Part shown: one piece after another, positions 1 through 64,000 of the stretch
Position numbering within the stretch: the first letter of the stretch is position 1
How the letters are laid out: each line of letters starts with the position of its first letter
Assembly (NCBI GenBank): GCA_027604185.1
Contig: JADGKB010000053.1
Coordinates: 33,700 to 97,699, forward strand
Source of the DNA: Boothiomyces macroporosus
Lineage: Eukaryota; Chytridiomycota; Chytridiomycetes; Rhizophydiales; Terramycetaceae
DNA length: 64,000 bases
Direction: 5' to 3'
Translations under genes and position numbers: made by a program
The notes under the pieces: generated by a model
Told to the model about the DNA's origin: nothing
The model's input: only the letters and a program-made list of their open reading frames with translations
Databases searched by the model: none

Positions 1-732
1 CGACATACCTGATATTAGTAATATAAACTTGTCTGTCAATTTCATGTATTCATCGTTAGTCTGGTTGGCTTGTTTTTTCAAGATTTCAAACTCCTTAACC
101 AGCTTATCATACTTTTCCTGCAATTCTTTTGAATCGTTCTTTTGTTCCTTGTCCAGCAATTTCAAGTATTCCTTGGTGGTTTTAGCTGCTTGCTGCTTCA
201 AAATCTTTTGTCAGTAAAAAGTACTTCAGTTTTTTCCTCATTCTTTGCCAATTCGTTAATCATATTGACAAAGCGGCTTGATTAAGTAGTGCTTACTTTA
301 GGACGAGAGACAGGAAGATTACTGACCCAGTTAAATACATGTTTCGTTGTGCTTGGAACATTTTTGAATGCAAGTACGAGTCGGTACGTGAGTCCATATG
401 CGCATGTTCCTCATGTTGATCATGTTTCTCTTGGGTTTTGAATGAGCGGTTCACGTTATCCACGAATAGGATACAAACCAAGACAAATATAATCCTCAGG
501 CCGTATTTGATTTGAGCGGCGATGGGGCTCTTGATAAAGAATTGCTTGGATTAATTCAAAATTACAATAATCTTTGTTCTGACGGAGTATGGTAATGGCG
601 CTGATTAAGTAAAGGATTACCTGTGGTTAGTGAGGAATTCACCCAACAACAATAGGAATACGAGCATCTAGCTTAGTAATGATCTACCTCTGCAACTAGC
701 ATTGCGAATACACCTTGGTACAGGATGGACAT
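1..732 (-). CDS. BAP31/Yet3-family ER membrane protein, 3' end beyond window
   Basis: ER membrane protein of the BAP31 (yeast Yet1/Yet3) family, a cargo and quality-control factor near the translocon. The spliced product begins MSILYQGVFAMLVAEML, has the family's three N-terminal hydrophobic segments, the ILFVDNVNR motif, the conserved QAQRNMYLTG block and then a charged coiled coil (LKQQAAKTTKEYLKLL). Introns lie at 668-687, 601-642, 545-565, 277-296, 205-224 and 9-28; the last exon runs off the left edge. The ATG is at 732. The 601-642 gap is either one 42-nt intron or two abutting introns of 22 and 20 nt. Family assignment is firm; the missing C-terminus hides any KKXX retrieval signal. 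Confidence 0.88.
601..642 (-). other. Two abutting mini-introns, or one 42-nt intron, in BAP31
   Basis: On the minus strand the segment reads as two complete introns with no exon between: 642-621 (22 nt, GTGAATTC...CTAACCACAG) and 620-601 (20 nt, GTAATCCT...TTAATCAG). Each has its own GT, branch-like TAA/TAAC and AG. Removing both joins LLL to APLPY in frame and matches BAP31; removing only one breaks the reading frame. Confidence 0.7.
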
Positions 733-1039
733 TTTTGAGATCAAAGAGAGATTGCAAAGACCCGAAATAGCAGCCACGTATCTACTTTATATCGCTGGTG
801 ATATTCGCACCAACCACAGTAGTATGTTTACTCTATTCACTCTTTGCCTGATTACTCTTAAGACTCGTAGAGTCTACTGCCTATCAAAGCTGGTAATATG
901 CTGCCATATTATGATTGCCTCTGAATTTCTCACCTGATGCAAGCACTGACTCTCTTGGTTTGTCAAAGTAACTGTGGGTCGACAAACATTCTCGCTGTAA
1001 TCACTACTGGCGCTGGATAAATCTTTAAAAAATTTTCAA
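733..1039. other. Intergenic spacer between BAP31 and uS17m starts
   Basis: A divergent spacer of 307 bp. An ORF on the plus strand at 725-937 overlaps the BAP31 start codon and shows no family resemblance, so I do not call it. No RNA gene or repeat is visible; it presumably holds both promoters. Confidence 0.5.
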
Positions 1040-1401
1040 ATGCCAAATCCCCGTCAGACATTTTTTGGCCATGTAATAGGGACTGCAATGCAGAAAACAA
1101 TCAAAGTCAGAGTAGAGAAAATTAAGATCCATCCTATAGTCCAAAAGGTAATGTTAGGTTAACGCAGCCGGTTCGTTCACATAAAAATTTCTTGGTACAT
1201 GACGAGGAAGAAAAATGTGTTGTTGGCGACTATGTTAAAATCGAATCATGTGAAAAACTTAGCAAACTGAAGCATTTCAAGTTGGGCGAAATTGTTAAAC
1301 CAGCTCAGAGGGCATTCGATTCGGAAGGCAACTTGCATACTCAAGGACACAAGTTCAAGACAATCCCAAAGCACTACAATCTCAATGAATATAAATTTTA
1401 A
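1040..1401 (+). CDS. MRPS17: Mitochondrial small-subunit ribosomal protein uS17m (MRPS17)
   Basis: Component of the mitochondrial ribosomal small subunit, 113 aa. The N-terminus shows the uS17 core: FFGHVIGTAMQKTIKVRVEK, then HPIVQK, the intron, and PVRSHKNFLVHDEEEKCVVGDYVKIESCEKLSKLKHF, which is the beta-barrel with the GD-V-I-C signature. One 20-nt intron at 1148-1167 (GTAATGTTAGGTTAACGCAG) splits it, and its removal closes the frame. The ATG at 1040 sits two codons before the first conserved block, with no evident long presequence, which is usual for this small protein. Its stop lies only 8-20 bp from the stop of the convergent SPRY/IQ gene. Confidence 0.9.
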
Positions 1402-1409
1402 TTTTATAA

Positions 1410-4219
1410 CTACAATCTGCCTATTCCTCCTTTTCTTTCGGATTTTGGACTAGATTAAAATATAGATACCAAACAATTCCACACGGCCGGTACATTTTGA
1501 GTATAAAATGACATTGGTAGAGAGCCTTTTGAACGGCAAGTAAAAAAATTACCTCACCATAACTGAACCGTAGTGAAATATGAGACCTGACCCAGAAGCC
1601 TCTCCAAACAGCCTGGATTTTAGTAGCTGCCATATGACGGGTTTTGACTTTTTGTAGAATGATTCTCTTTCTAGTAAGCTTTCTCCATGCTTTTTGGATA
1701 ACAAATGCAGCACAAATATAGAGCAGATGGTGTCTAATTGAGTGTAAGCATACCTTCCTTTCGAGATAATCCCACCAATCCTGGCCAATTTCTCCCGAAT
1801 GTCGTTTCGCAATAATGAACGTAGTTTATATCCTCTGTATACTCTTTGGATGGTTGTGGCGGCAATCGTACGCTATAGTTAGAATGATGTACTTTTCTGC
1901 TTGATCTTATATCAATCAAACGCGCATAGAGAGGTCTCCACCAACTGATAATAATCGATACTGCCTTTTCCAGAACTAATTTAGATTATTATTACCTTCC
2001 ATCTTTGTTTGATATTTAGATGCCAATGGCGAGTTTTTGAACTGATGCCAATGTCTCCATTTCTGTTGAATAGTCTTGGCCGCAGTGTGCAAAGTGAGGA
2101 TAGTTTGTCTATAAATACAGCCTGAAATTAACTCAAAGGTACGGAGTAAAGCAATCCAAATGTACATTTTTCTCCTCCATGCTTTTTGGATTTTTGCAGC
2201 TGCAAGATTCTTTAATGCCCTCAATGCCCTCAATTTCTTTCTTGCAATGCGTTGAATAGTGCATGCAGCCACATATTGCTCCTTTCTAATTTTCGCGCGC
2301 ATCATTCTTCCTTTGTACCTTCTCCAAGCTCTTTGAATCTTTGTAGCTGCCAAAGATCTTCTATACACAGAGGGAGGGAACTGGGAGAAACTCTTTGCAA
2401 CATCTGGAAGTAAAGAAACTTTGAAATAGTTCTTTTCCAGCGACTAGATTAGAAAAAGATCACTGTGTTGATTTTTTCATCTTCTTCCTGGCTGATCTTG
2501 TCTTTGGAAACTGCATAGCCGCTGCCATCTAAAATAAAAGTCATATCAATATTTTTGGTTGGAATCTGCTTATGTGCAAGTAATAAAGGAGTAGCATTAA
2601 CCGCAAAGGCAAATGGAGACTGCCCAAAATTAACTTGAATCACTGACCGCTCGTGTGCAGCATGTGCTCCAGTGTCCAGTAGTGCAAATTGAGGCAAGAG
2701 CTGTTGCTTTAAAATCAAAAATCTATCGTTATGGCTGTATACCTTTGTCTTTCTTGTTCATGAGCATCAAACGCAATAGCTCCCTTTCCAAAGGCTGGGT
2801 GTAGAATTTGATTTTCCACCACCAGCGAAATATTCCCCTCATATAAATCAGTTAGAATCCCAATAGTTTTGGTGTGGTTTTGCGTGGGTGTTGCACCCAA
2901 AGATGTCGTATATGAAAACCGTGTGTTATTTATCAAGACTTCTCCATTATTATCAAATCCAAAAGTAAACGAAGTGTTTCCTGGATAACCCTTGGATAAT
3001 TTTGATGGTGACCTACCAGCAACTGATAGCCCTAATCTAAAACTAGCAGTACCTGCCCTCCAATTTGCTTTGAAAGGAACGGTAAATTCATAATAAACAC
3101 TCATTTCCGATTCTAGTCGGGTGTTGATTTGCCTGACTAGATCGCTTACAGTCTTGAAATCCAAAACTGCTAAATCTTCATTGGTGGTGCCCAGATTGAA
3201 TCCCAAAGAGCTAATCCTTCTTTTAAGAATTTGACTCCCATAGAGAGGATAGGCCAAGACAGAAGCCTGTAATTGATGAGACGGATAATAAAGATCAATC
3301 AACCTGGCAATAATATGAATGTAAGTATAATCGGTATCCTTTGTTGCTGAATCTTGATTTTGTCCAAGTTGGTTCATCGTTTGAACTACCACATCTCGCA
3401 CTAATGATCTGGCGTACAACTTGACTCCCCAAGGTCCAGATGTGGCAAATACACAATTCCATTCGGGCTCTACATTCTTGTTGGAAATGACTCTAAATTC
3501 GGAGCGATTGCTGGAGATAAATACAACTTTGTTATCTTTTGGAGGTAGCAGGAATATCTGTGTAAAATAGATTGTACCCCGTGGTTGAAATAGCCTTCGA
3601 TATCATCTGTGTCGCAAATTCCAGCTGCAATCGCATCTTTACACAGCCTTGCCCAATTTGACCGTTCAAAGGATTGGATTGCTTCCAAATTGCTATCCGC
3701 AATCAAATCTCCTAGCCTCCCAATTATCCCAGGACTGATTTAGGTTTAGTTTACCCTGATTGGAATAAAGCACGCAGATCCCGTTTGGTTTGTAGTCTCC
3801 GCTTCCAAATAAATTGTGTAAATCCCTCCTTGTGCGTGTTCATCAAGTTATTTAGTTCTTCTATTAATATCAGGTACCTCTCTCATCTGCTAATTTCACG
3901 TATAAGCGCTTCCTCAAATTAGTTTTTCTCTGTGACAGGTTAATTATTGCCATTGAAGCTTCTATTCCCAAAATAGAAAATTCATCTTCTTTCTTTGACT
4001 TTTCAGTCAGACTCCGTAGCTCCAAATAATCCTGCTGTCTCCTGTATCTTAGATCATTTTGTTGCTCATCGATATAGCTTTTCAAATTGTGACATATTTC
4101 CTTAATTTGCTGCAACTCTTTTTGCTGAATTGTCTTTGCTGCTTGCTTACGCTTCTGCATTGTGTTCAGAATGCTGAATTAGAAAGAAAGAACCGTCTCT
4201 TCAATTCAATGTCTGCCAT
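1410..4219 (-). CDS. SPRY-domain protein with C-terminal IQ-motif array
   Basis: About 870 aa in ten or eleven exons. Order seen: a charged N-terminal helix (about residues 1-90), a region with no family I recognise, a SPRY/B30.2-like fold near the middle (FGFDNNGEVLIN, then LLDTGAHAAHERSVIQVNFGQSPFAF), and a C-terminal series of about seven calmodulin-type IQ motifs such as AATKIQRAWRRYKG, AACTIQRIARKK, AATTIQRVYRGYK and AATKIQAVWRGFW. The introns joined are all 20 nt, for example the first one right after the opening MADIELKRR. The stop is at 1410 if a last 20-nt intron near 1454-1473 is spliced, or at 1421 if not; both close the frame. IQ arrays bind calmodulin or centrin-like proteins, so a cytoskeletal or flagellar role is an inference only. 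I know no named fungal gene with this architecture. Confidence 0.72.
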
Positions 4220-4256
4220 GATAGACGCGTAAAAACAAAAAATTACACATTAATTA

Positions 4257-6431
4257 TTATATTTGTTTGGATTCTTCATACATTTTAGCAATCATGCTAC
4301 TTTCAATTTGCTGATTTTGAACAGTTTCTTTAGTGTGTAGCAATTTTAGAATTTCGCATTTGCAGTCGATCCGCTTAAAATGGGTTTGAATAAGCTCTAT
4401 AGTTTTCTGGTTGATTTTTGTATTTTCTAGTTGCACAATTTCATTGGCTTTCTCCATTGCTGCTTCGAGCCCTTGAATAGCTGCCAATGTATTTGCTTGA
4501 ATATCATTCATGTTCTGAGGGTTCTTCAATAGACTCTTTAGGGAGGTTTTAGCAGCTTCTGCTGCAATTCCAGGGTGAACAGCTTTGGTGAAAAGATTAA
4601 CTAGGCTCATTACAGGATTAGGAGCGTTTCCAATTAGTTGATGTAATAATACTTTTGTATTGTCGATATTACTGGTATCATCAAGCGACGTGGGCAGTTC
4701 AATAAACTTTATCATGCATTCCTCTTCCTGTTTGTCAAGCTTTTCACCAATTTCTTTCCACCCCATTCCTTGATCTATATAATCCAGCATTTCCAGTATT
4801 TCTTCATCTTTCCACATTGGCCTATCCTGAGCGGATTTATCCAAATCAAAAGTTTGGAATTTCCGAAAGTCTTTGCTAGACATGACGAGTGGGTATTGTC
4901 CAGTTTCAAAACACACCACACAGGCAGTAAAATTATCCCTATCATTGTAATAGTAATGATTCAAGCAATTACTCGCGCAAGTGCTACAAACAAACTTTTT
5001 AGTTTCGCGAAATGAATCTGTTTCTTTGAATACAAGCTCTGGGTTAAATTCACCGTTTTCTTCTTTCAGTAGGGTATACAAATCTTTATCTGGAAAGTTT
5101 GGCTATTATTAACAACAAGTTACATTTGTATTGATTATCCTTAATTTCTCCAATAACCGTAGTATTGCATCTAAAACAACAATGTCTGTACTTGGAGAAA
5201 TAAATCGCAAATATTCCAAAGTGATTACAGTTTCTGGATTTGATAAATATTTTTCTTGTAAAATTGGTTTGATATGTTGGTAATCTTCGTATGCATGAAA
5301 TCCATATTGAGCGAAATGCTGTGAAATCAATTCATCCTCCTCCATTTGTAATGAACTGCCACCACTAGTGGTATAATTGACATATTCAATATTTGACAAG
5401 TTTCCAATTACACCATCTTTAATTGGTTCAAATTCATGCCTCTTAAATTTTAACGGAAGCTTTCTATCCAAGTTAACAGGATGGGCGATTGGCCACGGAG
5501 TTGGTCCTATTTTCGCACTTTCTTCTATAAACTCTTGAGTTTCATCCAGATCTTCCACTGAATTTGGCCCAGTTTGCAGTGGACTGTCCCTATCAGAGAG
5601 ATTTGTATTGTCATTAGTCTCAATTAGGTATTCTCCATCATCATCACTTTGCATTCCAATTTCTAGCGAATCTTTTAATTCCTCTGCCAATGACTCTTCT
5701 AATTCATAGTCTTCCTCATTCTAAATTAGTAAATATTACCATCCAATCCCCATAACTGGAACTGTCAATCAGCCACTTGGTGGGTAGATACCATATATTT
5801 GAAGAATTTGTCCTCTATTGTTAATTATTATTACCTCTGATATCTGGTAGGTATTTTCAGCGTCCTCTACCCATATATCTTCCATATCAGGTTTGTACCA
5901 GTAGTGCAATTGGGCAAATCCGTCTCTCTTTTGTATAACTCTAAAATAATCTTCCATGTCTGCCACTTCAGCCATCTCCTGCAGCACATGAGTTGTCTCT
6001 AAAGTGTATTTATTTTCAACTTTTCCCCCCAATCGATCAATCATATCCGAATATTCATCCCTCTTTGAAAATGAGATTGAGCTGGAAAGATATATTCTGG
6101 GTATAGTCCACAATCCATTCGTCTGTAATTTTTCCAAACATACTGAAATGAAAGACAGACACTCTGTAATTTTAGACCCGTTTTTCCACAGCCATTCCCC
6201 AGTGAAATCTCTGAATTGAGTTGCTGCTGTTTGTAATATCAAGTGCACAGGTCCATCTTTTTTCAAATCCCAAAATAATCGACTGGGGATTTTTGAAGAA
6301 TGATCTTTCTGAAATCCCAAGAGATTTAAAACAAAGCTCTGCAAATAGCTGCTCCTTATTTCCGGTTTGATCATCTGCTGCAGCTTCACAAACTCTGTCG
6401 TTGAATTTTTCAAGTAAGCTTCAAGATTCAT
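4257..6431 (-). CDS. SWI3/RSC8/SMARCC-type chromatin-remodelling subunit
   Basis: Scaffold subunit of SWI/SNF-type remodellers, 704 aa, nuclear. The first 260 residues match the SMARCC N-terminal module (FDLKKDGPVHLIL-like block, KRDGFAQLHYWYKPD, then KWLIDSSSYGDWMNEEDYEL). A SWIRM-like helical region follows (about 370-460), a ZZ-like cysteine cluster (CSTCASNC...CVVC, about 480-520), a SANT domain (MWKDEEILEMLDYIDQGMGWKEIGEKL) and a C-terminal helical region with a coiled coil. Introns: 5815-5834, 5721-5739 and 5103-5123; removing all three gives 705 codons exactly. The SANT sequence and the NEEDYE junction, which spans an intron, make the call secure. It is transcribed in the same direction as the SPRY/IQ gene, 37 bp upstream of that gene's start codon. 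Confidence 0.9.
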
Positions 6432-6937
6432 GAATAATTTTTGGAAAGAAATTATTTTAGGGATTTTATGAAATCATTTTGAAGACCAGTTTAATGAGAT
6501 TATTTTAGAGACTTGTAATACTGTTTTAGAGACTTTTAATACTACTTTAGGGACTTGTAATGAGATTATGATATTACAATAAAAACACAAGCAGTTAAAT
6601 ATAAAGCCAATTTACTTTCTAATATTGAGATTAAACAGTCCGATTAATAACCAGTTGAAAATGGTGTCTGACTCAAAATGTCTTATTTCAATTAATCATC
6701 CTGTCCACTCTGTCAAAAATGATTTAAAAATTGTTTATTGAATATACTTTTCTCTGATATCTTTCCATTGGCGCTACGATTAGTTTCCTCCTTACTCCTT
6801 TGTTCAAATAATCAAATCCTTGTTGAAAGACGTTATCGACAACGATTTCCAATACGAATGCGGAAGCGAAAATTGAAGCTACGTATCTGGAATTTCTCTT
6901 GAAAAAGACTGGATTAATTACTCCTTACTGTTGTAGA
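6432..6937. other. Intergenic spacer, SWI3-like to EF-hand-like gene
   Basis: An AT-rich divergent spacer. It holds a 21-bp tandem repeat at 6503-6565. The stretch 6845-6937 is open in the frame of the downstream gene and looks partly coding, so an unresolved 5' exon may be here. Confidence 0.5.
6503..6565. repeat. Three tandem copies of a 21-bp unit
   Basis: Copies 6503-6523, 6524-6544 and 6545-6565 share TTTAGRGACTTKTAATRM with one or a few changes each. The period is exactly 21 bp. It lies between divergent genes, 70-130 bp upstream of the SWI3-like start codon. It could be an upstream regulatory array or a neutral microsatellite. Confidence 0.75.
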
Positions 6938-7653
6938 ATGTCTTTTGTAATGCCATTTGATGAAGAAAAAATTCTGGTGGCTTTTTTTCACGTCAAAATG
7001 GAGGTAGATGAATGTATAGTAGATTATCTACAGACTTGCTTGGACTTGAAACCAGATAACCCTATTCAGTTCGCGTCGGAGTTGTAGTCATATTTAACCA
7101 TAGTTTTTTACATTACGCTCATTCTTCTCAGATTGTTTTCAAAGCAATAAACTATTTACAAAAAAAGGATGACTGGTTAGATAGTCTGGGAAGGGCTTTT
7201 GAAATACTATGCGATGGAGAGGAAGGAATATCGCAAAAACAATGTAAAAGCTTTTTCGAGTATTATTCCACGTACTTTTTGCTAACGCAAGTCGAACAGA
7301 TTCAATTGGGGCGGCATTAAATACTCTTACGGAAAAATATATTGACCATGGGGAACTGGTTACATTTCCAGAATTTGAAACGTTAGTATTATACCACACG
7401 CACTTTTCAAGTAAATAGATTCTAACTAGATATCCTGGATCAATTAAACAAGGCTTTTGTTGGCCACCAACTCGTTACGATGCAGTGTATTGATGTTTGT
7501 TTTGACGCGTTGGATTTAAGAAATGAAACAAAGTTGACCAGAGGGATCTATAATGAACTGACTGATGCTTTTGCAAATACAAGATCATTGAATTTTATGG
7601 AAATTATTCAAAAAATAGAAAAAGTTATTTTAAAGATAGGCAGCAACTTTTAG
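6938..7653 (+). CDS. EF-hand-like protein of unknown function
   Basis: 217 aa when translated from ATG 6938 after removing introns at 7081-7103, 7272-7291 and 7411-7429; the frame closes. Two segments look like EF-hand helix-loop-helix units (around FEILCDGEEGISQKQCKSFF and YIDHGELVTFPEFETLV), but the calcium loops are degenerate. The rest is helical. The true start may be upstream, since the same frame stays open and protein-like to about 6845 without an ATG. I do not recognise an orthologue. Its stop is 40 bp from the stop of the convergent myosin gene. Confidence 0.6.
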
Positions 7654-7693
7654 GTTTATTCAAATCTCATTGGTTTTCTTGGACATACTAGAA

Positions 7694-10600
7694 TTAATAA
7701 ACTATTACGTTGGAAGGGAACAAACCAGTTTTGCCATTAAATGTACCAGTCCACCAACCAGGATCATCTCTTCCTGTAATGACGATAACATCTCCCACTT
7801 TGAATGACAATTCATCGGCCTCTGCTGCTTCATAGTTCTATATCAGTTAAAATTACATATAGTGCAGTACATCTTGGGACTTTCTTTGCAGGAGGAGGTG
7901 GTGGTTTCTTCTTTGCTGCAGCAGCACTTGCCAATGAATTTTGACTACTTGCTAAAGGTTGACTTCCCCCTAACGGTTGACTACCGCCCAATGGTTGGCT
8001 TCCACCTAAAGGCTGGTTAGCCAAATTATTTCGAGAGTTGTTGACCGAGTTTGCTTGCAAGTTTGGAATTTTGGGTTGATTACTTTGAGTATTTTGGCTA
8101 ATATTTAGATTTTGAATTTTTGGGGCTTGGTACGAGGTAGTGGTCTTTGCTTTAGTGAACAGTGATTTTTGATTTGGTCGGGAGTCTTTTGGCAATCCGG
8201 TTGGTACTCTGATTTCTGTAGTTTTACCATTATTCTTGAATGTTGGGAACTTTACACTTTGATCGGAAATGAATTTCAGTTCACAAGTGCCACCACGTTG
8301 CCATGTAGTCTTTTTAACCGTATAAGCAATTGTGTCTGTAAAGGAAATATTCAATTGTTTTCCAGTGGTCAGTGTATAGTTTTCTTTCAGAACAGTAATC
8401 AATTCAGTCTTTAGGACATTCTCGAAAACATTGTCAAAATCATCATTAATGTGAATGACAACATAATCATCACATTTTGTACTGACAGAGACACCAGACA
8501 CAGAGGAGTAGGGGAGTTTACGCTTTACCGCTTTCACATACTTGCCTTTGTTTGGGCCTTTGTCGACCTTTTCAGCTCCAATAATGAACAAATGCTTGTC
8601 AGTAAGAATGATTTCTCTCTGGCTAGGTTTAAAACTACGGTCATATTTAGTGATTGCATCGGAAAATAGCGTCTTTTCATGTTTGTTGTCTAGTTAAATA
8701 AAACATACCAATTAATGCCTTCAAGATTGGGTTATCCAATACATTCAAGTAATCACCCAAAAATTCTCTGTTAATAGAGAAACGCTTTCTTTCCTTATTG
8801 TTGACCATAACATCTGCAGCCTTTTTGCGCATTTCCAAAAAGTATTTTCTAGATTTCCATCTTCTATAAGCACGTTGGATAGTTTTGGCATAAGTGTGGT
8901 ACTTACGGTCTCTGGATTCTTCAAGCAAAAAGAGGGATTCCGGAGATTTGATAAAGACTTTTTGGCTACCGAGTTGCCATTCTTTAGCATCAATACTGAC
9001 GCTTTGCATAATAAGCCCAACCCCATCTTGAAGTCTGCCATTGAAATTTGGAAAAGTTTCTTTTGTAAGGATTGCGAACCGCTTTAAAAACTTTTCAAAT
9101 GTATTTCTGTAGCAGAACCCAGCACGACTAAATTAATGGTTATTACCGAACTTTGATATTTTCCTTCAAGTTCAGGTAGCGAACTTGATGCTCGACACGC
9201 TTTTCATCCCAATCTTTAGGACGTTTTGTTTCGTTTGGCTTAATACATCTCACGTAACTCGGGGTACACTTCATCAAAGTAGTTACTAGTTCATTTGACT
9301 GATTTCTAATTTTAAATGATACGGTGGTAGGACGTTTCTTGTCGCTTTCATCAATAACATCTGGGAATAACGCCAAAAGGAATCGGCTACATTAAAAAAA
9401 GTTACTCGGACGTTGACTGAACCAGTTGAATCAAATCCTTGAACAGCGTGTCTTTGTTGGCTTCGGTGAACCCATCGGCATCATATGTTACAGAGCCAGC
9501 ATAGTGTTGAATCAAGAATTGTTGCTGCATTCCTTTGAAATGCTTATGACTACCAACTGCACCTTGCAGCTTTTGCAAGAAGGTATTGTCAGCACCTTCT
9601 GTTACGGCATGCATGGTAGAGCACACATCATCAAGAATAGCCATAACACCAGGAGGACGCTAATATTATCACCAAGTTTACTTTAGATTCAATCAAATCC
9701 ACTACAATTTGATTGTTGAAATATTCGATAGGTGTCCAAGCAATTCCTTCTCGTTTGTATTCTTCTTGCTCACTCTTCAAAGTCAATTCAATAAAAATTT
9801 GCTGCAGTTTTTCGTTTACATAGTTGATACAGAATTGTTCAAATCCATTTTTGTGGAAAATCTAAATTAACAAAAGCATACTTCGAAGCCGAAAATATCC
9901 AGTACACCCAAGCAAAGAATTTGAGATTCTCTAAGTGTTTTTGCCAAGTTTGACATGGCACTATTGACGGCTTGAACAATCCAGTCAAACAGCCTTGTAT
10001 ACAATGCTTTTGCTAACGCGTCTCTTGTTCCCTTTGCTTGTTCTACATTCAAAGGGACATTATAAGAAGATCCTCTCTTTCCAAATCCAGTGCTAATAAA
10101 TCTGGATAGCAACTTTTGTTTCAAATCCTCTTCTTTGATTCCAAGGAGGTATGCTGGGAACGCCAATGCTTGTTCATCTCTCAAAATTGCTTTAACTCCA
10201 TCTTCTCCTTCAATAAAATCAATATTCCCCAAATGCAATATTCCACAAACTATACGAAAGATTGCCTGTTTTTCTGCTGGGGTAATTTGACAAATATCCA
10301 TTGCTCTTGACATGTCCCTGTATTCTTCCGCATCGTTGATACCATCAGCGTTATATTCACCAGAACAGGCTAAATAATTGAAATATGAAGGTTCTGTTAG
10401 GCCCAACTGTTCCTTCATCTCGGCATCTGCACCTCGACACAAGTAGTAAAAAACGTGAAAGTTTCTCTCTCCTTTTCCAGGGCCAACAACTCTACTCTAC
10501 CATTAACCTCTAGATACCTTTTCCAACAAGAAATTTGAAATCTTTCCACCCATTGGTGAGCCGCTTTTGCTAAAGTTGATTTCAAAATATTTCCCAAATC

Positions 10601-11161
10601 TTGATGAATTGTTATTTCGTAAAGTTTTCGCATTACCAAATCCTTCCAACAGAGGATTTGATTCTAGGATAATGTTTTTCACTGCTTCTACAACATTCGC
10701 AGTTGCAGCACCTCCCTTGGAACTGACATCAGAGATATAGTTCATAATCAACTTTGCGGACTCAGTTTTACCTTTCATAAGCAATACTTACCAGCACCAG
10801 ATTCACCGCTGATAATGACACACTGATTTTCTTCATCCACAATCATATTGTTGAACATCCTGTCTGCAACAGCGTAGATGTGAGGAGGATGCTCATACGC
10901 AGCACTTCCGTGATACATCTCGATTTCCTTTTCTGTAAAGTAAGGAAGCTTCTTGTACGGGTTGACGGCGACCAACGTTGGGCCTGGATAAGCGTAAATT
11001 ACCGATATAAGTAAACATTAAATCGGCGTTAATGCGCTTCTTCAAGTTGTCTGTGATTTGATCTTCGGTGACTTTCGATAACAGCACCATATCTTCTATT
11101 CCCTATGGTCAAAGGAATTTACATTTTGTGCTTGGTTTTTGGATTGCCATGCAAACGACAT
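7694..11161 (-). CDS. Class I myosin (Myo3/Myo5/MyoA type)
   Basis: Actin-based motor of endocytic actin patches, 1,089 aa in 11 exons. The motor domain has the P-loop GESGAGKTES (split by an intron), DIFGFEIF in relay position, the TEDS-site serine in the loop [12 protein letters not shown], and [12 protein letters not shown]. One clear IQ motif follows ([18 protein letters not shown]), then a TH1 lipid-binding domain, a Pro/Ala-rich TH2 region with four QPLGGS-like repeats and a PPPPP run, and a C-terminal SH3 ([15 protein letters not shown]...GWWTG...FPSNVIVY). It stops right after the SH3, so the Arp2/3-activating acidic tail of yeast Myo3/5 is absent. Introns are 19-22 nt and the codon total closes exactly. 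The ATG at 11161 is 26 bp from the divergent CDC43 ATG. A UCS chaperone gene for myosin lies at 46-48.5 kb. Confidence 0.95.
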
Positions 11162-11187
11162 CTCTTTGCAACTTTTTGTCAAACCAA

Positions 11188-12240
11188 ATGAGCGAAAAGG
11201 AATCCGAGCTGAAATTCAAGTTCCATGAAAATTACTTTAAATTGAACCTGTCGCTATTGCCCACGCATTACCAATCGACTGATTCGTCCCGGCTTACGTT
11301 GGTTTACTTTTGCCTATCAGCGATGGACCTGCTGTCGATAAAACAGGAAACAAACGCAGACTGGATATTAAACCAACTAATTGAAAGTGATGTAGAATAT
11401 GGATTCAGAGGAGGTCCGTTCATGGGTCATTTATGGGGAAGCAAAGAGCCAATCAACGAATATGACCAGGTACATTTAGCCATGACCTATACTGGATTAT
11501 TAAGCCTGATGGTTCTCGATCAAGGTAAATTTTACTTATGCAGGCTTGGATAAAATCAACCCTAAAAAACTAACAGCGTACATGTCAAAGTTTCAAAAAG
11601 AGGATGGAAGCTTCTCCCCCACAATCGATAGTACAGAGAGCGATATGCGGTTTCTATTCTGTGCGTGTGCAATCAGCTACATTTTAAATGATTGGAGCGG
11701 AATTAATATTGAGAAAGCTCTAAATTTCATCAAACAAAGTCAGAATTATGATGGTGCATTTGGATGCGCTCCAGATAACGAATCTCATGGTGGATCCACT
11801 TATTGCGCAGTTGCCGCTCTCGCCTTAATGGGGAAATTGGATACCGTAAAACAGGATAAATTGTAAGTGAATATTCATTTAGAATACATTGGTTAATACA
11901 TCGCCAGGATGAAGGGTTCCATGGTAGAATCAATAAGCCAGATGACACATGTTATGCATATTGGATTGGTGGATCTTTGAAAATGCTGGGGGCATATCAA
12001 TTTGTAGATGTTGAAAGGCTTGAAAAATTCCTAAATTCCACTCTTGGGTTAAGAGGTGGATATGGTAAAAATGATCCAAAATATCCAGATGTAATGCATT
12101 CTTACATGGGATTGGTTGGGCTAGCAATTGCTGGAAAGTATGATTTAAAGCCTTTCCATGTTGCTCTGGGTGTTTCAATCGATGCAGTAGAAAAGGCAAA
12201 GTTGAATGGATTTTGCAGCGCCTATCAAAAAATAAATTAA
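11188..12240 (+). CDS. CDC43: Protein geranylgeranyltransferase type I beta subunit
   Basis: Catalytic beta subunit of GGTase-I, which adds geranylgeranyl to CaaX cysteines of Rho/Rac GTPases; 337 aa, cytosolic, zinc-dependent. Prenyltransferase repeats are visible: GFRGGPFMG, DGSFSP, DGAFGCAPDNESHGGSTYCAVAAL, QDEGFHGRINKPDDTCYAYWIGGSLKML and LRGGYGKNDPKYPDVMHSYMGLVGLA. The zinc-ligand Asp/Cys in DDTCY and the His near the C-terminus (PDVMHS) are present. Introns at 11525-11543 (19 nt) and 11863-11882 (20 nt); removal gives 338 codons. The repeats and the short length fit CDC43 better than farnesyltransferase beta (RAM1). Its stop is 17 bp from the convergent AACS stop. Confidence 0.88.
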
Positions 12241-12257
12241 TCGCACAGTATGTTTAT

Positions 12258-14356
12258 TCAATTTTGAAGGTCAGGTAGATTGTAATATAGTTGAAGAGAA
12301 TCTGGATTGGCCAAAGAAGTAGACGGCTTCACAGTTTGTCCAGATATAATCTTTTTAATTGCAACTTCGACTTTCTTTCCTGTTAGAGTATAAGGAATAT
12401 CAGCTATAGGTAAAATCTTGGCTGGAACATGTCGCACGGAGAGCAGCGATCGGATGGTGGATTTAATTCTTAGTACTAAATCTTCAGTGAATTCCTGGCC
12501 TTCAGCCATCTTGCAGAAAAGGATCACTCTTTCATCGTCACCCTGCTTCTGGCCAACAGCAACTGAATCAGCAACTTCATGGAATTGAACCATAATATTA
12601 TACAATTCAGCGCTGCCAAATCTGACACCATTAGGGTTTAACGTTCCGTCACTGAGTTAATAGTGTGATACCTTCTTCCTAGCATCACAATTCCACCTGT
12701 AGCAGAGTTGATAGTCAGGAAATCGCCGTGGTACCATACACCATTAACTTGGTTGAAATAAGCGCCTTGGTATTTTTCTCCCTTTGGATCATTCCAGAAA
12801 TATACTGGCATCGCAGGGAATGGCTTTGTGCATACTAGGTCCCCTGGTATATCATAAACTGGCTTTCCATGGTCTAATTTAACCAAAACTTACCATCCCA
12901 GGCTTCCACAGCCATTCCAAGACATCTACATTGGATCTCTCCTTTGTATACGGGCAAATCAACATTGTGTCCAGCGAAAAGAGAGCAAATGTCAGTACCT
13001 CCGGTAATAGAGCCCACCAAAACATCATTTTTAATTGACGCATAAATAAAATCGTAGCTCTCTGGTTTCAATGGCGACCCAGTTGAATAGATGGAATGAA
13101 TTGTTTCAACATTGTACTTTTTGTTTGGATGGAAACGAGCTTCTTGCAAAGCTTGAAAGTACTTTGCTGATGCACCAAAAGCAGTAATACTAAATTAAAT
13201 ACATATATACCCCAATTGTTCTGTAAGTTCCCAAAGTCTTGATGGTGCGGGTTTGAATGGACTTCCATCATAGGTCACAATAGTTGCACCAGCTACCGTT
13301 AGGATATATTTTACCAGCTAAACCACTGAGAAGCCAATTCCACATCATCCAACCAGCAGTGGTGTAATAGAAAAGCACGTCCTTTTCAGTTAGTCCTCCG
13401 TGAATAACATGCTCCTTCAAATGTTGAATCAAAATACCACCATGAGAATGAACAATACACTTTGGTACACCAGTAGTTCCAGAGCTGTATAAGATGGCTA
13501 ACGGATGATCAAATGGAACTTGTTCAAACACAGGTTCTTGGTCAGGAAAATCAGCCAAAAAGTCATCCATTGTGACAGCTTTTGAGATGTCAGAGACATC
13601 TACTTTTTCAACGAATGGAATGATCACGACTTTTTCCAAAGTGCTCAATCCATTCACTATTCCTTTTAATTTTGCCAAGTTGTCGTGCTGCTTGCCATTG
13701 TATATGACACCTTCAACTGACACTAATATTTTTGGTGAAATTTGAGTGAATCTATCCAACACGCCCTAATATTAAGCAGTAGTACCATTTCCCCAAAATC
13801 TGGAGAAGCTGATGACCAGATTGCACCAACTGCGGCGGCTGCCAACATGAAAGCAACCTTTGTTAAGCTGAAATTACAGATTCCGGACAATTAGGAACGT
13901 AGCCACAAATGCGATCGCCAGCCTTTATCCCAGAAGATCTAAAGGCAGCTGAAATTCTTCCAACCAAATTGGCCAATTCTTTGAAAGTCAACTTTTTCAT
14001 TTTGTCAGTTTCGCCTACTCCAACGATGGCAACCGAATCGTCTCGCTTTGGTAACAAGTTTTCCGCATAGTTTAATCGTGCCCCTTCGAACCACTTTGGG
14101 ATTTTATCAATGGAAAGGGATTCATCTATCACGCTATCAAACGGTTTGGAGCTCTTTACTTTGCAAAATTCCCAAACAGATTCCCAAAAGGAAGCGATGT
14201 TGTCAATGGAAAACTTGTACAATTCATCATAGTTGCCTATCATTAGAGCAGGTTACTAAGGCTAAGGTTGTATTTTTGGTTGATGTAAGATTGGAAAGAC
14301 TTTATCGAATTGGTTTTGGCAGTTGGCTTCCACAGTTGAATATTTTGAGCAGTCAT
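12258..14356 (-). CDS. AACS: Acetoacetyl-CoA synthetase
   Basis: Cytosolic ligase that turns acetoacetate, ATP and CoA into acetoacetyl-CoA for sterol or fatty-acid synthesis; 651 aa, the usual length of the family. The N-terminus ([27 protein letters not shown]), the family block [23 protein letters not shown], the AMP-binding loop [32 protein letters not shown] and the C-terminal [29 protein letters not shown] are all present, including the acyl-adenylate lysine. Seven introns of 20-22 nt; removal gives 652 codons. The start ATG at 14356 is followed by TAQNIQLW, in the expected place. Confidence 0.94.
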
Positions 14357-14862
14357 ACAAAAAAAGTAAAAGGTGGAGGTGCCTGTAACATTTCATGTCA
14401 CACAACGAACCATCTGATTTCATTTAAAAGATAAAAATAGAAGTTTAATTACAGCAAGGAATCCATTCAAAAAATGAAAGTGTTTCTACACTTTGAATCA
14501 TGCAAAATGAAAGATTGCTCGAGAACCTAAGTGGAGAAATGGCAATACGGTATGAGTGTTATTCCATATAAAGCGGATAAGCCAAAGACCTACACTAGCA
14601 TGCGCATCCAGCATTCGCGGTTTTGTTTCTCAAGGTTGTAAGGATGGGTAATCCAGCAGCTCATTTAGGAATCCTCATTCCTTTCGTAGCTTATCCGTGT
14701 AAGTCGACGAATAAAGGCCCACACTAGCATGCGCATCCAGCCTTCGCGGTTTTGTTTCTCAAGATTGTAAGGATGGGTAATCCAGCGGCTCGTTTAGGAA
14801 TCCTCATTCCTTTCGTTACTTTGCCACTCTTTTTCTTCCAAAAGCGCAAGTGACGCAATCCA
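14357..14862. other. Divergent spacer with duplicated non-coding element
   Basis: A 506-bp spacer, one of the longest here. It holds the two 102-bp copies described separately. The rest (14357-14573) shows no ORF, RNA gene or repeat that I can support. Confidence 0.6.
14574..14821. repeat. Tandem duplicated 102-bp element, first copy bounded by 9-bp inverted repeat
   Basis: Copy A is 14591-14692 and copy B is 14720-14821, offset by 129 bp. They differ at about seven positions. Copy A is enclosed by a perfect 9-bp inverted repeat, CGGATAAGC (14574-14582) and GCTTATCCG (14689-14697), which B lacks. Both copies contain hairpin-capable strings: AGGAATCCTCATTCCT and GGATGGGTAATCC. There is no ORF. 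A pair of structured non-coding RNAs, a duplicated promoter module or a short mobile element relic are all possible; the sequence alone does not decide. Confidence 0.7.
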
Positions 14863-16880
<2,018 letters not shown>

Positions 16881-16936
16881 TTGAGTCGCTTGTGTATTAT
16901 ATCGTGAACAAAATATAATTCAGATTTAGTCCTTTA

Positions 16937-17489
16937 TTAAGCCTTTATGGATTTTTTTGAAATTTTTGGAGCCATAGTAGACTAGAATGAGTATCAAGTA
17001 CCTTTAGTGGAGACTTTTGCATTGAAGCTCGTTTTGGGCTAGGCTTGGATTTGGTTGCATAAGCACCCTTTGTGCTGACAGTTGGTACTGCTACTCGTCT
17101 TTTTTGAGCGATACCCTATTTTTAGTTTTGATTACAGCAGATCCACTCTGGCTAGTGACATCTTGAACCAATAGGAAGAAACCTACGTCTGGGTCGTGAT
17201 GAGGATAACAGATTCTGGATATAAGCTGCAGCGCATCTTGGAATTGATCAAAATTAATGAAAGAATCTTTCTTGAATCTCGCTTCGTTAAAAGCATCCTG
17301 CAGATCTTTTCTTGTAACTTGGCTATGCTTGCTGGAAACACATGCCCAAAAATTGAGGAAATTGGTTTCTACAATCAACCAATAAATACCATTTTGAGCA
17401 ACTGTCTGTTTTGCAGGAGCACCAGCAATCGAAACTGAGCATTCAGAGCCAAATTTTTCAAATATCTCAAGCAATTGAGTGATATCCAT
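16937..17489 (-). CDS. p25-alpha / TPPP family tubulin-binding protein
   Basis: 170 aa. It has the p25-alpha fold: LLEIFEKFGS at the N-terminus, VTRKDLQDAFNEARFKKDSFINFDQFQDALQLIS, and a basic C-terminal tail (VAVPTVSTKGAYATKSKP). The LxxxGxxG-like Rossmann hint of full TPPPs is not evident. Introns: 20 nt before GIAQKRR and 20 nt before STMAPK; removal gives 171 codons. TPPP-family genes track with the flagellum or cilium across eukaryotes (established knowledge), so this supports a zoosporic organism. Its stop is 56 bp from the convergent RhoGAP stop and its start 115 bp from the divergent ZSWIM2-like gene. Confidence 0.8.
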
Positions 17490-17604
17490 TGTCTGGAAAA
17501 GATAAATTTTTCTAGGTCATGCAGTGGATGAACAATGAGAGTGGATGCTCTTCCATTGCGTTTAATGAATCTGTCAAAGTAGAGTTTTCATCTTTTAACG
17601 CGAA

Positions 17605-19319
17605 ATGGCTTATAGGATGACAGAGTATCAGCGAAAATGTCCTGAAAACGTGCGGGCATTAATCGACGCAGCGAAAAATACTCGATTATACGTATTGCAA
17701 GAGTTGGGTCCCATGGCATTCATTGTTGCGGACGAAACGAATTCAAAGAAATTCAAAGTCTCGTTGGGTCAAGTTCATTCATGCTCATGTTCCAAATCCA
17801 GCTGTTGCATTCATACTGTACAGAGCATTAATGATAGATATGGATTTTGTTGAAGCTATTTCAAGTAAATCCAAATAGTGAAATTTTATACCAGACTTCT
17901 TTGGTGGATAGGGAAATTGATGAAATCCTTGGGGGAAGACATCGGAAGGTACAGAAGACTAATCCAGAAGCCTGTCATAATTGAAAAACAAGAAGAAACC
18001 AAAGAGGTTATTGACAATGGAAAGGCAAAACAACGCCCTGTGGAAAGTGGTGATATTTGCCCAATCTGCCAGGATGATTTGATAAGCAATGTACCAGAAA
18101 TGAAAATAACATATTGCAGGAACTCCTGTGGTAATAATATTCACGTGAAGTGTATAAAGATTCTCTTGAACCATACAAAGTCGCTTGGGTCCACAGATAT
18201 CAAATGTCCGGTACAATACTACTGATTTTAGCTTTGTCGAGAGTCTTTTGGATCAATATCAGAGGTAGAAAAGCAAATAGCTGAATCGCAAACGACAAAG
18301 GAGCCTGATACGAGAAAGCCAGATTTCTCACATTTTGGGTTCTCTTGTAAACAATGTTCGACAGGTCCGATTAAAGGAAGACTACACAGGTTCTTTTATT
18401 TAATATCAGGTGTAAGAGTTGTGTTAATATGTCTCTATGTGATGTTTGTTTTAAGGATGGATGTCACCCGTAGTTGAATTCTAATCATAGAGAACACGCT
18501 TTTGAATACCGGAATCGATCCACTTCAAAATGGAGAGACTCAACTAGGTCTTTGCAACCCACATTACCGTCTGCATTAATCCAAGATATTCAGAATCGCG
18601 AATTGACAGGTGAAGATTACCAAACTTTGCTCACTCTCGATGGCGGGATGCAAACACAAGGAAGTATACCGCTGCATGTGATAAACTCATTCCCAGTGAT
18701 TAAACTATGTAATAGTGCAGATAGAACTCGATTGAGGCTGGATAAATCTTCTAAATGTGCTGTTTGCGCATCCAAAATTGGATATGGGGAGTTAGCCAGG
18801 CAAATACCTTGTGGCCATGGATTTCACCAGAGTTGTATTGATCGCTGGTTATTGCATAGCAGGGCGAATTGTCCGACTTGTGGAAGTGCTGCATATTACT
18901 CGGTTGAAGATGAAGAAGCTGACCAACCTCCACAGTTAAATGCCTCTAGTTATCTTGCTTCAACTGCAAACTCAAACAATATCGCTAGAAAGAAACGAAG
19001 GGAAAATAAAAAGAAGCAGATGCCTTCGACGCAGATCAGCAGTATAACGGACAGTTTATCAATTATAGGTTCGAATGCAATATCTGATGCATCCAGTTTG
19101 AACCCTCGATGTGTTCCAGCAGCCGCAGAATCAGATCAAATGCCAAAATCAAAGACTGGCACTCGTTCTAATACCAAGTGCCATAAAAAGGACCCAAGGA
19201 AACAATCAAGCTTGAAGGGTAAGAAAACGCTGGGCTTGCCACCGATTACTGTTGCGAAAAGAATAGAAAAGAAGGAGATAAACCTGCTGATAGACTCTAC
19301 AAAGCTATTATTAATATAA
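17605..19319 (+). CDS. ZSWIM2-like E3 ubiquitin ligase (SWIM, RING, ZZ, RING)
   Basis: 537 aa in six exons. An N-terminal SWIM zinc finger (CSCSKSSCCIHTI) is followed by a RING-type finger (CPICQDDL...CRNSCGNNIHVKCI...CP-LC), a ZZ-type cluster (FSCKQCSTGPIKGRLHRCKSCVNMSLCDVCFKDGCHPEHAF) and a second RING (CAVCASKIG...IPCGHGFHQSCIDRWLL...CPTC), then a basic disordered tail. This four-finger order is diagnostic of ZSWIM2. Introns 19-21 nt; removal gives 538 codons. Animal ZSWIM2 is testis-expressed and linked to apoptosis and sperm. Its presence beside TPPP fits a flagellated life stage, though that is inference. RING-H2 pattern in the second RING implies E2 binding. Confidence 0.88.
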
Positions 19320-19337
19320 TTCATTTATAACTACATC

Positions 19338-21935
19338 TTATCTTTGCTTGATTTGGTTAAAGGAGATCATAGTTATGAATCCTAATATCCTCCAGATAAC
19401 CCCAATAACGCCCATCATGGCAAAATCAAAGGATGTTTGCCCAATCTGGTATCCATAAACATTGCTGAGGGAAATGTTGTAGATATTTTGGTAAGGAGCA
19501 ATGGATTCCGTCAACAGAGCTTCTGTGCCCCACTAGAAATTAGATTCATCTACCATGTTGTAAGAAGTGTAAACTAGGAATAATAAACCAGAGCTTTTCA
19601 TACTATTCACGGATGGCCCAACTCCATTCAGTACTGAAAACCCTAGAGCTATGAAAACTGCAACCAAAACAGAGTTTTTCGAGTTTACTGCAAAGGCACA
19701 CAGTGAACCTATTCCAAATACTCCAAAAAATGTGAGAAATATCATTGTTAAATGATCTGAAAATTTCATTAGAGGTCTTGCCACAATGTAAATGCTTGTA
19801 GTGTAGTGCAAGCTCATTAGAAAAATCAAATAAACAGACGCCAATGATTTCCCCTACTTTAAATAATTAATACAATGAAATATGCTATTCTGGAATGACC
19901 CGAAGAAGCGTTTCTCCAATAAATCGGCTTTTCCAAACCAAATACATTCACACCTGCAGCCGATCCAGCGAGAGCAGATGAAAACCCAATTGAAAGTCCA
20001 AATTGGGGGATTTTCCATAAAATTGGTGAACTAGGTAGGAACAAGAACAAAAATTGATATAATCCCACAAAGGAATCATACTTTGGATCCAAGGATAGCC
20101 CAACAATTGTTCCGCAAATGATACTAACAAATATCGAAATATAGAACGAGGAAGGGTTCCGAAATATTTGCAGTACGGACAAGTTATGGCAATGGTAGAT
20201 TTGTTTTAGAATTGATGCCCCTTTAATTCGAATTAAATTGGCAGCCAGAATATGAAAACTTTGATAATACTGCTGATCATTCACCAATGATGGTCTGATT
20301 CCTGGGATGGAATCTGAATTTAACTGAAAAGACAATTCCATTGAATTATTGGAATTCAACTCTAACTGGGAGGTGCTTGAAATAGCCTGCAAAGAGTAGT
20401 TTGCCCAATATTCAGCCAATTCGTCTGGAGAATATTCCCCAACTGTGTTGGTTCCACGATTGCTTAATATATCCAAGAGTATATCAGCTTCGTTCACACC
20501 TTCAGGAAACTAATATCAATTAAAAATCACTGTGTATCCCAATTGTGAAAAATAAGGAAGGATATCCTTTGTATGCCCTAAAAATGCTGTCTTTCCTCCA
20601 GGGACTATCAAGAAAGTATCGTCAAATCTAAATAAATCACAGGGTACTTGTGAAACACTGAAGTTCGAGGCTGATGTATCACGGCTACCACGGTGATCCC
20701 CATTTTGGAAATTCTAGAAAGAATATCTACGACTTCCAAAGCGCCAACAGAGTCCAAACTATGTTAATTCAAGTATACCCTGAAGTCGGTTCATCAAGAA
20801 AGAGGCATAGGGGAATTGAAACCAGTTCGATTCCAATATTTACTCTTTTCCTTTGGCCCCCAGAAATACCTCTAGTTGCTTCATCTCCTACTATTGAATC
20901 AGAAACATTTGTCAAGCTTCATTATTTATCATTTACTTTAGGATTTCTATTATGCCATCAACGTGCTTTTCAATCTCGGATGGTTTCCAAGAACCAGGCA
21001 GTCTAATCCGTGCTGAATACAACAGATTCTCTCTCACAGTCAGATTTCGATGCATCACATCCTCTTGCGGAACAAAGCCAATTAATTTTTTGTATTTGTA
21101 CACTTCAATTTCTTTTCCAGAAATGAACAACTGCCCTCCTGTCCTTTGAACTTTGCCGCACAGTACATTCATGAAAGTGGTTTCTACAATAAATCAGCTG
21201 GTACTTCCACTCCCACTGGGTCCCATAATGGCAGTCATCTTTCCAGCCCTAATGTAACCACTCACCCCTTTCAAAACCTGTTTTCCAGTTTTCAATTGTA
21301 GCTCCAAGTTTTCCATCCTAAAGTCCCATCTAATCGTGGATCCCTGTAGAAGCTTTTCAAAAGAATGCTCAAAGTTTTTGTTCACATCACCTAAATTTAA
21401 CATGGTTTTTCCAAGCTGCTTCTTCCTCCTCCTTGACGCCTGCTTTCGCCTATACATGCAAAAGGACAGCACTGCAAGCAAATCAAATGCAGCGCATAGT
21501 ATTAGCCCACCATATGCAAACTGGGAAGAAGAACCTGGTGGACAGTAAGAGAACAGCTCACAGCTATATTTAAAAACATATTACGGTTTAGGTTTGATTG
21601 TTCCCGTTGGGCAATAATGGCTATTTGGGCTGAGGTTAAAACAAATATACCATACTTGAATATCCAATGGTGTTGAACAATAGTATCCTCTTGGGCAAAC
21701 TATTGGCTCATAAATTCCTTGAGCTCCTAATACACCATCCGTACATGGATACCCTAGTGCCCGCTGTCTTGCGCAGGAATTAGAAGGAGGGCAAAGCACT
21801 GGATAGGTTGCTTGGTTATTCAAAAGAGTATTTGGGCAGTAAAACTAGCTTAATCGCTTGGCATACCCCATCTTGGCACAGCGGTATCGGAAATAACTTT
21901 TCACCTGTGCTATGAGCGTAGTAGCAGGTTGACAT
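19338..21935 (-). CDS. ABCG half-transporter with Cys-rich N-terminus (copy 1)
   Basis: White/brown-complex type ABC transporter, 796 aa in 11 exons. The N-terminus is Cys-rich ([16 protein letters not shown]), followed by a membrane segment, the nucleotide-binding domain with Walker A GPSGSGKTT, signature GISGGQRKR, Walker [15 protein letters not shown]-loop [14 protein letters not shown], and C-terminal membrane helices. One NBD and one membrane domain, so it should dimerise. The ATG is at 21935; no classical signal peptide precedes the Cys-rich region. Ten introns of 20-22 nt, codon total 797. It is paralogous over its whole length to the divergent gene that starts 17 bp away, and several introns sit at equivalent places. 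Confidence 0.92.
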
Positions 21936-21952
21936 TTTTGATTGACGCGTTA
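21936..21952. promoter_or_regulatory. 17-bp spacer between divergent ABCG start codons
   Basis: Only 17 bp separates the two ATGs. Both proteins align from their first residues ([11 protein letters not shown] and MGNCYFDNSTN), so the starts are supported by homology. Any promoters must extend into the opposite gene, or an upstream exon of each overlaps the other. Confidence 0.55.
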
Positions 21953-24424
21953 ATGGGAAATTGTTACTTTGACAACTCTACAAACGGCATTCAATTGGGT
22001 GATACGCCAGAATGTATGGAAGGGTTCTATTGCCCTAATACGGTAGCGAATGACAGCTCAACCATCCCAGTGTACTGTCCACCTTCGGTGGAGTGCCTTA
22101 TAATGAGACTACTCGGCGTTCCATGCTATGATGGAAGAAATGGAAGTCAGGGGATTTACGAACCTATCGTTTGCAGAATGGGATGTAATTACGCAACTTA
22201 TTTAGACTATTGCCCAACACCTAAAGAGATTTACAAATGTCCAGAAAACCACTATTGCCTAACTGGCACAGTTAATCCAATTCAATGCGACTATCTGTCG
22301 TACTGCCCAGAAGGGGCAATTTATCAACGACCTTATTACGGCCTTGTAATATGCCTAGTAATTGATATTATACTTGTAATTATCAATATGAAATTCAAGA
22401 AAGTACACCACAAAATAGCGAATCACAATTGCAAAAAAGTCAAGGATGTCAAAGGGGAGATTCAAAGAGAGTATGAACGCAACTACCAAAATTTGAATAT
22501 CAAATTGGATTTCAAAATGGAAGGTTTAGGGCTGGAGCTATCTGATGGCAATAAAGTACTGCATGATATATCGGGGTATATAAGAGCAGCAAAAATTACT
22601 GCTATTATGGGTCCTAGCGGATCTGGCAGTAAACATCGCTAATTTAGAAACTACATTTTTAAATGTTCTTTCAGGAAGGGTGAAAAGAACTTGCGGGAGA
22701 TTATACATCAGCGGTAAAGAGATGGAAATGGAGAGTTTCAAAAATTTTATCGGGTTTGTACCTCAAGAGGATGTTATGCATCGGGATATGACAGTACGGG
22801 AAAATATTGCCTATTCTGCGAAAATTAAACTCCCTCTGAACTGGAACGAAAGGGAAGTTGATAATCTAGTGGAAAACATCCTTGAACTTTTAAAGTAATA
22901 TTAAATTTACAAGGTTGTCCCACATAGCCCACTCTATTGTTGGTGATGAGACTACGAGAGGTATTTCCGGTGGCCAAAGAAAAAGAGTAAATATTGGAAT
23001 GGAACTAGTTTCTACCCCATTGTGTTTATTTCTTGATGAACCAACGTCGGGACTAGATGCGACAAGTGCACTTGAATTGATGGAAATATTGGCAGAGTTG
23101 ACAAAGATTGGGTTAACAATTGTAGCGGTTATACATCAACCGAGGACCGAAATCTTCCACAAGTATTCAATATTTAACTAGATTTGACGAATGTCTTTTA
23201 ATAGTACCTGGAGGCAAGACTGCGTACCTTGGGCCAACAAAAGACGTGAAACCATATTTTGTATCGCTTGGATTTCAGGTACTATCGAATTGAATCTAGT
23301 TCCCTTTAGGAATAAACGAAGCTGATATTTTGATGGAAATTTTGGGAAATAGAGGAGTGAGAGATAAACCCTACAATTATGAGGACTTGTGTGTATATTG
23401 GATAGAGAATACAACGAATTCTTGTGGACCTGGTGAATGCGAACGCTTGTCTGTGTGCTCATCACCCAAAAGACACTCTCTTGTTCAAGATCAAGCTTTA
23501 TATTCCCAATTTCACTCCTTTGCAAAACAGTTCAACAAAAACACTTTGTCCTTCCAACAGTTTTACCACTGCCACATTTTCAGCATTAAAAAGCAGCTCC
23601 GGAATATATCTTCGTTATTTCTAGAGATTTTTGTATCATCTGCCTGTGCGGCAATCATTGGTGCTCAGGGCAATACATCCTACGACAAGTATATTGGCCT
23701 GTACAAGGGTAACTTTGTAAATCTACCCAGCCCGATAATACTATGGGGGACTCCAGTGGTATTTCAAGCAGTCGGGATGGCGATAGCCATTGCAGCAGCG
23801 GTACCAGTACCTCTCTTTAATTCAGGGAATTGCAATCTTTGGCTATGAAACCCCCATAGCAACTAGATACTTTGACTCTGGCCATTCAATAAGTCTATAT
23901 TTCTTTGGAAAGATTACCTCGTCATTCTACAGAATTATAGTATGCAGCTTTCATTTTACTTCGGTTTTGGTGGTTCTATCCCCAACTACAAGGGCTTTCT
24001 TTACTCAGTGGATTATTCACCTGTTGTTGTACTTTGGAGTGTACGGAATCTCTCATTTTTGTTCCGTGGTTACTTCTGCAGACAAGGCAAACGTCCTGGC
24101 TACATGTATTGCTCTAGTTTCATCAATGTTCTGCGGCTATGGACCAACTTTAGCTCAAGTTAAAGACGCTGGTGTTTATTTCTTTTGGTGCCTACAGTTT
24201 AACATGTGGGGTGCAGAAGCTCAGAGTACTTTGTTTTAATAGTAGTTTCCGAGACTTATACTCAGTATGACTTGATCTATGACACAGAAACGAGTGCTTC
24301 GCAATACGGGTATGTAGTGAACCGGGTAGGTTTCGACCTTGCAATGATGCTGCTGCTTGGAATTGGTTGGAGACTCGCGACTATTATAGCGTTACGTTAC
24401 ACTTATTGGAAAAAAAGGCATTGA
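21953..24424 (+). CDS. ABCG half-transporter with Cys-rich N-terminus (copy 2)
   Basis: 784 aa in seven exons, sister of the minus-strand copy. Cys-rich N-terminus ([26 protein letters not shown]), one membrane helix, basic linker, NBD with Walker A GPSGSGKTT (split by a 19-nt intron after the codon's first base), [21 protein letters not shown] and [14 protein letters not shown], then six or so membrane helices ending YTYWKKRH. The introns at Walker A, after ELLK, after the H-loop, before FP(L/E)G-NEADIL and near the C-terminus match copy 1; copy 1 has additional ones, for example inside TSGL and in the N-terminal region. Removal gives 785 codons. Substrate unknown. Its stop is 13 bp from the convergent P4-ATPase stop. 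Confidence 0.92.
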
Positions 24425-24437
24425 ATAAACATTAAAA

Positions 24438-27400
24438 TTATATTTTGAGTTTGTTTTTGGCTGTATAATCGAGCAGGATATCAGTATCTGTGGGGTAAAA
24501 TGTTTTTCGTAAACTATGATTAATTAGTACTTACTATTCTAAAAGTAGATCTGGTATGATGCAGAACGGCGGCAGTAGTACAATAAGTAGATAATACGCT
24601 GGGAGGGAGTGCAATATGATGGCAGTGTTGCTATCCGAGTAGAAGAAGTAATCCAGCAAGAACAAACAAAACATGAGTCCAACATTCAATACATAACTAG
24701 CAATTAACCCGAATGCAGTGAACCAAATCCAAAACTTTGAGATGATGGCCATTTTGAATAAAACTACTAGTAGCATGGGGGTAGAGAATAGGTAGCACTG
24801 TACCCAGTATCCAGTTGAACGTCCTTGATCATCCAAAGCACCTTCAGAATTTAATAAATATACAGAAACAAAAATAATTACCGGATGAATCATGGACATG
24901 ACAAACCACCTTGCAATGTGAGCATAATTCCAATACAGACCGTTCTTGACTTCCTTGTATATCTGTGGATTATCTTCAATAACTTTTTCAGGCAAATCTC
25001 TTTCAAACAAACCATACATAAACGGCGGCAAAGAGGTAAATATAACGTTGAAAGCAGTCAAAAACAACTCTTCATACACGATTTGACCAGACCAAGCACT
25101 GAAGAATCCAAAGTACAATTGAATACTGATAAATACAAAGTTCTTGTAGAATGAATAAAGAATCAAATTGGCCATTCTTAGATAATTGAATCGACCGTGA
25201 ATTGTCAAGAGCCTCTCCAGGAATCTAAATTCTCCAAACGCATAGTCTGCTGCTCGCACAGCTTGAGTTCCTTCTTTACCCATAATACCAATTCCAATGT
25301 GGGCTTCTTGAATCATGGACACGTCGTTTGCACCATCACCAATTGCAAGTGTAATGGAGGTCTTTAAAGACTTGCGTACCAACCGAACAACAAGTGATTT
25401 TTGAAGTGGAGTCACTCTGGAGCAAATAACGGTTTTGCACCTCTTTCCAATGGTTAGAAATTTGCTTTTGCTCTTTTCAGCACCTGCAAATACGTTTGAA
25501 AGCACTTGGCCGTCAACTACCAGTGCATATATTTGAGTCTAGGTTAATTCAATATTTACCGACGGACCTGTTTGAATCTCTTGGAGAATTTTGTCCATTT
25601 CTTTTTCGCATTGTTCAGGTGAGCTAGCAGACAATATAAATAGTTTCATATCCCGGTTAATTAATCTCGACGACATGCCGATATTGATTGCAGTTTCTTG
25701 CTTGTCTCCAGTCAGCAACCACAGTTTTATATCAGCCTAAAATTAACCAAAAATACTTTTAATAAGTTCTCAATTGTTTCTGGCACTCTGTCTTGCAATT
25801 TATCTTCTATAGCTGTACAACCTAGTAACGTGAGTCCAGTTTCAACAATGTCAGATGCCTGTGCGATTTTTTCTTCTCGACCGTCCAAACTAATTTCCGC
25901 TTCATCATATTGCTTTTTGAAAAAATCAAATTCTTCTTCAGTCAAATCCCTGTACGCAATCACCAGTGTTCTCAAGCCAACGTTACTGAATTCAGTTAAA
26001 GACTCATTCGCTTTCTTTAACAACTCTGGATCATTCTTTTCAGGGTCCAATCGTGCCATCATAATATTGTCTGCGCCTTTACAATATAGTTTAATTCCTT
26101 CTGGTGACCTGATTATCGCCGACATTCGTTTACGCGTAGAATTGAATTCAATTATCGTGAGTATTTCAAAAGTCTCTTTTTTATCTCTGATTTCAACAGA
26201 CATTGTTTGTTTTGTACGGTTGTAGAGCTTGTATTTGTTGCTCATGGCGGCCTCCAGCAAGGCAGTCTCATCAGGCGACTGACTTTCAAAAATCATCTTT
26301 CCAGTTTTTTCATCTATTGCTGGTATACATCCATGACATAGGGCTAAGGCTTTAAAGAAGTGATCCACGAAAAACTTTCTTTTTTCTGTTGTTGCATTCT
26401 AAATTAGCGCTTTTTTACTAGATATAATTCAACTGCAGTCCCTGGATTCTTCATTTCATCAACGACTTCTCCATCTATAAAAAACTGGGCCATTTCCATC
26501 ACATTTTGTGTTAATGTTCCAGTCTTGTCAGAGAATATGTAATCAACACAACCCAAATCTTCATTCAAATTACTGTTGTTTGCTCTCATTGGAATATAAG
26601 ATACAGTCCCATCAATATTTGTTCTTTTGGATTGCATTTTTGGATCCCAAACCATATAAGTGGCTTGACCCAATTTCACCAACTCAATAGTGACAAAGAG
26701 GGAGATTGGAATTACATAGGTATATAGTGCAAAAAAGGAGATGATTGTACTCCACAAGTTCTAGGTTAATTGGAAGGATACAAATGTAGCACTGGAACTG
26801 GTAAGCCCGATATACCATTCAACTGCCAAATCTGTTGAAGGCCTAGTGTTTTGAATACCCAAGATGTACTGATAGTGCTGATATTCTAAAACAACACTGA
26901 GTACCAACAGCACAGCATTAAAAGCAAACGCAGCAAGTACAAGTAAATTCAGTTTCCGTTCTAATGAAGAAGTCTTGAGCTTTCCTCGCTTTAAATTTTT
27001 CATGATTTTAGTATTGCCACCACAATACAATACTATAGCATATACATAATCAGTATTTCGAAGCACAGATCCACGACACACTAAATTCAAGAGAGATAGC
27101 GGAGTGGTTTGGTTTTTTCCGTCATCCAAAGTAATTCTGCCCTCAAAAGATACAAGATTGTCATTTGGCTGTTCACATTGAATCAACCCACCAATTTTTG
27201 AAATAGATTCTGGGGAATTCCGATCTGAAGTTGTAGGAACAGTTGATTTACGCTTTAAATTCGTCTCACTGAATTAAAATATTTTACCCGTCCAATTCCG
27301 CAGTTTCAATAAAAGCAGTACCATCTTCGTAAGATGAAGATAGCAGAATCGCATCAACCTGAAACTTTGATCCTTTTTCAATATACACAATATCTCCCGG

Positions 27401-27949
27401 CTGTAGCTCTTGCGCTGAAATCGTCTTTTTCTGTCCATTTTCAATAACAATCACAGGAGTAGTATTCGCCATCTTGTCTGCTCTGTATCGGTTCTACATT
27501 AGTAAAAAGTACAAAATCCTCTATTGCTTCCTTGGCAGCAGAAAAAGCGAGAACAATCATCAGGGGAGCTATTTGAGTTGAAGCGCTAAAACTGCTGTAT
27601 CCAGTAAGAACGGAAAGCGCACCCAAAAGGAAATAAATATTGTAAAAGCGTTTAAACTGGATTATTTATAGCGTACCTGCATAGCCAAGTTCAACGGTAG
27701 AAAAGTCAAGACAGTGTATTTAGTCGTCCGTATGTAGTTAGCTTTGTGTAGGTGCTTGTCTTTTGGAAACTTTACTTCGTAAGGGCCTTTCGGCTCTTTA
27801 CGCATCCGCAACAAGTTTCCAAGTTCTTTTCGAAAGTTCTTTTTCTCTTTAATTTGTATTTCCGATGGTCTTTTCAGCACTTGTAGTTCAACATTTTCAA
27901 CCATTTGATTTTTGTACGCTGGCGGTGGAGGAGAAATATTGTCACCCAT
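24438..27949 (-). CDS. P4-type phospholipid flippase (DNF/DRS2 family)
   Basis: ATP-driven aminophospholipid flippase, 1,116 aa, with about ten membrane helices. Key motifs: actuator DGETNLK (split by a 19-nt intron), PISL in M4 (the P4 signature replacing PEGL), phosphorylation site [27 protein letters not shown] and [21 protein letters not shown]. The C-terminus ends [25 protein letters not shown]. Eight introns of 19-21 nt, total 1,117 codons. The start used is ATG 27949, but the frame stays open and protein-like upstream to about 28018 (RFKQKKFKTFNIN), so a first exon may be missing; the real N-terminus could be longer. Works with a CDC50 partner in the Golgi or plasma membrane (family knowledge). 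Confidence 0.93.
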
Positions 27950-28350
27950 TTTTTTCCAAATAGGATTGTGTTGATATGGTGGTGGATTAATGTTGAAAGT
28001 CTTAAATTTCTTTTGCTTGAAGCGTGGACTAAACGCCTAGTGTGGCGATTTGGTTGATTAAGTCCCATTAGTGACAAGCTTGAAATCCTTGATATCAGTG
28101 AATTGAACCTGAAAGAGAATCTCGGAATGAGGTTTATTATTGAAAATTATCCATAATTACTTATCCACCAGAAATTTTAACTTTTAAAATTATTATCTTT
28201 AGGCAGCATTGAGTTGATAGTTATGCGGCGTTGAGTTGACAGGTTACGGATTCTATTATGCAGGTGGTATTAAGATGGTGTGTTTCTATTAGTGCTGAAT
28301 TAGCCACACCCAAGAATTAAAGCCACAAAAAAAAGAAATCAAGGGCTATA
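27950..28350. other. Spacer between P4-ATPase and TBCB genes
   Basis: 401 bp between genes on the same strand. The part nearest the flippase (27950-28018) is open in its frame. The rest is AT-rich with no RNA gene or repeat that I can support. Confidence 0.45.
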
Positions 28351-29027
28351 TTAAAACTCGTCTTCAAATAAATCTTCTTCTGGATAATCACCAACATTTA
28401 CAATATCAGGACGTAAAAACACACCATGCTTGTTGGGACAAGTAAAGTAAGACTTTCCCTCTACTGTACCATTGTGCTTCCCAACCGGTTCATCATACTG
28501 AACACCTTTATAAAATAGAAATTACCAACAAAATATCCGTGCTTGAAATCTACCAATCCAACATATTTAACCTCTCCTCTTTTTTCCATTCCATCCACTT
28601 CAACCATACATCGATCTCCTACTTTGATTTTCTCTGCTTCTTCTTTGAAATCCTTTATATTCTCAGCAAAGCGGCCAATTTTATTTCTCTTTTTGAAAGC
28701 TAATACAGAGTCATTTCGTTTTTCATATTCTTCATTACTGATTTCAAACTTCTCTACTTTGTTTAGATCATTATAATCAAAAGTCTTTTCTGTATTTGCA
28801 ACTACTAGAGTAGAGTAATTTTCTATAGAGTAATAGCCAAGCTGTTTATCGTCTTGCAGTTTAGTTCCGTTGCAAGTCAGAACCATAGTTGAGGAAGGGA
28901 CACCAGTAATGGCAGTGAGTTTTTCCTTTAATTCCAAGATCGAAAGCGACTTTTCAAATCTTCTTTCTGAGCTGGCGTTTTGTGATTTTACAAACAGAGT
29001 TAAAATGTGGTTTTCATTTTGTAGCAT
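28351..29027 (-). CDS. TBCB: Tubulin-folding cofactor B (Alp11/TBCB)
   Basis: 218 aa. Acts with TBCE in folding alpha-tubulin. The N-terminal ubiquitin-like domain ([16 protein letters not shown]... [20 protein letters not shown]) is followed by a helical linker and a C-terminal CAP-Gly domain: [44 protein letters not shown], where GKHNG replaces the usual GKNDG. It ends in an acidic stretch, DLFEDEF, close to the -DEI/-EEY tails of the family. One 20-nt intron (28507-28526 region) splits the CAP-Gly domain; removal gives 219 codons. Confidence 0.94.
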
Positions 29028-29060
29028 TTTTAGATTTGGAAAAGTTTACTCTTTTAAGTG

Positions 29061-29318
29061 TCAAGGAACATCTTGGAATATTCCAGATTTAATCCACTGA
29101 TAAACATTATTGTAGTAGTGGTTTAGATTGAGTGGTTCTTTGAATAAAATAGGCGGAAAAGACAAATAGCACAACTGTAAATCTGTCCTTTTATTCAGCA
29201 AGGAAGCAAGGAACAGTACAGCAGACTCGTCCTTCATACTGTCTTGCGTGACATCATCAAATGCTACACGATCTTTGATATGATTCACAGTATAGGTAGA
29301 TAACAATCCATCAAACAT
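29061..29318 (-). CDS. Small hypothetical protein
   Basis: 85 aa, single exon, ATG at 29318. Helical composition, no motif I recognise (FPPILFKEPLNLNHYYNNVYQWIKSG near the C-terminus). Lies 33 bp upstream of TBCB on the same strand and 112 bp from the divergent LLPH-like gene. Its composition is protein-like (no low-complexity runs), but length and lack of homologues leave doubt. Confidence 0.45.
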   Translation of the reverse strand: MFDGLLSTYTVNHIKDRVAFDDVTQDSMKDESAVLFLASLLNKRTDLQLCYLSFPPILFKEPLNLNHYYNNVYQWIKSGIFQDVP

Positions 29319-29430
29319 CTCTATCGACTATATCTACTATCAGGAATTCCATTGCGGATGTCTCTTCTAATACTCAAACACTTCTAATAATATTCTCTTT
29401 ATTTTTTTTTTCAAAAACAAAAAAAAAGAA

Positions 29431-29712
29431 ATGGGAAAATCAATTAGAAGCAAAGGCCAGAGAAAGAACAGAGCTCTCAGAAGAGAAATGATCCACAAGC
29501 CAAAAGAAGAAGAAAGACTGAATCGCCTGGTAGAAAATGAAGTTGTAGAAACCAAACAGCAGGAGCAAATTAGTGTGGATACAGAAAAGATGGAAACAGA
29601 GCCAAAAATACTTTCAAAGAAGCAAAAGGAAATGCTTTTAATGTCTCGTAATCAGTACAAGAGAAAAGCCAAGAGCAAAAAGGGAAAATTATACATTAAT
29701 AAAAAGAAATAA
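29431..29712 (+). CDS. LLPH / YBL028C-like nucleolar protein
   Basis: 93 aa, very basic. The N-terminus GKSIRSKGQRKNRALRREM matches the LLPH/YBL028C family (MAKS(I/L)RSK-RKN). The C-terminus is another basic run (RNQYKRKAKSKKGKL). These proteins are nucleolar and tied to large-subunit assembly. ATG at 29431, directly after an A-rich leader. No intron. Confidence 0.75.
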   Translation: MGKSIRSKGQRKNRALRREMIHKPKEEERLNRLVENEVVETKQQEQISVDTEKMETEPKILSKKQKEMLLMSRNQYKRKAKSKKGKLYINKKK

Positions 29713-29868
29713 TTTTCTATGGATTAGCCAAGATTCTAGTTGATTCTTGTCAATTGATTTTCATTAATAATCTTTACTCTATTAAGATTCATTCTAATCA
29801 AGTTATACTCTAAAACCTAATTAACCCTTACTCTATTAAGGTTTACTGCAACTCTTGAAAACTTTTTA

Positions 29869-30949
29869 ATGGATCTCAAACGCAAACTGGTAGATTCGGA
29901 ATCCACAAATAAAAAACAAAAAATAGCGGATAGCTGTTTGAATGGACCAAAGATCACTGGATGTAGGAACGTTGATTTGTATGAAAAACTAAACAGAATA
30001 GAAGAAGGGTCCTATGGAATAGTGTACAGAGCAAAAGAGAAATCCACAGGCAGGATATTTGCTTTAAAGAAATTGAAGTTGGAAAAAGAAAAGGATGGAT
30101 TCCCAATCACTTCTATTAGAGAAATCCATACTCTCAAGCTAATCAAGCATCCTAATGTGGTTGAAATAATAGAGATTTGCACCACTTCTAATTTCAACCA
30201 TATCTTTATTGTAATGGAGTATTTGGAACATGATCTTAAGACACTAATGGAAAACATGGCCGAACCATTTCTACTTTCAGAAACAAAAACACTAATGTTG
30301 CAGTTACTCTCTGCCGTAGATTGCTTACATAACAACTGGATTATTCATAGAGATTTAAAGACTTCAAACTTATTGATGAATAATAGGGGACAAATTAAAG
30401 TGGCTGACTTTGGATTAGCAAGAAGGTTTGGAAGCCCAATGGGCGAAGTTACTCAGTTGGTTGTTACACTATGGTACAGGTAATAAATATTAATCTAGAT
30501 CTCCAGAGTTGCTACTTGGAGCGACTACTTATTCCACAGAGATTGATTTATGGTCAATAGGTTGTATATTTGCAGAACTGATTGATAACTCACCATTATT
30601 ACCTGGAAAGGGTGAAATTGATCAGCTATCAAAAATATTTCAGCTACTTGGAACACCAAATGAAACCAGCTGGCCAGGGTACTATGATTTACCAAATACA
30701 AGAACTGTCAATTTTGCCAACCAGCCAAACAACAACTTAACATCAAAGTTTGCTTATCTATCCCCGCTAGGCTTGGACCTACTAAACAAGTTTCTTACTT
30801 ATGATCCACAAAAGAGGATTACTGCGAGTGAAGCTATGGAGCATCCCTTCTTCAAGGAAAGTCCTTTACCAAAGCCTAGTGAATTGTTTCCTTCTTTTCC
30901 GTCTAAAGCAAGCGGTGAAAGAAAGAGATATCATTCTCCTCAAATATGA
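29869..30949 (+). CDS. CDK11: CDK11-type (PITSLRE) protein kinase
   Basis: 353-aa serine/threonine kinase. Signature PITSIRE in helix C (animal CDK11 has PITSLRE), glycine loop EEGSYGIVYRAK, catalytic HRDLKTSNLL, DFGLARRFG and the T-loop TLWYRSPELLLG. It lacks the long N-terminal regulatory extension of animal CDK11, as in fungi. A 19-nt intron at 30480-30498 (GTAATAAATATTAATCTAG) falls between WY-R and S-P-E-L, a clean demonstration of the intron rule. Family roles: transcription and splicing with cyclin L. CDK10 is the main alternative. Confidence 0.9.
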
Positions 30950-31123
30950 AAAATATCTGGAATAAATGCCATTCATTCATGTTAATCTAGATCCAGTTTA
31001 ATTGATCAAGATCTGCAAACAACACTAAAGCCAACATTATCTACCCTTGAAATTCAGTTAATTTAAATCACTAGATCCAGGCAATTAGATCCAGTTCAGA
31101 ACAACTACAGACAATTGATTATA

Positions 31124-31781
31124 TTAAAAGCTATTATTGATATAATCAATAACTCTAATAATATTACTAAAGATAAAGCTAGTTTCAATCTTGACTCCAA
31201 TCTTTGAACAGAAATATTCGATAAACGACTACGTTAATAATATTTACTTTGGCGTACAAGATATTCATCTTCTTTCTCGTTATTTTACATATTACCAAGT
31301 TATCCGCCTGCAAAGATTCAAACTCTACCCAATCATATTTACTCGTTAATATTAATGAATCCTCTATTGTTTGTAGTGAAGTGGTATCCTCTCTATTAAA
31401 TACGCTGTTCAATGTACTAGTCCGCCATCTCAAGTGTGCCTTTCCATCATTCTTGAGACAGTTGAAGAGTACATTCAAGTCTCTAGTGTCGACAAACCAC
31501 ATTATTGGATAGTACAATGGTTCGATGCCGTCGATTGTAATGCCGTACTGGGATATATAAAAAACGTTTGGTTCTCTAATAGTCTTCTTGAATCTGTACA
31601 TGATGTTGGTTTGCAAATGCTCTGTTTCGCACTGGTATATTTCATTGTTTACAATGTAGTGTTGATCGGCGGGTGTAAAGAATGTGTGTAGGTGTTTACC
31701 TAGTGGTTGATCGAATAGGGAAAAGGTTTCTTTGCAGCAAGAAATTATTGTTTGCTTGCTGTTTGTTACCACTAGGAGCAT
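31124..31781 (-). CDS. Hypothetical protein, possible PAS-like fold
   Basis: 212 aa in two exons (19-nt intron at 31229-31247, after NILYAK). The N-terminus has a PAS-like run (SLFDQPLGKHLHTFFTPADQHYI) but no ligand residues can be assigned. It ends YINNSF. I have no family for it. It is separated from CDK11 by 174 bp containing three copies of TAGATCCAG (30988-30996, 31072-31080, 31086-31094). Confidence 0.55.
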
Positions 31782-32260
31782 AAACTTTTTTTCAAAGTTT
31801 TTTTGTAATTACAATAGCACGTGACTATCTGATCTTGGCACTATTACAAGTCAGGTATTCTAAAAGTGTCTCGTGAAGATTGCGCAAGTGATTGGATTCA
31901 TTAAATGTCATATTCGCACGAAACAAAAGAATGAATTATTTAAATCAACAATATCGAATTTGATGTTGCAGATATTGGGTTTTATCATTACAAGAGTTCA
32001 ATGCCATATCATGGCAAAATTAATACTATGCATTTTTGAACCATAATTACTCTTTTGTGACTTTGTGTGACTAACATTAGCGTATTGCACTCAAACTAAA
32101 GAATACACTGGGGAAAAGGTTGGCAATCCCTTTATTAGCACGGTTTTAGCTCACATCCAATGGACCATCTTTAGTCTTTGAATCTTACTCAACATTCTGT
32201 TATGGTGGCAAAAAGCCACTTTCCACTGCCCCACAGAATGTCACCAATCACAGTTTCCCA
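31782..32260. other. Intergenic spacer
   Basis: 479 bp between divergent genes, AT-rich. A CACGTG hexamer occurs at about 31820. No ORF, RNA gene or repeat that I can support. Confidence 0.5.
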
Positions 32261-34096
32261 ATGAAATTTCAAGACTTTTTGAAATTGGCCGAAAGTTTAT
32301 CAGAAGAAGAACGGATCAAGCAGCTCTTGCCTATCTTGAACGCAGATATCATTGGTCAAAACATGGTTTGTGCGTCTCCCTTTGGTGTTCACAAAATAGT
32401 GTATGCAGATTACTTTGCATCTGGGAAATCATTAAGAATGGTGGAAGAATTCATTCGAGAGCAAGTGCTTCCTTACTATGCAAATACTCACACAGAGTCA
32501 TCGTTTACCGGCTTTGCTACTGGCCAATACAAGGAATTTGCAAGAAAGGTAATCAAATCTTCATTGAATGCCAACAAGGAAGACGGGCACGAATCCTACA
32601 TTATCTTTTGTGGTTCTGGCTCGACTTTAGGTATCAACAAACTAGTACATCTGTTTAGAATCGATGGTGATTTCTGGTTAAAGAACGCATCAATAGAAAA
32701 AAAGCAAGAATCAAATATCCTTAAAAGACTGTCAATCAGAAAACCAAAGTCTGTTGTTCATCTGAAAAAAGAATCTGTGATCAATCGGCCTGTTGTTTTC
32801 ATTTCTATCCAAGAGCATCACTCTAACATTCTGCCATGGAAACAGTCTGGTAATGCTGATGTAGTAGTAATAAATGAAATAGACGGTAGACTCGATCTGC
32901 ATGAATTGGAACAAACAGTGCGAATTTATCAATCACGTCCACTGAAAATTGGGTCTTTTTCTGCCGGCTCAAATGTTACTGGTATTTTAAACGATGTAGA
33001 GAAAATTTCAATCCTGCTTCATTCCTATGATGCCTATGCGATCTTTGATTATGCAGGAGTAGGAGCGTATGTGCCAGTAAAGATGAATTCTGATCACCCG
33101 TTGGGCTACAAAGATGCGGTGGTGCTTTCTCCTCACAAAATGATTGGTGGGCCAGGTTCCACAGGAATACTAGCTGTTCGTAAAGGATTAGTTGAAGAGC
33201 TGGACAAGATATTTGGACCCTATACTCCTTTACAGGTTGGGGGAGGGATAGTAGATTGGGTGGACAAAGATGTCACTGTATTCACAAAATCTTTTGAAAC
33301 CTTGGAGGAAGCTGGGACCCCGCCGATTATAGAAGCTATTAGGTGCGGATTAGTGTTCGCAATCAAGAGTGCGATTGGGGACGAGCTGATTGAAAAACTT
33401 GAAGTTCAGCATTTCCATGAAGGCTTAAAGAAACTTTTGGAAAATCCTAATATTGTTATTTTGGGGAACACTTGCATTGATAGAGTCCCAGTCTTTTCTC
33501 TCATGTTTAAGCACCCCAATCACAAATCCAAGTTCTTGCACCATCATTTTATATCTGCTGTATTGAATGATGTTTTTGGTATTCAAACTAGATCTGGCTG
33601 TGCATGTGCCGGACCATACTTGGAACATTTGCTTAAAACTAGCATTGGAGATTGGTCGGCAATGAGGGCAGCTGTATTAGGAACAAATGGCAGCCACCTG
33701 GAACTGTTGAAACCAGGATTTGTCAGGTTCTCGTTAAATTACTTTATCCCTCAATCTGAGATTGACTTTATCTTACGCGCTGTTATTTGGGTTGCAGACC
33801 ATGCTTACAAATTACTTTCGCTTTATATGTGCGATATACACTCAAACAGGTATGTTATTGATACAAGTTTCAAGAGACATTACTCAAAGAGAGACTTGTT
33901 TAAAAAGCCGTTTGGAATCCAGTGCGAATACAAGACTTTGATCAGTGAACAGATATTCCAGGAGGCAGAAGAGTTGCTTGAACTGGCTGGAAAGCGAGCG
34001 AGGACTTCCGCCGAAATCAGAGCTGACGAATTCCGTCTCACAAAAGAATTTGAAAATCTCGGATTCAAATTAGAGAATCCATTCATCTTTAAATAG
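32261..34096 (+). CDS. Class V aminotransferase-fold PLP enzyme
   Basis: 611 aa in one uninterrupted exon. The cysteine-desulfurase/class V fold is seen in GSGSTLGINKLVHLF, EHHSNILPW, DYAGVGAYVPVKM (PLP aspartate in the D-(A/Y) motif), SPHKMIGGPGSTGIL (Schiff-base lysine) and FGIQTRSGCACAGPY. It is longer than NifS or IscS (about 400) because of an insertion around residues 145-175 and a C-terminal extension after about 500. Similar long class V proteins occur in bacteria and some protists. Whether it is a desulfurase is not clear: the loop Cys is present in SGCACAG. The absence of introns among intron-dense neighbours allows a transfer or retro-origin, but several housekeeping genes here also lack introns. 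Confidence 0.82.
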   Translation: MKFQDFLKLAESLSEEERIKQLLPILNADIIGQNMVCASPFGVHKIVYADYFASGKSLRMVEEFIREQVLPYYANTHTESSFTGFATGQYKEFARKVIKSSLNANKEDGHESYIIFCGSGSTLGINKLVHLFRIDGDFWLKNASIEKKQESNILKRLSIRKPKSVVHLKKESVINRPVVFISIQEHHSNILPWKQSGNADVVVINEIDGRLDLHELEQTVRIYQSRPLKIGSFSAGSNVTGILNDVEKISILLHSYDAYAIFDYAGVGAYVPVKMNSDHPLGYKDAVVLSPHKMIGGPGSTGILAVRKGLVEELDKIFGPYTPLQVGGGIVDWVDKDVTVFTKSFETLEEAGTPPIIEAIRCGLVFAIKSAIGDELIEKLEVQHFHEGLKKLLENPNIVILGNTCIDRVPVFSLMFKHPNHKSKFLHHHFISAVLNDVFGIQTRSGCACAGPYLEHLLKTSIGDWSAMRAAVLGTNGSHLELLKPGFVRFSLNYFIPQSEIDFILRAVIWVADHAYKLLSLYMCDIHSNRYVIDTSFKRHYSKRDLFKKPFGIQCEYKTLISEQIFQEAEELLELAGKRARTSAEIRADEFRLTKEFENLGFKLENPFIFK

Positions 34097-34124
34097 AAAA
34101 ACTTTTTTTTATTTTTTTTGTCAA

Positions 34125-35997
34125 ATGAAAAAGAAACAGAAGGATTTTGAAAAGAAAAAACTCAAAGTGGGAAAGAAGCAAGTCAAAGAGAATCAGACTA
34201 ATACTACGTTTAAATCATCTAGAATTGTTCTTCCTGTTCAGACACTATTGCAGTCAGACAAGGAGTATCTGCAATCGCTGATTACCAATTTATTCCATCA
34301 AAATACACAAACTAGACAAGAAGCACCTGTCAAAATACTCGCGTTGTTGTCATCTAATCCGCAGTTAGTCACTGATAATTATAATCTTGTTTTGCCTCCA
34401 ATCTGCCGTTCAATTATAGACACTGATGATATAGTACGCAAAAATACTTTAAATTTGATCAAAGCCTTGGATATACCTCAAGTCTATTTCAATTTATTTA
34501 TTGTCTACACCCGGAATGCAATGACACATATCAATGAAAGAATCAGAAATACTGGGTTAAGGGTTCTGAAGGTTCTGTTGGGGTACCCATTCTTCAAAGA
34601 CTTTCATGCGGATATAAGAGAGAATTTTGTGCTATTGTTCAAGGGGAACATTGACAAAGTGGAGCTGCTGGAGACCTTTTACGTATACTTGCAAATGGTG
34701 AAGGAATACCATCAGTTGGAATCCTTAGGTATTATTCGACTAACAAGACTCCATTGAAAATTATATTGATTCACAACCAAAAGTGCAACTGAAAAAAGGA
34801 AAAGTCGACTTGTTTAAACCTCACTGGCCAGAATCCAGAATAGACTTGTTTGGCTACAAAACTAAAGAGACTAAAAAAGCCCAAGAATCCATAGTGCCAA
34901 TTTTGATCAACTATTGGATCGAAGCAAGTGCTGTTTTAACCAAAAATGAAATCAAACCTACAAAAGAACTCAAGGTTTGTAGTCTCATTGTTAGCATCCT
35001 TCTTTACTTTAATCTTCACGATTACAAGCAGCTGTTGACATCGCATTTCTCGAGCATGTATCCTTTTGGAGAAAACAAAAAGATTACAAATATAGTTGAA
35101 GAAATGAACATCAAGTATGGCCTAATCAAAGTGCATATCGGCGATACAGCTGGATTGGAAAGTCTGGTTTTTAGCTTGATTTCAAATTACGCTGAATTCA
35201 TCCCTGAATTCTTCATGCTAATCAAGAAAATCCAAACACCAGAGATTCTAAGAAAACTACAAAAAATTCAGGCGAAAACCACTTCTGCGACATTGCAAAA
35301 ACAGCTATTCTACTTGCTAAATGACGAAAAGTTTATTCTCTCGTTACCAAAACAGCTATATTTGATTAGGAACGATATCAGCTTTACACTAGATATAATT
35401 GAAAAAATACGCAATTATTTGATTCGATATCCACTTGATTTGACGGAAATGTTAATACCAATTATCTACAAGAATGGAATATTTGGTCCTCTTAAATTGT
35501 GGCCACTAGATCTTCAATTCAAGTTCCTCTCGTTATTCAATTACATGGATTTGACTGATTCGGTTATTGAAGGATTTTTGACCTTATGCAAGATTGATAC
35601 TCTGTTGTTATTATTCACATATGATCTGTTTAAAAACAAAAGCCTCAATTTTAAACTAACTTGCTTACTTGGATTGAGAAAGAATGGCGAAAAGATAGAC
35701 AATCATATGCATGTCTTTGCAGATACCTTGAAAAAAGAAAGCGGGGACTATGATGACATTATTCAGGAGTATATTGATCAGAATTTCAATGCTGTGCTCT
35801 TATTGGCAAAAACTCGTGATTTACATATCCAGATCCTTCATAAACTCAAAGATATGGATTGGGGTGAACTGGTTGGTTTAGATTGGTACATGTCCAAGCC
35901 AGAAGTATTCGAATTGGTTGATCCTTCATTGTATTCTCGAATGAAAGAAAACGAAATTGCGATAGAAATGTTGGCACAGCATGAAATTGAATCTTGA
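34125..35997 (+). CDS. IPI1: Ipi1/TEX10-type pre-rRNA processing factor
   Basis: 617 aa in two exons. N-terminus KKKQKDFEKKKLKVGKKQVKENQTNTTFKSSRI is the Ipi1/TEX10 signature, followed by HEAT/ARM-like helices. Ipi1 belongs to the Rix1 complex with Ipi3 and Rea1 and helps remove ITS2 in the 60S pathway. A 19-nt intron (GTATTATTCGACTAACAAG, about 34729-34747) joins the two blocks; removal gives 618 codons. Longer than yeast Ipi1 (about 330 aa), close to animal TEX10 in being extended. Confidence 0.82.
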
Positions 35998-36021
35998 TTG
36001 CATGATAGTTGTCAATATAGT

Positions 36022-36256
36022 ATGGTAGTTTACACTATTGGTAAATAAATTGGTTAAAGAACAATGTATTCGCTGTCTGGATTTAAAAGTCACAATAACC
36101 CATACTTCCTTGTCAACACTTTCCAGTTATGTAGATTTCCCTGTTATCCGAACAAATAATTGGGGCGTGTATATTGGAAAGGTGGAAATGGAAATATGGA
36201 GGGACGAAATAAAGAACAGTGACGCGACAAGATTTCGTGCATCAACACTGCTTTAA
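36022..36256 (+). CDS. Possible small protein with one mini-intron
   Basis: If the 19-nt segment 36041-36059 (GTAAATAAATTGGTTAAAG) is spliced, ATG 36022 opens an ORF starting MVVYTIEQCIRCLDLKVTI and running to 36256. No family is recognised. Support is the intron signal plus a protein-like composition; it could be a chance ORF in the spacer downstream of IPI1. Confidence 0.35.
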
Positions 36257-36385
36257 ACTTTACAAATATTAGTTTTTTACCGGCCAACCCTTGAAAGTTC
36301 AGCTGGGTTCGATCTGGCTTTATCAGGCTCGCCATCTAGATCATTGGAATTCTAGATTTTTTTCCACTGCAAAAAAAAGGGAAAA

Positions 36386-38006
36386 ATGTCCTCAAACCCT
36401 CCTAAACCCACAGAGAAACGGAAACGAATAACGAAAGCATGTGACTCTTGCTGTAAGAAGGTAAGTGCGAATTTAATTGCAGAGGAGAAAGTGTACCGGA
36501 GAGCAGCCTTGCGAACACTGTGCTGCGAGTCAAATTGAATGCCTGTATACAAACCCAACAAAGAAGAGAGGACCTCCTCCGGGAAATATTTCGAGAAAGA
36601 AAACAATGGAGTTGGATTCACAATCAACAGAGAGCTCAAACATTGGAAATTTGAAACTCGATTACTCAAAGTATGATTCAAGGCATTCTTTTCCTCAAAG
36701 GATCCAGAGATCGGCGATTGAAATCAAGTACCCATCAGAGTTTAGTGGTTGGAATTATCAGTCTTTTCCGGACATCGAGCTGCCCAACGGTGTTTTTGTC
36801 CCATGGTTGCATGCCTACTTTCAGCTTATTCACCCTTCATTTCCTATATTTAATCCTTCTTGGTTCCATGAAAACTACCATAAGGTTCCTATGATGCTCT
36901 TGCACATCATGTATGCCCTAACCCTTGTCATGCCAAAGCAGACTGCCCATAGTAGAGCGCAAGCTGATAGGCATTATCATTATTGTAGGACGATATTTGA
37001 AGAAGGTGCCATTGATAACCCTAACCCATTTACTGTGGCTGCAATGTATCTGATCAGCATGTACTCTCTCAACGTCACATTTTCTTACAACAACGTGGTA
37101 GTGACTCTTGGAATCGCAGTTCGGCTTGCCCAACAACTGAATTTCGAGACTGCAAGACAGATACAATGGGAACTTCCTGATGGTGAAATCTTGGGCACTG
37201 ATGAAGGAACTGGAAAACATTTCAGAGGAATGATCTGGCTCTGTTTGAACGAATCTGACTTGATAGTATCATTTTTACGAAACATTCCGTTCATGTTTTC
37301 GATCAATGCTCAATTTCCGATTTCCGAAATGGAGTCAACTACTGGAAAAATTTACAATCCATTTGCTGCATCTGGGATGTATGGGCATTTCCTTGCTCTA
37401 TTTCAACATGCTCGAAAGATTGTTGGATTTATGCGAAAGGATATCGATTTTAACAATTCAGACTGGAAATCCGAACAAAGCCGGTTGTATACAGAGATCA
37501 CAAAGTGGCATGATGATCTTCCCAAATGGATGACTGAACTGCCCGAAGATTATGGCTTTGATGAACTTTCGAAATCACCGCCATCCTGGCGAGTTGCTTA
37601 TATGCTCTGTTTCTATCACATGTTTGTGATCATCTTGTACAAATCAAGTCTGCTGATTATTATTGAGCATTTTCAAGAACCACAAACGCACGAGATATTT
37701 ACCCGCTGTCTGGAATCGTCTTTTATGATTGCAAAAATCTTTGAAAAGTTTCTAAAGACAAACGCAGAATTCTACGGGTGCAACACAATCATTTGCTATA
37801 TACCATTTGTCGCCGGAGCCATATTTTGCATTGATACAATTGTTTTAGGAAAATCTCCAAAGCTGATAGAAAAGATTGACTCCTGTATTGATGTTATGGA
37901 TGCTATGGCCGTGCGATTCCCTGCTCTCTCAGTGCGAACAGAACTTTTAAGGCAGTGGAAAGCTGATCCTGAAGTCGCGTTAAACACTTTTGGAACGTTC
38001 ATATAA
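36386..38006 (+). CDS. Zn2Cys6 transcription factor, tandem copy 1
   Basis: Fungal-specific transcription factor, 532 aa. Binuclear zinc cluster near the N-terminus: CDSCCKK, then RRKCTGEQPCEHC, then ECLY, with a 22-nt intron at 36461-36482 right between CCKK and RRKC. A linker with KKRGPPPG follows and a fungal_trans-type middle homology region (LHAYFQLIHPSFPIF...LLHIMYALTLV). Removal of the intron gives 533 codons. The same layout recurs in the two downstream paralogues, 73 bp and further on. Confidence 0.9.
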
Positions 38007-38049
38007 CTCTCAATGTGTTTTTTAGAATAAAAAATATACTTGCACGAAT

Positions 38050-38069
38050 CACTCATAATGACTCATAAT
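38050..38069 (+). promoter_or_regulatory. Paired ACTCAT sites before TF copy 2
   Basis: Two adjacent 10-bp units, CACTCATAAT and GACTCATAAT; the junction forms ATGACTCAT, the optimal Gcn4/AP-1 palindrome. It lies 10 bp before the first ATG of the open frame of TF copy 2. A similar pair precedes copy 3. Confidence 0.5.
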
Positions 38070-38078
38070 TAGTGTTTT

Positions 38079-39485
38079 ATGAGCTTGAAAATCCCCACCA
38101 AGGTATTGAATATCAAGGCGCTATTGATTTTCAATTGTTCAAACGAGTTAATACTGTATTGTAAAATAGAAAACGTTAGAATTCCAAAAAGTCATGTGAT
38201 TATTCTAGAATTTTTAAGGCGGAAAAATTCTCATTTTTTCATGAAACTGCAGCATACGCAACCTTCCCTGCAGGTACGGAGAATGAATCTACCTCAAAAT
38301 TGCGAATTTTGCAATAATAGGAAACGCAGAAATGCTGGGATGCCGTGTGAATGTTCTGCAAATAAAAAATTGCAAAAAGAAAGTCAGAGTGAAAAGGACG
38401 ATAGTTCGGAACATTCTAGTGATGGACAGGAGTTTACTTACAAGTCTTTCCCGGTTATAGAGTTGGGGGGTGGACGCACATGTGATTGGGTAGAGGCTTT
38501 CTTTGAACATGTACATCCAAGTATGCCATTTATAAGCAAGCAATGGTTCCTGGATAACTTAAAAACACAGCCGCTGTCCTTGTTACATGCCATGTATGCG
38601 AATACTGTTGCCAAGCTGACAGGTTCGAATCTGGGAGATGGTCATATTGCGCATTGCCTATCAATGGATCCAGACTTTTATGACGATTCAACTCCACTTG
38701 ACGTTATTATAAAACTTTTGGTGGCCAATTACTCTCTTCAGTTCCAGAACACCAGATCCCAAGGCGACCTACGGATGGTTGGAGCAATCAGATCATTCCA
38801 AAATCTGATGGGTGGATATTCGGCTGCGGATTTTAATTGTTTTGAAGATGTTTTGTCGTTGGACGTGCCATCTCGCGAAGTGTGCCAGATGATCTATTAC
38901 GTTCTGTATGAATATGATTTTCTAACTACTATGAAGACTAGAATGCCAAGTTTATTTGCCGACTCCAAAATGATCGATCTTACACTCTATTCGGAAAGCT
39001 ACGACAAGTACTACAACAGTGATATTTGGATACATCACATTAAGCTAATGCAGATTGCGAAAAAGGTGGACATATATTCCCGGGCTCTAGAAATAACCGA
39101 AGGAGAAAGAGATTGTCTTCTGGAGGAATTGGAACGATGGTATCAAGAGATTTCAGAATCTGCTGATATTCAATCCACTAATTTACAAATTGCTTACTAT
39201 GGCCTACAAATATTACTCTACAGACCATTTTACATCAAGGAATACAATTCACAAAATAATATCGTAGAAAAGACATTAGAGTCTGCTACAAAGATCAAGA
39301 CATTAAAAGTCCAGCAGGAGAATGAGTTAACAAGCTATTTCATTTTCATTAGCGCGGTTGTTGAATATATATCCAACAATACCAATCCCCAAATCAATCT
39401 CAAAAGGTGGTTCTCAAACAAAGAAGAAGCAATTGAAGGGTTCAAGGATAACCTATACCAAATTTATACACGATATATTAAGTAA
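38079..39485 (+). CDS. Zinc-cluster-family regulator with degenerate DNA-binding motif (copy 2)
   Basis: Up to 468 aa, single exon. The middle homology region matches the two flanking paralogues (VEAFFEHVHPSMPFISKQWF...SLLHAMYANTVAKL). Where they have a six-Cys cluster this protein has CEFCNNRKRRNAGMPCECS: the third and sixth zinc cysteines are absent and the spacing after the fourth is changed. The mini-intron that splits that motif in copies 1 and 3 is also absent. The start is uncertain: ATG 38079 gives an unusual hydrophobic N-terminus, whereas ATG 38241 or 38283 begins just before the zinc motif. It may act by dimerising with the paralogues without binding DNA itself (inference). Confidence 0.72.
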   Translation: MSLKIPTKVLNIKALLIFNCSNELILYCKIENVRIPKSHVIILEFLRRKNSHFFMKLQHTQPSLQVRRMNLPQNCEFCNNRKRRNAGMPCECSANKKLQKESQSEKDDSSEHSSDGQEFTYKSFPVIELGGGRTCDWVEAFFEHVHPSMPFISKQWFLDNLKTQPLSLLHAMYANTVAKLTGSNLGDGHIAHCLSMDPDFYDDSTPLDVIIKLLVANYSLQFQNTRSQGDLRMVGAIRSFQNLMGGYSAADFNCFEDVLSLDVPSREVCQMIYYVLYEYDFLTTMKTRMPSLFADSKMIDLTLYSESYDKYYNSDIWIHHIKLMQIAKKVDIYSRALEITEGERDCLLEELERWYQEISESADIQSTNLQIAYYGLQILLYRPFYIKEYNSQNNIVEKTLESATKIKTLKVQQENELTSYFIFISAVVEYISNNTNPQINLKRWFSNKEEAIEGFKDNLYQIYTRYIK

Positions 39486-39896
39486 TAAAATACCAAATAA
39501 AAATGTAAACTTGCCAAGAGAGAATACAAAAGACGATTCCAGACAATTGGTCTATTTTCAAGGAATAGGACAATCAATAAGGGCATTTCCAATTTATTTG
39601 AAAATTTGCACCTTTCTAAATGATTAACTTTTGAGAGTATCCATTCGAAAATGACTGATTTCCCGATATTTTACAAATGCGGCTCGAAAATGAAGTAATC
39701 TGGTAACTTGGAAGATCCTCCTCGTGAAGAATAGCCTACCAAGACAGCTACGCTCGTTTAGTGGCGAAAGCCGTTCAATATAATACATAATGAATTGTCT
39801 GTGCGATTAGTTCTAGTAATTTGGTATCAATTTAATTTGCATGGAAGTTACTCATGATTACTCATCCACAAAGTTTCCAGTTGTGGCGTTTCGAGC
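39486..39896. other. Spacer between TF copies 2 and 3
   Basis: 411 bp. It holds an ACTCAT pair at 39848-39867 and GC-richer bases at about 39720-39775 with a small hairpin-like string. No ORF or tRNA is supported. Confidence 0.4.
39848..39867 (+). promoter_or_regulatory. Paired ACTCAT sites before TF copy 3
   Basis: TTACTCATGA followed directly by TTACTCATCC, 10-bp spacing as in the pair upstream of copy 2, 29 bp before the first ATG. Resembles a bZIP half-site array; the shared layout suggests common control of the two regulator genes. Confidence 0.45.
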
Positions 39897-41458
39897 ATGT
39901 TCTTTTCAACAAAACTAATGGATAGCAATTCCAGAGAATCAAGCAGCACTCTCGAAGAAAGTTCAACAACAGGCCAAATCGAATCGGAAGCGACAGACAA
40001 AACAAAACTTCGGAGGACCTCAAAGGCTTGTGATATGTGTGTAAAGAAGAGAAGAAAATGTACCGGAAACATGCCAGTAGATAGTTTTAATAGTAGTGTG
40101 ATAGTTGCGTTGCTAGGCAAATTGAGTGTACATTCGATAATCCTACCAGGAGGCGGGGACCATCTTTGAATGAAACACCCAAAGAGATAGCGAAGCCAAC
40201 AAAATTGGCTGGTGCGGAAATATTCATACCCTTCCTATATGATGCACAGTTTAGCAATGTTCCATTAAATGCAATCAATGAAGATCAGCATTGGACTGTA
40301 GGAGCTTTTTCATGGATCGAAGTAAACGAGAATGGAAGATTAAGCACCAAGGAATGGACATCAGTTTATTTTTCCAATATTCACAATCAATTTCCGGTAC
40401 TCTGTCCGGACTTGTTCTATGCCAACAAACATCAGATACCACAGTTCTTACTGCACGCAATGTATGCAGTTTCGATAGCCGGTGCGTCGCAATCTGCATC
40501 TGGTGACTTTCATTTTACTCACTGCAAGCTTCTGTTTCAGAACAGTTTAGATTCGCCAACTGCAATGACAGTTTTTTCAATACTGTTGATGTCATACTAT
40601 TCCCTTATGTATCAAAAGAGTACAGGCGGCGGGCCGTCGTTGGTAGCAGCAGCGATTAGATCTTTTCAGAACTTGTTGAAAAGTAGAATTGGAGGTGGAT
40701 TGCCAACTTACAAACCACTGGATTCGATTGAAACTCTTTCAAAAGAGCTCATGCAACTGCTTACGTATGTCTTGTATGAAATGGATTACAAAGTGGGGAT
40801 AAAGTATCAAATACCGTTTATTTTTGACGATCCACCACTTAACTATGAGCCAGTGCAGTCAAAAGAGCCTTACAGTCCATTCTACAAATCACAATTTTGG
40901 ATACACCATCTAAAATTGCTAGAGATTGCAAAGCGAATACAAGTCCAGCCTCATAATAAGGGCAAACAGAAAAAAGATATTGAACGATGGCATGAATCGT
41001 TGCCAAAGTATATCCTGGAAGCCGAGACATTTTCCGGCACCGTGCTCCCGTCCTCTAAACCATCATGGAAAGTTGCCTATCTAAAGATATTTTACCACTA
41101 CTTGATTATTCAGCTTTACAAAACAGAGTTTAAACAACATATGCGGGATAAAAATGCAGACTCTGCTTTTGAAAAATCAGTCAATTCTGCAGTTGCAATC
41201 GCTAAATTAGTAAAGAATTTCAATTGCAACAACCCCACATTTCAAGGCATTTCACTATTCATATACCATTACATTTATTGCAGCTCTATAGTTCTTATAA
41301 TTTCAAAACTCATTGATGACCAGTATTACAAAGAGTATTTTGATTCCAACTGTCAAGCAATTCGATATTTTGGAAAAGTGTTATACCAGAACAGGCATCT
41401 TCCAGTTGAACTGAACCGACTCAAAGATTTGACTGAACTAGCTCTAGCAGAACTATAA
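39897..41458 (+). CDS. Zn2Cys6 transcription factor, tandem copy 3
   Basis: 513 aa in two exons. Complete zinc cluster CDMCVKKRRKCTGNMPCDSCVARQIECTF, interrupted by a 20-nt intron (about 40078-40097) inside the motif, then RRRGPSLNE and the middle homology region (WTSVYFSNIHNQFPVLCPDLF...FLLHAMYAVSIAGAS). Removal of the intron gives 514 codons. The start may be the second ATG at 39918 (MDSNSRESS). Intron placement differs slightly from copy 1 (after NMP rather than after CKK). Its stop is 24 bp from the convergent fungalysin stop. Confidence 0.9.
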
Positions 41459-41482
41459 TAAATTACTTTGATCGCTTGTTTA

Positions 41483-43504
41483 TTAAAACAATAGCAGTGC
41501 TCTGGAGAACGCTAAACAGGTGGTGCAAGCTTTTGAACTGTCATTATCTAACCGGAGTTCCTGTTCACAATTGGCAGGCACAGTACTGTCATCAACGAAT
41601 GAGTTCCCTAAAGCTTGCGCTCCAAGTCCTCTTTTAGAAAACGCAGCCCAGATTAAACAGGCGTTTTCACTCTTGTAAAGTTGCTTGTCTGCAGCTAAAA
41701 TAGCATCTCTGGCATTTACAAAATTCGGGAAGCAGGGTTGCAATTTCATGCCAGTGATGAGTAGCTTTAGGAATCTTGTATTGCCACCATTACCAGTTGA
41801 AGTTCTTACAAAATCATCATCAAATCCAAATTGATCTACCAAATTCCAGTACAATTCGTAGAGCATTACAGCCCATACTTCCCCAATTGCGTGGACTTCC
41901 TTTCTTGAGTTCAAATTAGAGTATTTTAATGGATTATCGCCTAAATTGGTGGAATATGGGAAAGATCTGATGCCACGTTGGGAATTACCCGTTACATACT
42001 CTCCGAGTGCAACATTATCACCTCTTGTAGCCGAATGACCAAGTTCCAACGCAATTGCTATTGCGTCTGACCAGCCCTCCCCTAGTCCGCCACTAATTAA
42101 AGTGCTTAAACAGTTGCCTTGTCTTTTACCACCAGTTAACCTTGATGAGACACCGTGAGTTAGCTCATGCAACTGCTGTTAACGAAAACTTACCACAATC
42201 GAATTTTCCATTGCGCCATCTCTGTTTGGATTTGTGTTAGTAAATACAAATAGTCTCAGAATACCGGATTGGCCATCAGGTGGAGTTGCAAAGTTTGCAT
42301 TATTCTTGCCAGAACCATCTTGAACGAATGCCAACACTGGATCTCCGCCAGCACCACCTTTATTGAAGTTGTTTTTCTGGAAATTACCAGTAGCCTCGGT
42401 GAATCCATAGTGGTAAAAGATGTCATGAAAGGCGTTGGCCAAGAAAAATACGTTTGTCATTGATGCGCTTATATATTCAGAAGGTTCTTGTGTGGTATCG
42501 TCCATTGCAAAATCAAAAACACTTCCGGCGCCTTTTGCTTGCTTACCAGCTGCAGAAGCTTTCTTGACGTCAGCCAGGCCTGCTCTGTTATCGCTCACTA
42601 TTACATTATTCCCAGAGGTAGTGAGGATTGCAGCACCAGGGTCATGCCAGCCTTGAAGCGAGACAGTAGTATCTGCAGGGTTGGTAATAATCACTGGGGG
42701 CTTGTTTCTAGGATTCAACGCTCCTAGCGGAAGCGCTCTATATTCAAAGTTTCCAGTTGGTGCGCGTATTTTCAGTCTGCCTTCGGATGTATAATCAAAA
42801 TGAGAATTCCAATCTGCAGCACCAAGTATATTGCCATTTGAAATGTCCACCATAAGGTTCAGATACTGTGCATCGGTATTAAAAACTACACTCCAAATGT
42901 GCTTCAGCGAGCTTTCTGTCTTGTAAAGTGCTTCGTGACAGGTAGCATTTCCAACCACAAAGTCAATATCTAAAACTGTAACAGACTTGTCGTTGGTGAA
43001 TACTTTCCAACTTTCGGCATTCGTTTTTGTGATATTCAAGCTTTTTGCCGCACTTTCGATGGCTTGCTGACATGTAATGGAATTATCCCTTTTGACGATT
43101 GGGCTGTTGCTTTCAGGTTTAATCCAGCAATTTCCATGAGCTAGAACGTTTCCTGACGCTGACAACGTTAGTTGAGCCATGGAATTAACTATATCTAATC
43201 CATAAGATTGTTTCATAAGATAGCAATGATTCATGCTAGTTGATTCATCAAACATACAATCTTTAACAACAACAGAGTCTTGAGGGCCAAAAGCGAGATT
43301 CTTTTCGACCCATTTAACTGATATATCTTGCAGCTTTTCTGGTGTTAACATCTGGCCTGGGGTATCCGTAAATGACCAATTGAATTGCACATTGGGGATA
43401 TACAGAGACGGAAATGCGTCTGCAATTGCATTTGTAATCAGCAGCAACCGAAACATAACAAGCATGAAGGCTCTCCCTTGTTTTATACTGGTGGGCTTTG
43501 CCAT
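41483..43504 (-). CDS. Secreted M36 metallopeptidase (fungalysin)
   Basis: Zinc metalloendopeptidase of family M36, 666 aa preproprotein. N-terminal signal peptide (FMLVMFRLLLITNAIADA), an FTP-type propeptide, then the catalytic domain with AFHDIFYHYGFTE, the zinc motif HELTH (followed by GVSSRLTGG) and the third ligand in GGLGEGWSDA. The active-site motif is split upstream by a 21-nt intron; joining gives SIVLHELTH and 667 codons in total. ATG at 43504 is preferred over an upstream in-frame GTG. Fungalysins are secreted peptidases, common in saprotrophic and parasitic fungi. Confidence 0.94.
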
Positions 43505-43839
43505 TGAGGCCACTCACAAGCCAATCTCAATGACGAAGTGTCTAAACACAACAGGCACACTCTGGTAAAGCATAAGCTCTATTCTAAACGTATTTCCGAG
43601 CAAAGTAACATGGCATCTCTGTTGCTTTGATTTTAAACGCATGCTGCTCAAACATTTTGAGTATTTAATGCGAGCGGCTAATAAATATGAATTCTTGTAG
43701 ATACAGAGGTCAAATTCCTCTGTGATGGTTTTGTCTCTTTGAATACAGTGTTTGGGAGAAATCTCTGTGCGACGGCCAACTTCCAATTTGAGCACCAAGG
43801 AAGCAGGGTTACCTATTTTTTAGACATACAGTGTGGAAT
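43505..43839. other. Spacer between fungalysin and Spa2/GIT-like gene
   Basis: 335 bp, divergent. Apparent ORFs on the minus strand here are shadows without family. No repeat or RNA gene seen. Confidence 0.4.
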
Positions 43840-46027
43840 ATGACTGATATATATCGAGGAAACCCGATAAAGGAATATCACTCACTCTACAAGCAATATA
43901 CCAAAGAGGAATCGGAAATGAAGAAAAAGACAGCTTCAGTCTCACTGACCAAATTCAACCAAATGATGCCAGAAGCTTTCTTGGAGGTTTCCAAAGATGT
44001 CTATGACGAAATTAACAGGAGACTTTACCAGGCAAAGGAAGTCCCCTTCTTGCCAATAAATCCGGAATACACACAAAAGCGCAATCAGGTAGCATGCTTT
44101 TAATAGGTAGGGCAGAGTCAAAATGGCAACCTTTCCGGAAATAAAGTTCAAAGAGTTTGTGTTGCAACTATTGGAAGCTGTCGAGAAAAGATATCCAGAG
44201 CTTCAAACGCTGGAAAGGGTATGTATTTCGTTTCTATTTGGAATAGAAATCTTGATGTGATAGATTAATGATAGGCGCAAAACAGAACGCCATCCACTGG
44301 CCGTAGAAGACCAAGAGAAAGAGATACCGGCTCTACCAGACGGAGAGAGGATAATTCCCGCACCAGGAGAGATGACCATTCTCAAGGAAATAGGGAGGAA
44401 GTGCTGTCTGCTAGAAATAGACAAAGAGATGTAAATGAATTTAATTCAGGATGTCGGGGCTACCAGTGAGCCAGGCCGTCGAAGAAGACCATCCACCACC
44501 GATAGATACCAATTTGCAACAAGTGTACGGAGTAAACATGAATCTCCACCAAAGGCTAGTTTAGGCGACTTGGAAAAGCTCCGTTCCGAGTATGACATGA
44601 AGATTGCTGCGCTGGAAAAGCAGATCAGCAGAAGGGATGATGAAGCCAATGAGTTGAATGACCAGGTTGTAGAATTAAAGAAATTAAATACCGAATTGAA
44701 CAAACAGATCCTACAGCTGCAAGGTGAAAAGGAAGGCTTGAAAAAAGAAATCGATTCTTATGCATCAAGATATGGGCAACTAAAACGAGATTTGGAAAAG
44801 GAAAAAAAGGTAGGTTAATACTGATTCAGGCGAATCACGAAAATGCAAAGTATGAACAGCTATACAAGCAACTGGAAATAGAGCATGATAATCTGAAAAA
44901 AGACATGAAAGTCATCCGGGAAGACTCCCTTTCCCTGATAAATGATATTCAGACCTTGAAGAAGAAGCTTTTAGTAGCAGAAGGGGAAAAGGACGCGTTG
45001 GCAAAGTCCAAGATCCTACTGAATAGCCAACTGCAACAGACAAAAGAGCAATTGGATGATATACAGAAAAGCCCTAATGTAATCTCTGTCTAATTTTAAG
45101 GCTGGTCCCAAAGATCTTCATTTGGTCTCACCCACCAGCCCAGATGATACAGAAATGGATTATCCAATATCATTTGGACCGCCAACAATCGACATGCACT
45201 ACAAGGATTTCAAAAAGTACGTCAATGAGATGAAGTTTTCTTTAAACTCTCCAACAAAAAATGCCATACTCGGTCCAATGAAAAATATTCTGCTGACATG
45301 TCAAAAAATATCCAAAGAATGCGATGAAAAGGAGGATGATCCATTATTATCGTCTAAAGAAAAAGATGCTGTATATAATACCAAATCAAAAATGTCTGCC
45401 AGTTTGTCCAGTTTGATGACCGTCACAAAAGAATACACTGCCAAGGGAGACCAAAGTGCAGCACAGCGTCTGGACGCGGAATTGCACGATTTGGATCGCT
45501 GTCTTGTGCAAGTGATTAATCTTTTGAAAGAGATAAAGAATAACACGAGAAAACGATCAACTGTAAGAAAAAGTGAAGCAAATAACGAGCCTCCACCAAT
45601 GGAGCTAACAGAATTACTGGTAAACCCAAACTTTATCTTAGGATTACCTTCAAGATGAAGCAGATGATATGGCGCTTAACATTAAGGATCTTTTACTTTT
45701 GATGAAGAATTCCAATGATTTGAATGGTTCAATTAACTTGGTCAATTCCGTCTACAACAATTTAGACAACATTATCTATGAAACCCAAGGAACATTGGAT
45801 ATCACGACTGATATAATGGAAGATGCCATTAGGAAAGCAGATTCCATGCTGGACATTATGTTTGATGTAAAGGAAGAGTTGGGAGATCTAGCCGCACGTA
45901 TAGAAAGAAATAATGTTGATAAGAATATGAAACAGAAATTGACAAATGCTACCATTGATGCCGGAAAGGTAAGGTTTACTAACGCCAGTCAGCAAAGGAG
46001 CTTTTAGATATTTTGAAATCAAAATAA
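43840..46027 (+). CDS. Spa2/GIT-family polarity scaffold
   Basis: 668 aa in eight exons. The N-terminus holds two Spa2-homology (SHD) repeats: LTKFNQMMPEAFLEVSKDVYDEINRR and RVKMATFPEIKFKEFVLQLLEAVEKRYPE, the second entered after a 22-nt intron. An Arg-rich disordered part follows, a long coiled coil (residues about 215-340: LEKQISRRDDEANELNDQVVELKKLN) and a helical C-terminus. Such proteins organise actin, formins and MAPK modules at growth sites. Introns are 19-22 nt except one of 56 nt at 44219-44274. Removal of all seven gives 669 codons. It lies 12 bp from the stop of the convergent UNC45-like gene. Confidence 0.85.
44219..44274 (+). other. 56-nt intron, longest seen in the window
   Basis: GTATGTATTTCG... 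to ...TTAATGATAG, between QTLER and AQNRTPS of the Spa2/GIT gene. Its end is the standard block, but it is nearly three times the usual size. An 18-nt piece at its 3' end (GTGATAGATTAATGATAG) resembles a mini-intron on its own, but using it alone gives the wrong frame downstream. Confidence 0.65.
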
Positions 46028-46039
46028 AGTCCAAATATA

Positions 46040-48506
46040 TTAAACTTTAATTCCCAAAGCGGACGTATTCTTCAAAATGATCTCACATGATTGAGCGACA
46101 GCTGGATTTTTGTAGCCCTTGTACATTTTCACATATTCCAGCGTATCAATTGGAATCATTTTGCAAAACCTTTCAGTTCCAGAAATGTTCTTAATAATTT
46201 CAGTGGCACGGTGAACCAGCTCTTCATTTTCACTAGACATCAAGTTGGCCAGGATTTCAAAGAATCGTTTGTGAGTAACTAACAGTGGAATTGCTTCTGG
46301 TTCGGATGAGAGTACTGCTAAAAGCCCAGAGGCAGCTCTCCTTGTCAAATCATCGTCATCATCAGAAAGAGCAACCATAATCTGGAGCGGTTGATCTGCT
46401 ATTTTGTCCATATATTTAGCAAACACCACAGGATGGAAGATCATATTGCACAAAGCTTCGGTGGCCGCTCTACGTATCAAATGATGATCCGAAAACTGGA
46501 GAGAGAGTAATGTCGGTAGTCCATCGAGTTGAACAATGCGATTCCTAACCACATCATCCATTCCTGCAAGATTTGTGAGGGCAAGCAAGCTTTCGAATTT
46601 GGCCAGTCCCGAATTGGAATTTACTATTACATTCATCAATGGTCGAATAACTTCTGACGCCAATTCCCCTTTGAATGCCAATGCAGGGTTGGTGGTCACA
46701 CCAACCTTAGCAATTGCATGAGCGGCAATCATTCCAACTTGGACATTAGACCCACTTGCAATTCTTAAAAGCACTTTAATTGCGCCAGACTGAACAATTG
46801 CACCCCTCAAAGGTACATTAGTAGCAATATTCAAAAAAATATTTGCTATTGCTTCCTTGAAGTTGTCACTGTCAGGTTTAATATTGACCAGCACTGGAAT
46901 AATATTTTCACCAACCAGTCGAGTAATCCTTTTGGCGACATTTTCATCATTATCTAGTGGATCTTCGTCTGGGGCATTATTGGCGAAATTGTGGAGCTTC
47001 TTCAACTGCTTTTCTTCTTCCGTGAGCTTTTTTCTGTACATGGTCAAATTTGATATGATGAGAACAATTCCGTACTGCGTAGTCCTGTCTCCATTCTGGG
47101 CCAGAGATTTTAGGCTTGCAATAAGATTTTGGTCTTTTACAATTTTTTCTTTAATCGACGGATGGACAGATAGATAAGCAAGGGCTTCAATAGCGGCAGC
47201 CTTGTTTGACGCAGAAGAACTTTTATCGTTTAAAATAGAGCTGAAAAATGTACCAATGTCTTCTTTGGTCAAGAGTTCTCTTTGGACAGTTGGATCAATT
47301 GACATGATTTTTACCAAAGCTAAAGAGGCTACTATCCTGATTCTTTCAGCGGTTTTCTTGCTTAAACATTTGAGAAGGTAGCTGGATGACATTTCTGCAA
47401 TCAATTTCTTTGCTTGTGGTAAGTTGCAGGCTGCAGACAACACTTCGATTGTTAAATACTGGATGTCTTCCGGTTCCGTGTCAATGATGTCCAAAATATT
47501 ATCCAAGAACCCTTCTTTTAGCAATATGTTTCCGCCAACTTTTGGATTGGCTTGAAATAAGGTAGAGAGTGCCATTAATCCCAATTTTTGCTGATTTGTG
47601 TCAATCATCTGGCCGATGGCGTCTTGGAATTGTCTTGTAATTCTCTCTTCATTTTCTCTTGATATTTGCGAAAAACAACAGGCTAGTATTGCGACTGTAA
47701 TTGACTGGTAATTTTCAGATTTGGAGTACAAGTTCTTTAGGATATCTAAATTTTCAATACTGAGAAAGTTCAAAACTAGCTTTTCATTCATCAGTATTTT
47801 AATTAGGCCTTTGTATGCAGAAAGTTGAACAAGTTCTGAACTTTGGTATTGGCATCTATCATAGTATACCTTGACGAGCGATCCTGATTTCTCAATGCTG
47901 TTTTGATTTCTTCGAGCATAATTTCCCAAATAAGTTGCAAAGCAGTCTGTGGCAAACTGCATGTTACTGTCATCGTTTTCCGTTAAAAGATCCTTTAAAA
48001 TAGTTGAGTCAATATTTTCCACAAAATAATCAATTACTGCTGAATAGCTGGAAATTGTCGATAGCAACTGAAGCAGTTTTAACCGCATTTCAGGCTCCCT
48101 CTCCATCTGCGCAAGAGACACCAGCATTTTGAAACTATCAATAGTCGCAAATCTTTCGCATATACCGGGGTCCTGAAGAATATATAAAAGCTTCTTGCTT
48201 GCGTCCAACCTTTTACTTGCTATTTCCATCTCGCCCATGTCTTCCAATAATGACTCTATGGAGTTGGGATTTCTCTGTTGGGCAATTTCCTTTAAAAGCA
48301 CTTCCAACATAATCTTGCCTGCTTCGCTTTCCTTTATTTGTAAGGAATTTCTAGTATCATTCAGCGCCGATATTAAATCGCCTGCTGAACGAAATGCTTT
48401 TGCACGTTTCAAAAGAAGCTCGTGATCTATTCCCGTTGAGTTTAGCTCTAGTATTAATCTTGATCATACTGTTTGTAATTTCTTCAACGTCGTCGTTTTC
48501 GGTCAT
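46040..48506 (-). CDS. SHE4: UNC-45/She4/Rng3-type myosin chaperone
   Basis: 814 aa. All-helical armadillo protein of the UCS family, which folds and stabilises myosin heads with Hsp90. The C-terminal UCS region is evident (VAKRITRLVGENIIPVLVNIKPDSDNFKEAIANIFLNIAT, LAKFESLLALTNLAGMDD, LIRRAATEALCNMIFHP). It lacks the TPR domain of animal UNC-45, as fungal She4/Rng3 do. A 22-nt intron (GTATGATC...TTAATACTAG, about 48448-48469) adds a first exon MTENDDVEEITN; removal gives 815 codons. Its ATG (48506) lies 5 bp from the first possible ATG of the divergent hydrolase gene. Confidence 0.92.
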
Positions 48507-48639
48507 TTGAGATGCGAGTGGCAAATTTCAAAGAAATATTTCAGGGTCATTGGTAAGTTTGCTGGAATACAAGTCCTTCTCGTACAATAGTACGGGCGGC
48601 AAATGTCATCCTTCAAACAATAGAGAAAAAGTTGCAATA

Positions 48640-50452
48640 ATGGAGGCTCTATTTCAGTATATAGATTTTGAGGAGCAGATAGCAAGTTTGAATTCACCAA
48701 ATGATAAAGGAAAAAAGTATGTGGATGCGCAGCCAGTCAATTACTATCAGTCAGTTGTACGGATTGTCAGAACAGCGTCCACGCTCGCCCTATCTACATT
48801 CAAAAAGCCAAAGAAACAGGCCAGAAAATCAATATCGGAGAAAGTGTTTAATGGAGTCCTGCATGGAGGATCATTGTTGGCTCATCAAGTAAAAACAGTC
48901 GCGAGTGGAGTGTCAAACATAGTTACCAGTTCCAACACAAGACCAACATGGGATTATGTAACCCAATTTGCACTTCATTTTATGAGAGAAAATATGCAGT
49001 ATCCTTTCCATTCAATGAACTTTGCCAGATCTGGTGTCGAGACTGCTGGATTGGTTGACCTGACACCTTCTGGAGTGCTGGTGAAAACCTGTACGTTTGT
49101 AATCAACAAATCTCTACTGCTAGCATATGAAAAAAGAGGGAGAGAGTACCAGAAGAATACATCTAGTAAGTTTTGTTTAAAGTAGCTTGGAGATACCCTA
49201 TCCCATCAGAAGACCCCACTACTTCTACAGCTGGGGATTTCTATACACTAGATGGCGAATGGCTGTTTCCAGAGAATGAGAACTCTATAAAGGCTAGAAT
49301 ATTCAAATCCTTTCAAAAATCCGAACGAAAGAGAAAAGTGATCTAGTATATCAAGACTAACATAGTTATATCCATGGAGGAGCCTATATACTTGGAAGCG
49401 CCAAAATATATCGAAACTTGACAGGGATCCTTGCTAAAAATTGTCAGTACCCAGTCTTTGCCCTAAACTACAGACTTGCACCAGAACATCCTTTTCCAGC
49501 TGGGTTGCACGATGTATTGGCAGGATATCTATGGTTGTTAGATCCAACAAATGAAATGTTTGAAAATACGTCTGAAATGGTCCACGATCCATATGACCCA
49601 GAAGACATCATCATTTCAGGCGACTCTGCTGGCGGGGGTTTAACAATGGCGCTGATAAATTACCTTAGCATGTATTTAAGAGATCCTGATGAATCGCTTT
49701 TAATACCGTTTCCAAAAGCGTGTATTTTACTCTCTCCCTGGGTTGATTTGTCCTGTTCCACCAAATCATGGAAAGAAAACTCTAGCTTCGATTTTCTACC
49801 TCCAAACACATATAATTTACACGAGCCAGTATTTTCTGACGTTACTCATCCAGTGTACAGCTATTGTTTTGGGGAAAATATGGATAGACCGTTGGATGTT
49901 TTGTCCCCAACTGGAACTGTGCCATACAGGATTGCATCAGTAGCAAATTTTGGTCAATCAATTGGGAGCAATAAATATGCCGTAACATCCACATCAATAG
50001 AGAACAGTATATACATTAAACAAAAGATTGGTGAAACTGAAAGGGATGCGCTAGAACGATTTGTGCGCCATCCTTTAGTATCACCAGTATTTGGAAATTT
50101 TGCGGGATTAATGCCAATGTTAATAGTAATGAATGTATAACAATAGCAAGCTGGAGAAATTGAAACTCTACGGGACGAATCAATTGCGTTAGCATACAAA
50201 TACCACAGTCAGAATCGTGATTCAAAAACTTCATGGGTTCGGCATGAATTGTACAAAGATATGCCTCATGATTTTCAAGTTGGATCAGCATGGTTACCTG
50301 CTGCAAGGCTATCCATCAAAAATTTCACATATTTTGCACAATCATTCTTTGAGTGCAGCAGGGGGTGTTACGATTACTTTGAACCATTGGAATTAACCCC
50401 AAGTGAAGCAGAACTATTAACTATGATTGATTCTCACCACGATATCAAGTAA
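48640..50452 (+). CDS. HSL-family alpha/beta hydrolase (lipase/sterol esterase type)
   Basis: 583 aa from ATG 48640. Alpha/beta hydrolase of the hormone-sensitive lipase family: oxyanion motif YIHGGAYILGS, nucleophile GDSAGGG, LNYRLAPEHPFPAG, and the catalytic Asp and His in ETLRDES and DMPHDFQ. Three introns (20, 20 and 21 nt) are needed; one joins VIYYIHGG exactly. The N-terminal third (residues 1-180) is helical. The 5' end is unsure: an upstream ATG at 48512 could connect through spliced exons, which would put it 5 bp from the UNC45-like start. Related fungal enzymes act on sterol esters or short-chain acyl groups. Confidence 0.85.
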
Positions 50453-50481
50453 ATATATTATAATTGAATATTTATTGTCTA

Positions 50482-53400
50482 TTAGATTGAAAGGTCCAAC
50501 AAATCGCTTCCTTTTAATACATATAATTCGCAGTCGACCTTGGCGATTGCAGTGTATTTTCTTTTAGTTTTCGTTTCTAGTTTACAGTTATAATCTTGTT
50601 AGTAACGATTTACCTCCAAAGCAATCTCCCTTTTTCAAGTCATACATGAAGTTTGCAGCGTCTTTTATAGTAACTTTTCCGCTTTTTACAAAATAAATAC
50701 AGTCTCCATTTGCGTTCTTTTCAAAGATTACCTTGTTTGCCGGCACTTTTTGAATCACAAGCAGCTCAGCAGCAGATTCCAAAACTTCAATTTTCTTGCA
50801 CTTGAAAAATGGAGATTGTTTTGAAATTTGAATGATCCGAACTTTATCATTGAGAATTAGCTTTTCGGCCTCTAGTTGGAGTCTCAGCTTTTCATCTGGG
50901 TACTTTTCGACGATCGAGTTGAAGGAGAATTTGTTCAGTTTGAGAAGCTCACAAGTTCCTGCAGCTACAATGCTGGCTGTTCTTAGGGTATTTTCAGTTA
51001 AAAGGGCAATTTCTAGAATAAGGAAATGTTACCCCCAAAATATTGTCCTGATGTCATTGTGCCAATCATTTGATCGTCAATAATAATATACACTTCGCCA
51101 AATGTAATAAAGTACATGGCATCTGCCAAATCCCCCTGAGTAATAATTTTATCTTCACTAAAGCATATTTCTGTAGATAGATTGTCTATCAGCTCCAAAA
51201 TAAAGTTGGGATTTGCCTCTTTAAAGATGGGGATTTCCAGAATTCTTGCTCTGAGTCCATCTCTAGCAAGTCGTTTTTCTACAGTTTTCTTTAAAGACTC
51301 TAATAGCTTTGGGTATTTTTTTAGTACTCCCTGAAGCTCAACTCTTGAAAGCGATAATAATTCTCCGTTCCCATCTGCTTTCACTGATGCTGTTCTTCTA
51401 GTGTCGGCCTGTAAAATAGCAATTTCTTAATTAGAGTTCGGTTACCTCCAAAGAATTGAGAGTTTGATAATTCCGAAACCACCATATCATTGATTATTAC
51501 TTGAAACTTTCCAGATGTCACAAAGTACATTTTATCTGCTAGTTGATCTTTAACTATTACAAAAGAGCCATCATAAAAATATTCTGATTTTAAGATTTTG
51601 GTGATATCCATGATTGCATCCTCCTCAATATCCTTGAAGAATGAAACTTTTTTGATCATTTCTCTGATTTTGTCGTACCGCAATCTTTCTTCCGCTACCT
51701 TTTTGAGTTTGGCTGCTGCTGTAGGAAACTGTCGAAGAATTTCTTCTAGATCAGCCCTTTGTAGGGTATAAAGTGCGCAATCGGTTTCTGTATAAATAGA
51801 TGCGGTTCTTTTTGAATCAAAGAGTAATGCGATTTCTAAGTTAATCTTTGACTACCTCCAAAAAACTGCCCCCCTTTAATGTAAGTGAGTATTTCCTTTC
51901 CAACTTTTGCAACCAAATTCCCTGAAGCAACAAAATACATGCATGACCCAATTTCGTCTTTTTCAAAAACTACAGAGTTTGGGAAAAAATGAACCAATTT
52001 CAAAGCATCAAAGATGTAGGATATTATTGAATCTTCGACTTCAACCTGCGCAAAAAAGGGCACTTCGTTCAATAAGTTTCTGATTTTGTCATTCTGGATT
52101 CGCTCCTGTGCCATCTGCTCTAGCACCTCTCTGATTTGTGGAAACTCTTCTACCGCTTCTTTGAAATTCTCTTTCGATAAATAGTACAATTCACATGTTC
52201 CGGATGCTATTACACTTGCAGTTCGTACACAATCAGTTAGTAAATCAATTTCCCCAAAATACTGCCCTGATTGTAGAACTGCAACTACTTTATCGTCTTT
52301 TACTACATCTAGGGTTCCGAACGCAATGAAATACATCCCATTTCCAATGTCGTCTTTCTTGACAATCATCGTTCCATGGTAATATCTTTCCAATTTTAGC
52401 AATTTGACTATCTTTGAAAGTGCGTTTTTGCTGGCTCCATGAAACAACGGTACTTCGCTGACCAACTTTCTAACTTTGTTTTCCATAATACGATTATCAG
52501 CTACAGAGTGTATAATTTCTCCCAATTTTGGATCATCTACAAGTACTTTGTAGAGATTAGAACGATGGAGTTCATACAGCTCGCAATTAGTTACGGCAAA
52601 GACATTGCACGTTCTCTTTGAATCCTTAAATACCAAGGACATTTCTAAATTACTATTCACTAACCTCCAAAAAATTGTCCAACCGAAAGTTGAGAGATTT
52701 TTCTCTCTTCATCGTAAATACCGACTTCTCCTGATATTATAAAAAACATTGAATCCCCTGGCATGCCTACATCGTATATTTGGTCGCCTGCTTGGAATTG
52801 TCTAATTTGAATCAACTTTGCCAGTTTTGCTACTATATCATTGGTTGCAGTTTTCAAAAAAGGTACTTTTGTGACGATATTGCGAATCTTGTCGTTGAAA
52901 ATTCTCTCGTTTGCGACTTGTAACATCTTATCTGCCAATTCTGGATGTCCAACTATAATTGTATTTAAATCATATTTGGACAAGCTATATAGAGAGCAAA
53001 ATGTTGCCGCCACAATATTCACCGTTCGTTTAGTATTCTCCATCAAAATTGCAATTTCTAGAGCATCACTTCAGGATTACCTCCAAAGTACATCCCCGCT
53101 GACATGGTGAATGTAACCACATCATTTATCACTACATTTACAGATCCGCCAATAATAAAGTACATTTCTTCACCTATCGTCCCTTTTTCAATAATCAAGT
53201 CCCCAGCATCAAACGTAACCATTCGCAATGCTGTAAAAACTTCAGAAAAGAATTCTTTGCTCGCGCCTTTGAAAAATGGCACTTCAGTCATAAAGTTCAT
53301 TTTGTCTGCTTCAATTCTTTCATCGGCCATTTCTTGCATCTTCTTGCCGACATCTGGATACCAATCTTTTATCTTGTACAGTGCTTCTCTGCTCAGAGAA

Positions 53401-56400
53401 AATAAAAAGCAGTCCGTTAGTGCCTTAATTGTTGCTGTTCTTTTTGGGTTTTTCAGCAGCAGTGCAATTTCTAAATTAATAGTCATTTGCCTCCAAAATA
53501 TTGGCCTGGCGATAATTTACCCAGCACCCTACCATTTAGATTCACTTCCAGGTTTCCCGAAGATATGAAAAACATTTGAGCACCCACAGACCCTTTTTCT
53601 ATCACTATATCATCTTTTAGAAAATGCATTGGCTTGAGCATCATCACCAGGTTAGAAATAAACCCCTTTTCTGAACTTCTGAAAAATGGAACTTGTCTTA
53701 TTAAAGGAGCGCATTCCCTCAAATAGATCGACTAAGTATTAGCTTTTGTTACCAATTTCAATGGCTGGTTCAATTCTTGGAAAATTCTTTCTTCGTCAAA
53801 GTATTTGTTATTTACATATTTCAAGTTGTAAAAGTGGAGAATTTTCTTTTTTAGTTCTCTTCCAAGCCCTTTATAGCTAATGAATTGTCCGACCTGTTCC
53901 AATTGTTCGTGAAATTTTCTTCCAGTGCTATCTAACCCAATCATATACCGGGAAATGTTTCCAACATACAGAGCGAGAAACAACGCATTCAATAGCATAT
54001 TGGCACTACGTAAATAGTATTCCTCTGGAGTTCTTGGGTATAGCGCCCCGCATCTATGTTAATTCTTAATAACCCATTATTCATCATCCTTGCAGCTGCT
54101 TCGTGAAAGAACTGGGAATAAAAGTAAGAAAAATCACTGAATTGGTCGATATTGGTGTATGTTGAAATCGAAGCAACAGTATTCCTAGCTTTAGGAATTA
54201 TTTACCAATAAATAAAAACGCAAATGAGTACTTGCAGTCCAAATACTACTTCTGAATTATAGTTGAATCCCGATTTCTTAACTTTGCCCATGATGTTGGA
54301 TATATCTACTTCTGATAAAACCATCAAATTTGGAATTAGCTGAAAATAACAAAGAGCATCTTCCACATAGATCCAGGGGAAACTACAGCACAAAATCAAT
54401 GCAACCTGTAGGTACAGGGGAAATTTGCTCTCCTTACCTCTTGAATAAAACAAACCATAGTACTTGGTGAAGATGTAGATGAGTGATAGAACAAATTGTA
54501 AATGGCTGTATATGAATATTGTTTGGTCATTAAAATCATGGGATAGGACTACAGGATACGTTATGAGGTTGAAAAGAGCAAGAGCTTGGTTTGCTGGTGT
54601 AAAAATTTGCTGAAATTTGGAATATATCCATGGAGAACTCTTCTTACGATGCTTCTTTGTCGAATTTACTTTTTTAACATTTACAGCAACTGGAGCTTCC
54701 TTTTTAATGATTGGTGGATCAGAATCGCGGTAAATGACACTTTGGATAGGTCTTGGCTCATGTGATAGTTCAGGAGAGATTTTAGGAAAGGGTGACTCTT
54801 CATCTTCTGCAAATTGGTGAATCGCTTTAGATTGATTGAAAAAGAACTGTGCATCCGAAATCGCATCTTTTAATTCACCTTTTCTCGATACAAATTCTAC
54901 AATTAATTGGTATTTACGAGGTTTTTCCCTGCTTGACGTTAGTTTCGCTTCAGACTTTGCTGCAACTACTGATATTAACCTTACTTTACCAGAACTACGA
55001 ATAATCTCCTCTTTAATCATACTCGCATTTTTCTCTAGCTGTTTCAGCTCATTTTGCAGTTCATTCATTGCCGATGCCGAGTTCTTTTTCACAAATTGAT
55101 TTGGGATATCAAGTTGAAGAAAGTCTCTATTTCCACTGAAAGTTTTTGATGCTTTTCTTCTCCGGAAATTCTTGTTGCTTCCTTCCTCACTCCCTGCAGC
55201 AGTAACAAGGTCAGATGCCGATCGATGTTGAAAATTACTGGATCTATTATTGGGAAAATCTGTTATTGATGTTTCTGGTATAGATGGATGTTCGGATTTC
55301 ATGACTGAATTCGCAATGGAAACTTCTTGAATTATTGGCGGGATGTTGACTGGTGACTTGCTTGTATGTATTTCTAATGTTGGATTTATAAACTGCTTAG
55401 TATTGGGTAAATTTCCAGCAGATGTTTCAAATATTGTTGGGGGAACAGCTATAGTCTGGTGCGGTTTGCTGGTAGAGTTTCTTGGACCATCGACAACAGA
55501 ATCTTTTTCATTTCCTTGTTCATTTTCAGTACCAATGCTGGCCTCAAAAACTATAGAATTGCTCATTTTCGACTTGATAAAGGTTTTTGCGACAGTTTCG
55601 TCTCTTACGTTTAAAATTTTGTCGTTGCACTTTATGTCCAAAGAAACATCCTGTAGATTAAAGCTAACAATTTGATCGTTGGTTGGAAACTCTCCATTGC
55701 TGGTATTGAGCATATTGTTTGAGCGAGTTGTCATGAAAGATCCATTGATAAAGTGCGACGTATGATAATTTGAAAATGATGCATGAATTGAAGATTTTAT
55801 ATCATCAATTTCAGAGCCGTTCGACACTGAAGACACCTGGTCTGTTGAAGTGTAATTTTTGTTACTGGCAAGTGCGGACGGTTTCAGTAATCTTCTTACA
55901 GCAGACACCCTTTGTTTTTTTATAGAAGAGCTTCTTAATGGCTCATTTTCATTAAAACTCTTATCTATTGGTAATCTTCTCAGTGAAGTATATGGCAGGA
56001 TATCAATCTTGTTCTGTGCCATCCGTTTTAGTGCTAATTTCGTAACCATGCTTGATACTGACGGGTCAATATCCATCACTTTTCTGAATTCCGTTCTATT
56101 CAAAGAATAGACAATACAATTGGCTGCTGCTTCTACTGTAGCTGTTCGTTTCACATCTCCAAAAAGTAGAGATATTTCTAGTTAAACTTGTTCCTACCTC
56201 CGAAATAGTCCCCAGACTTCAAACTCGATACCCGGATTCCTTTAATATATACGTTCATTTTACCCTTGGCAATGAAATACATTTGATCGCCAGTCGATCC
56301 TTCTTCTATAACAACATCCTCTTTCAAGAAATGTTCTACTTGAAGACCACAAACAACTTTAGACATGATTTCAAACGATGCGTTTTTTAGAAAGGGTACT

Positions 56401-57691
56401 TTGAAGAGAAAGCTTTGGTAGTTTCTGAGGAGTATGGACTAGTTAATATGACTGTACTAATTTCAGAGGTGTGTTAAGTTCCCTTAGTATCTTTTCCTCG
56501 TCAAAATATTTGGAATCCGTGTATTTAAAATGGTAGTATTCAATCATTCGTTCATGTATTTCCTTTCCAACTCCTTTGGCGAGCACAAACTGATCAACCT
56601 CCTCCAGTTTTTCACGGAATTCCCTGCAAGGTGTATTTAAACTGAGCAAATAAATTGTGATGTTCGCCATAAATAGCGATGAAATCACTGTGGACACAAC
56701 TATATGAACTGTGTATTGGTATCCTGCTCCCTGTGGTCGCACACCCCATCTACATTAACAAATCGTACTCTGACCCAAATATAAAACTTAAACCTTCGAA
56801 TAACAAAATGTAGAGGGGTCTTTTTAAGTTCAAGCTAAATTGGTTGATGAAATTGTTCACACAAATATAAAAGTGACTATATAAATAGGAATTTACACAT
56901 AGTAGAATGCAATTACAAGTAGTACAATTCCGTTGATTATTGCCAAGCTTAGCGATGATTTTCTAAACTGGTCAATGTATTCCAGTAATAAAAACGTCCG
57001 TGTCGTGTCCCAAAGTAACACAAAAGTAGGGATTGTATTGAACAGCAAGATCCAATAATATCTGCTATCCGTTAGTGCGATTGGTGTAATTATAAATACA
57101 ATTGGAAGACACGTCAAACTGCAGATGATTACACATTTGCTTTTCCTATAATACTGCCGTACTTGCTTTGGCTCCATATCTATCGTAGAATCAATCACTA
57201 TTCCAGAATTCAACTTGATTATCGAGTCCAGGAATACAATTGCAGTCAAAAACACTGACAGTATTGGCAATATATAATTGTACTCTGAGAACCCTATTCC
57301 TAAAGGTAACATGAAAATATAAATCATATGGAATCCCGCATAGAGAGTGTTCCATAATTGCGAAAAGAGGGAGAACGGATGAATCAAACATTCGTAACTA
57401 TGAAGTGGTATATAATTATGAATCCCGTTTCTGATATTGAATGGGTGTAATCGAAACTCTTCTATACTGTTGGGAATGAATTTGGAGGTATCGCCGGTCT
57501 CTTCGAAATCATATCGCGCTGGGTTAATAGCGGGTACCTCGATTCAAATCTTCAACAAATAATTTCAGGTTTTGTTGGTCCTGTTTGATTGTTGTTATCA
57601 GAGGAGCTGCTTTTTCCTTGTCCAGTTCTTCTAATTCAAGTCTAATATTTTTTAGTTTTTGTTTCAGGGTGTCTATTTCGTTTCGTATCAT
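50482..57691 (-). CDS. Giant dual CNG-channel-like protein with nine cyclic-nucleotide-binding domains
   Basis: 2,302 aa in 16 exons; removing 15 introns (19-23 nt) gives 2,303 codons exactly. Layout: short coiled coil (1-60); channel module 1 with about six membrane helices, S6 and C-linker (about 100-385); CNBD-A (about 390-520); a 440-residue disordered linker; channel module 2 (about 985-1190) with C-linker to 1268; then eight CNBDs of about 129 aa each to the end. The long ORF 54202-56154 physically joins CNBD-A, linker and module 2, so this is one gene. Phosphate-binding cassettes read FGEIALL...KRTAT (Glu and Arg kept) in most; the last (FGDYNCKLE) is degenerate. S4 segments lack the regular Arg ladder, and neither pore loop has GYG. 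ATG at 57691. I know no named family with this architecture. Confidence 0.88.
53471..53490 (-). other. GC-AG mini-intron, 20 nt
   Basis: Reads GCAAATGACTATTAATTTAG on the minus strand, between GGAG and AAATTGCA. Removing it restores Y-F-G-E-I-A, the phosphate-binding cassette of the first CNBD of the array. Homologous introns in the other repeats have GT donors, so this is a donor change in one copy. Confidence 0.85.
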
Positions 57692-57984
57692 ATAAAAAGA
57701 CAAGAATAAAAATACGGGTTACGTCATAAAATTAAAAAGTGATGATATTAGAAATGGACATCTTGATGATGAGATTGCAGGTGTGTGCTGTCTCAGTATT
57801 CTCTCCAATTAAAGACAATACCAGTCGGACAAAGGGTAGCAATTATCGCGTAGAAACGCCAACTTCCAACTTTGTTGTAAAAAGTGTTGAATAGTCAAAA
57901 GTCGTGAAAATTCAGTTATTGATTATTGAAATCAACCCAAGTAAACAACTTTTAAAGATTACCGTGTATTAAAATTATTACTAA

Positions 57985-59139
57985 TCATTCATGCGGGTAA
58001 ACCAATTCTGGATGTCCTCTAGCATCGTGTCCCAATTCCTTCTTTAAAGCGAGGTTAAAGATAAGGGGATTATCTATATATCAGCAATAATTACCTAGAT
58101 ACAAGTGATGACCAGCATTAGCAACCACTGCTACTTTGACAGGCGATTTGAAATTCCCAACCGTATTAAGCGCGTGTCTATGATCCATCCAATCCTGGTC
58201 ACCATAAATGAAACTAGTTGGCATCTTCAAGTCATGCACTCTATGGTAGAGAGGTTTCTTTGCCCATGCACCAGGCTTGAGCAGCCTAGCGAGCGCGTAT
58301 TCACCACTACCAGATTGAGCACTAATATGGTAAATATAATCTTCAAGTGCCTTGTTTTCTTCATCTGCTAAATGAGCAAATCTTCTTGAAGTGTATTTTC
58401 TGACCAAGGACGGCCCAGCAGGACCAAGGGTACGAATAACAGACATTGGAGTAATGTTCCAACTCCACAAAGTTCTAAAGAATCGCATCAGAAAACCAGG
58501 TCTTATTTGTTGTTCAGCTGGTGGTGGTTCAACAGGAACACCGACAGGCGAAACCAAAATCAGCTTTTCTACCCTGGAGGGATACTTTAGAGCATAGCAA
58601 GTACTAAGGTCTACATTAGCAATAGTTACATCCACCAAGGGAGTGTCCAAGCAACACCATTTGATCCAAGCCCATCTTCTTGCGCCATTCTTCTAGTGAA
58701 TCAACAAAGAAATCTTCAGCATCAGACACAACTTTGTCTTCAGTGTCCCTGTAGTGAGATTTTACAAATGAAGGACGGCTAAGTTAAAAAGAATCTACCT
58801 GCTATTAGCCATTCCTAGCCAATCAATAGCATATACGTTGAACCCATCCATCTTTTTTAATTCATTGTAATTCTTGTAGTAGAACCCTAGCCCAGCACCA
58901 TACCCATGTGTCATTACCAAATTCTTTTGATTAGACGGATGGGCAGTCAAAGTAAGAGTATTAATCCGCTTGTTCTTGTCCAATTCAACATATCCGACGC
59001 TAGTTTTATCATCAAATTGTATTTCCGTCTCTAAAAGCTTCTTTTCCGCTTTATATCCGTTCACAAGAGATGTTGGTGCCCATGAGAAAATAGACCACCT
59101 CGATTCCTTGTAATCTCGTTTCAAAATAATATCGTTCAT
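57985..59139 (-). CDS. ABHD4/ABHD5 (CGI-58)-type lipase/acyltransferase
   Basis: 364 aa in four exons. Alpha/beta hydrolase of the ABHD4/5, Ict1/Cld1 group. HGYGAGLGFYY, DWLGMANSRRPSF, nucleophile GHSLGGYLS (Ser, as in ABHD4; ABHD5 has Asn), YGDQDWMDH and, across the last intron, NAGHHLYLDNP, which holds both the catalytic His and an H-x4-D acyltransferase motif. Introns of 20, 19 and 21 nt; removal gives 365 codons. ATG 59139 is preferred to an upstream GTG because the frame upstream overlaps the divergent RFT1 gene. Members hydrolyse or remodel phospholipids and cardiolipin, at lipid droplets or mitochondria. Confidence 0.9.
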
Positions 59140-59252
59140 ATTTAATTGTTCCAGCAGCTCTTTTCTAGTCAGTAATCGCTTTAATTTGCCTTTAAATTTT
59201 TTGAAACTTTTGTGGAGTCTTAATGCGGATATTTTTGGAGGGAAAATTTGTA

Positions 59253-60629
59253 ATGTCAAATCTGAGCAAGTCACTCAAGGGAGTAGGATTTGTTTTGTCA
59301 CAGCAGATTATTACTCGCCTGCTAACATTTGGATGCAATGTCTATCTGACTAGGATTTCAGACTTAGGAATGATTGGGATTATTCAAGACATGGATTTGT
59401 ATCACTCATCTCTCTTGTTTCTCTCTAGAGAAAGCATCCGCATGGGATTATTACGCTCCAAAAACCCGCAACTGATAATCAACATGTCGTTTATTCCAAT
59501 ACTGATATTTTTTGTATTGGCAACCATATCCGTATTTACAAATACTTTTGTTGGAGATAAACAGTTTGTATTTTACCTGTATACCTTGGCTTGCGGAATA
59601 GAATTACTTGCTGAACCATTTTACTCTTACTGCCAGTTCAAATTGTTGTATGATGTTCGTGTTGGGATAGAATCAAGAGCATTTGTAGCGCAAATAGTAT
59701 CTACATTGGTATTATCAACAATGAAATTGAAGGAATCTAGGCTGAATGTTACTGATGGGCTTTACATATATGGATATTCTCAAGTCATTTATTCGGCAGT
59801 TTTACTAGCTCAGTATTCCAGAGTCAAGATGGATGTTTCTGTTATACCAAGGAAATCTCCTACGTGGCTGGATATAGAAATAATCAACATTTCATTGGGA
59901 TTTGTATTTCAATCGATAATCAAGCACGTGCTTACTGTGGGAGATAAAATAGTTCTAGTATGGCTTGGTATTAAAGACGAAAGCAAAGGCTCTTATCGTC
60001 TAGTATCGGATCTAGGATCATTAGTCTGTAGAATGCTGTTTTTACCATTGGAAGAAATCAGCAGAGCCTATTTCTCAAAATCAAATGAAAAACAAAAGAA
60101 AGAATGCCAAGAGTTTCTGGAAACTTTGTTGCAGTTCCATTACATATTCGGTAGCTACTTTGTTTTCTTTGCTACAAATTATACCCAGCTTTTATTGAAA
60201 ATATTGTACTCTAAATCAGATGCTGGCGATTTACTGTCTCTTTATTGTCTATATGTACCGATAATGGGGATAAATGGGATTACAGAGTCTTTTGTTCAAG
60301 CTGCTGGTGATACCAAACTGTTGGCAAAGCAATCCCTGTATTTCATTTACTTTTGGATAGCATTCATTTTCACTAGTTACGTTACGATGAATTTATTGGA
60401 TATGGGCTCTTTTGGACTGGTAATTTCCAACATGATTAATATGCTATTGCGAATTCAGTTTTCAATGAATTTCATTAATCAAAAACTTAGAGTGGATAGT
60501 AGACCAAAAGCAATGCTGGTGGTGGTTTACTTTGGGTGCTGGCTGGTAACTTTTTCTACCAAGCAGTACTTGGTTTACCACTTGGTTAGTGGGATGCTTT
60601 GCTTTGCTTTAACGCTGTATGTCTTGTAA
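59253..60629 (+). CDS. RFT1: RFT1-type oligosaccharide-lipid flippase homologue
   Basis: ER polytopic membrane protein required for Man5GlcNAc2-PP-dolichol supply. From ATG 59253 it runs 458 aa (an earlier ATG at 59223 adds ten). N-terminus KGVGFVLSQQIITRLLTFGCNVYLTR, then SLLFLSRESIRMGLLR, GIELLAEPFYSYCQF, KHVLTVGDKIVLVW and RMLFLPLEEISRAYFS all match the family. About ten to twelve hydrophobic segments. No intron. Confidence 0.88.
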   Translation: MSNLSKSLKGVGFVLSQQIITRLLTFGCNVYLTRISDLGMIGIIQDMDLYHSSLLFLSRESIRMGLLRSKNPQLIINMSFIPILIFFVLATISVFTNTFVGDKQFVFYLYTLACGIELLAEPFYSYCQFKLLYDVRVGIESRAFVAQIVSTLVLSTMKLKESRLNVTDGLYIYGYSQVIYSAVLLAQYSRVKMDVSVIPRKSPTWLDIEIINISLGFVFQSIIKHVLTVGDKIVLVWLGIKDESKGSYRLVSDLGSLVCRMLFLPLEEISRAYFSKSNEKQKKECQEFLETLLQFHYIFGSYFVFFATNYTQLLLKILYSKSDAGDLLSLYCLYVPIMGINGITESFVQAAGDTKLLAKQSLYFIYFWIAFIFTSYVTMNLLDMGSFGLVISNMINMLLRIQFSMNFINQKLRVDSRPKAMLVVVYFGCWLVTFSTKQYLVYHLVSGMLCFALTLYVL

Positions 60630-60868
60630 TTATTTATTAATGTAGAAACAAGCAAGAAAGACCCTTGTTGATGAAACTAGTATCTTACTACCGATTAATG
60701 AAATGAAGATTATAATTTGTGCTCTAAATAAAATGGATTAAAATTTACAATGCGTGATATTTATCAATTTAGACTACTAGGGTCAAGTCTATTAGTATAG
60801 TCACTTGAAATATCTATTATACTATCAGTCACCAGAAACATTCAACTACTTTTGATGTTTTTTTCCAA
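60630..60868. other. AT-rich spacer
   Basis: 239 bp between two plus-strand genes. Nothing beyond AT-rich DNA is visible. Confidence 0.4.
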
Positions 60869-61534
60869 ATGAGAATACTAAAGAATTTAATCTCCAAAAA
60901 TTCAAGGAGGAATTACAATGTAATAATACAAATGCATGAATATATGGACTGGCCAACTGCCATTCTAACAACAACAATAATAGGAAGAACTCTATTCACT
61001 CTCCCATTTGCTTACTTGCAACAACAACGAAACGCAAAGCTAAGAGCAGTTCAACCAATTATTAATGCCTGGAAAAATACTCTGGTAAAGTACCCAGATG
61101 CAGAGATGAAATATAGAAAGAAGCTTGCAGAACTAAAGAAAGGGTTTAATATTCAAACATGGAAATCTATTTCATTGCCTTTCTTGCAGATTCCATTCTT
61201 TGTAATGATGACTATGCAAGTCCGGCAAGTTGTTGGATCGAGTGTGTTTGCAGATACTGTTTTACCTGGAGTGAAAGAGGAAGGTATACTGTGGATGGAG
61301 GATTTATCTATGCCTGATCCTACGCTGATTGCTCCTATAATGATTGGATTGCTGCATTTGGCCAACATTGAATTTAATAAGGTTGGAAAAGTATTTATGC
61401 GGATATTATCGCTGGTTTCTGTTATTGTTGCCAGCCAAGTTAGCAGTGGTATTGTGTTTTATTGGCTGTGTTCTGCTCTATATTCATTGGTGCAAAACCT
61501 GATATTTCATGAATATTTCAAGAATAAAGTGTAG
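60869..61534 (+). CDS. COX18: YidC/Oxa1-family insertase, COX18-like
   Basis: 221 aa, intronless. Inner-membrane insertase of mitochondria. MHEYMDWPTAILTTTIIGRTLFTLPFAY opens the family core, followed by FLQIPFFVMMTMQVRQVV, LHLANIEFN and SSGIVFYWLCSALYSLVQNLIF, about five membrane helices. The short C-terminus without a long basic ribosome-binding tail suits COX18 rather than OXA1. A short N-terminal stretch (MRILKNLISKNSRRNYN) could be part of the targeting sequence. Confidence 0.8.
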   Translation: MRILKNLISKNSRRNYNVIIQMHEYMDWPTAILTTTIIGRTLFTLPFAYLQQQRNAKLRAVQPIINAWKNTLVKYPDAEMKYRKKLAELKKGFNIQTWKSISLPFLQIPFFVMMTMQVRQVVGSSVFADTVLPGVKEEGILWMEDLSMPDPTLIAPIMIGLLHLANIEFNKVGKVFMRILSLVSVIVASQVSSGIVFYWLCSALYSLVQNLIFHEYFKNKV

Positions 61535-61707
61535 TTCAAGTTTATCTTTAGCAAAATTAATCTTTGTACCAGGAGCTCTTTGGGATTCCAGTCCCGAAAA
61601 TATGAATACCAGTCCGATGGAAAGCATTTAAAGATATTGTTCCGTATAGCTCAAGTAATCATTCCAGAAGAAAACGATACTAGAAAAGTATATACAAAAC
61701 CAAAGTA

Positions 61708-61911
61708 TTAATTTATTTCCATTTTATAAGTATTCTCCTCCAGTATGTCATCTAACCGCTGTTTAATTTCCGACAGTTTACTGCTTTCAATAAAGAGATG
61801 GGTATCATCTAAATCCTCAATTACAAATTTCATCTTGGAATCCAGATCCATGATTATAGTTTTTACTGATTGATCGCACTCCACTAGAACTCCTTTAATT
61901 GCCTTTACCAT
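61708..61911 (-). CDS. TFB5: TFIIH subunit TFB5/TTDA
   Basis: 67 aa. Smallest subunit of TFIIH, partner of Tfb2/p52 in repair and transcription. MVKAIKGVLVECDQSVKTIIMDLD, EDLDDTHLFIESSKLSEIKQRLDDILEENTY is the family sequence. ATG 61911 is chosen: it begins at the conserved residue; an upstream open stretch starts only with TTG. No intron. The gene would escape a length filter of 70 aa. Confidence 0.93.
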   Translation of the reverse strand: MVKAIKGVLVECDQSVKTIIMDLDSKMKFVIEDLDDTHLFIESSKLSEIKQRLDDILEENTYKMEIN

Positions 61912-62059
61912 TTGGATTAGAAAAAAATCTGGAGAGTGATTTTTCAGAAGGAAAGATTCCAAGTAGGTTGAAAAGTAGCAATCCCCTCTAAAGAGGTCTA
62001 TTTACAGCTGTTACTCCTATCATTCAAAGACTATTTTTCAGCCCAAAAACTTTTTTTAA

Positions 62060-62599
62060 ATGAAAAAACTAATTCAAGAAATCAACGAGAATGGAATACC
62101 AATAGAATCACTGATTCAGGATATCAATGAAAACAGAGTGCCTATAGAATCACTTATCCAAGAAGAAGAACGAAAGAGAAAGAGGGAAGACGTACCCTCA
62201 ATGCTCTACGTAAACAAACCAAAGACATTCAAACCAAACTCGGATGTACTCTCCAAAGTCCAATCATTTCTGCCAGAACTAGAGAAGTCAAATAAAGAGC
62301 TTGAGGAAAAGATTAAACAAAATGTGGATGTGAATTTAGAAAAGGTCGATGGGCAGTACATACAAATGGACTTGGAGTGCGGTGTGTTTGACTTGAAAGA
62401 GGGAGAGTATCAGTATGACTCTACTCTAGTTCAGCCAGAAGACCAAGAAGAACAGAAATTGCTGTTGGGGAATGAGAGACAAGTTGAAATCAAGGAAGTA
62501 TCTGAAGAGGAATATGAAGAAGATGAGTATGAATCTGAAAGCGAAGATAATGATGATGGTAGTGAATACGAGCCATCTGAAGACTCTTATGCTGAATAA
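62060..62599 (+). CDS. NOPCHAP1-like (DUF4598) protein
   Basis: 179 aa, intronless. The core SDVLSKVQSFLPELEKSNKELEEKI and YIQMDLECGVFDLKEGE matches NOPCHAP1/C12orf45, a chaperone for box C/D snoRNP assembly with the R2TP complex. The N-terminus carries an imperfect duplication, LIQEINENGIPIES then LIQDINENRVPIES. The C-terminus is highly acidic. Assignment rests on the short core motif. Confidence 0.72.
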   Translation: MKKLIQEINENGIPIESLIQDINENRVPIESLIQEEERKRKREDVPSMLYVNKPKTFKPNSDVLSKVQSFLPELEKSNKELEEKIKQNVDVNLEKVDGQYIQMDLECGVFDLKEGEYQYDSTLVQPEDQEEQKLLLGNERQVEIKEVSEEEYEEDEYESESEDNDDGSEYEPSEDSYAE

Positions 62600-62813
62600 A
62601 AACTATTTTTTATCTCTTGCTCGAATTCAGGTTTTATGAGAGGAAATCTGAACTCGATTTATCACTAGTTTCAGAGAAATTCCAAGTAGAAGCTAACCAT
62701 AGCAATTCCTTTGTAATATTCCGTGTGGTAATATTATTGAATTTTTGATTGATACTTTTGAAATATCACAAGCGCGGACGGCAAAATAATTTGTTCCTAA
62801 AACTAAAAAAGAA

Positions 62814-63859
62814 ATGAGTGATATAAAAATCAGATCAAGGACTACTTCAAAGCAGCCATTACTTAAGCCAGAACAATGCGATAAACCAATAAAACTAACT
62901 TGCTATCAAGATTACAAGCAGTTTAGCAATCATGAAAATTCAATCAACATATACACTACTACAAAAAAGTATGCTCCTCATTGGTTTGGTGATACGGATT
63001 ATATTTTGCATGGGTACAGGAGACAAACAAATTCCTTTAGGGGCTGCATGCTATCGCTCACGTATCTCCACAACGAAACTGGGAACGTTTATACTCACTT
63101 GATTGGTCTGCTAACCATCTTTCCATTGATTTACTTTACCTTTTTTCAATGGATGACTAGTGAATCAACCAGTATTTACGATTACTTGGCCATCACACCG
63201 TTCTTTATTGGATCTATTGTTTGTCTAGGATGTTCAACAGTCTTTCATTTATGTACTTGTCATTCTCGACATGTATCTGTTGCTTGCAACAAAGCTGACT
63301 ATGTTGGGATAGTATTTTTACAAGTGTAAATATTGTTAATTTAGTGGGTCTTTTGTACCATGTTTATACTATGGTTTCTATTGCGATTCTTTCTATAGAA
63401 GCTTGTACTTGTTTGCAATTAGTATATGTGGTGTAGCAACTGTAATTATTGCTAATCTAGATTTATATTACTTTGGGGCACAAGTATGCTACTCCACAAT
63501 ATCGATGGTTACGCACTGGTGTATTTACTCTCTTGGGATCTTTGGGAATTGTCCCGCTGTTTCATCATGTATGGAGATATGGTGTTAATATGGCGCTAGA
63601 GTCATTTGCGGTAGAGTATGTGTTGATGATGGGGGCTTCGTACCTCGTTGGAGCTTTTATATATGCCTATCGCATACCAGAACGTTGGATTCCGCATGCC
63701 TTTGACATATTTGGTCATTCACATCAAATATGGCATTTGTGTGTTTACTCTGGTGTAATAAGTCATTATTTTGCTGTCTTTAGAATGTACTATTGGTGGC
63801 ACAACAATAATCCTCAATGCCTAGTGTCTGACCAGGAAATGATTAATTGGTTCAACTAA
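62814..63859 (+). CDS. PAQR/adiponectin-receptor-like membrane protein (Izh type)
   Basis: 335 aa in three exons, seven membrane helices. PAQR motifs: HNETGNVYTHLIG, the zinc-site STVFHLCTCHS and later FDIFGHSHQIWH (H-x-x-x-H), and RWLRTG. Introns of 19 nt each: one after FLQ (GTAAATATTGTTAATTTAG) and one after GVAT (GTAATTATTGCTAATCTAG); removal gives 336 codons. Yeast Izh proteins take part in zinc and sterol signalling, some as ceramidases. Confidence 0.92.
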
Positions 63860-63949
63860 TAAAGGGGAATTATGAATTGGTTGTACTTTCTAACCATCTC
63901 ACTGATAATCAAAACATAAAACCTACCTTTAGATTTCAAAAAAGGAATG

Positions 63950-64000
63950 CTCTTTGTCGGGGAATCGAACCCCGGTCTTCCGCGTGACAGGCGGAGATAC
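63950..64000 (-). tRNA. tRNA-Asp(GTC), 5' part beyond window
   Basis: Minus strand. Anticodon arm CCGC-CTGTCAC-GCGG gives anticodon GTC; T arm CCGGGGTTCGATTCCCCG and 3' acceptor half GACAAAG plus a G discriminator are present. The 5' acceptor half and D arm are outside the window. On the minus strand a T-run follows the 3' end, as expected for Pol III termination. Confidence 0.87.

Follow-up and report, generated by a model that had tools for sequence, protein, structure and literature searches.

Predicted introns of about 20 nucleotides across the nuclear genome of the chytrid fungus Boothiomyces macroporosus

Boothiomyces macroporosus (Chytridiomycota, Rhizophydiales) is a cultured saprobe with a nuclear genome of 15.2 Mb. 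We analyzed a 64-kb stretch of this genome (64,000 nt, hereafter the window). A CDK11-like kinase gene (29869-30949) carries a 19-nt intron at 30480..30498 on the plus strand (GTAATAAATATTAATCTAG), and its spliced protein aligns without gaps to CDK11B across WYR|SPELL. Also on the plus strand, a 20-nt intron, GTAATGTTAGGTTAACGCAG, lies at 1148..1167 in a uS17m-like gene, whose name comes from an earlier note on this DNA; none of the window genes as modeled covers it, a miss by the gene finder. The sequence and the gene model place a 19-nt intron at 11525..11543 (plus strand) in the gene at 11188-12240 that the same note called CDC43, and a 20-nt GC-AG intron, GCAAATGACTATTAATTTAG, lies at 53471..53490 (minus strand) in a large channel-like gene. 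All four had been singled out as examples, and all are present in the sequence.

Further genes in the window follow the same pattern. On the minus strand, a myosin-I gene (7667..11161) has 11 introns of 19-22 nt and an acetoacetyl-CoA synthetase (AACS) gene (12258..14356) has seven of 20-22 nt, both from the gene model and homologues; a P4-ATPase gene (24438..27949) has eight of 19-21 nt, from the gene model and an alignment to a solved structure; and a UNC-45-like gene (46040-48506) has a 22-nt intron at 48448..48469, from the deposited protein and homologues. On the plus strand, the gene model gives an unnamed gene (43840..46027) eight introns of 18-23 nt, the shortest being 18 nt (44257-44274). 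The channel-like gene (50482..57691, minus strand), when modeled with a raised start penalty, has a 37-nt call (50577-50613) besides 15 introns of 19-23 nt. Only under that penalty does it form one gene with 16 introns and 2,290 codons, stop included; the default penalty splits it into 397 and 1,874 codons, with a start at 56366. The earlier note had given this channel 2,302 aa. ARAGORN (bacterial code) and Rfam at the gathering score returned no match in the window.

The introns described throughout are predictions from DNA sequence. We used a gene finder that trained itself on genome sequence alone, starting from a flat intron length prior of 10-300 nt, with a maximum intron length of 300 nt and imposed GT/GC..AG borders. 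The sample comprised the window and one 10-kb stretch from each of 20 other contigs, that is, 264 kb of the 15.2 Mb. After training, 346 of 366 introns fell at 18-24 nt and 345 at 18-23 nt. In the window, 104 introns were modeled, 100 of them at 18-23 nt (one of 18 nt, 17 of 19 nt, 48 of 20 nt, 23 of 21 nt, nine of 22 nt and two of 23 nt) and four longer, at 37, 48, 103 and 114 nt. The earlier note had counted about 120 introns, nearly all of 19-23 nt with a mode of 20; the tiny size and the mode are borne out, with a model count of 104 and four longer calls.

The length peak did not depend on training. With the flat prior and only GT..AG required, 71 of 216 calls already lay at 19-22 nt; with nine control dinucleotide pairs, 3-7 calls of 173-220 fell in that range and the peak was absent. 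The pattern GTA[AT]..[CT]TAA[CT]N0-3AG, at a total length of 19-22 nt, occurred 54 times in the window versus about 3.9 times in 10 Markov-1 shuffles. Genome-wide, a 20-nt donor/branch/acceptor pattern gave 912 matches versus 87 for its mirror image, and the same pattern with 6 nt of added spacer gave 45 versus 86. Together with the gene-finder calls and a model-free grid over the 264 kb (below), these counts support the claim that tiny introns are used genome-wide. Separately, the pattern scan of the window showed a small excess at 13 nt (5 versus 0.4, or 14 versus 6.2 with a looser pattern), and a pattern scan gave a bump at 56 nt (20 versus 8.2).

We considered whether intron lengths are bimodal, with a sizeable conventional class of 50-300 nt that the predictor missed or scattered. 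Twenty of the 366 calls exceed 24 nt, spanning 37-261 nt, some with a plausible donor and branch site, and a model built from the genome with a 300-nt maximum and a 264-kb sample leaves some room for such a class; part of these 20 calls may be real longer introns. However, the flat-prior start yielded no second peak at any length within 10-300 nt, and the window scan had no excess of that kind between 24 and 69 nt, with at most five matches at each length. Moreover, calls at 43, 57 and 39 nt each divide exactly into complete tiny introns. A 64-nt intron at 8083-8146 of one sampled stretch (L008) was rejected in favor of a 19-nt intron, with which the frame stays open, reads INPRDWKQASENIFNMLKPGGLLLFRDYG and fills a gap versus METTL6 that the 64-nt version leaves. 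A substantial second class is hence unlikely.

The splice signals comprise a GT(A) donor and a YTNAY branch motif fused to the acceptor. Donors of the 346 short introns are GT in 343 cases and GC in three, and acceptors are all AG, as imposed by the model. Most branch A residues sit at position 14 or 15 and fewer at 16, at a distance of 5 or 6 nt from the last base. Both spacings are narrow and vary independently of each other (independence p=0.87, model introns), and together they add up to the intron length. A single T[AG]AY occurs 4-9 nt from the end in 246 of the 331 short introns of the model, with 216 of them falling at positions 14-16 and 5-6 nt; in 79 the motif is absent from its expected place, and six have it several times. 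The model that picked these introns had already learned their acceptor region. The model-free grid, which scanned branch A positions 8-25 with 4-11 nt remaining to the intron end, gave a single isolated peak: observed versus mirrored counts were 72/18 at (14,5), 64/13 at (14,6), 69/12 at (15,5) and 55/9 at (15,6), followed by 21/8 at (15,4) and a weak 24/18 at (16,6). The grid confirmed the previously noted fused branch/acceptor block; the GTA donor given in the earlier note also stands.

Homologous proteins provided a check at the junctions, as the earlier note had proposed: were the segments coding in homologues? For myosin-I, AACS and UNC-45, most of the homologues compared run without a gap across 17 of the 18 spanned junctions. 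In myosin-I, 10 of 11 junctions were spanned and nine are gapless in 75-98% of homologues; the junction at aa 764 is gapless in just 6 of 119. All seven AACS junctions are gapless in 114-119 of 119-120 homologues, and six of the seven introns would shift the frame if retained. Removal of the 22-nt UNC-45 segment gives the deposited protein HK103_005632 (P0001) at the joint, so the deposited protein already omits the segment, and this one junction is gapless versus JEL0866 and JEL0728. The CDK11, AACS, P4-ATPase, MCM7, MGM101 and U2AF65 models can be aligned to solved structures. Among the 120 listed myosin-I matches, none bears a Boothiomyces or Terramyces name; we discarded this as unsafe proof of faulty annotation because the database is clustered and length-limited and many of its rows are unnamed.

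On retention, 207 of 331 short introns would introduce an in-frame stop versus 205 in shuffled bodies; with stops at about the shuffled level, retained introns are not specially exposed. There was no clear signal of selection against stop-free introns of 3n length (66 of 88 21-nt introns contain a stop versus 60.6 when shuffled).

The genome also encodes canonical-looking U1, U2 and U6 snRNAs. U2 (142 bits) and U6 (62 bits) score above the cut-off; U1, with ACTTACCTG near its 5' end, scores 68.8 bits, just under the Rfam cut-off of 69.5. The U2 snRNA carries the GTAGTA branch-pairing element (GTGTAGTATCT), and the branch motif is complementary to U2 GUAGUA. Genes for U2AF65, SF1, Slu7 and Prp18 are present, and their models themselves contain introns of 19-24 nt; U2AF65, read exon by exon, scores 230.7, under the NCBIfam cut-off of 310.3. 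Loss of second-step factors was rejected as a cause, as Slu7 and Prp18 are both present.

Excision from DNA, as for ciliate internal eliminated sequences, or sequencing errors or frameshifts in decaying pseudogenes could be invoked, given an evidence base that is entirely genomic. Against these stand the spliceosomal borders, the branch motif at fixed spacing, the snRNA genes, the deposited UNC-45 protein that omits its segment and one consensus common to hundreds of cases, and we regard such explanations as extremely improbable. Instead, the segments are most likely ordinary U2-type spliceosomal introns that have shrunk, genome-wide, to a near-minimal length (probability about 0.95). In this compressed intron, U1 and then U6 would pair with the donor and U2 with the branch motif, the two pairings lying ~2-6 nt apart. 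With so small a gap, U1 and U2 snRNPs could hardly share one intron simultaneously; U1 most likely passes the donor to U6 before or during U2 docking. The acceptor would be the AG 3-4 nt past the branch A, too close for a polypyrimidine tract to fit between them.

We also observed that intact introns of ~20 nt adjoin without an exon between them, up to nine in a row. Such back-to-back introns are absent from the earlier note. The gene model puts one candidate pair in the window, on the minus strand: a first intron of 22 nt at 621..642 (GTGAATTCCTCACTAACCACAG) and a second of 20 nt at 601..620 (GTAATCCTTTACTTAATCAG). Some of the longer intervening sequences therefore resemble concatemers built from tiny introns. 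Near-identical intron units occur on contigs 8 and 1, and AG|GTA joints are present between array units.

An array might instead be a single longer intron cut out in one step, its inner splice signals being decayed or accidental tandem repeats. The nine-unit array of an MGM101-like gene fits this reading, containing a 20-nt tandem repeat (5.6 copies, 94% match) and having T[AG]AY in none of its five inner units, as does a looser three-GTA pattern whose 25 matches compare with 10 mirrored. On the other hand, array units are 19-22 nt each with their own GTA and AG, and at 12 of the 15 three-GTA sites the branch motif is seen in both units of each match (the 12 include one sequence counted twice, on two contigs). 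Furthermore, the three 19-nt units of an array in L008 are complete and unlike one another, and a pattern requiring both branch sites gave 20 matches (19 sites) versus none mirrored. We rate one-step removal at somewhat below even odds. We consider it an even bet that intron length is quantal, the spliceosome taking only ~18-24 nt, with longer introns being head-to-tail complete introns that are removed singly and have grown by tandem duplication. If the machinery favors ~18-24 nt, intervening DNA could lengthen in whole units alone, and arrays of complete introns would be removed successively via regenerated AG|GT sites.

Successive excision of adjoining or nested units, as proposed here, resembles stwintrons and zero-exon recursive splicing. 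Stwintrons, however, are nested, one intron splitting another's signal, with a shortest length of 114 nt in a Hypoxylon set (PMC9024468), whereas the chytrid units, read by eye, are intact and abut at AG|GT, with no internal intron splitting an external signal.

Ultrashort-intron genomes keep nearly all introns at or below ~23 nt in a narrow band, as found here. The parallel drawn earlier to chlorarachniophyte nucleomorphs and heterotrich ciliates, in a fungal (opisthokont) host, stands. Nucleomorph introns are reported as many, narrowly distributed and 18-21 nt long (PMC10245619), a nearly identical range, but the nucleomorph is a relict endosymbiont nucleus and the chytrid genome a fungal nuclear one of 15.2 Mb. 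Splicing is said to be less efficient for nucleomorph introns of 21-27 nt (PMC5014332), whereas 21-22 nt introns are common in the chytrid. Stentor is described as having many thousands of 15-16 nt introns with the branch A at nucleotide 10 in those of 15 nt and 11 in those of 16 nt (PMC9505925); it lies 5 nt before the intron end, as in the chytrid, but the donor-to-branch distance is ~4 nt longer in the chytrid, and its branch motif is clear where that of Stentor is described as without a strong consensus. For Stentor, a published table gives both Slu7 and Prp18 as undetected; the chytrid, with both, does not share this feature, which is not known to define the group. Mikrocytids belong in this comparison too: these obligate parasites, like the chytrid, have very uniform ultrashort introns, of 16-17 nt, and for M. 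mackini 224 introns and 17-19 identified spliceosomal proteins are given (PMC10245619).

Among fungi, Cryptococcus has a 20-40 nt intron bin in a 2025 paper (PMC11913375) but a reported mean of 63 bp (PMC8476143). The earlier statement that fungal introns are generally at least 50 nt is thus too strict as a floor, although nothing in the literature consulted makes 20-40 nt a genome-wide norm there; a search of partial coverage (titles and abstract beginnings) returned no report of such introns in fungi.

Overall, most genes of this chytrid appear to be split by introns of ~19 to 22 nt, near the shortest known in any organism, suggesting that fungi, too, reach this extreme. In the literature consulted, ultrashort introns are documented for nucleomorphs, parasites and giant ciliates, with genome reduction as one proposed cause (PMC10245619). 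The presence of U1, U2, U6, U2AF65, SF1, Slu7 and Prp18 suggests that 19-22 nt can be reached by a seemingly conventional spliceosome, and how U1 and U2 snRNPs share 20 nt becomes a testable question. For annotation, aligners and gene finders with a larger minimum intron would break most genes of this chytrid. If the quantal reading is true, introns would multiply with the intron itself as the minisatellite repeat unit, and the arrays, if their units are removed singly, would show intron multiplication while it is under way.

Scanning the window for GTA[AT] followed by [CT]TAA[CT]N0-3AG, with the expectation taken from 10 Markov-1 shuffles, gave 54 matches of 19-22 nt total length versus ∼3.9 expected, and at most five at every length from 24 to 69 nt. 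Small excesses of the GTA..TAA..AG pattern at total lengths of 13 nt (5 versus 0.4 expected) and 56 nt were also seen. We then ran a gene finder on 264 kb (the window plus 20 stretches, each of 10 kb and taken from a different one of contigs 1-20). It started from codon usage learned in long open frames, with introns bounded by GT..AG, a flat 10-300 nt length prior and no motif. Of the 216 calls of this first pass, 71 were 19-22 nt long, compared to only 3-7 of 173-220 calls with nine other dinucleotide pairs as controls. The share at 18-24 nt was 177/253 when signals but not lengths were learned, and 331/355 when both were. In the final model, which permitted abutting introns and softened the motif, 346 of 366 calls fell at 18-24 nt (18 nt, 4; 19, 71; 20, 142; 21, 90; 22, 28; 23, 10; 24, 1) and 20 were longer; for the window alone, the count was 100/104. 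Introns occurred in 69 of 79 complete genes (mean 3.4; 1.9 per kb of coding sequence), and extrapolation to the whole genome (15.2 Mb; assembly of 15,203,306 bases in 216 contigs) suggests ∼20,000 tiny introns. The earlier note had put nearly all introns of the window at 19-23 nt, and its four examples (uS17m 1148-1167, CDC43 11525-11543, CDK11 30480-30498 and a minus-strand GC-AG intron at 53471-53490) were all found in the sequence as described.

Donors began with GTA in 301 of the 331 short introns of the preceding model, GTAA being commonest, and acceptors among the 346 final ones were TAG (225), CAG (72), AAG (47) and GAG (2). In 246/331, exactly one T[AG]AY had its A 4-9 nt before the intron end (none in 79, several in 6), and in 216 of these 246 the branch A lay at position 14-16 and 5-6 nt from the end. 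The two spacings were mutually independent (51/46, 52/43 and 14/10; p = 0.87). A model-free grid of GTA, T[AG]AY and AG at every spacing, on both strands of the 264 kb, showed one cluster standing out against mirrored sequence: 72/18 and 64/13 (observed/mirrored) for A at 14 with 5 and 6 nt to the end, and 69/12 and 55/9 for A at 15; cell (15,4) held 21/8 and cell (16,6) only 24/18. Across the genome, GTAWN7TTAAYNNAG, one arrangement among several possible, matched 912 times on both strands versus 87 in the mirrored control; with six bases added to the spacer, it matched 45 times versus 86 in its own mirror. Pattern matches also recurred at constant offsets in contigs C2 (282417/325013 and 297048/339644; ∼42.6 kb), C10 (139384/193040 and 178323/231979; ∼53.7 kb) and C18 (83410/131020), and between contigs (C1:393103 and C173:12185), reflecting either large duplications or the assembly of both haplotypes.

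Spliced proteins were compared with homologues. Of 11 junctions in myosin-I (7667-11161), all except the last were spanned by some of 120 homologues, and nine of these ten showed no gap within six residues in 75-98% of the homologues that span them; the exception, at residue 764, was gapless in only 6/119. All seven junctions of acetoacetyl-CoA synthetase were gapless (114-119 of 119-120 homologues), six of its seven introns being indivisible by three, as was the single UNC-45 junction against two relatives, giving 17/18 spanned junctions for the three genes. The WYR|SPELL joint of the CDK11-like protein was likewise gapless against CDK11B, and the P4-ATPase, MCM7, MGM101 and U2AF65 models aligned to solved structures over most of their domains. 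The best match of the UNC-45-like protein (46040-48460, minus strand) was HK103_005632, a "hypothetical protein" of Boothiomyces macroporosus (100% identity, rounded), followed by Boothiomyces sp. JEL0866 (85%) and Terramyces sp. JEL0728 (79%). The 22-nt segment is missing from the deposited protein; public annotation thus already includes at least this intron. Among the 120 myosin-I matches listed, other chytrids were present and none was named Boothiomyces or Terramyces; public models of many-intron genes such as this one may be broken.

Three longer model calls (57, 43 and 39 nt) added up exactly from tiny introns with zero bases between them: a METTL2/6-like gene (8632-8688 of L008, like the other L-numbered loci a stretch outside the window) held 3 x 19, MCM7 (L010 89-131) 21+22 and L036 20+19. 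One 42-nt call in the window (579-620) was recast as 22+20 at 601-642 (minus strand) once abutting introns were permitted. Solved-structure alignments of MCM7 and METTL6 stop short of the array joints. The longest array, in an MGM101-like gene (L035 1490-1668; contig 1, ∼351,600), spans 179 nt in nine units (21, six of 20, 19 and 19), five nearly identical, and the spliced protein aligned gaplessly through GGWAL|VPRG with solved MGM101. Complete back-to-back ∼20-nt introns without an exon also occurred in L037 and L039. A pattern with branch motifs in both neighbours matched 20 times (19 sites) and never in mirrored sequence. For three GTA starts spaced 19-22 nt apart, there were 25 matches at 15 sites and 10 mirrored, with a branch motif in both units at 12/15 sites, two of which are the same sequence on two contigs.

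The window covers bases 33700-97699 of contig 53 of the assembly. The host belongs to Terramycetaceae (Rhizophydiales, Chytridiomycota), and matches in the window to Zn2Cys6 (above the cut-off), a fungal transcription factor (just below it) and fungalysin are consistent with a fungal host. The two genes with Zn2Cys6 or weak transcription-factor Pfam matches span 36386-41458 (plus) and 41483-43465 (minus); a third gene, without a Pfam match, lies between them, and an M36 fungalysin-like peptidase gene adjoins. A very long protein gene (50482-57691, minus strand; 2,290 codons in one model) has repeat blocks that we take to resemble cyclic-nucleotide-binding and channel segments; Pfam gave no match for its 659-aa open frame. 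A 21-nt tandem repeat (2.9 copies, TATTTTAGAGACTTGTAATAC) lies at 6501-6561, intergenic relative to the called genes.

The spliceosomal RNAs looked canonical: two U2 copies with GTGTAGTATC, U6 with ACAGAGA on the opposite strand of the piece examined, and U1 with ATACTTACCTGG (68.8 bits, just below the 69.5 cut-off). Scored one exon at a time, U2AF65 fell short of the NCBIfam cut-off; once spliced, it aligned to U2AF65 structures. SF1, Slu7 and Prp18 were also found, and all four genes themselves carry introns of 19-24 nt in our models. In a Stentor study (PMC9505925), Slu7 and Prp18 are tabulated as not found, whereas both are present here, and the branch A is placed at position 10 in 15-nt introns or 11 in 16-nt introns, thus also 5 nt before the intron end. 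The branch-to-acceptor spacing therefore appears common to both organisms, whereas the donor-to-branch spacing differs. For mikrocytids, 17-19 identified spliceosomal proteins are given in PMC10245619.

Overall, the tiny introns pass the sequence tests made, apart from the exceptions stated. In published work, ultrashort introns are reported from nucleomorphs (18-21 nt), mikrocytids (16-17 nt) and heterotrichs (15-16 nt) (PMC10245619). An intron of 23 nt was ranked in 2025 among the shortest known (PMC12316389), a survey of 644 fungal genomes cites 63 bp as a relatively short mean (PMC8476143), and Cryptococcus introns have been binned at 20-40 nt (PMC11913375). A literature search of partial coverage turned up no publication about introns of this kind in chytrids. 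Relative to the known ultrashort-intron lineages, the novelty is this condition in a fungus, and the arrays of abutting introns are, less certainly, a further one.
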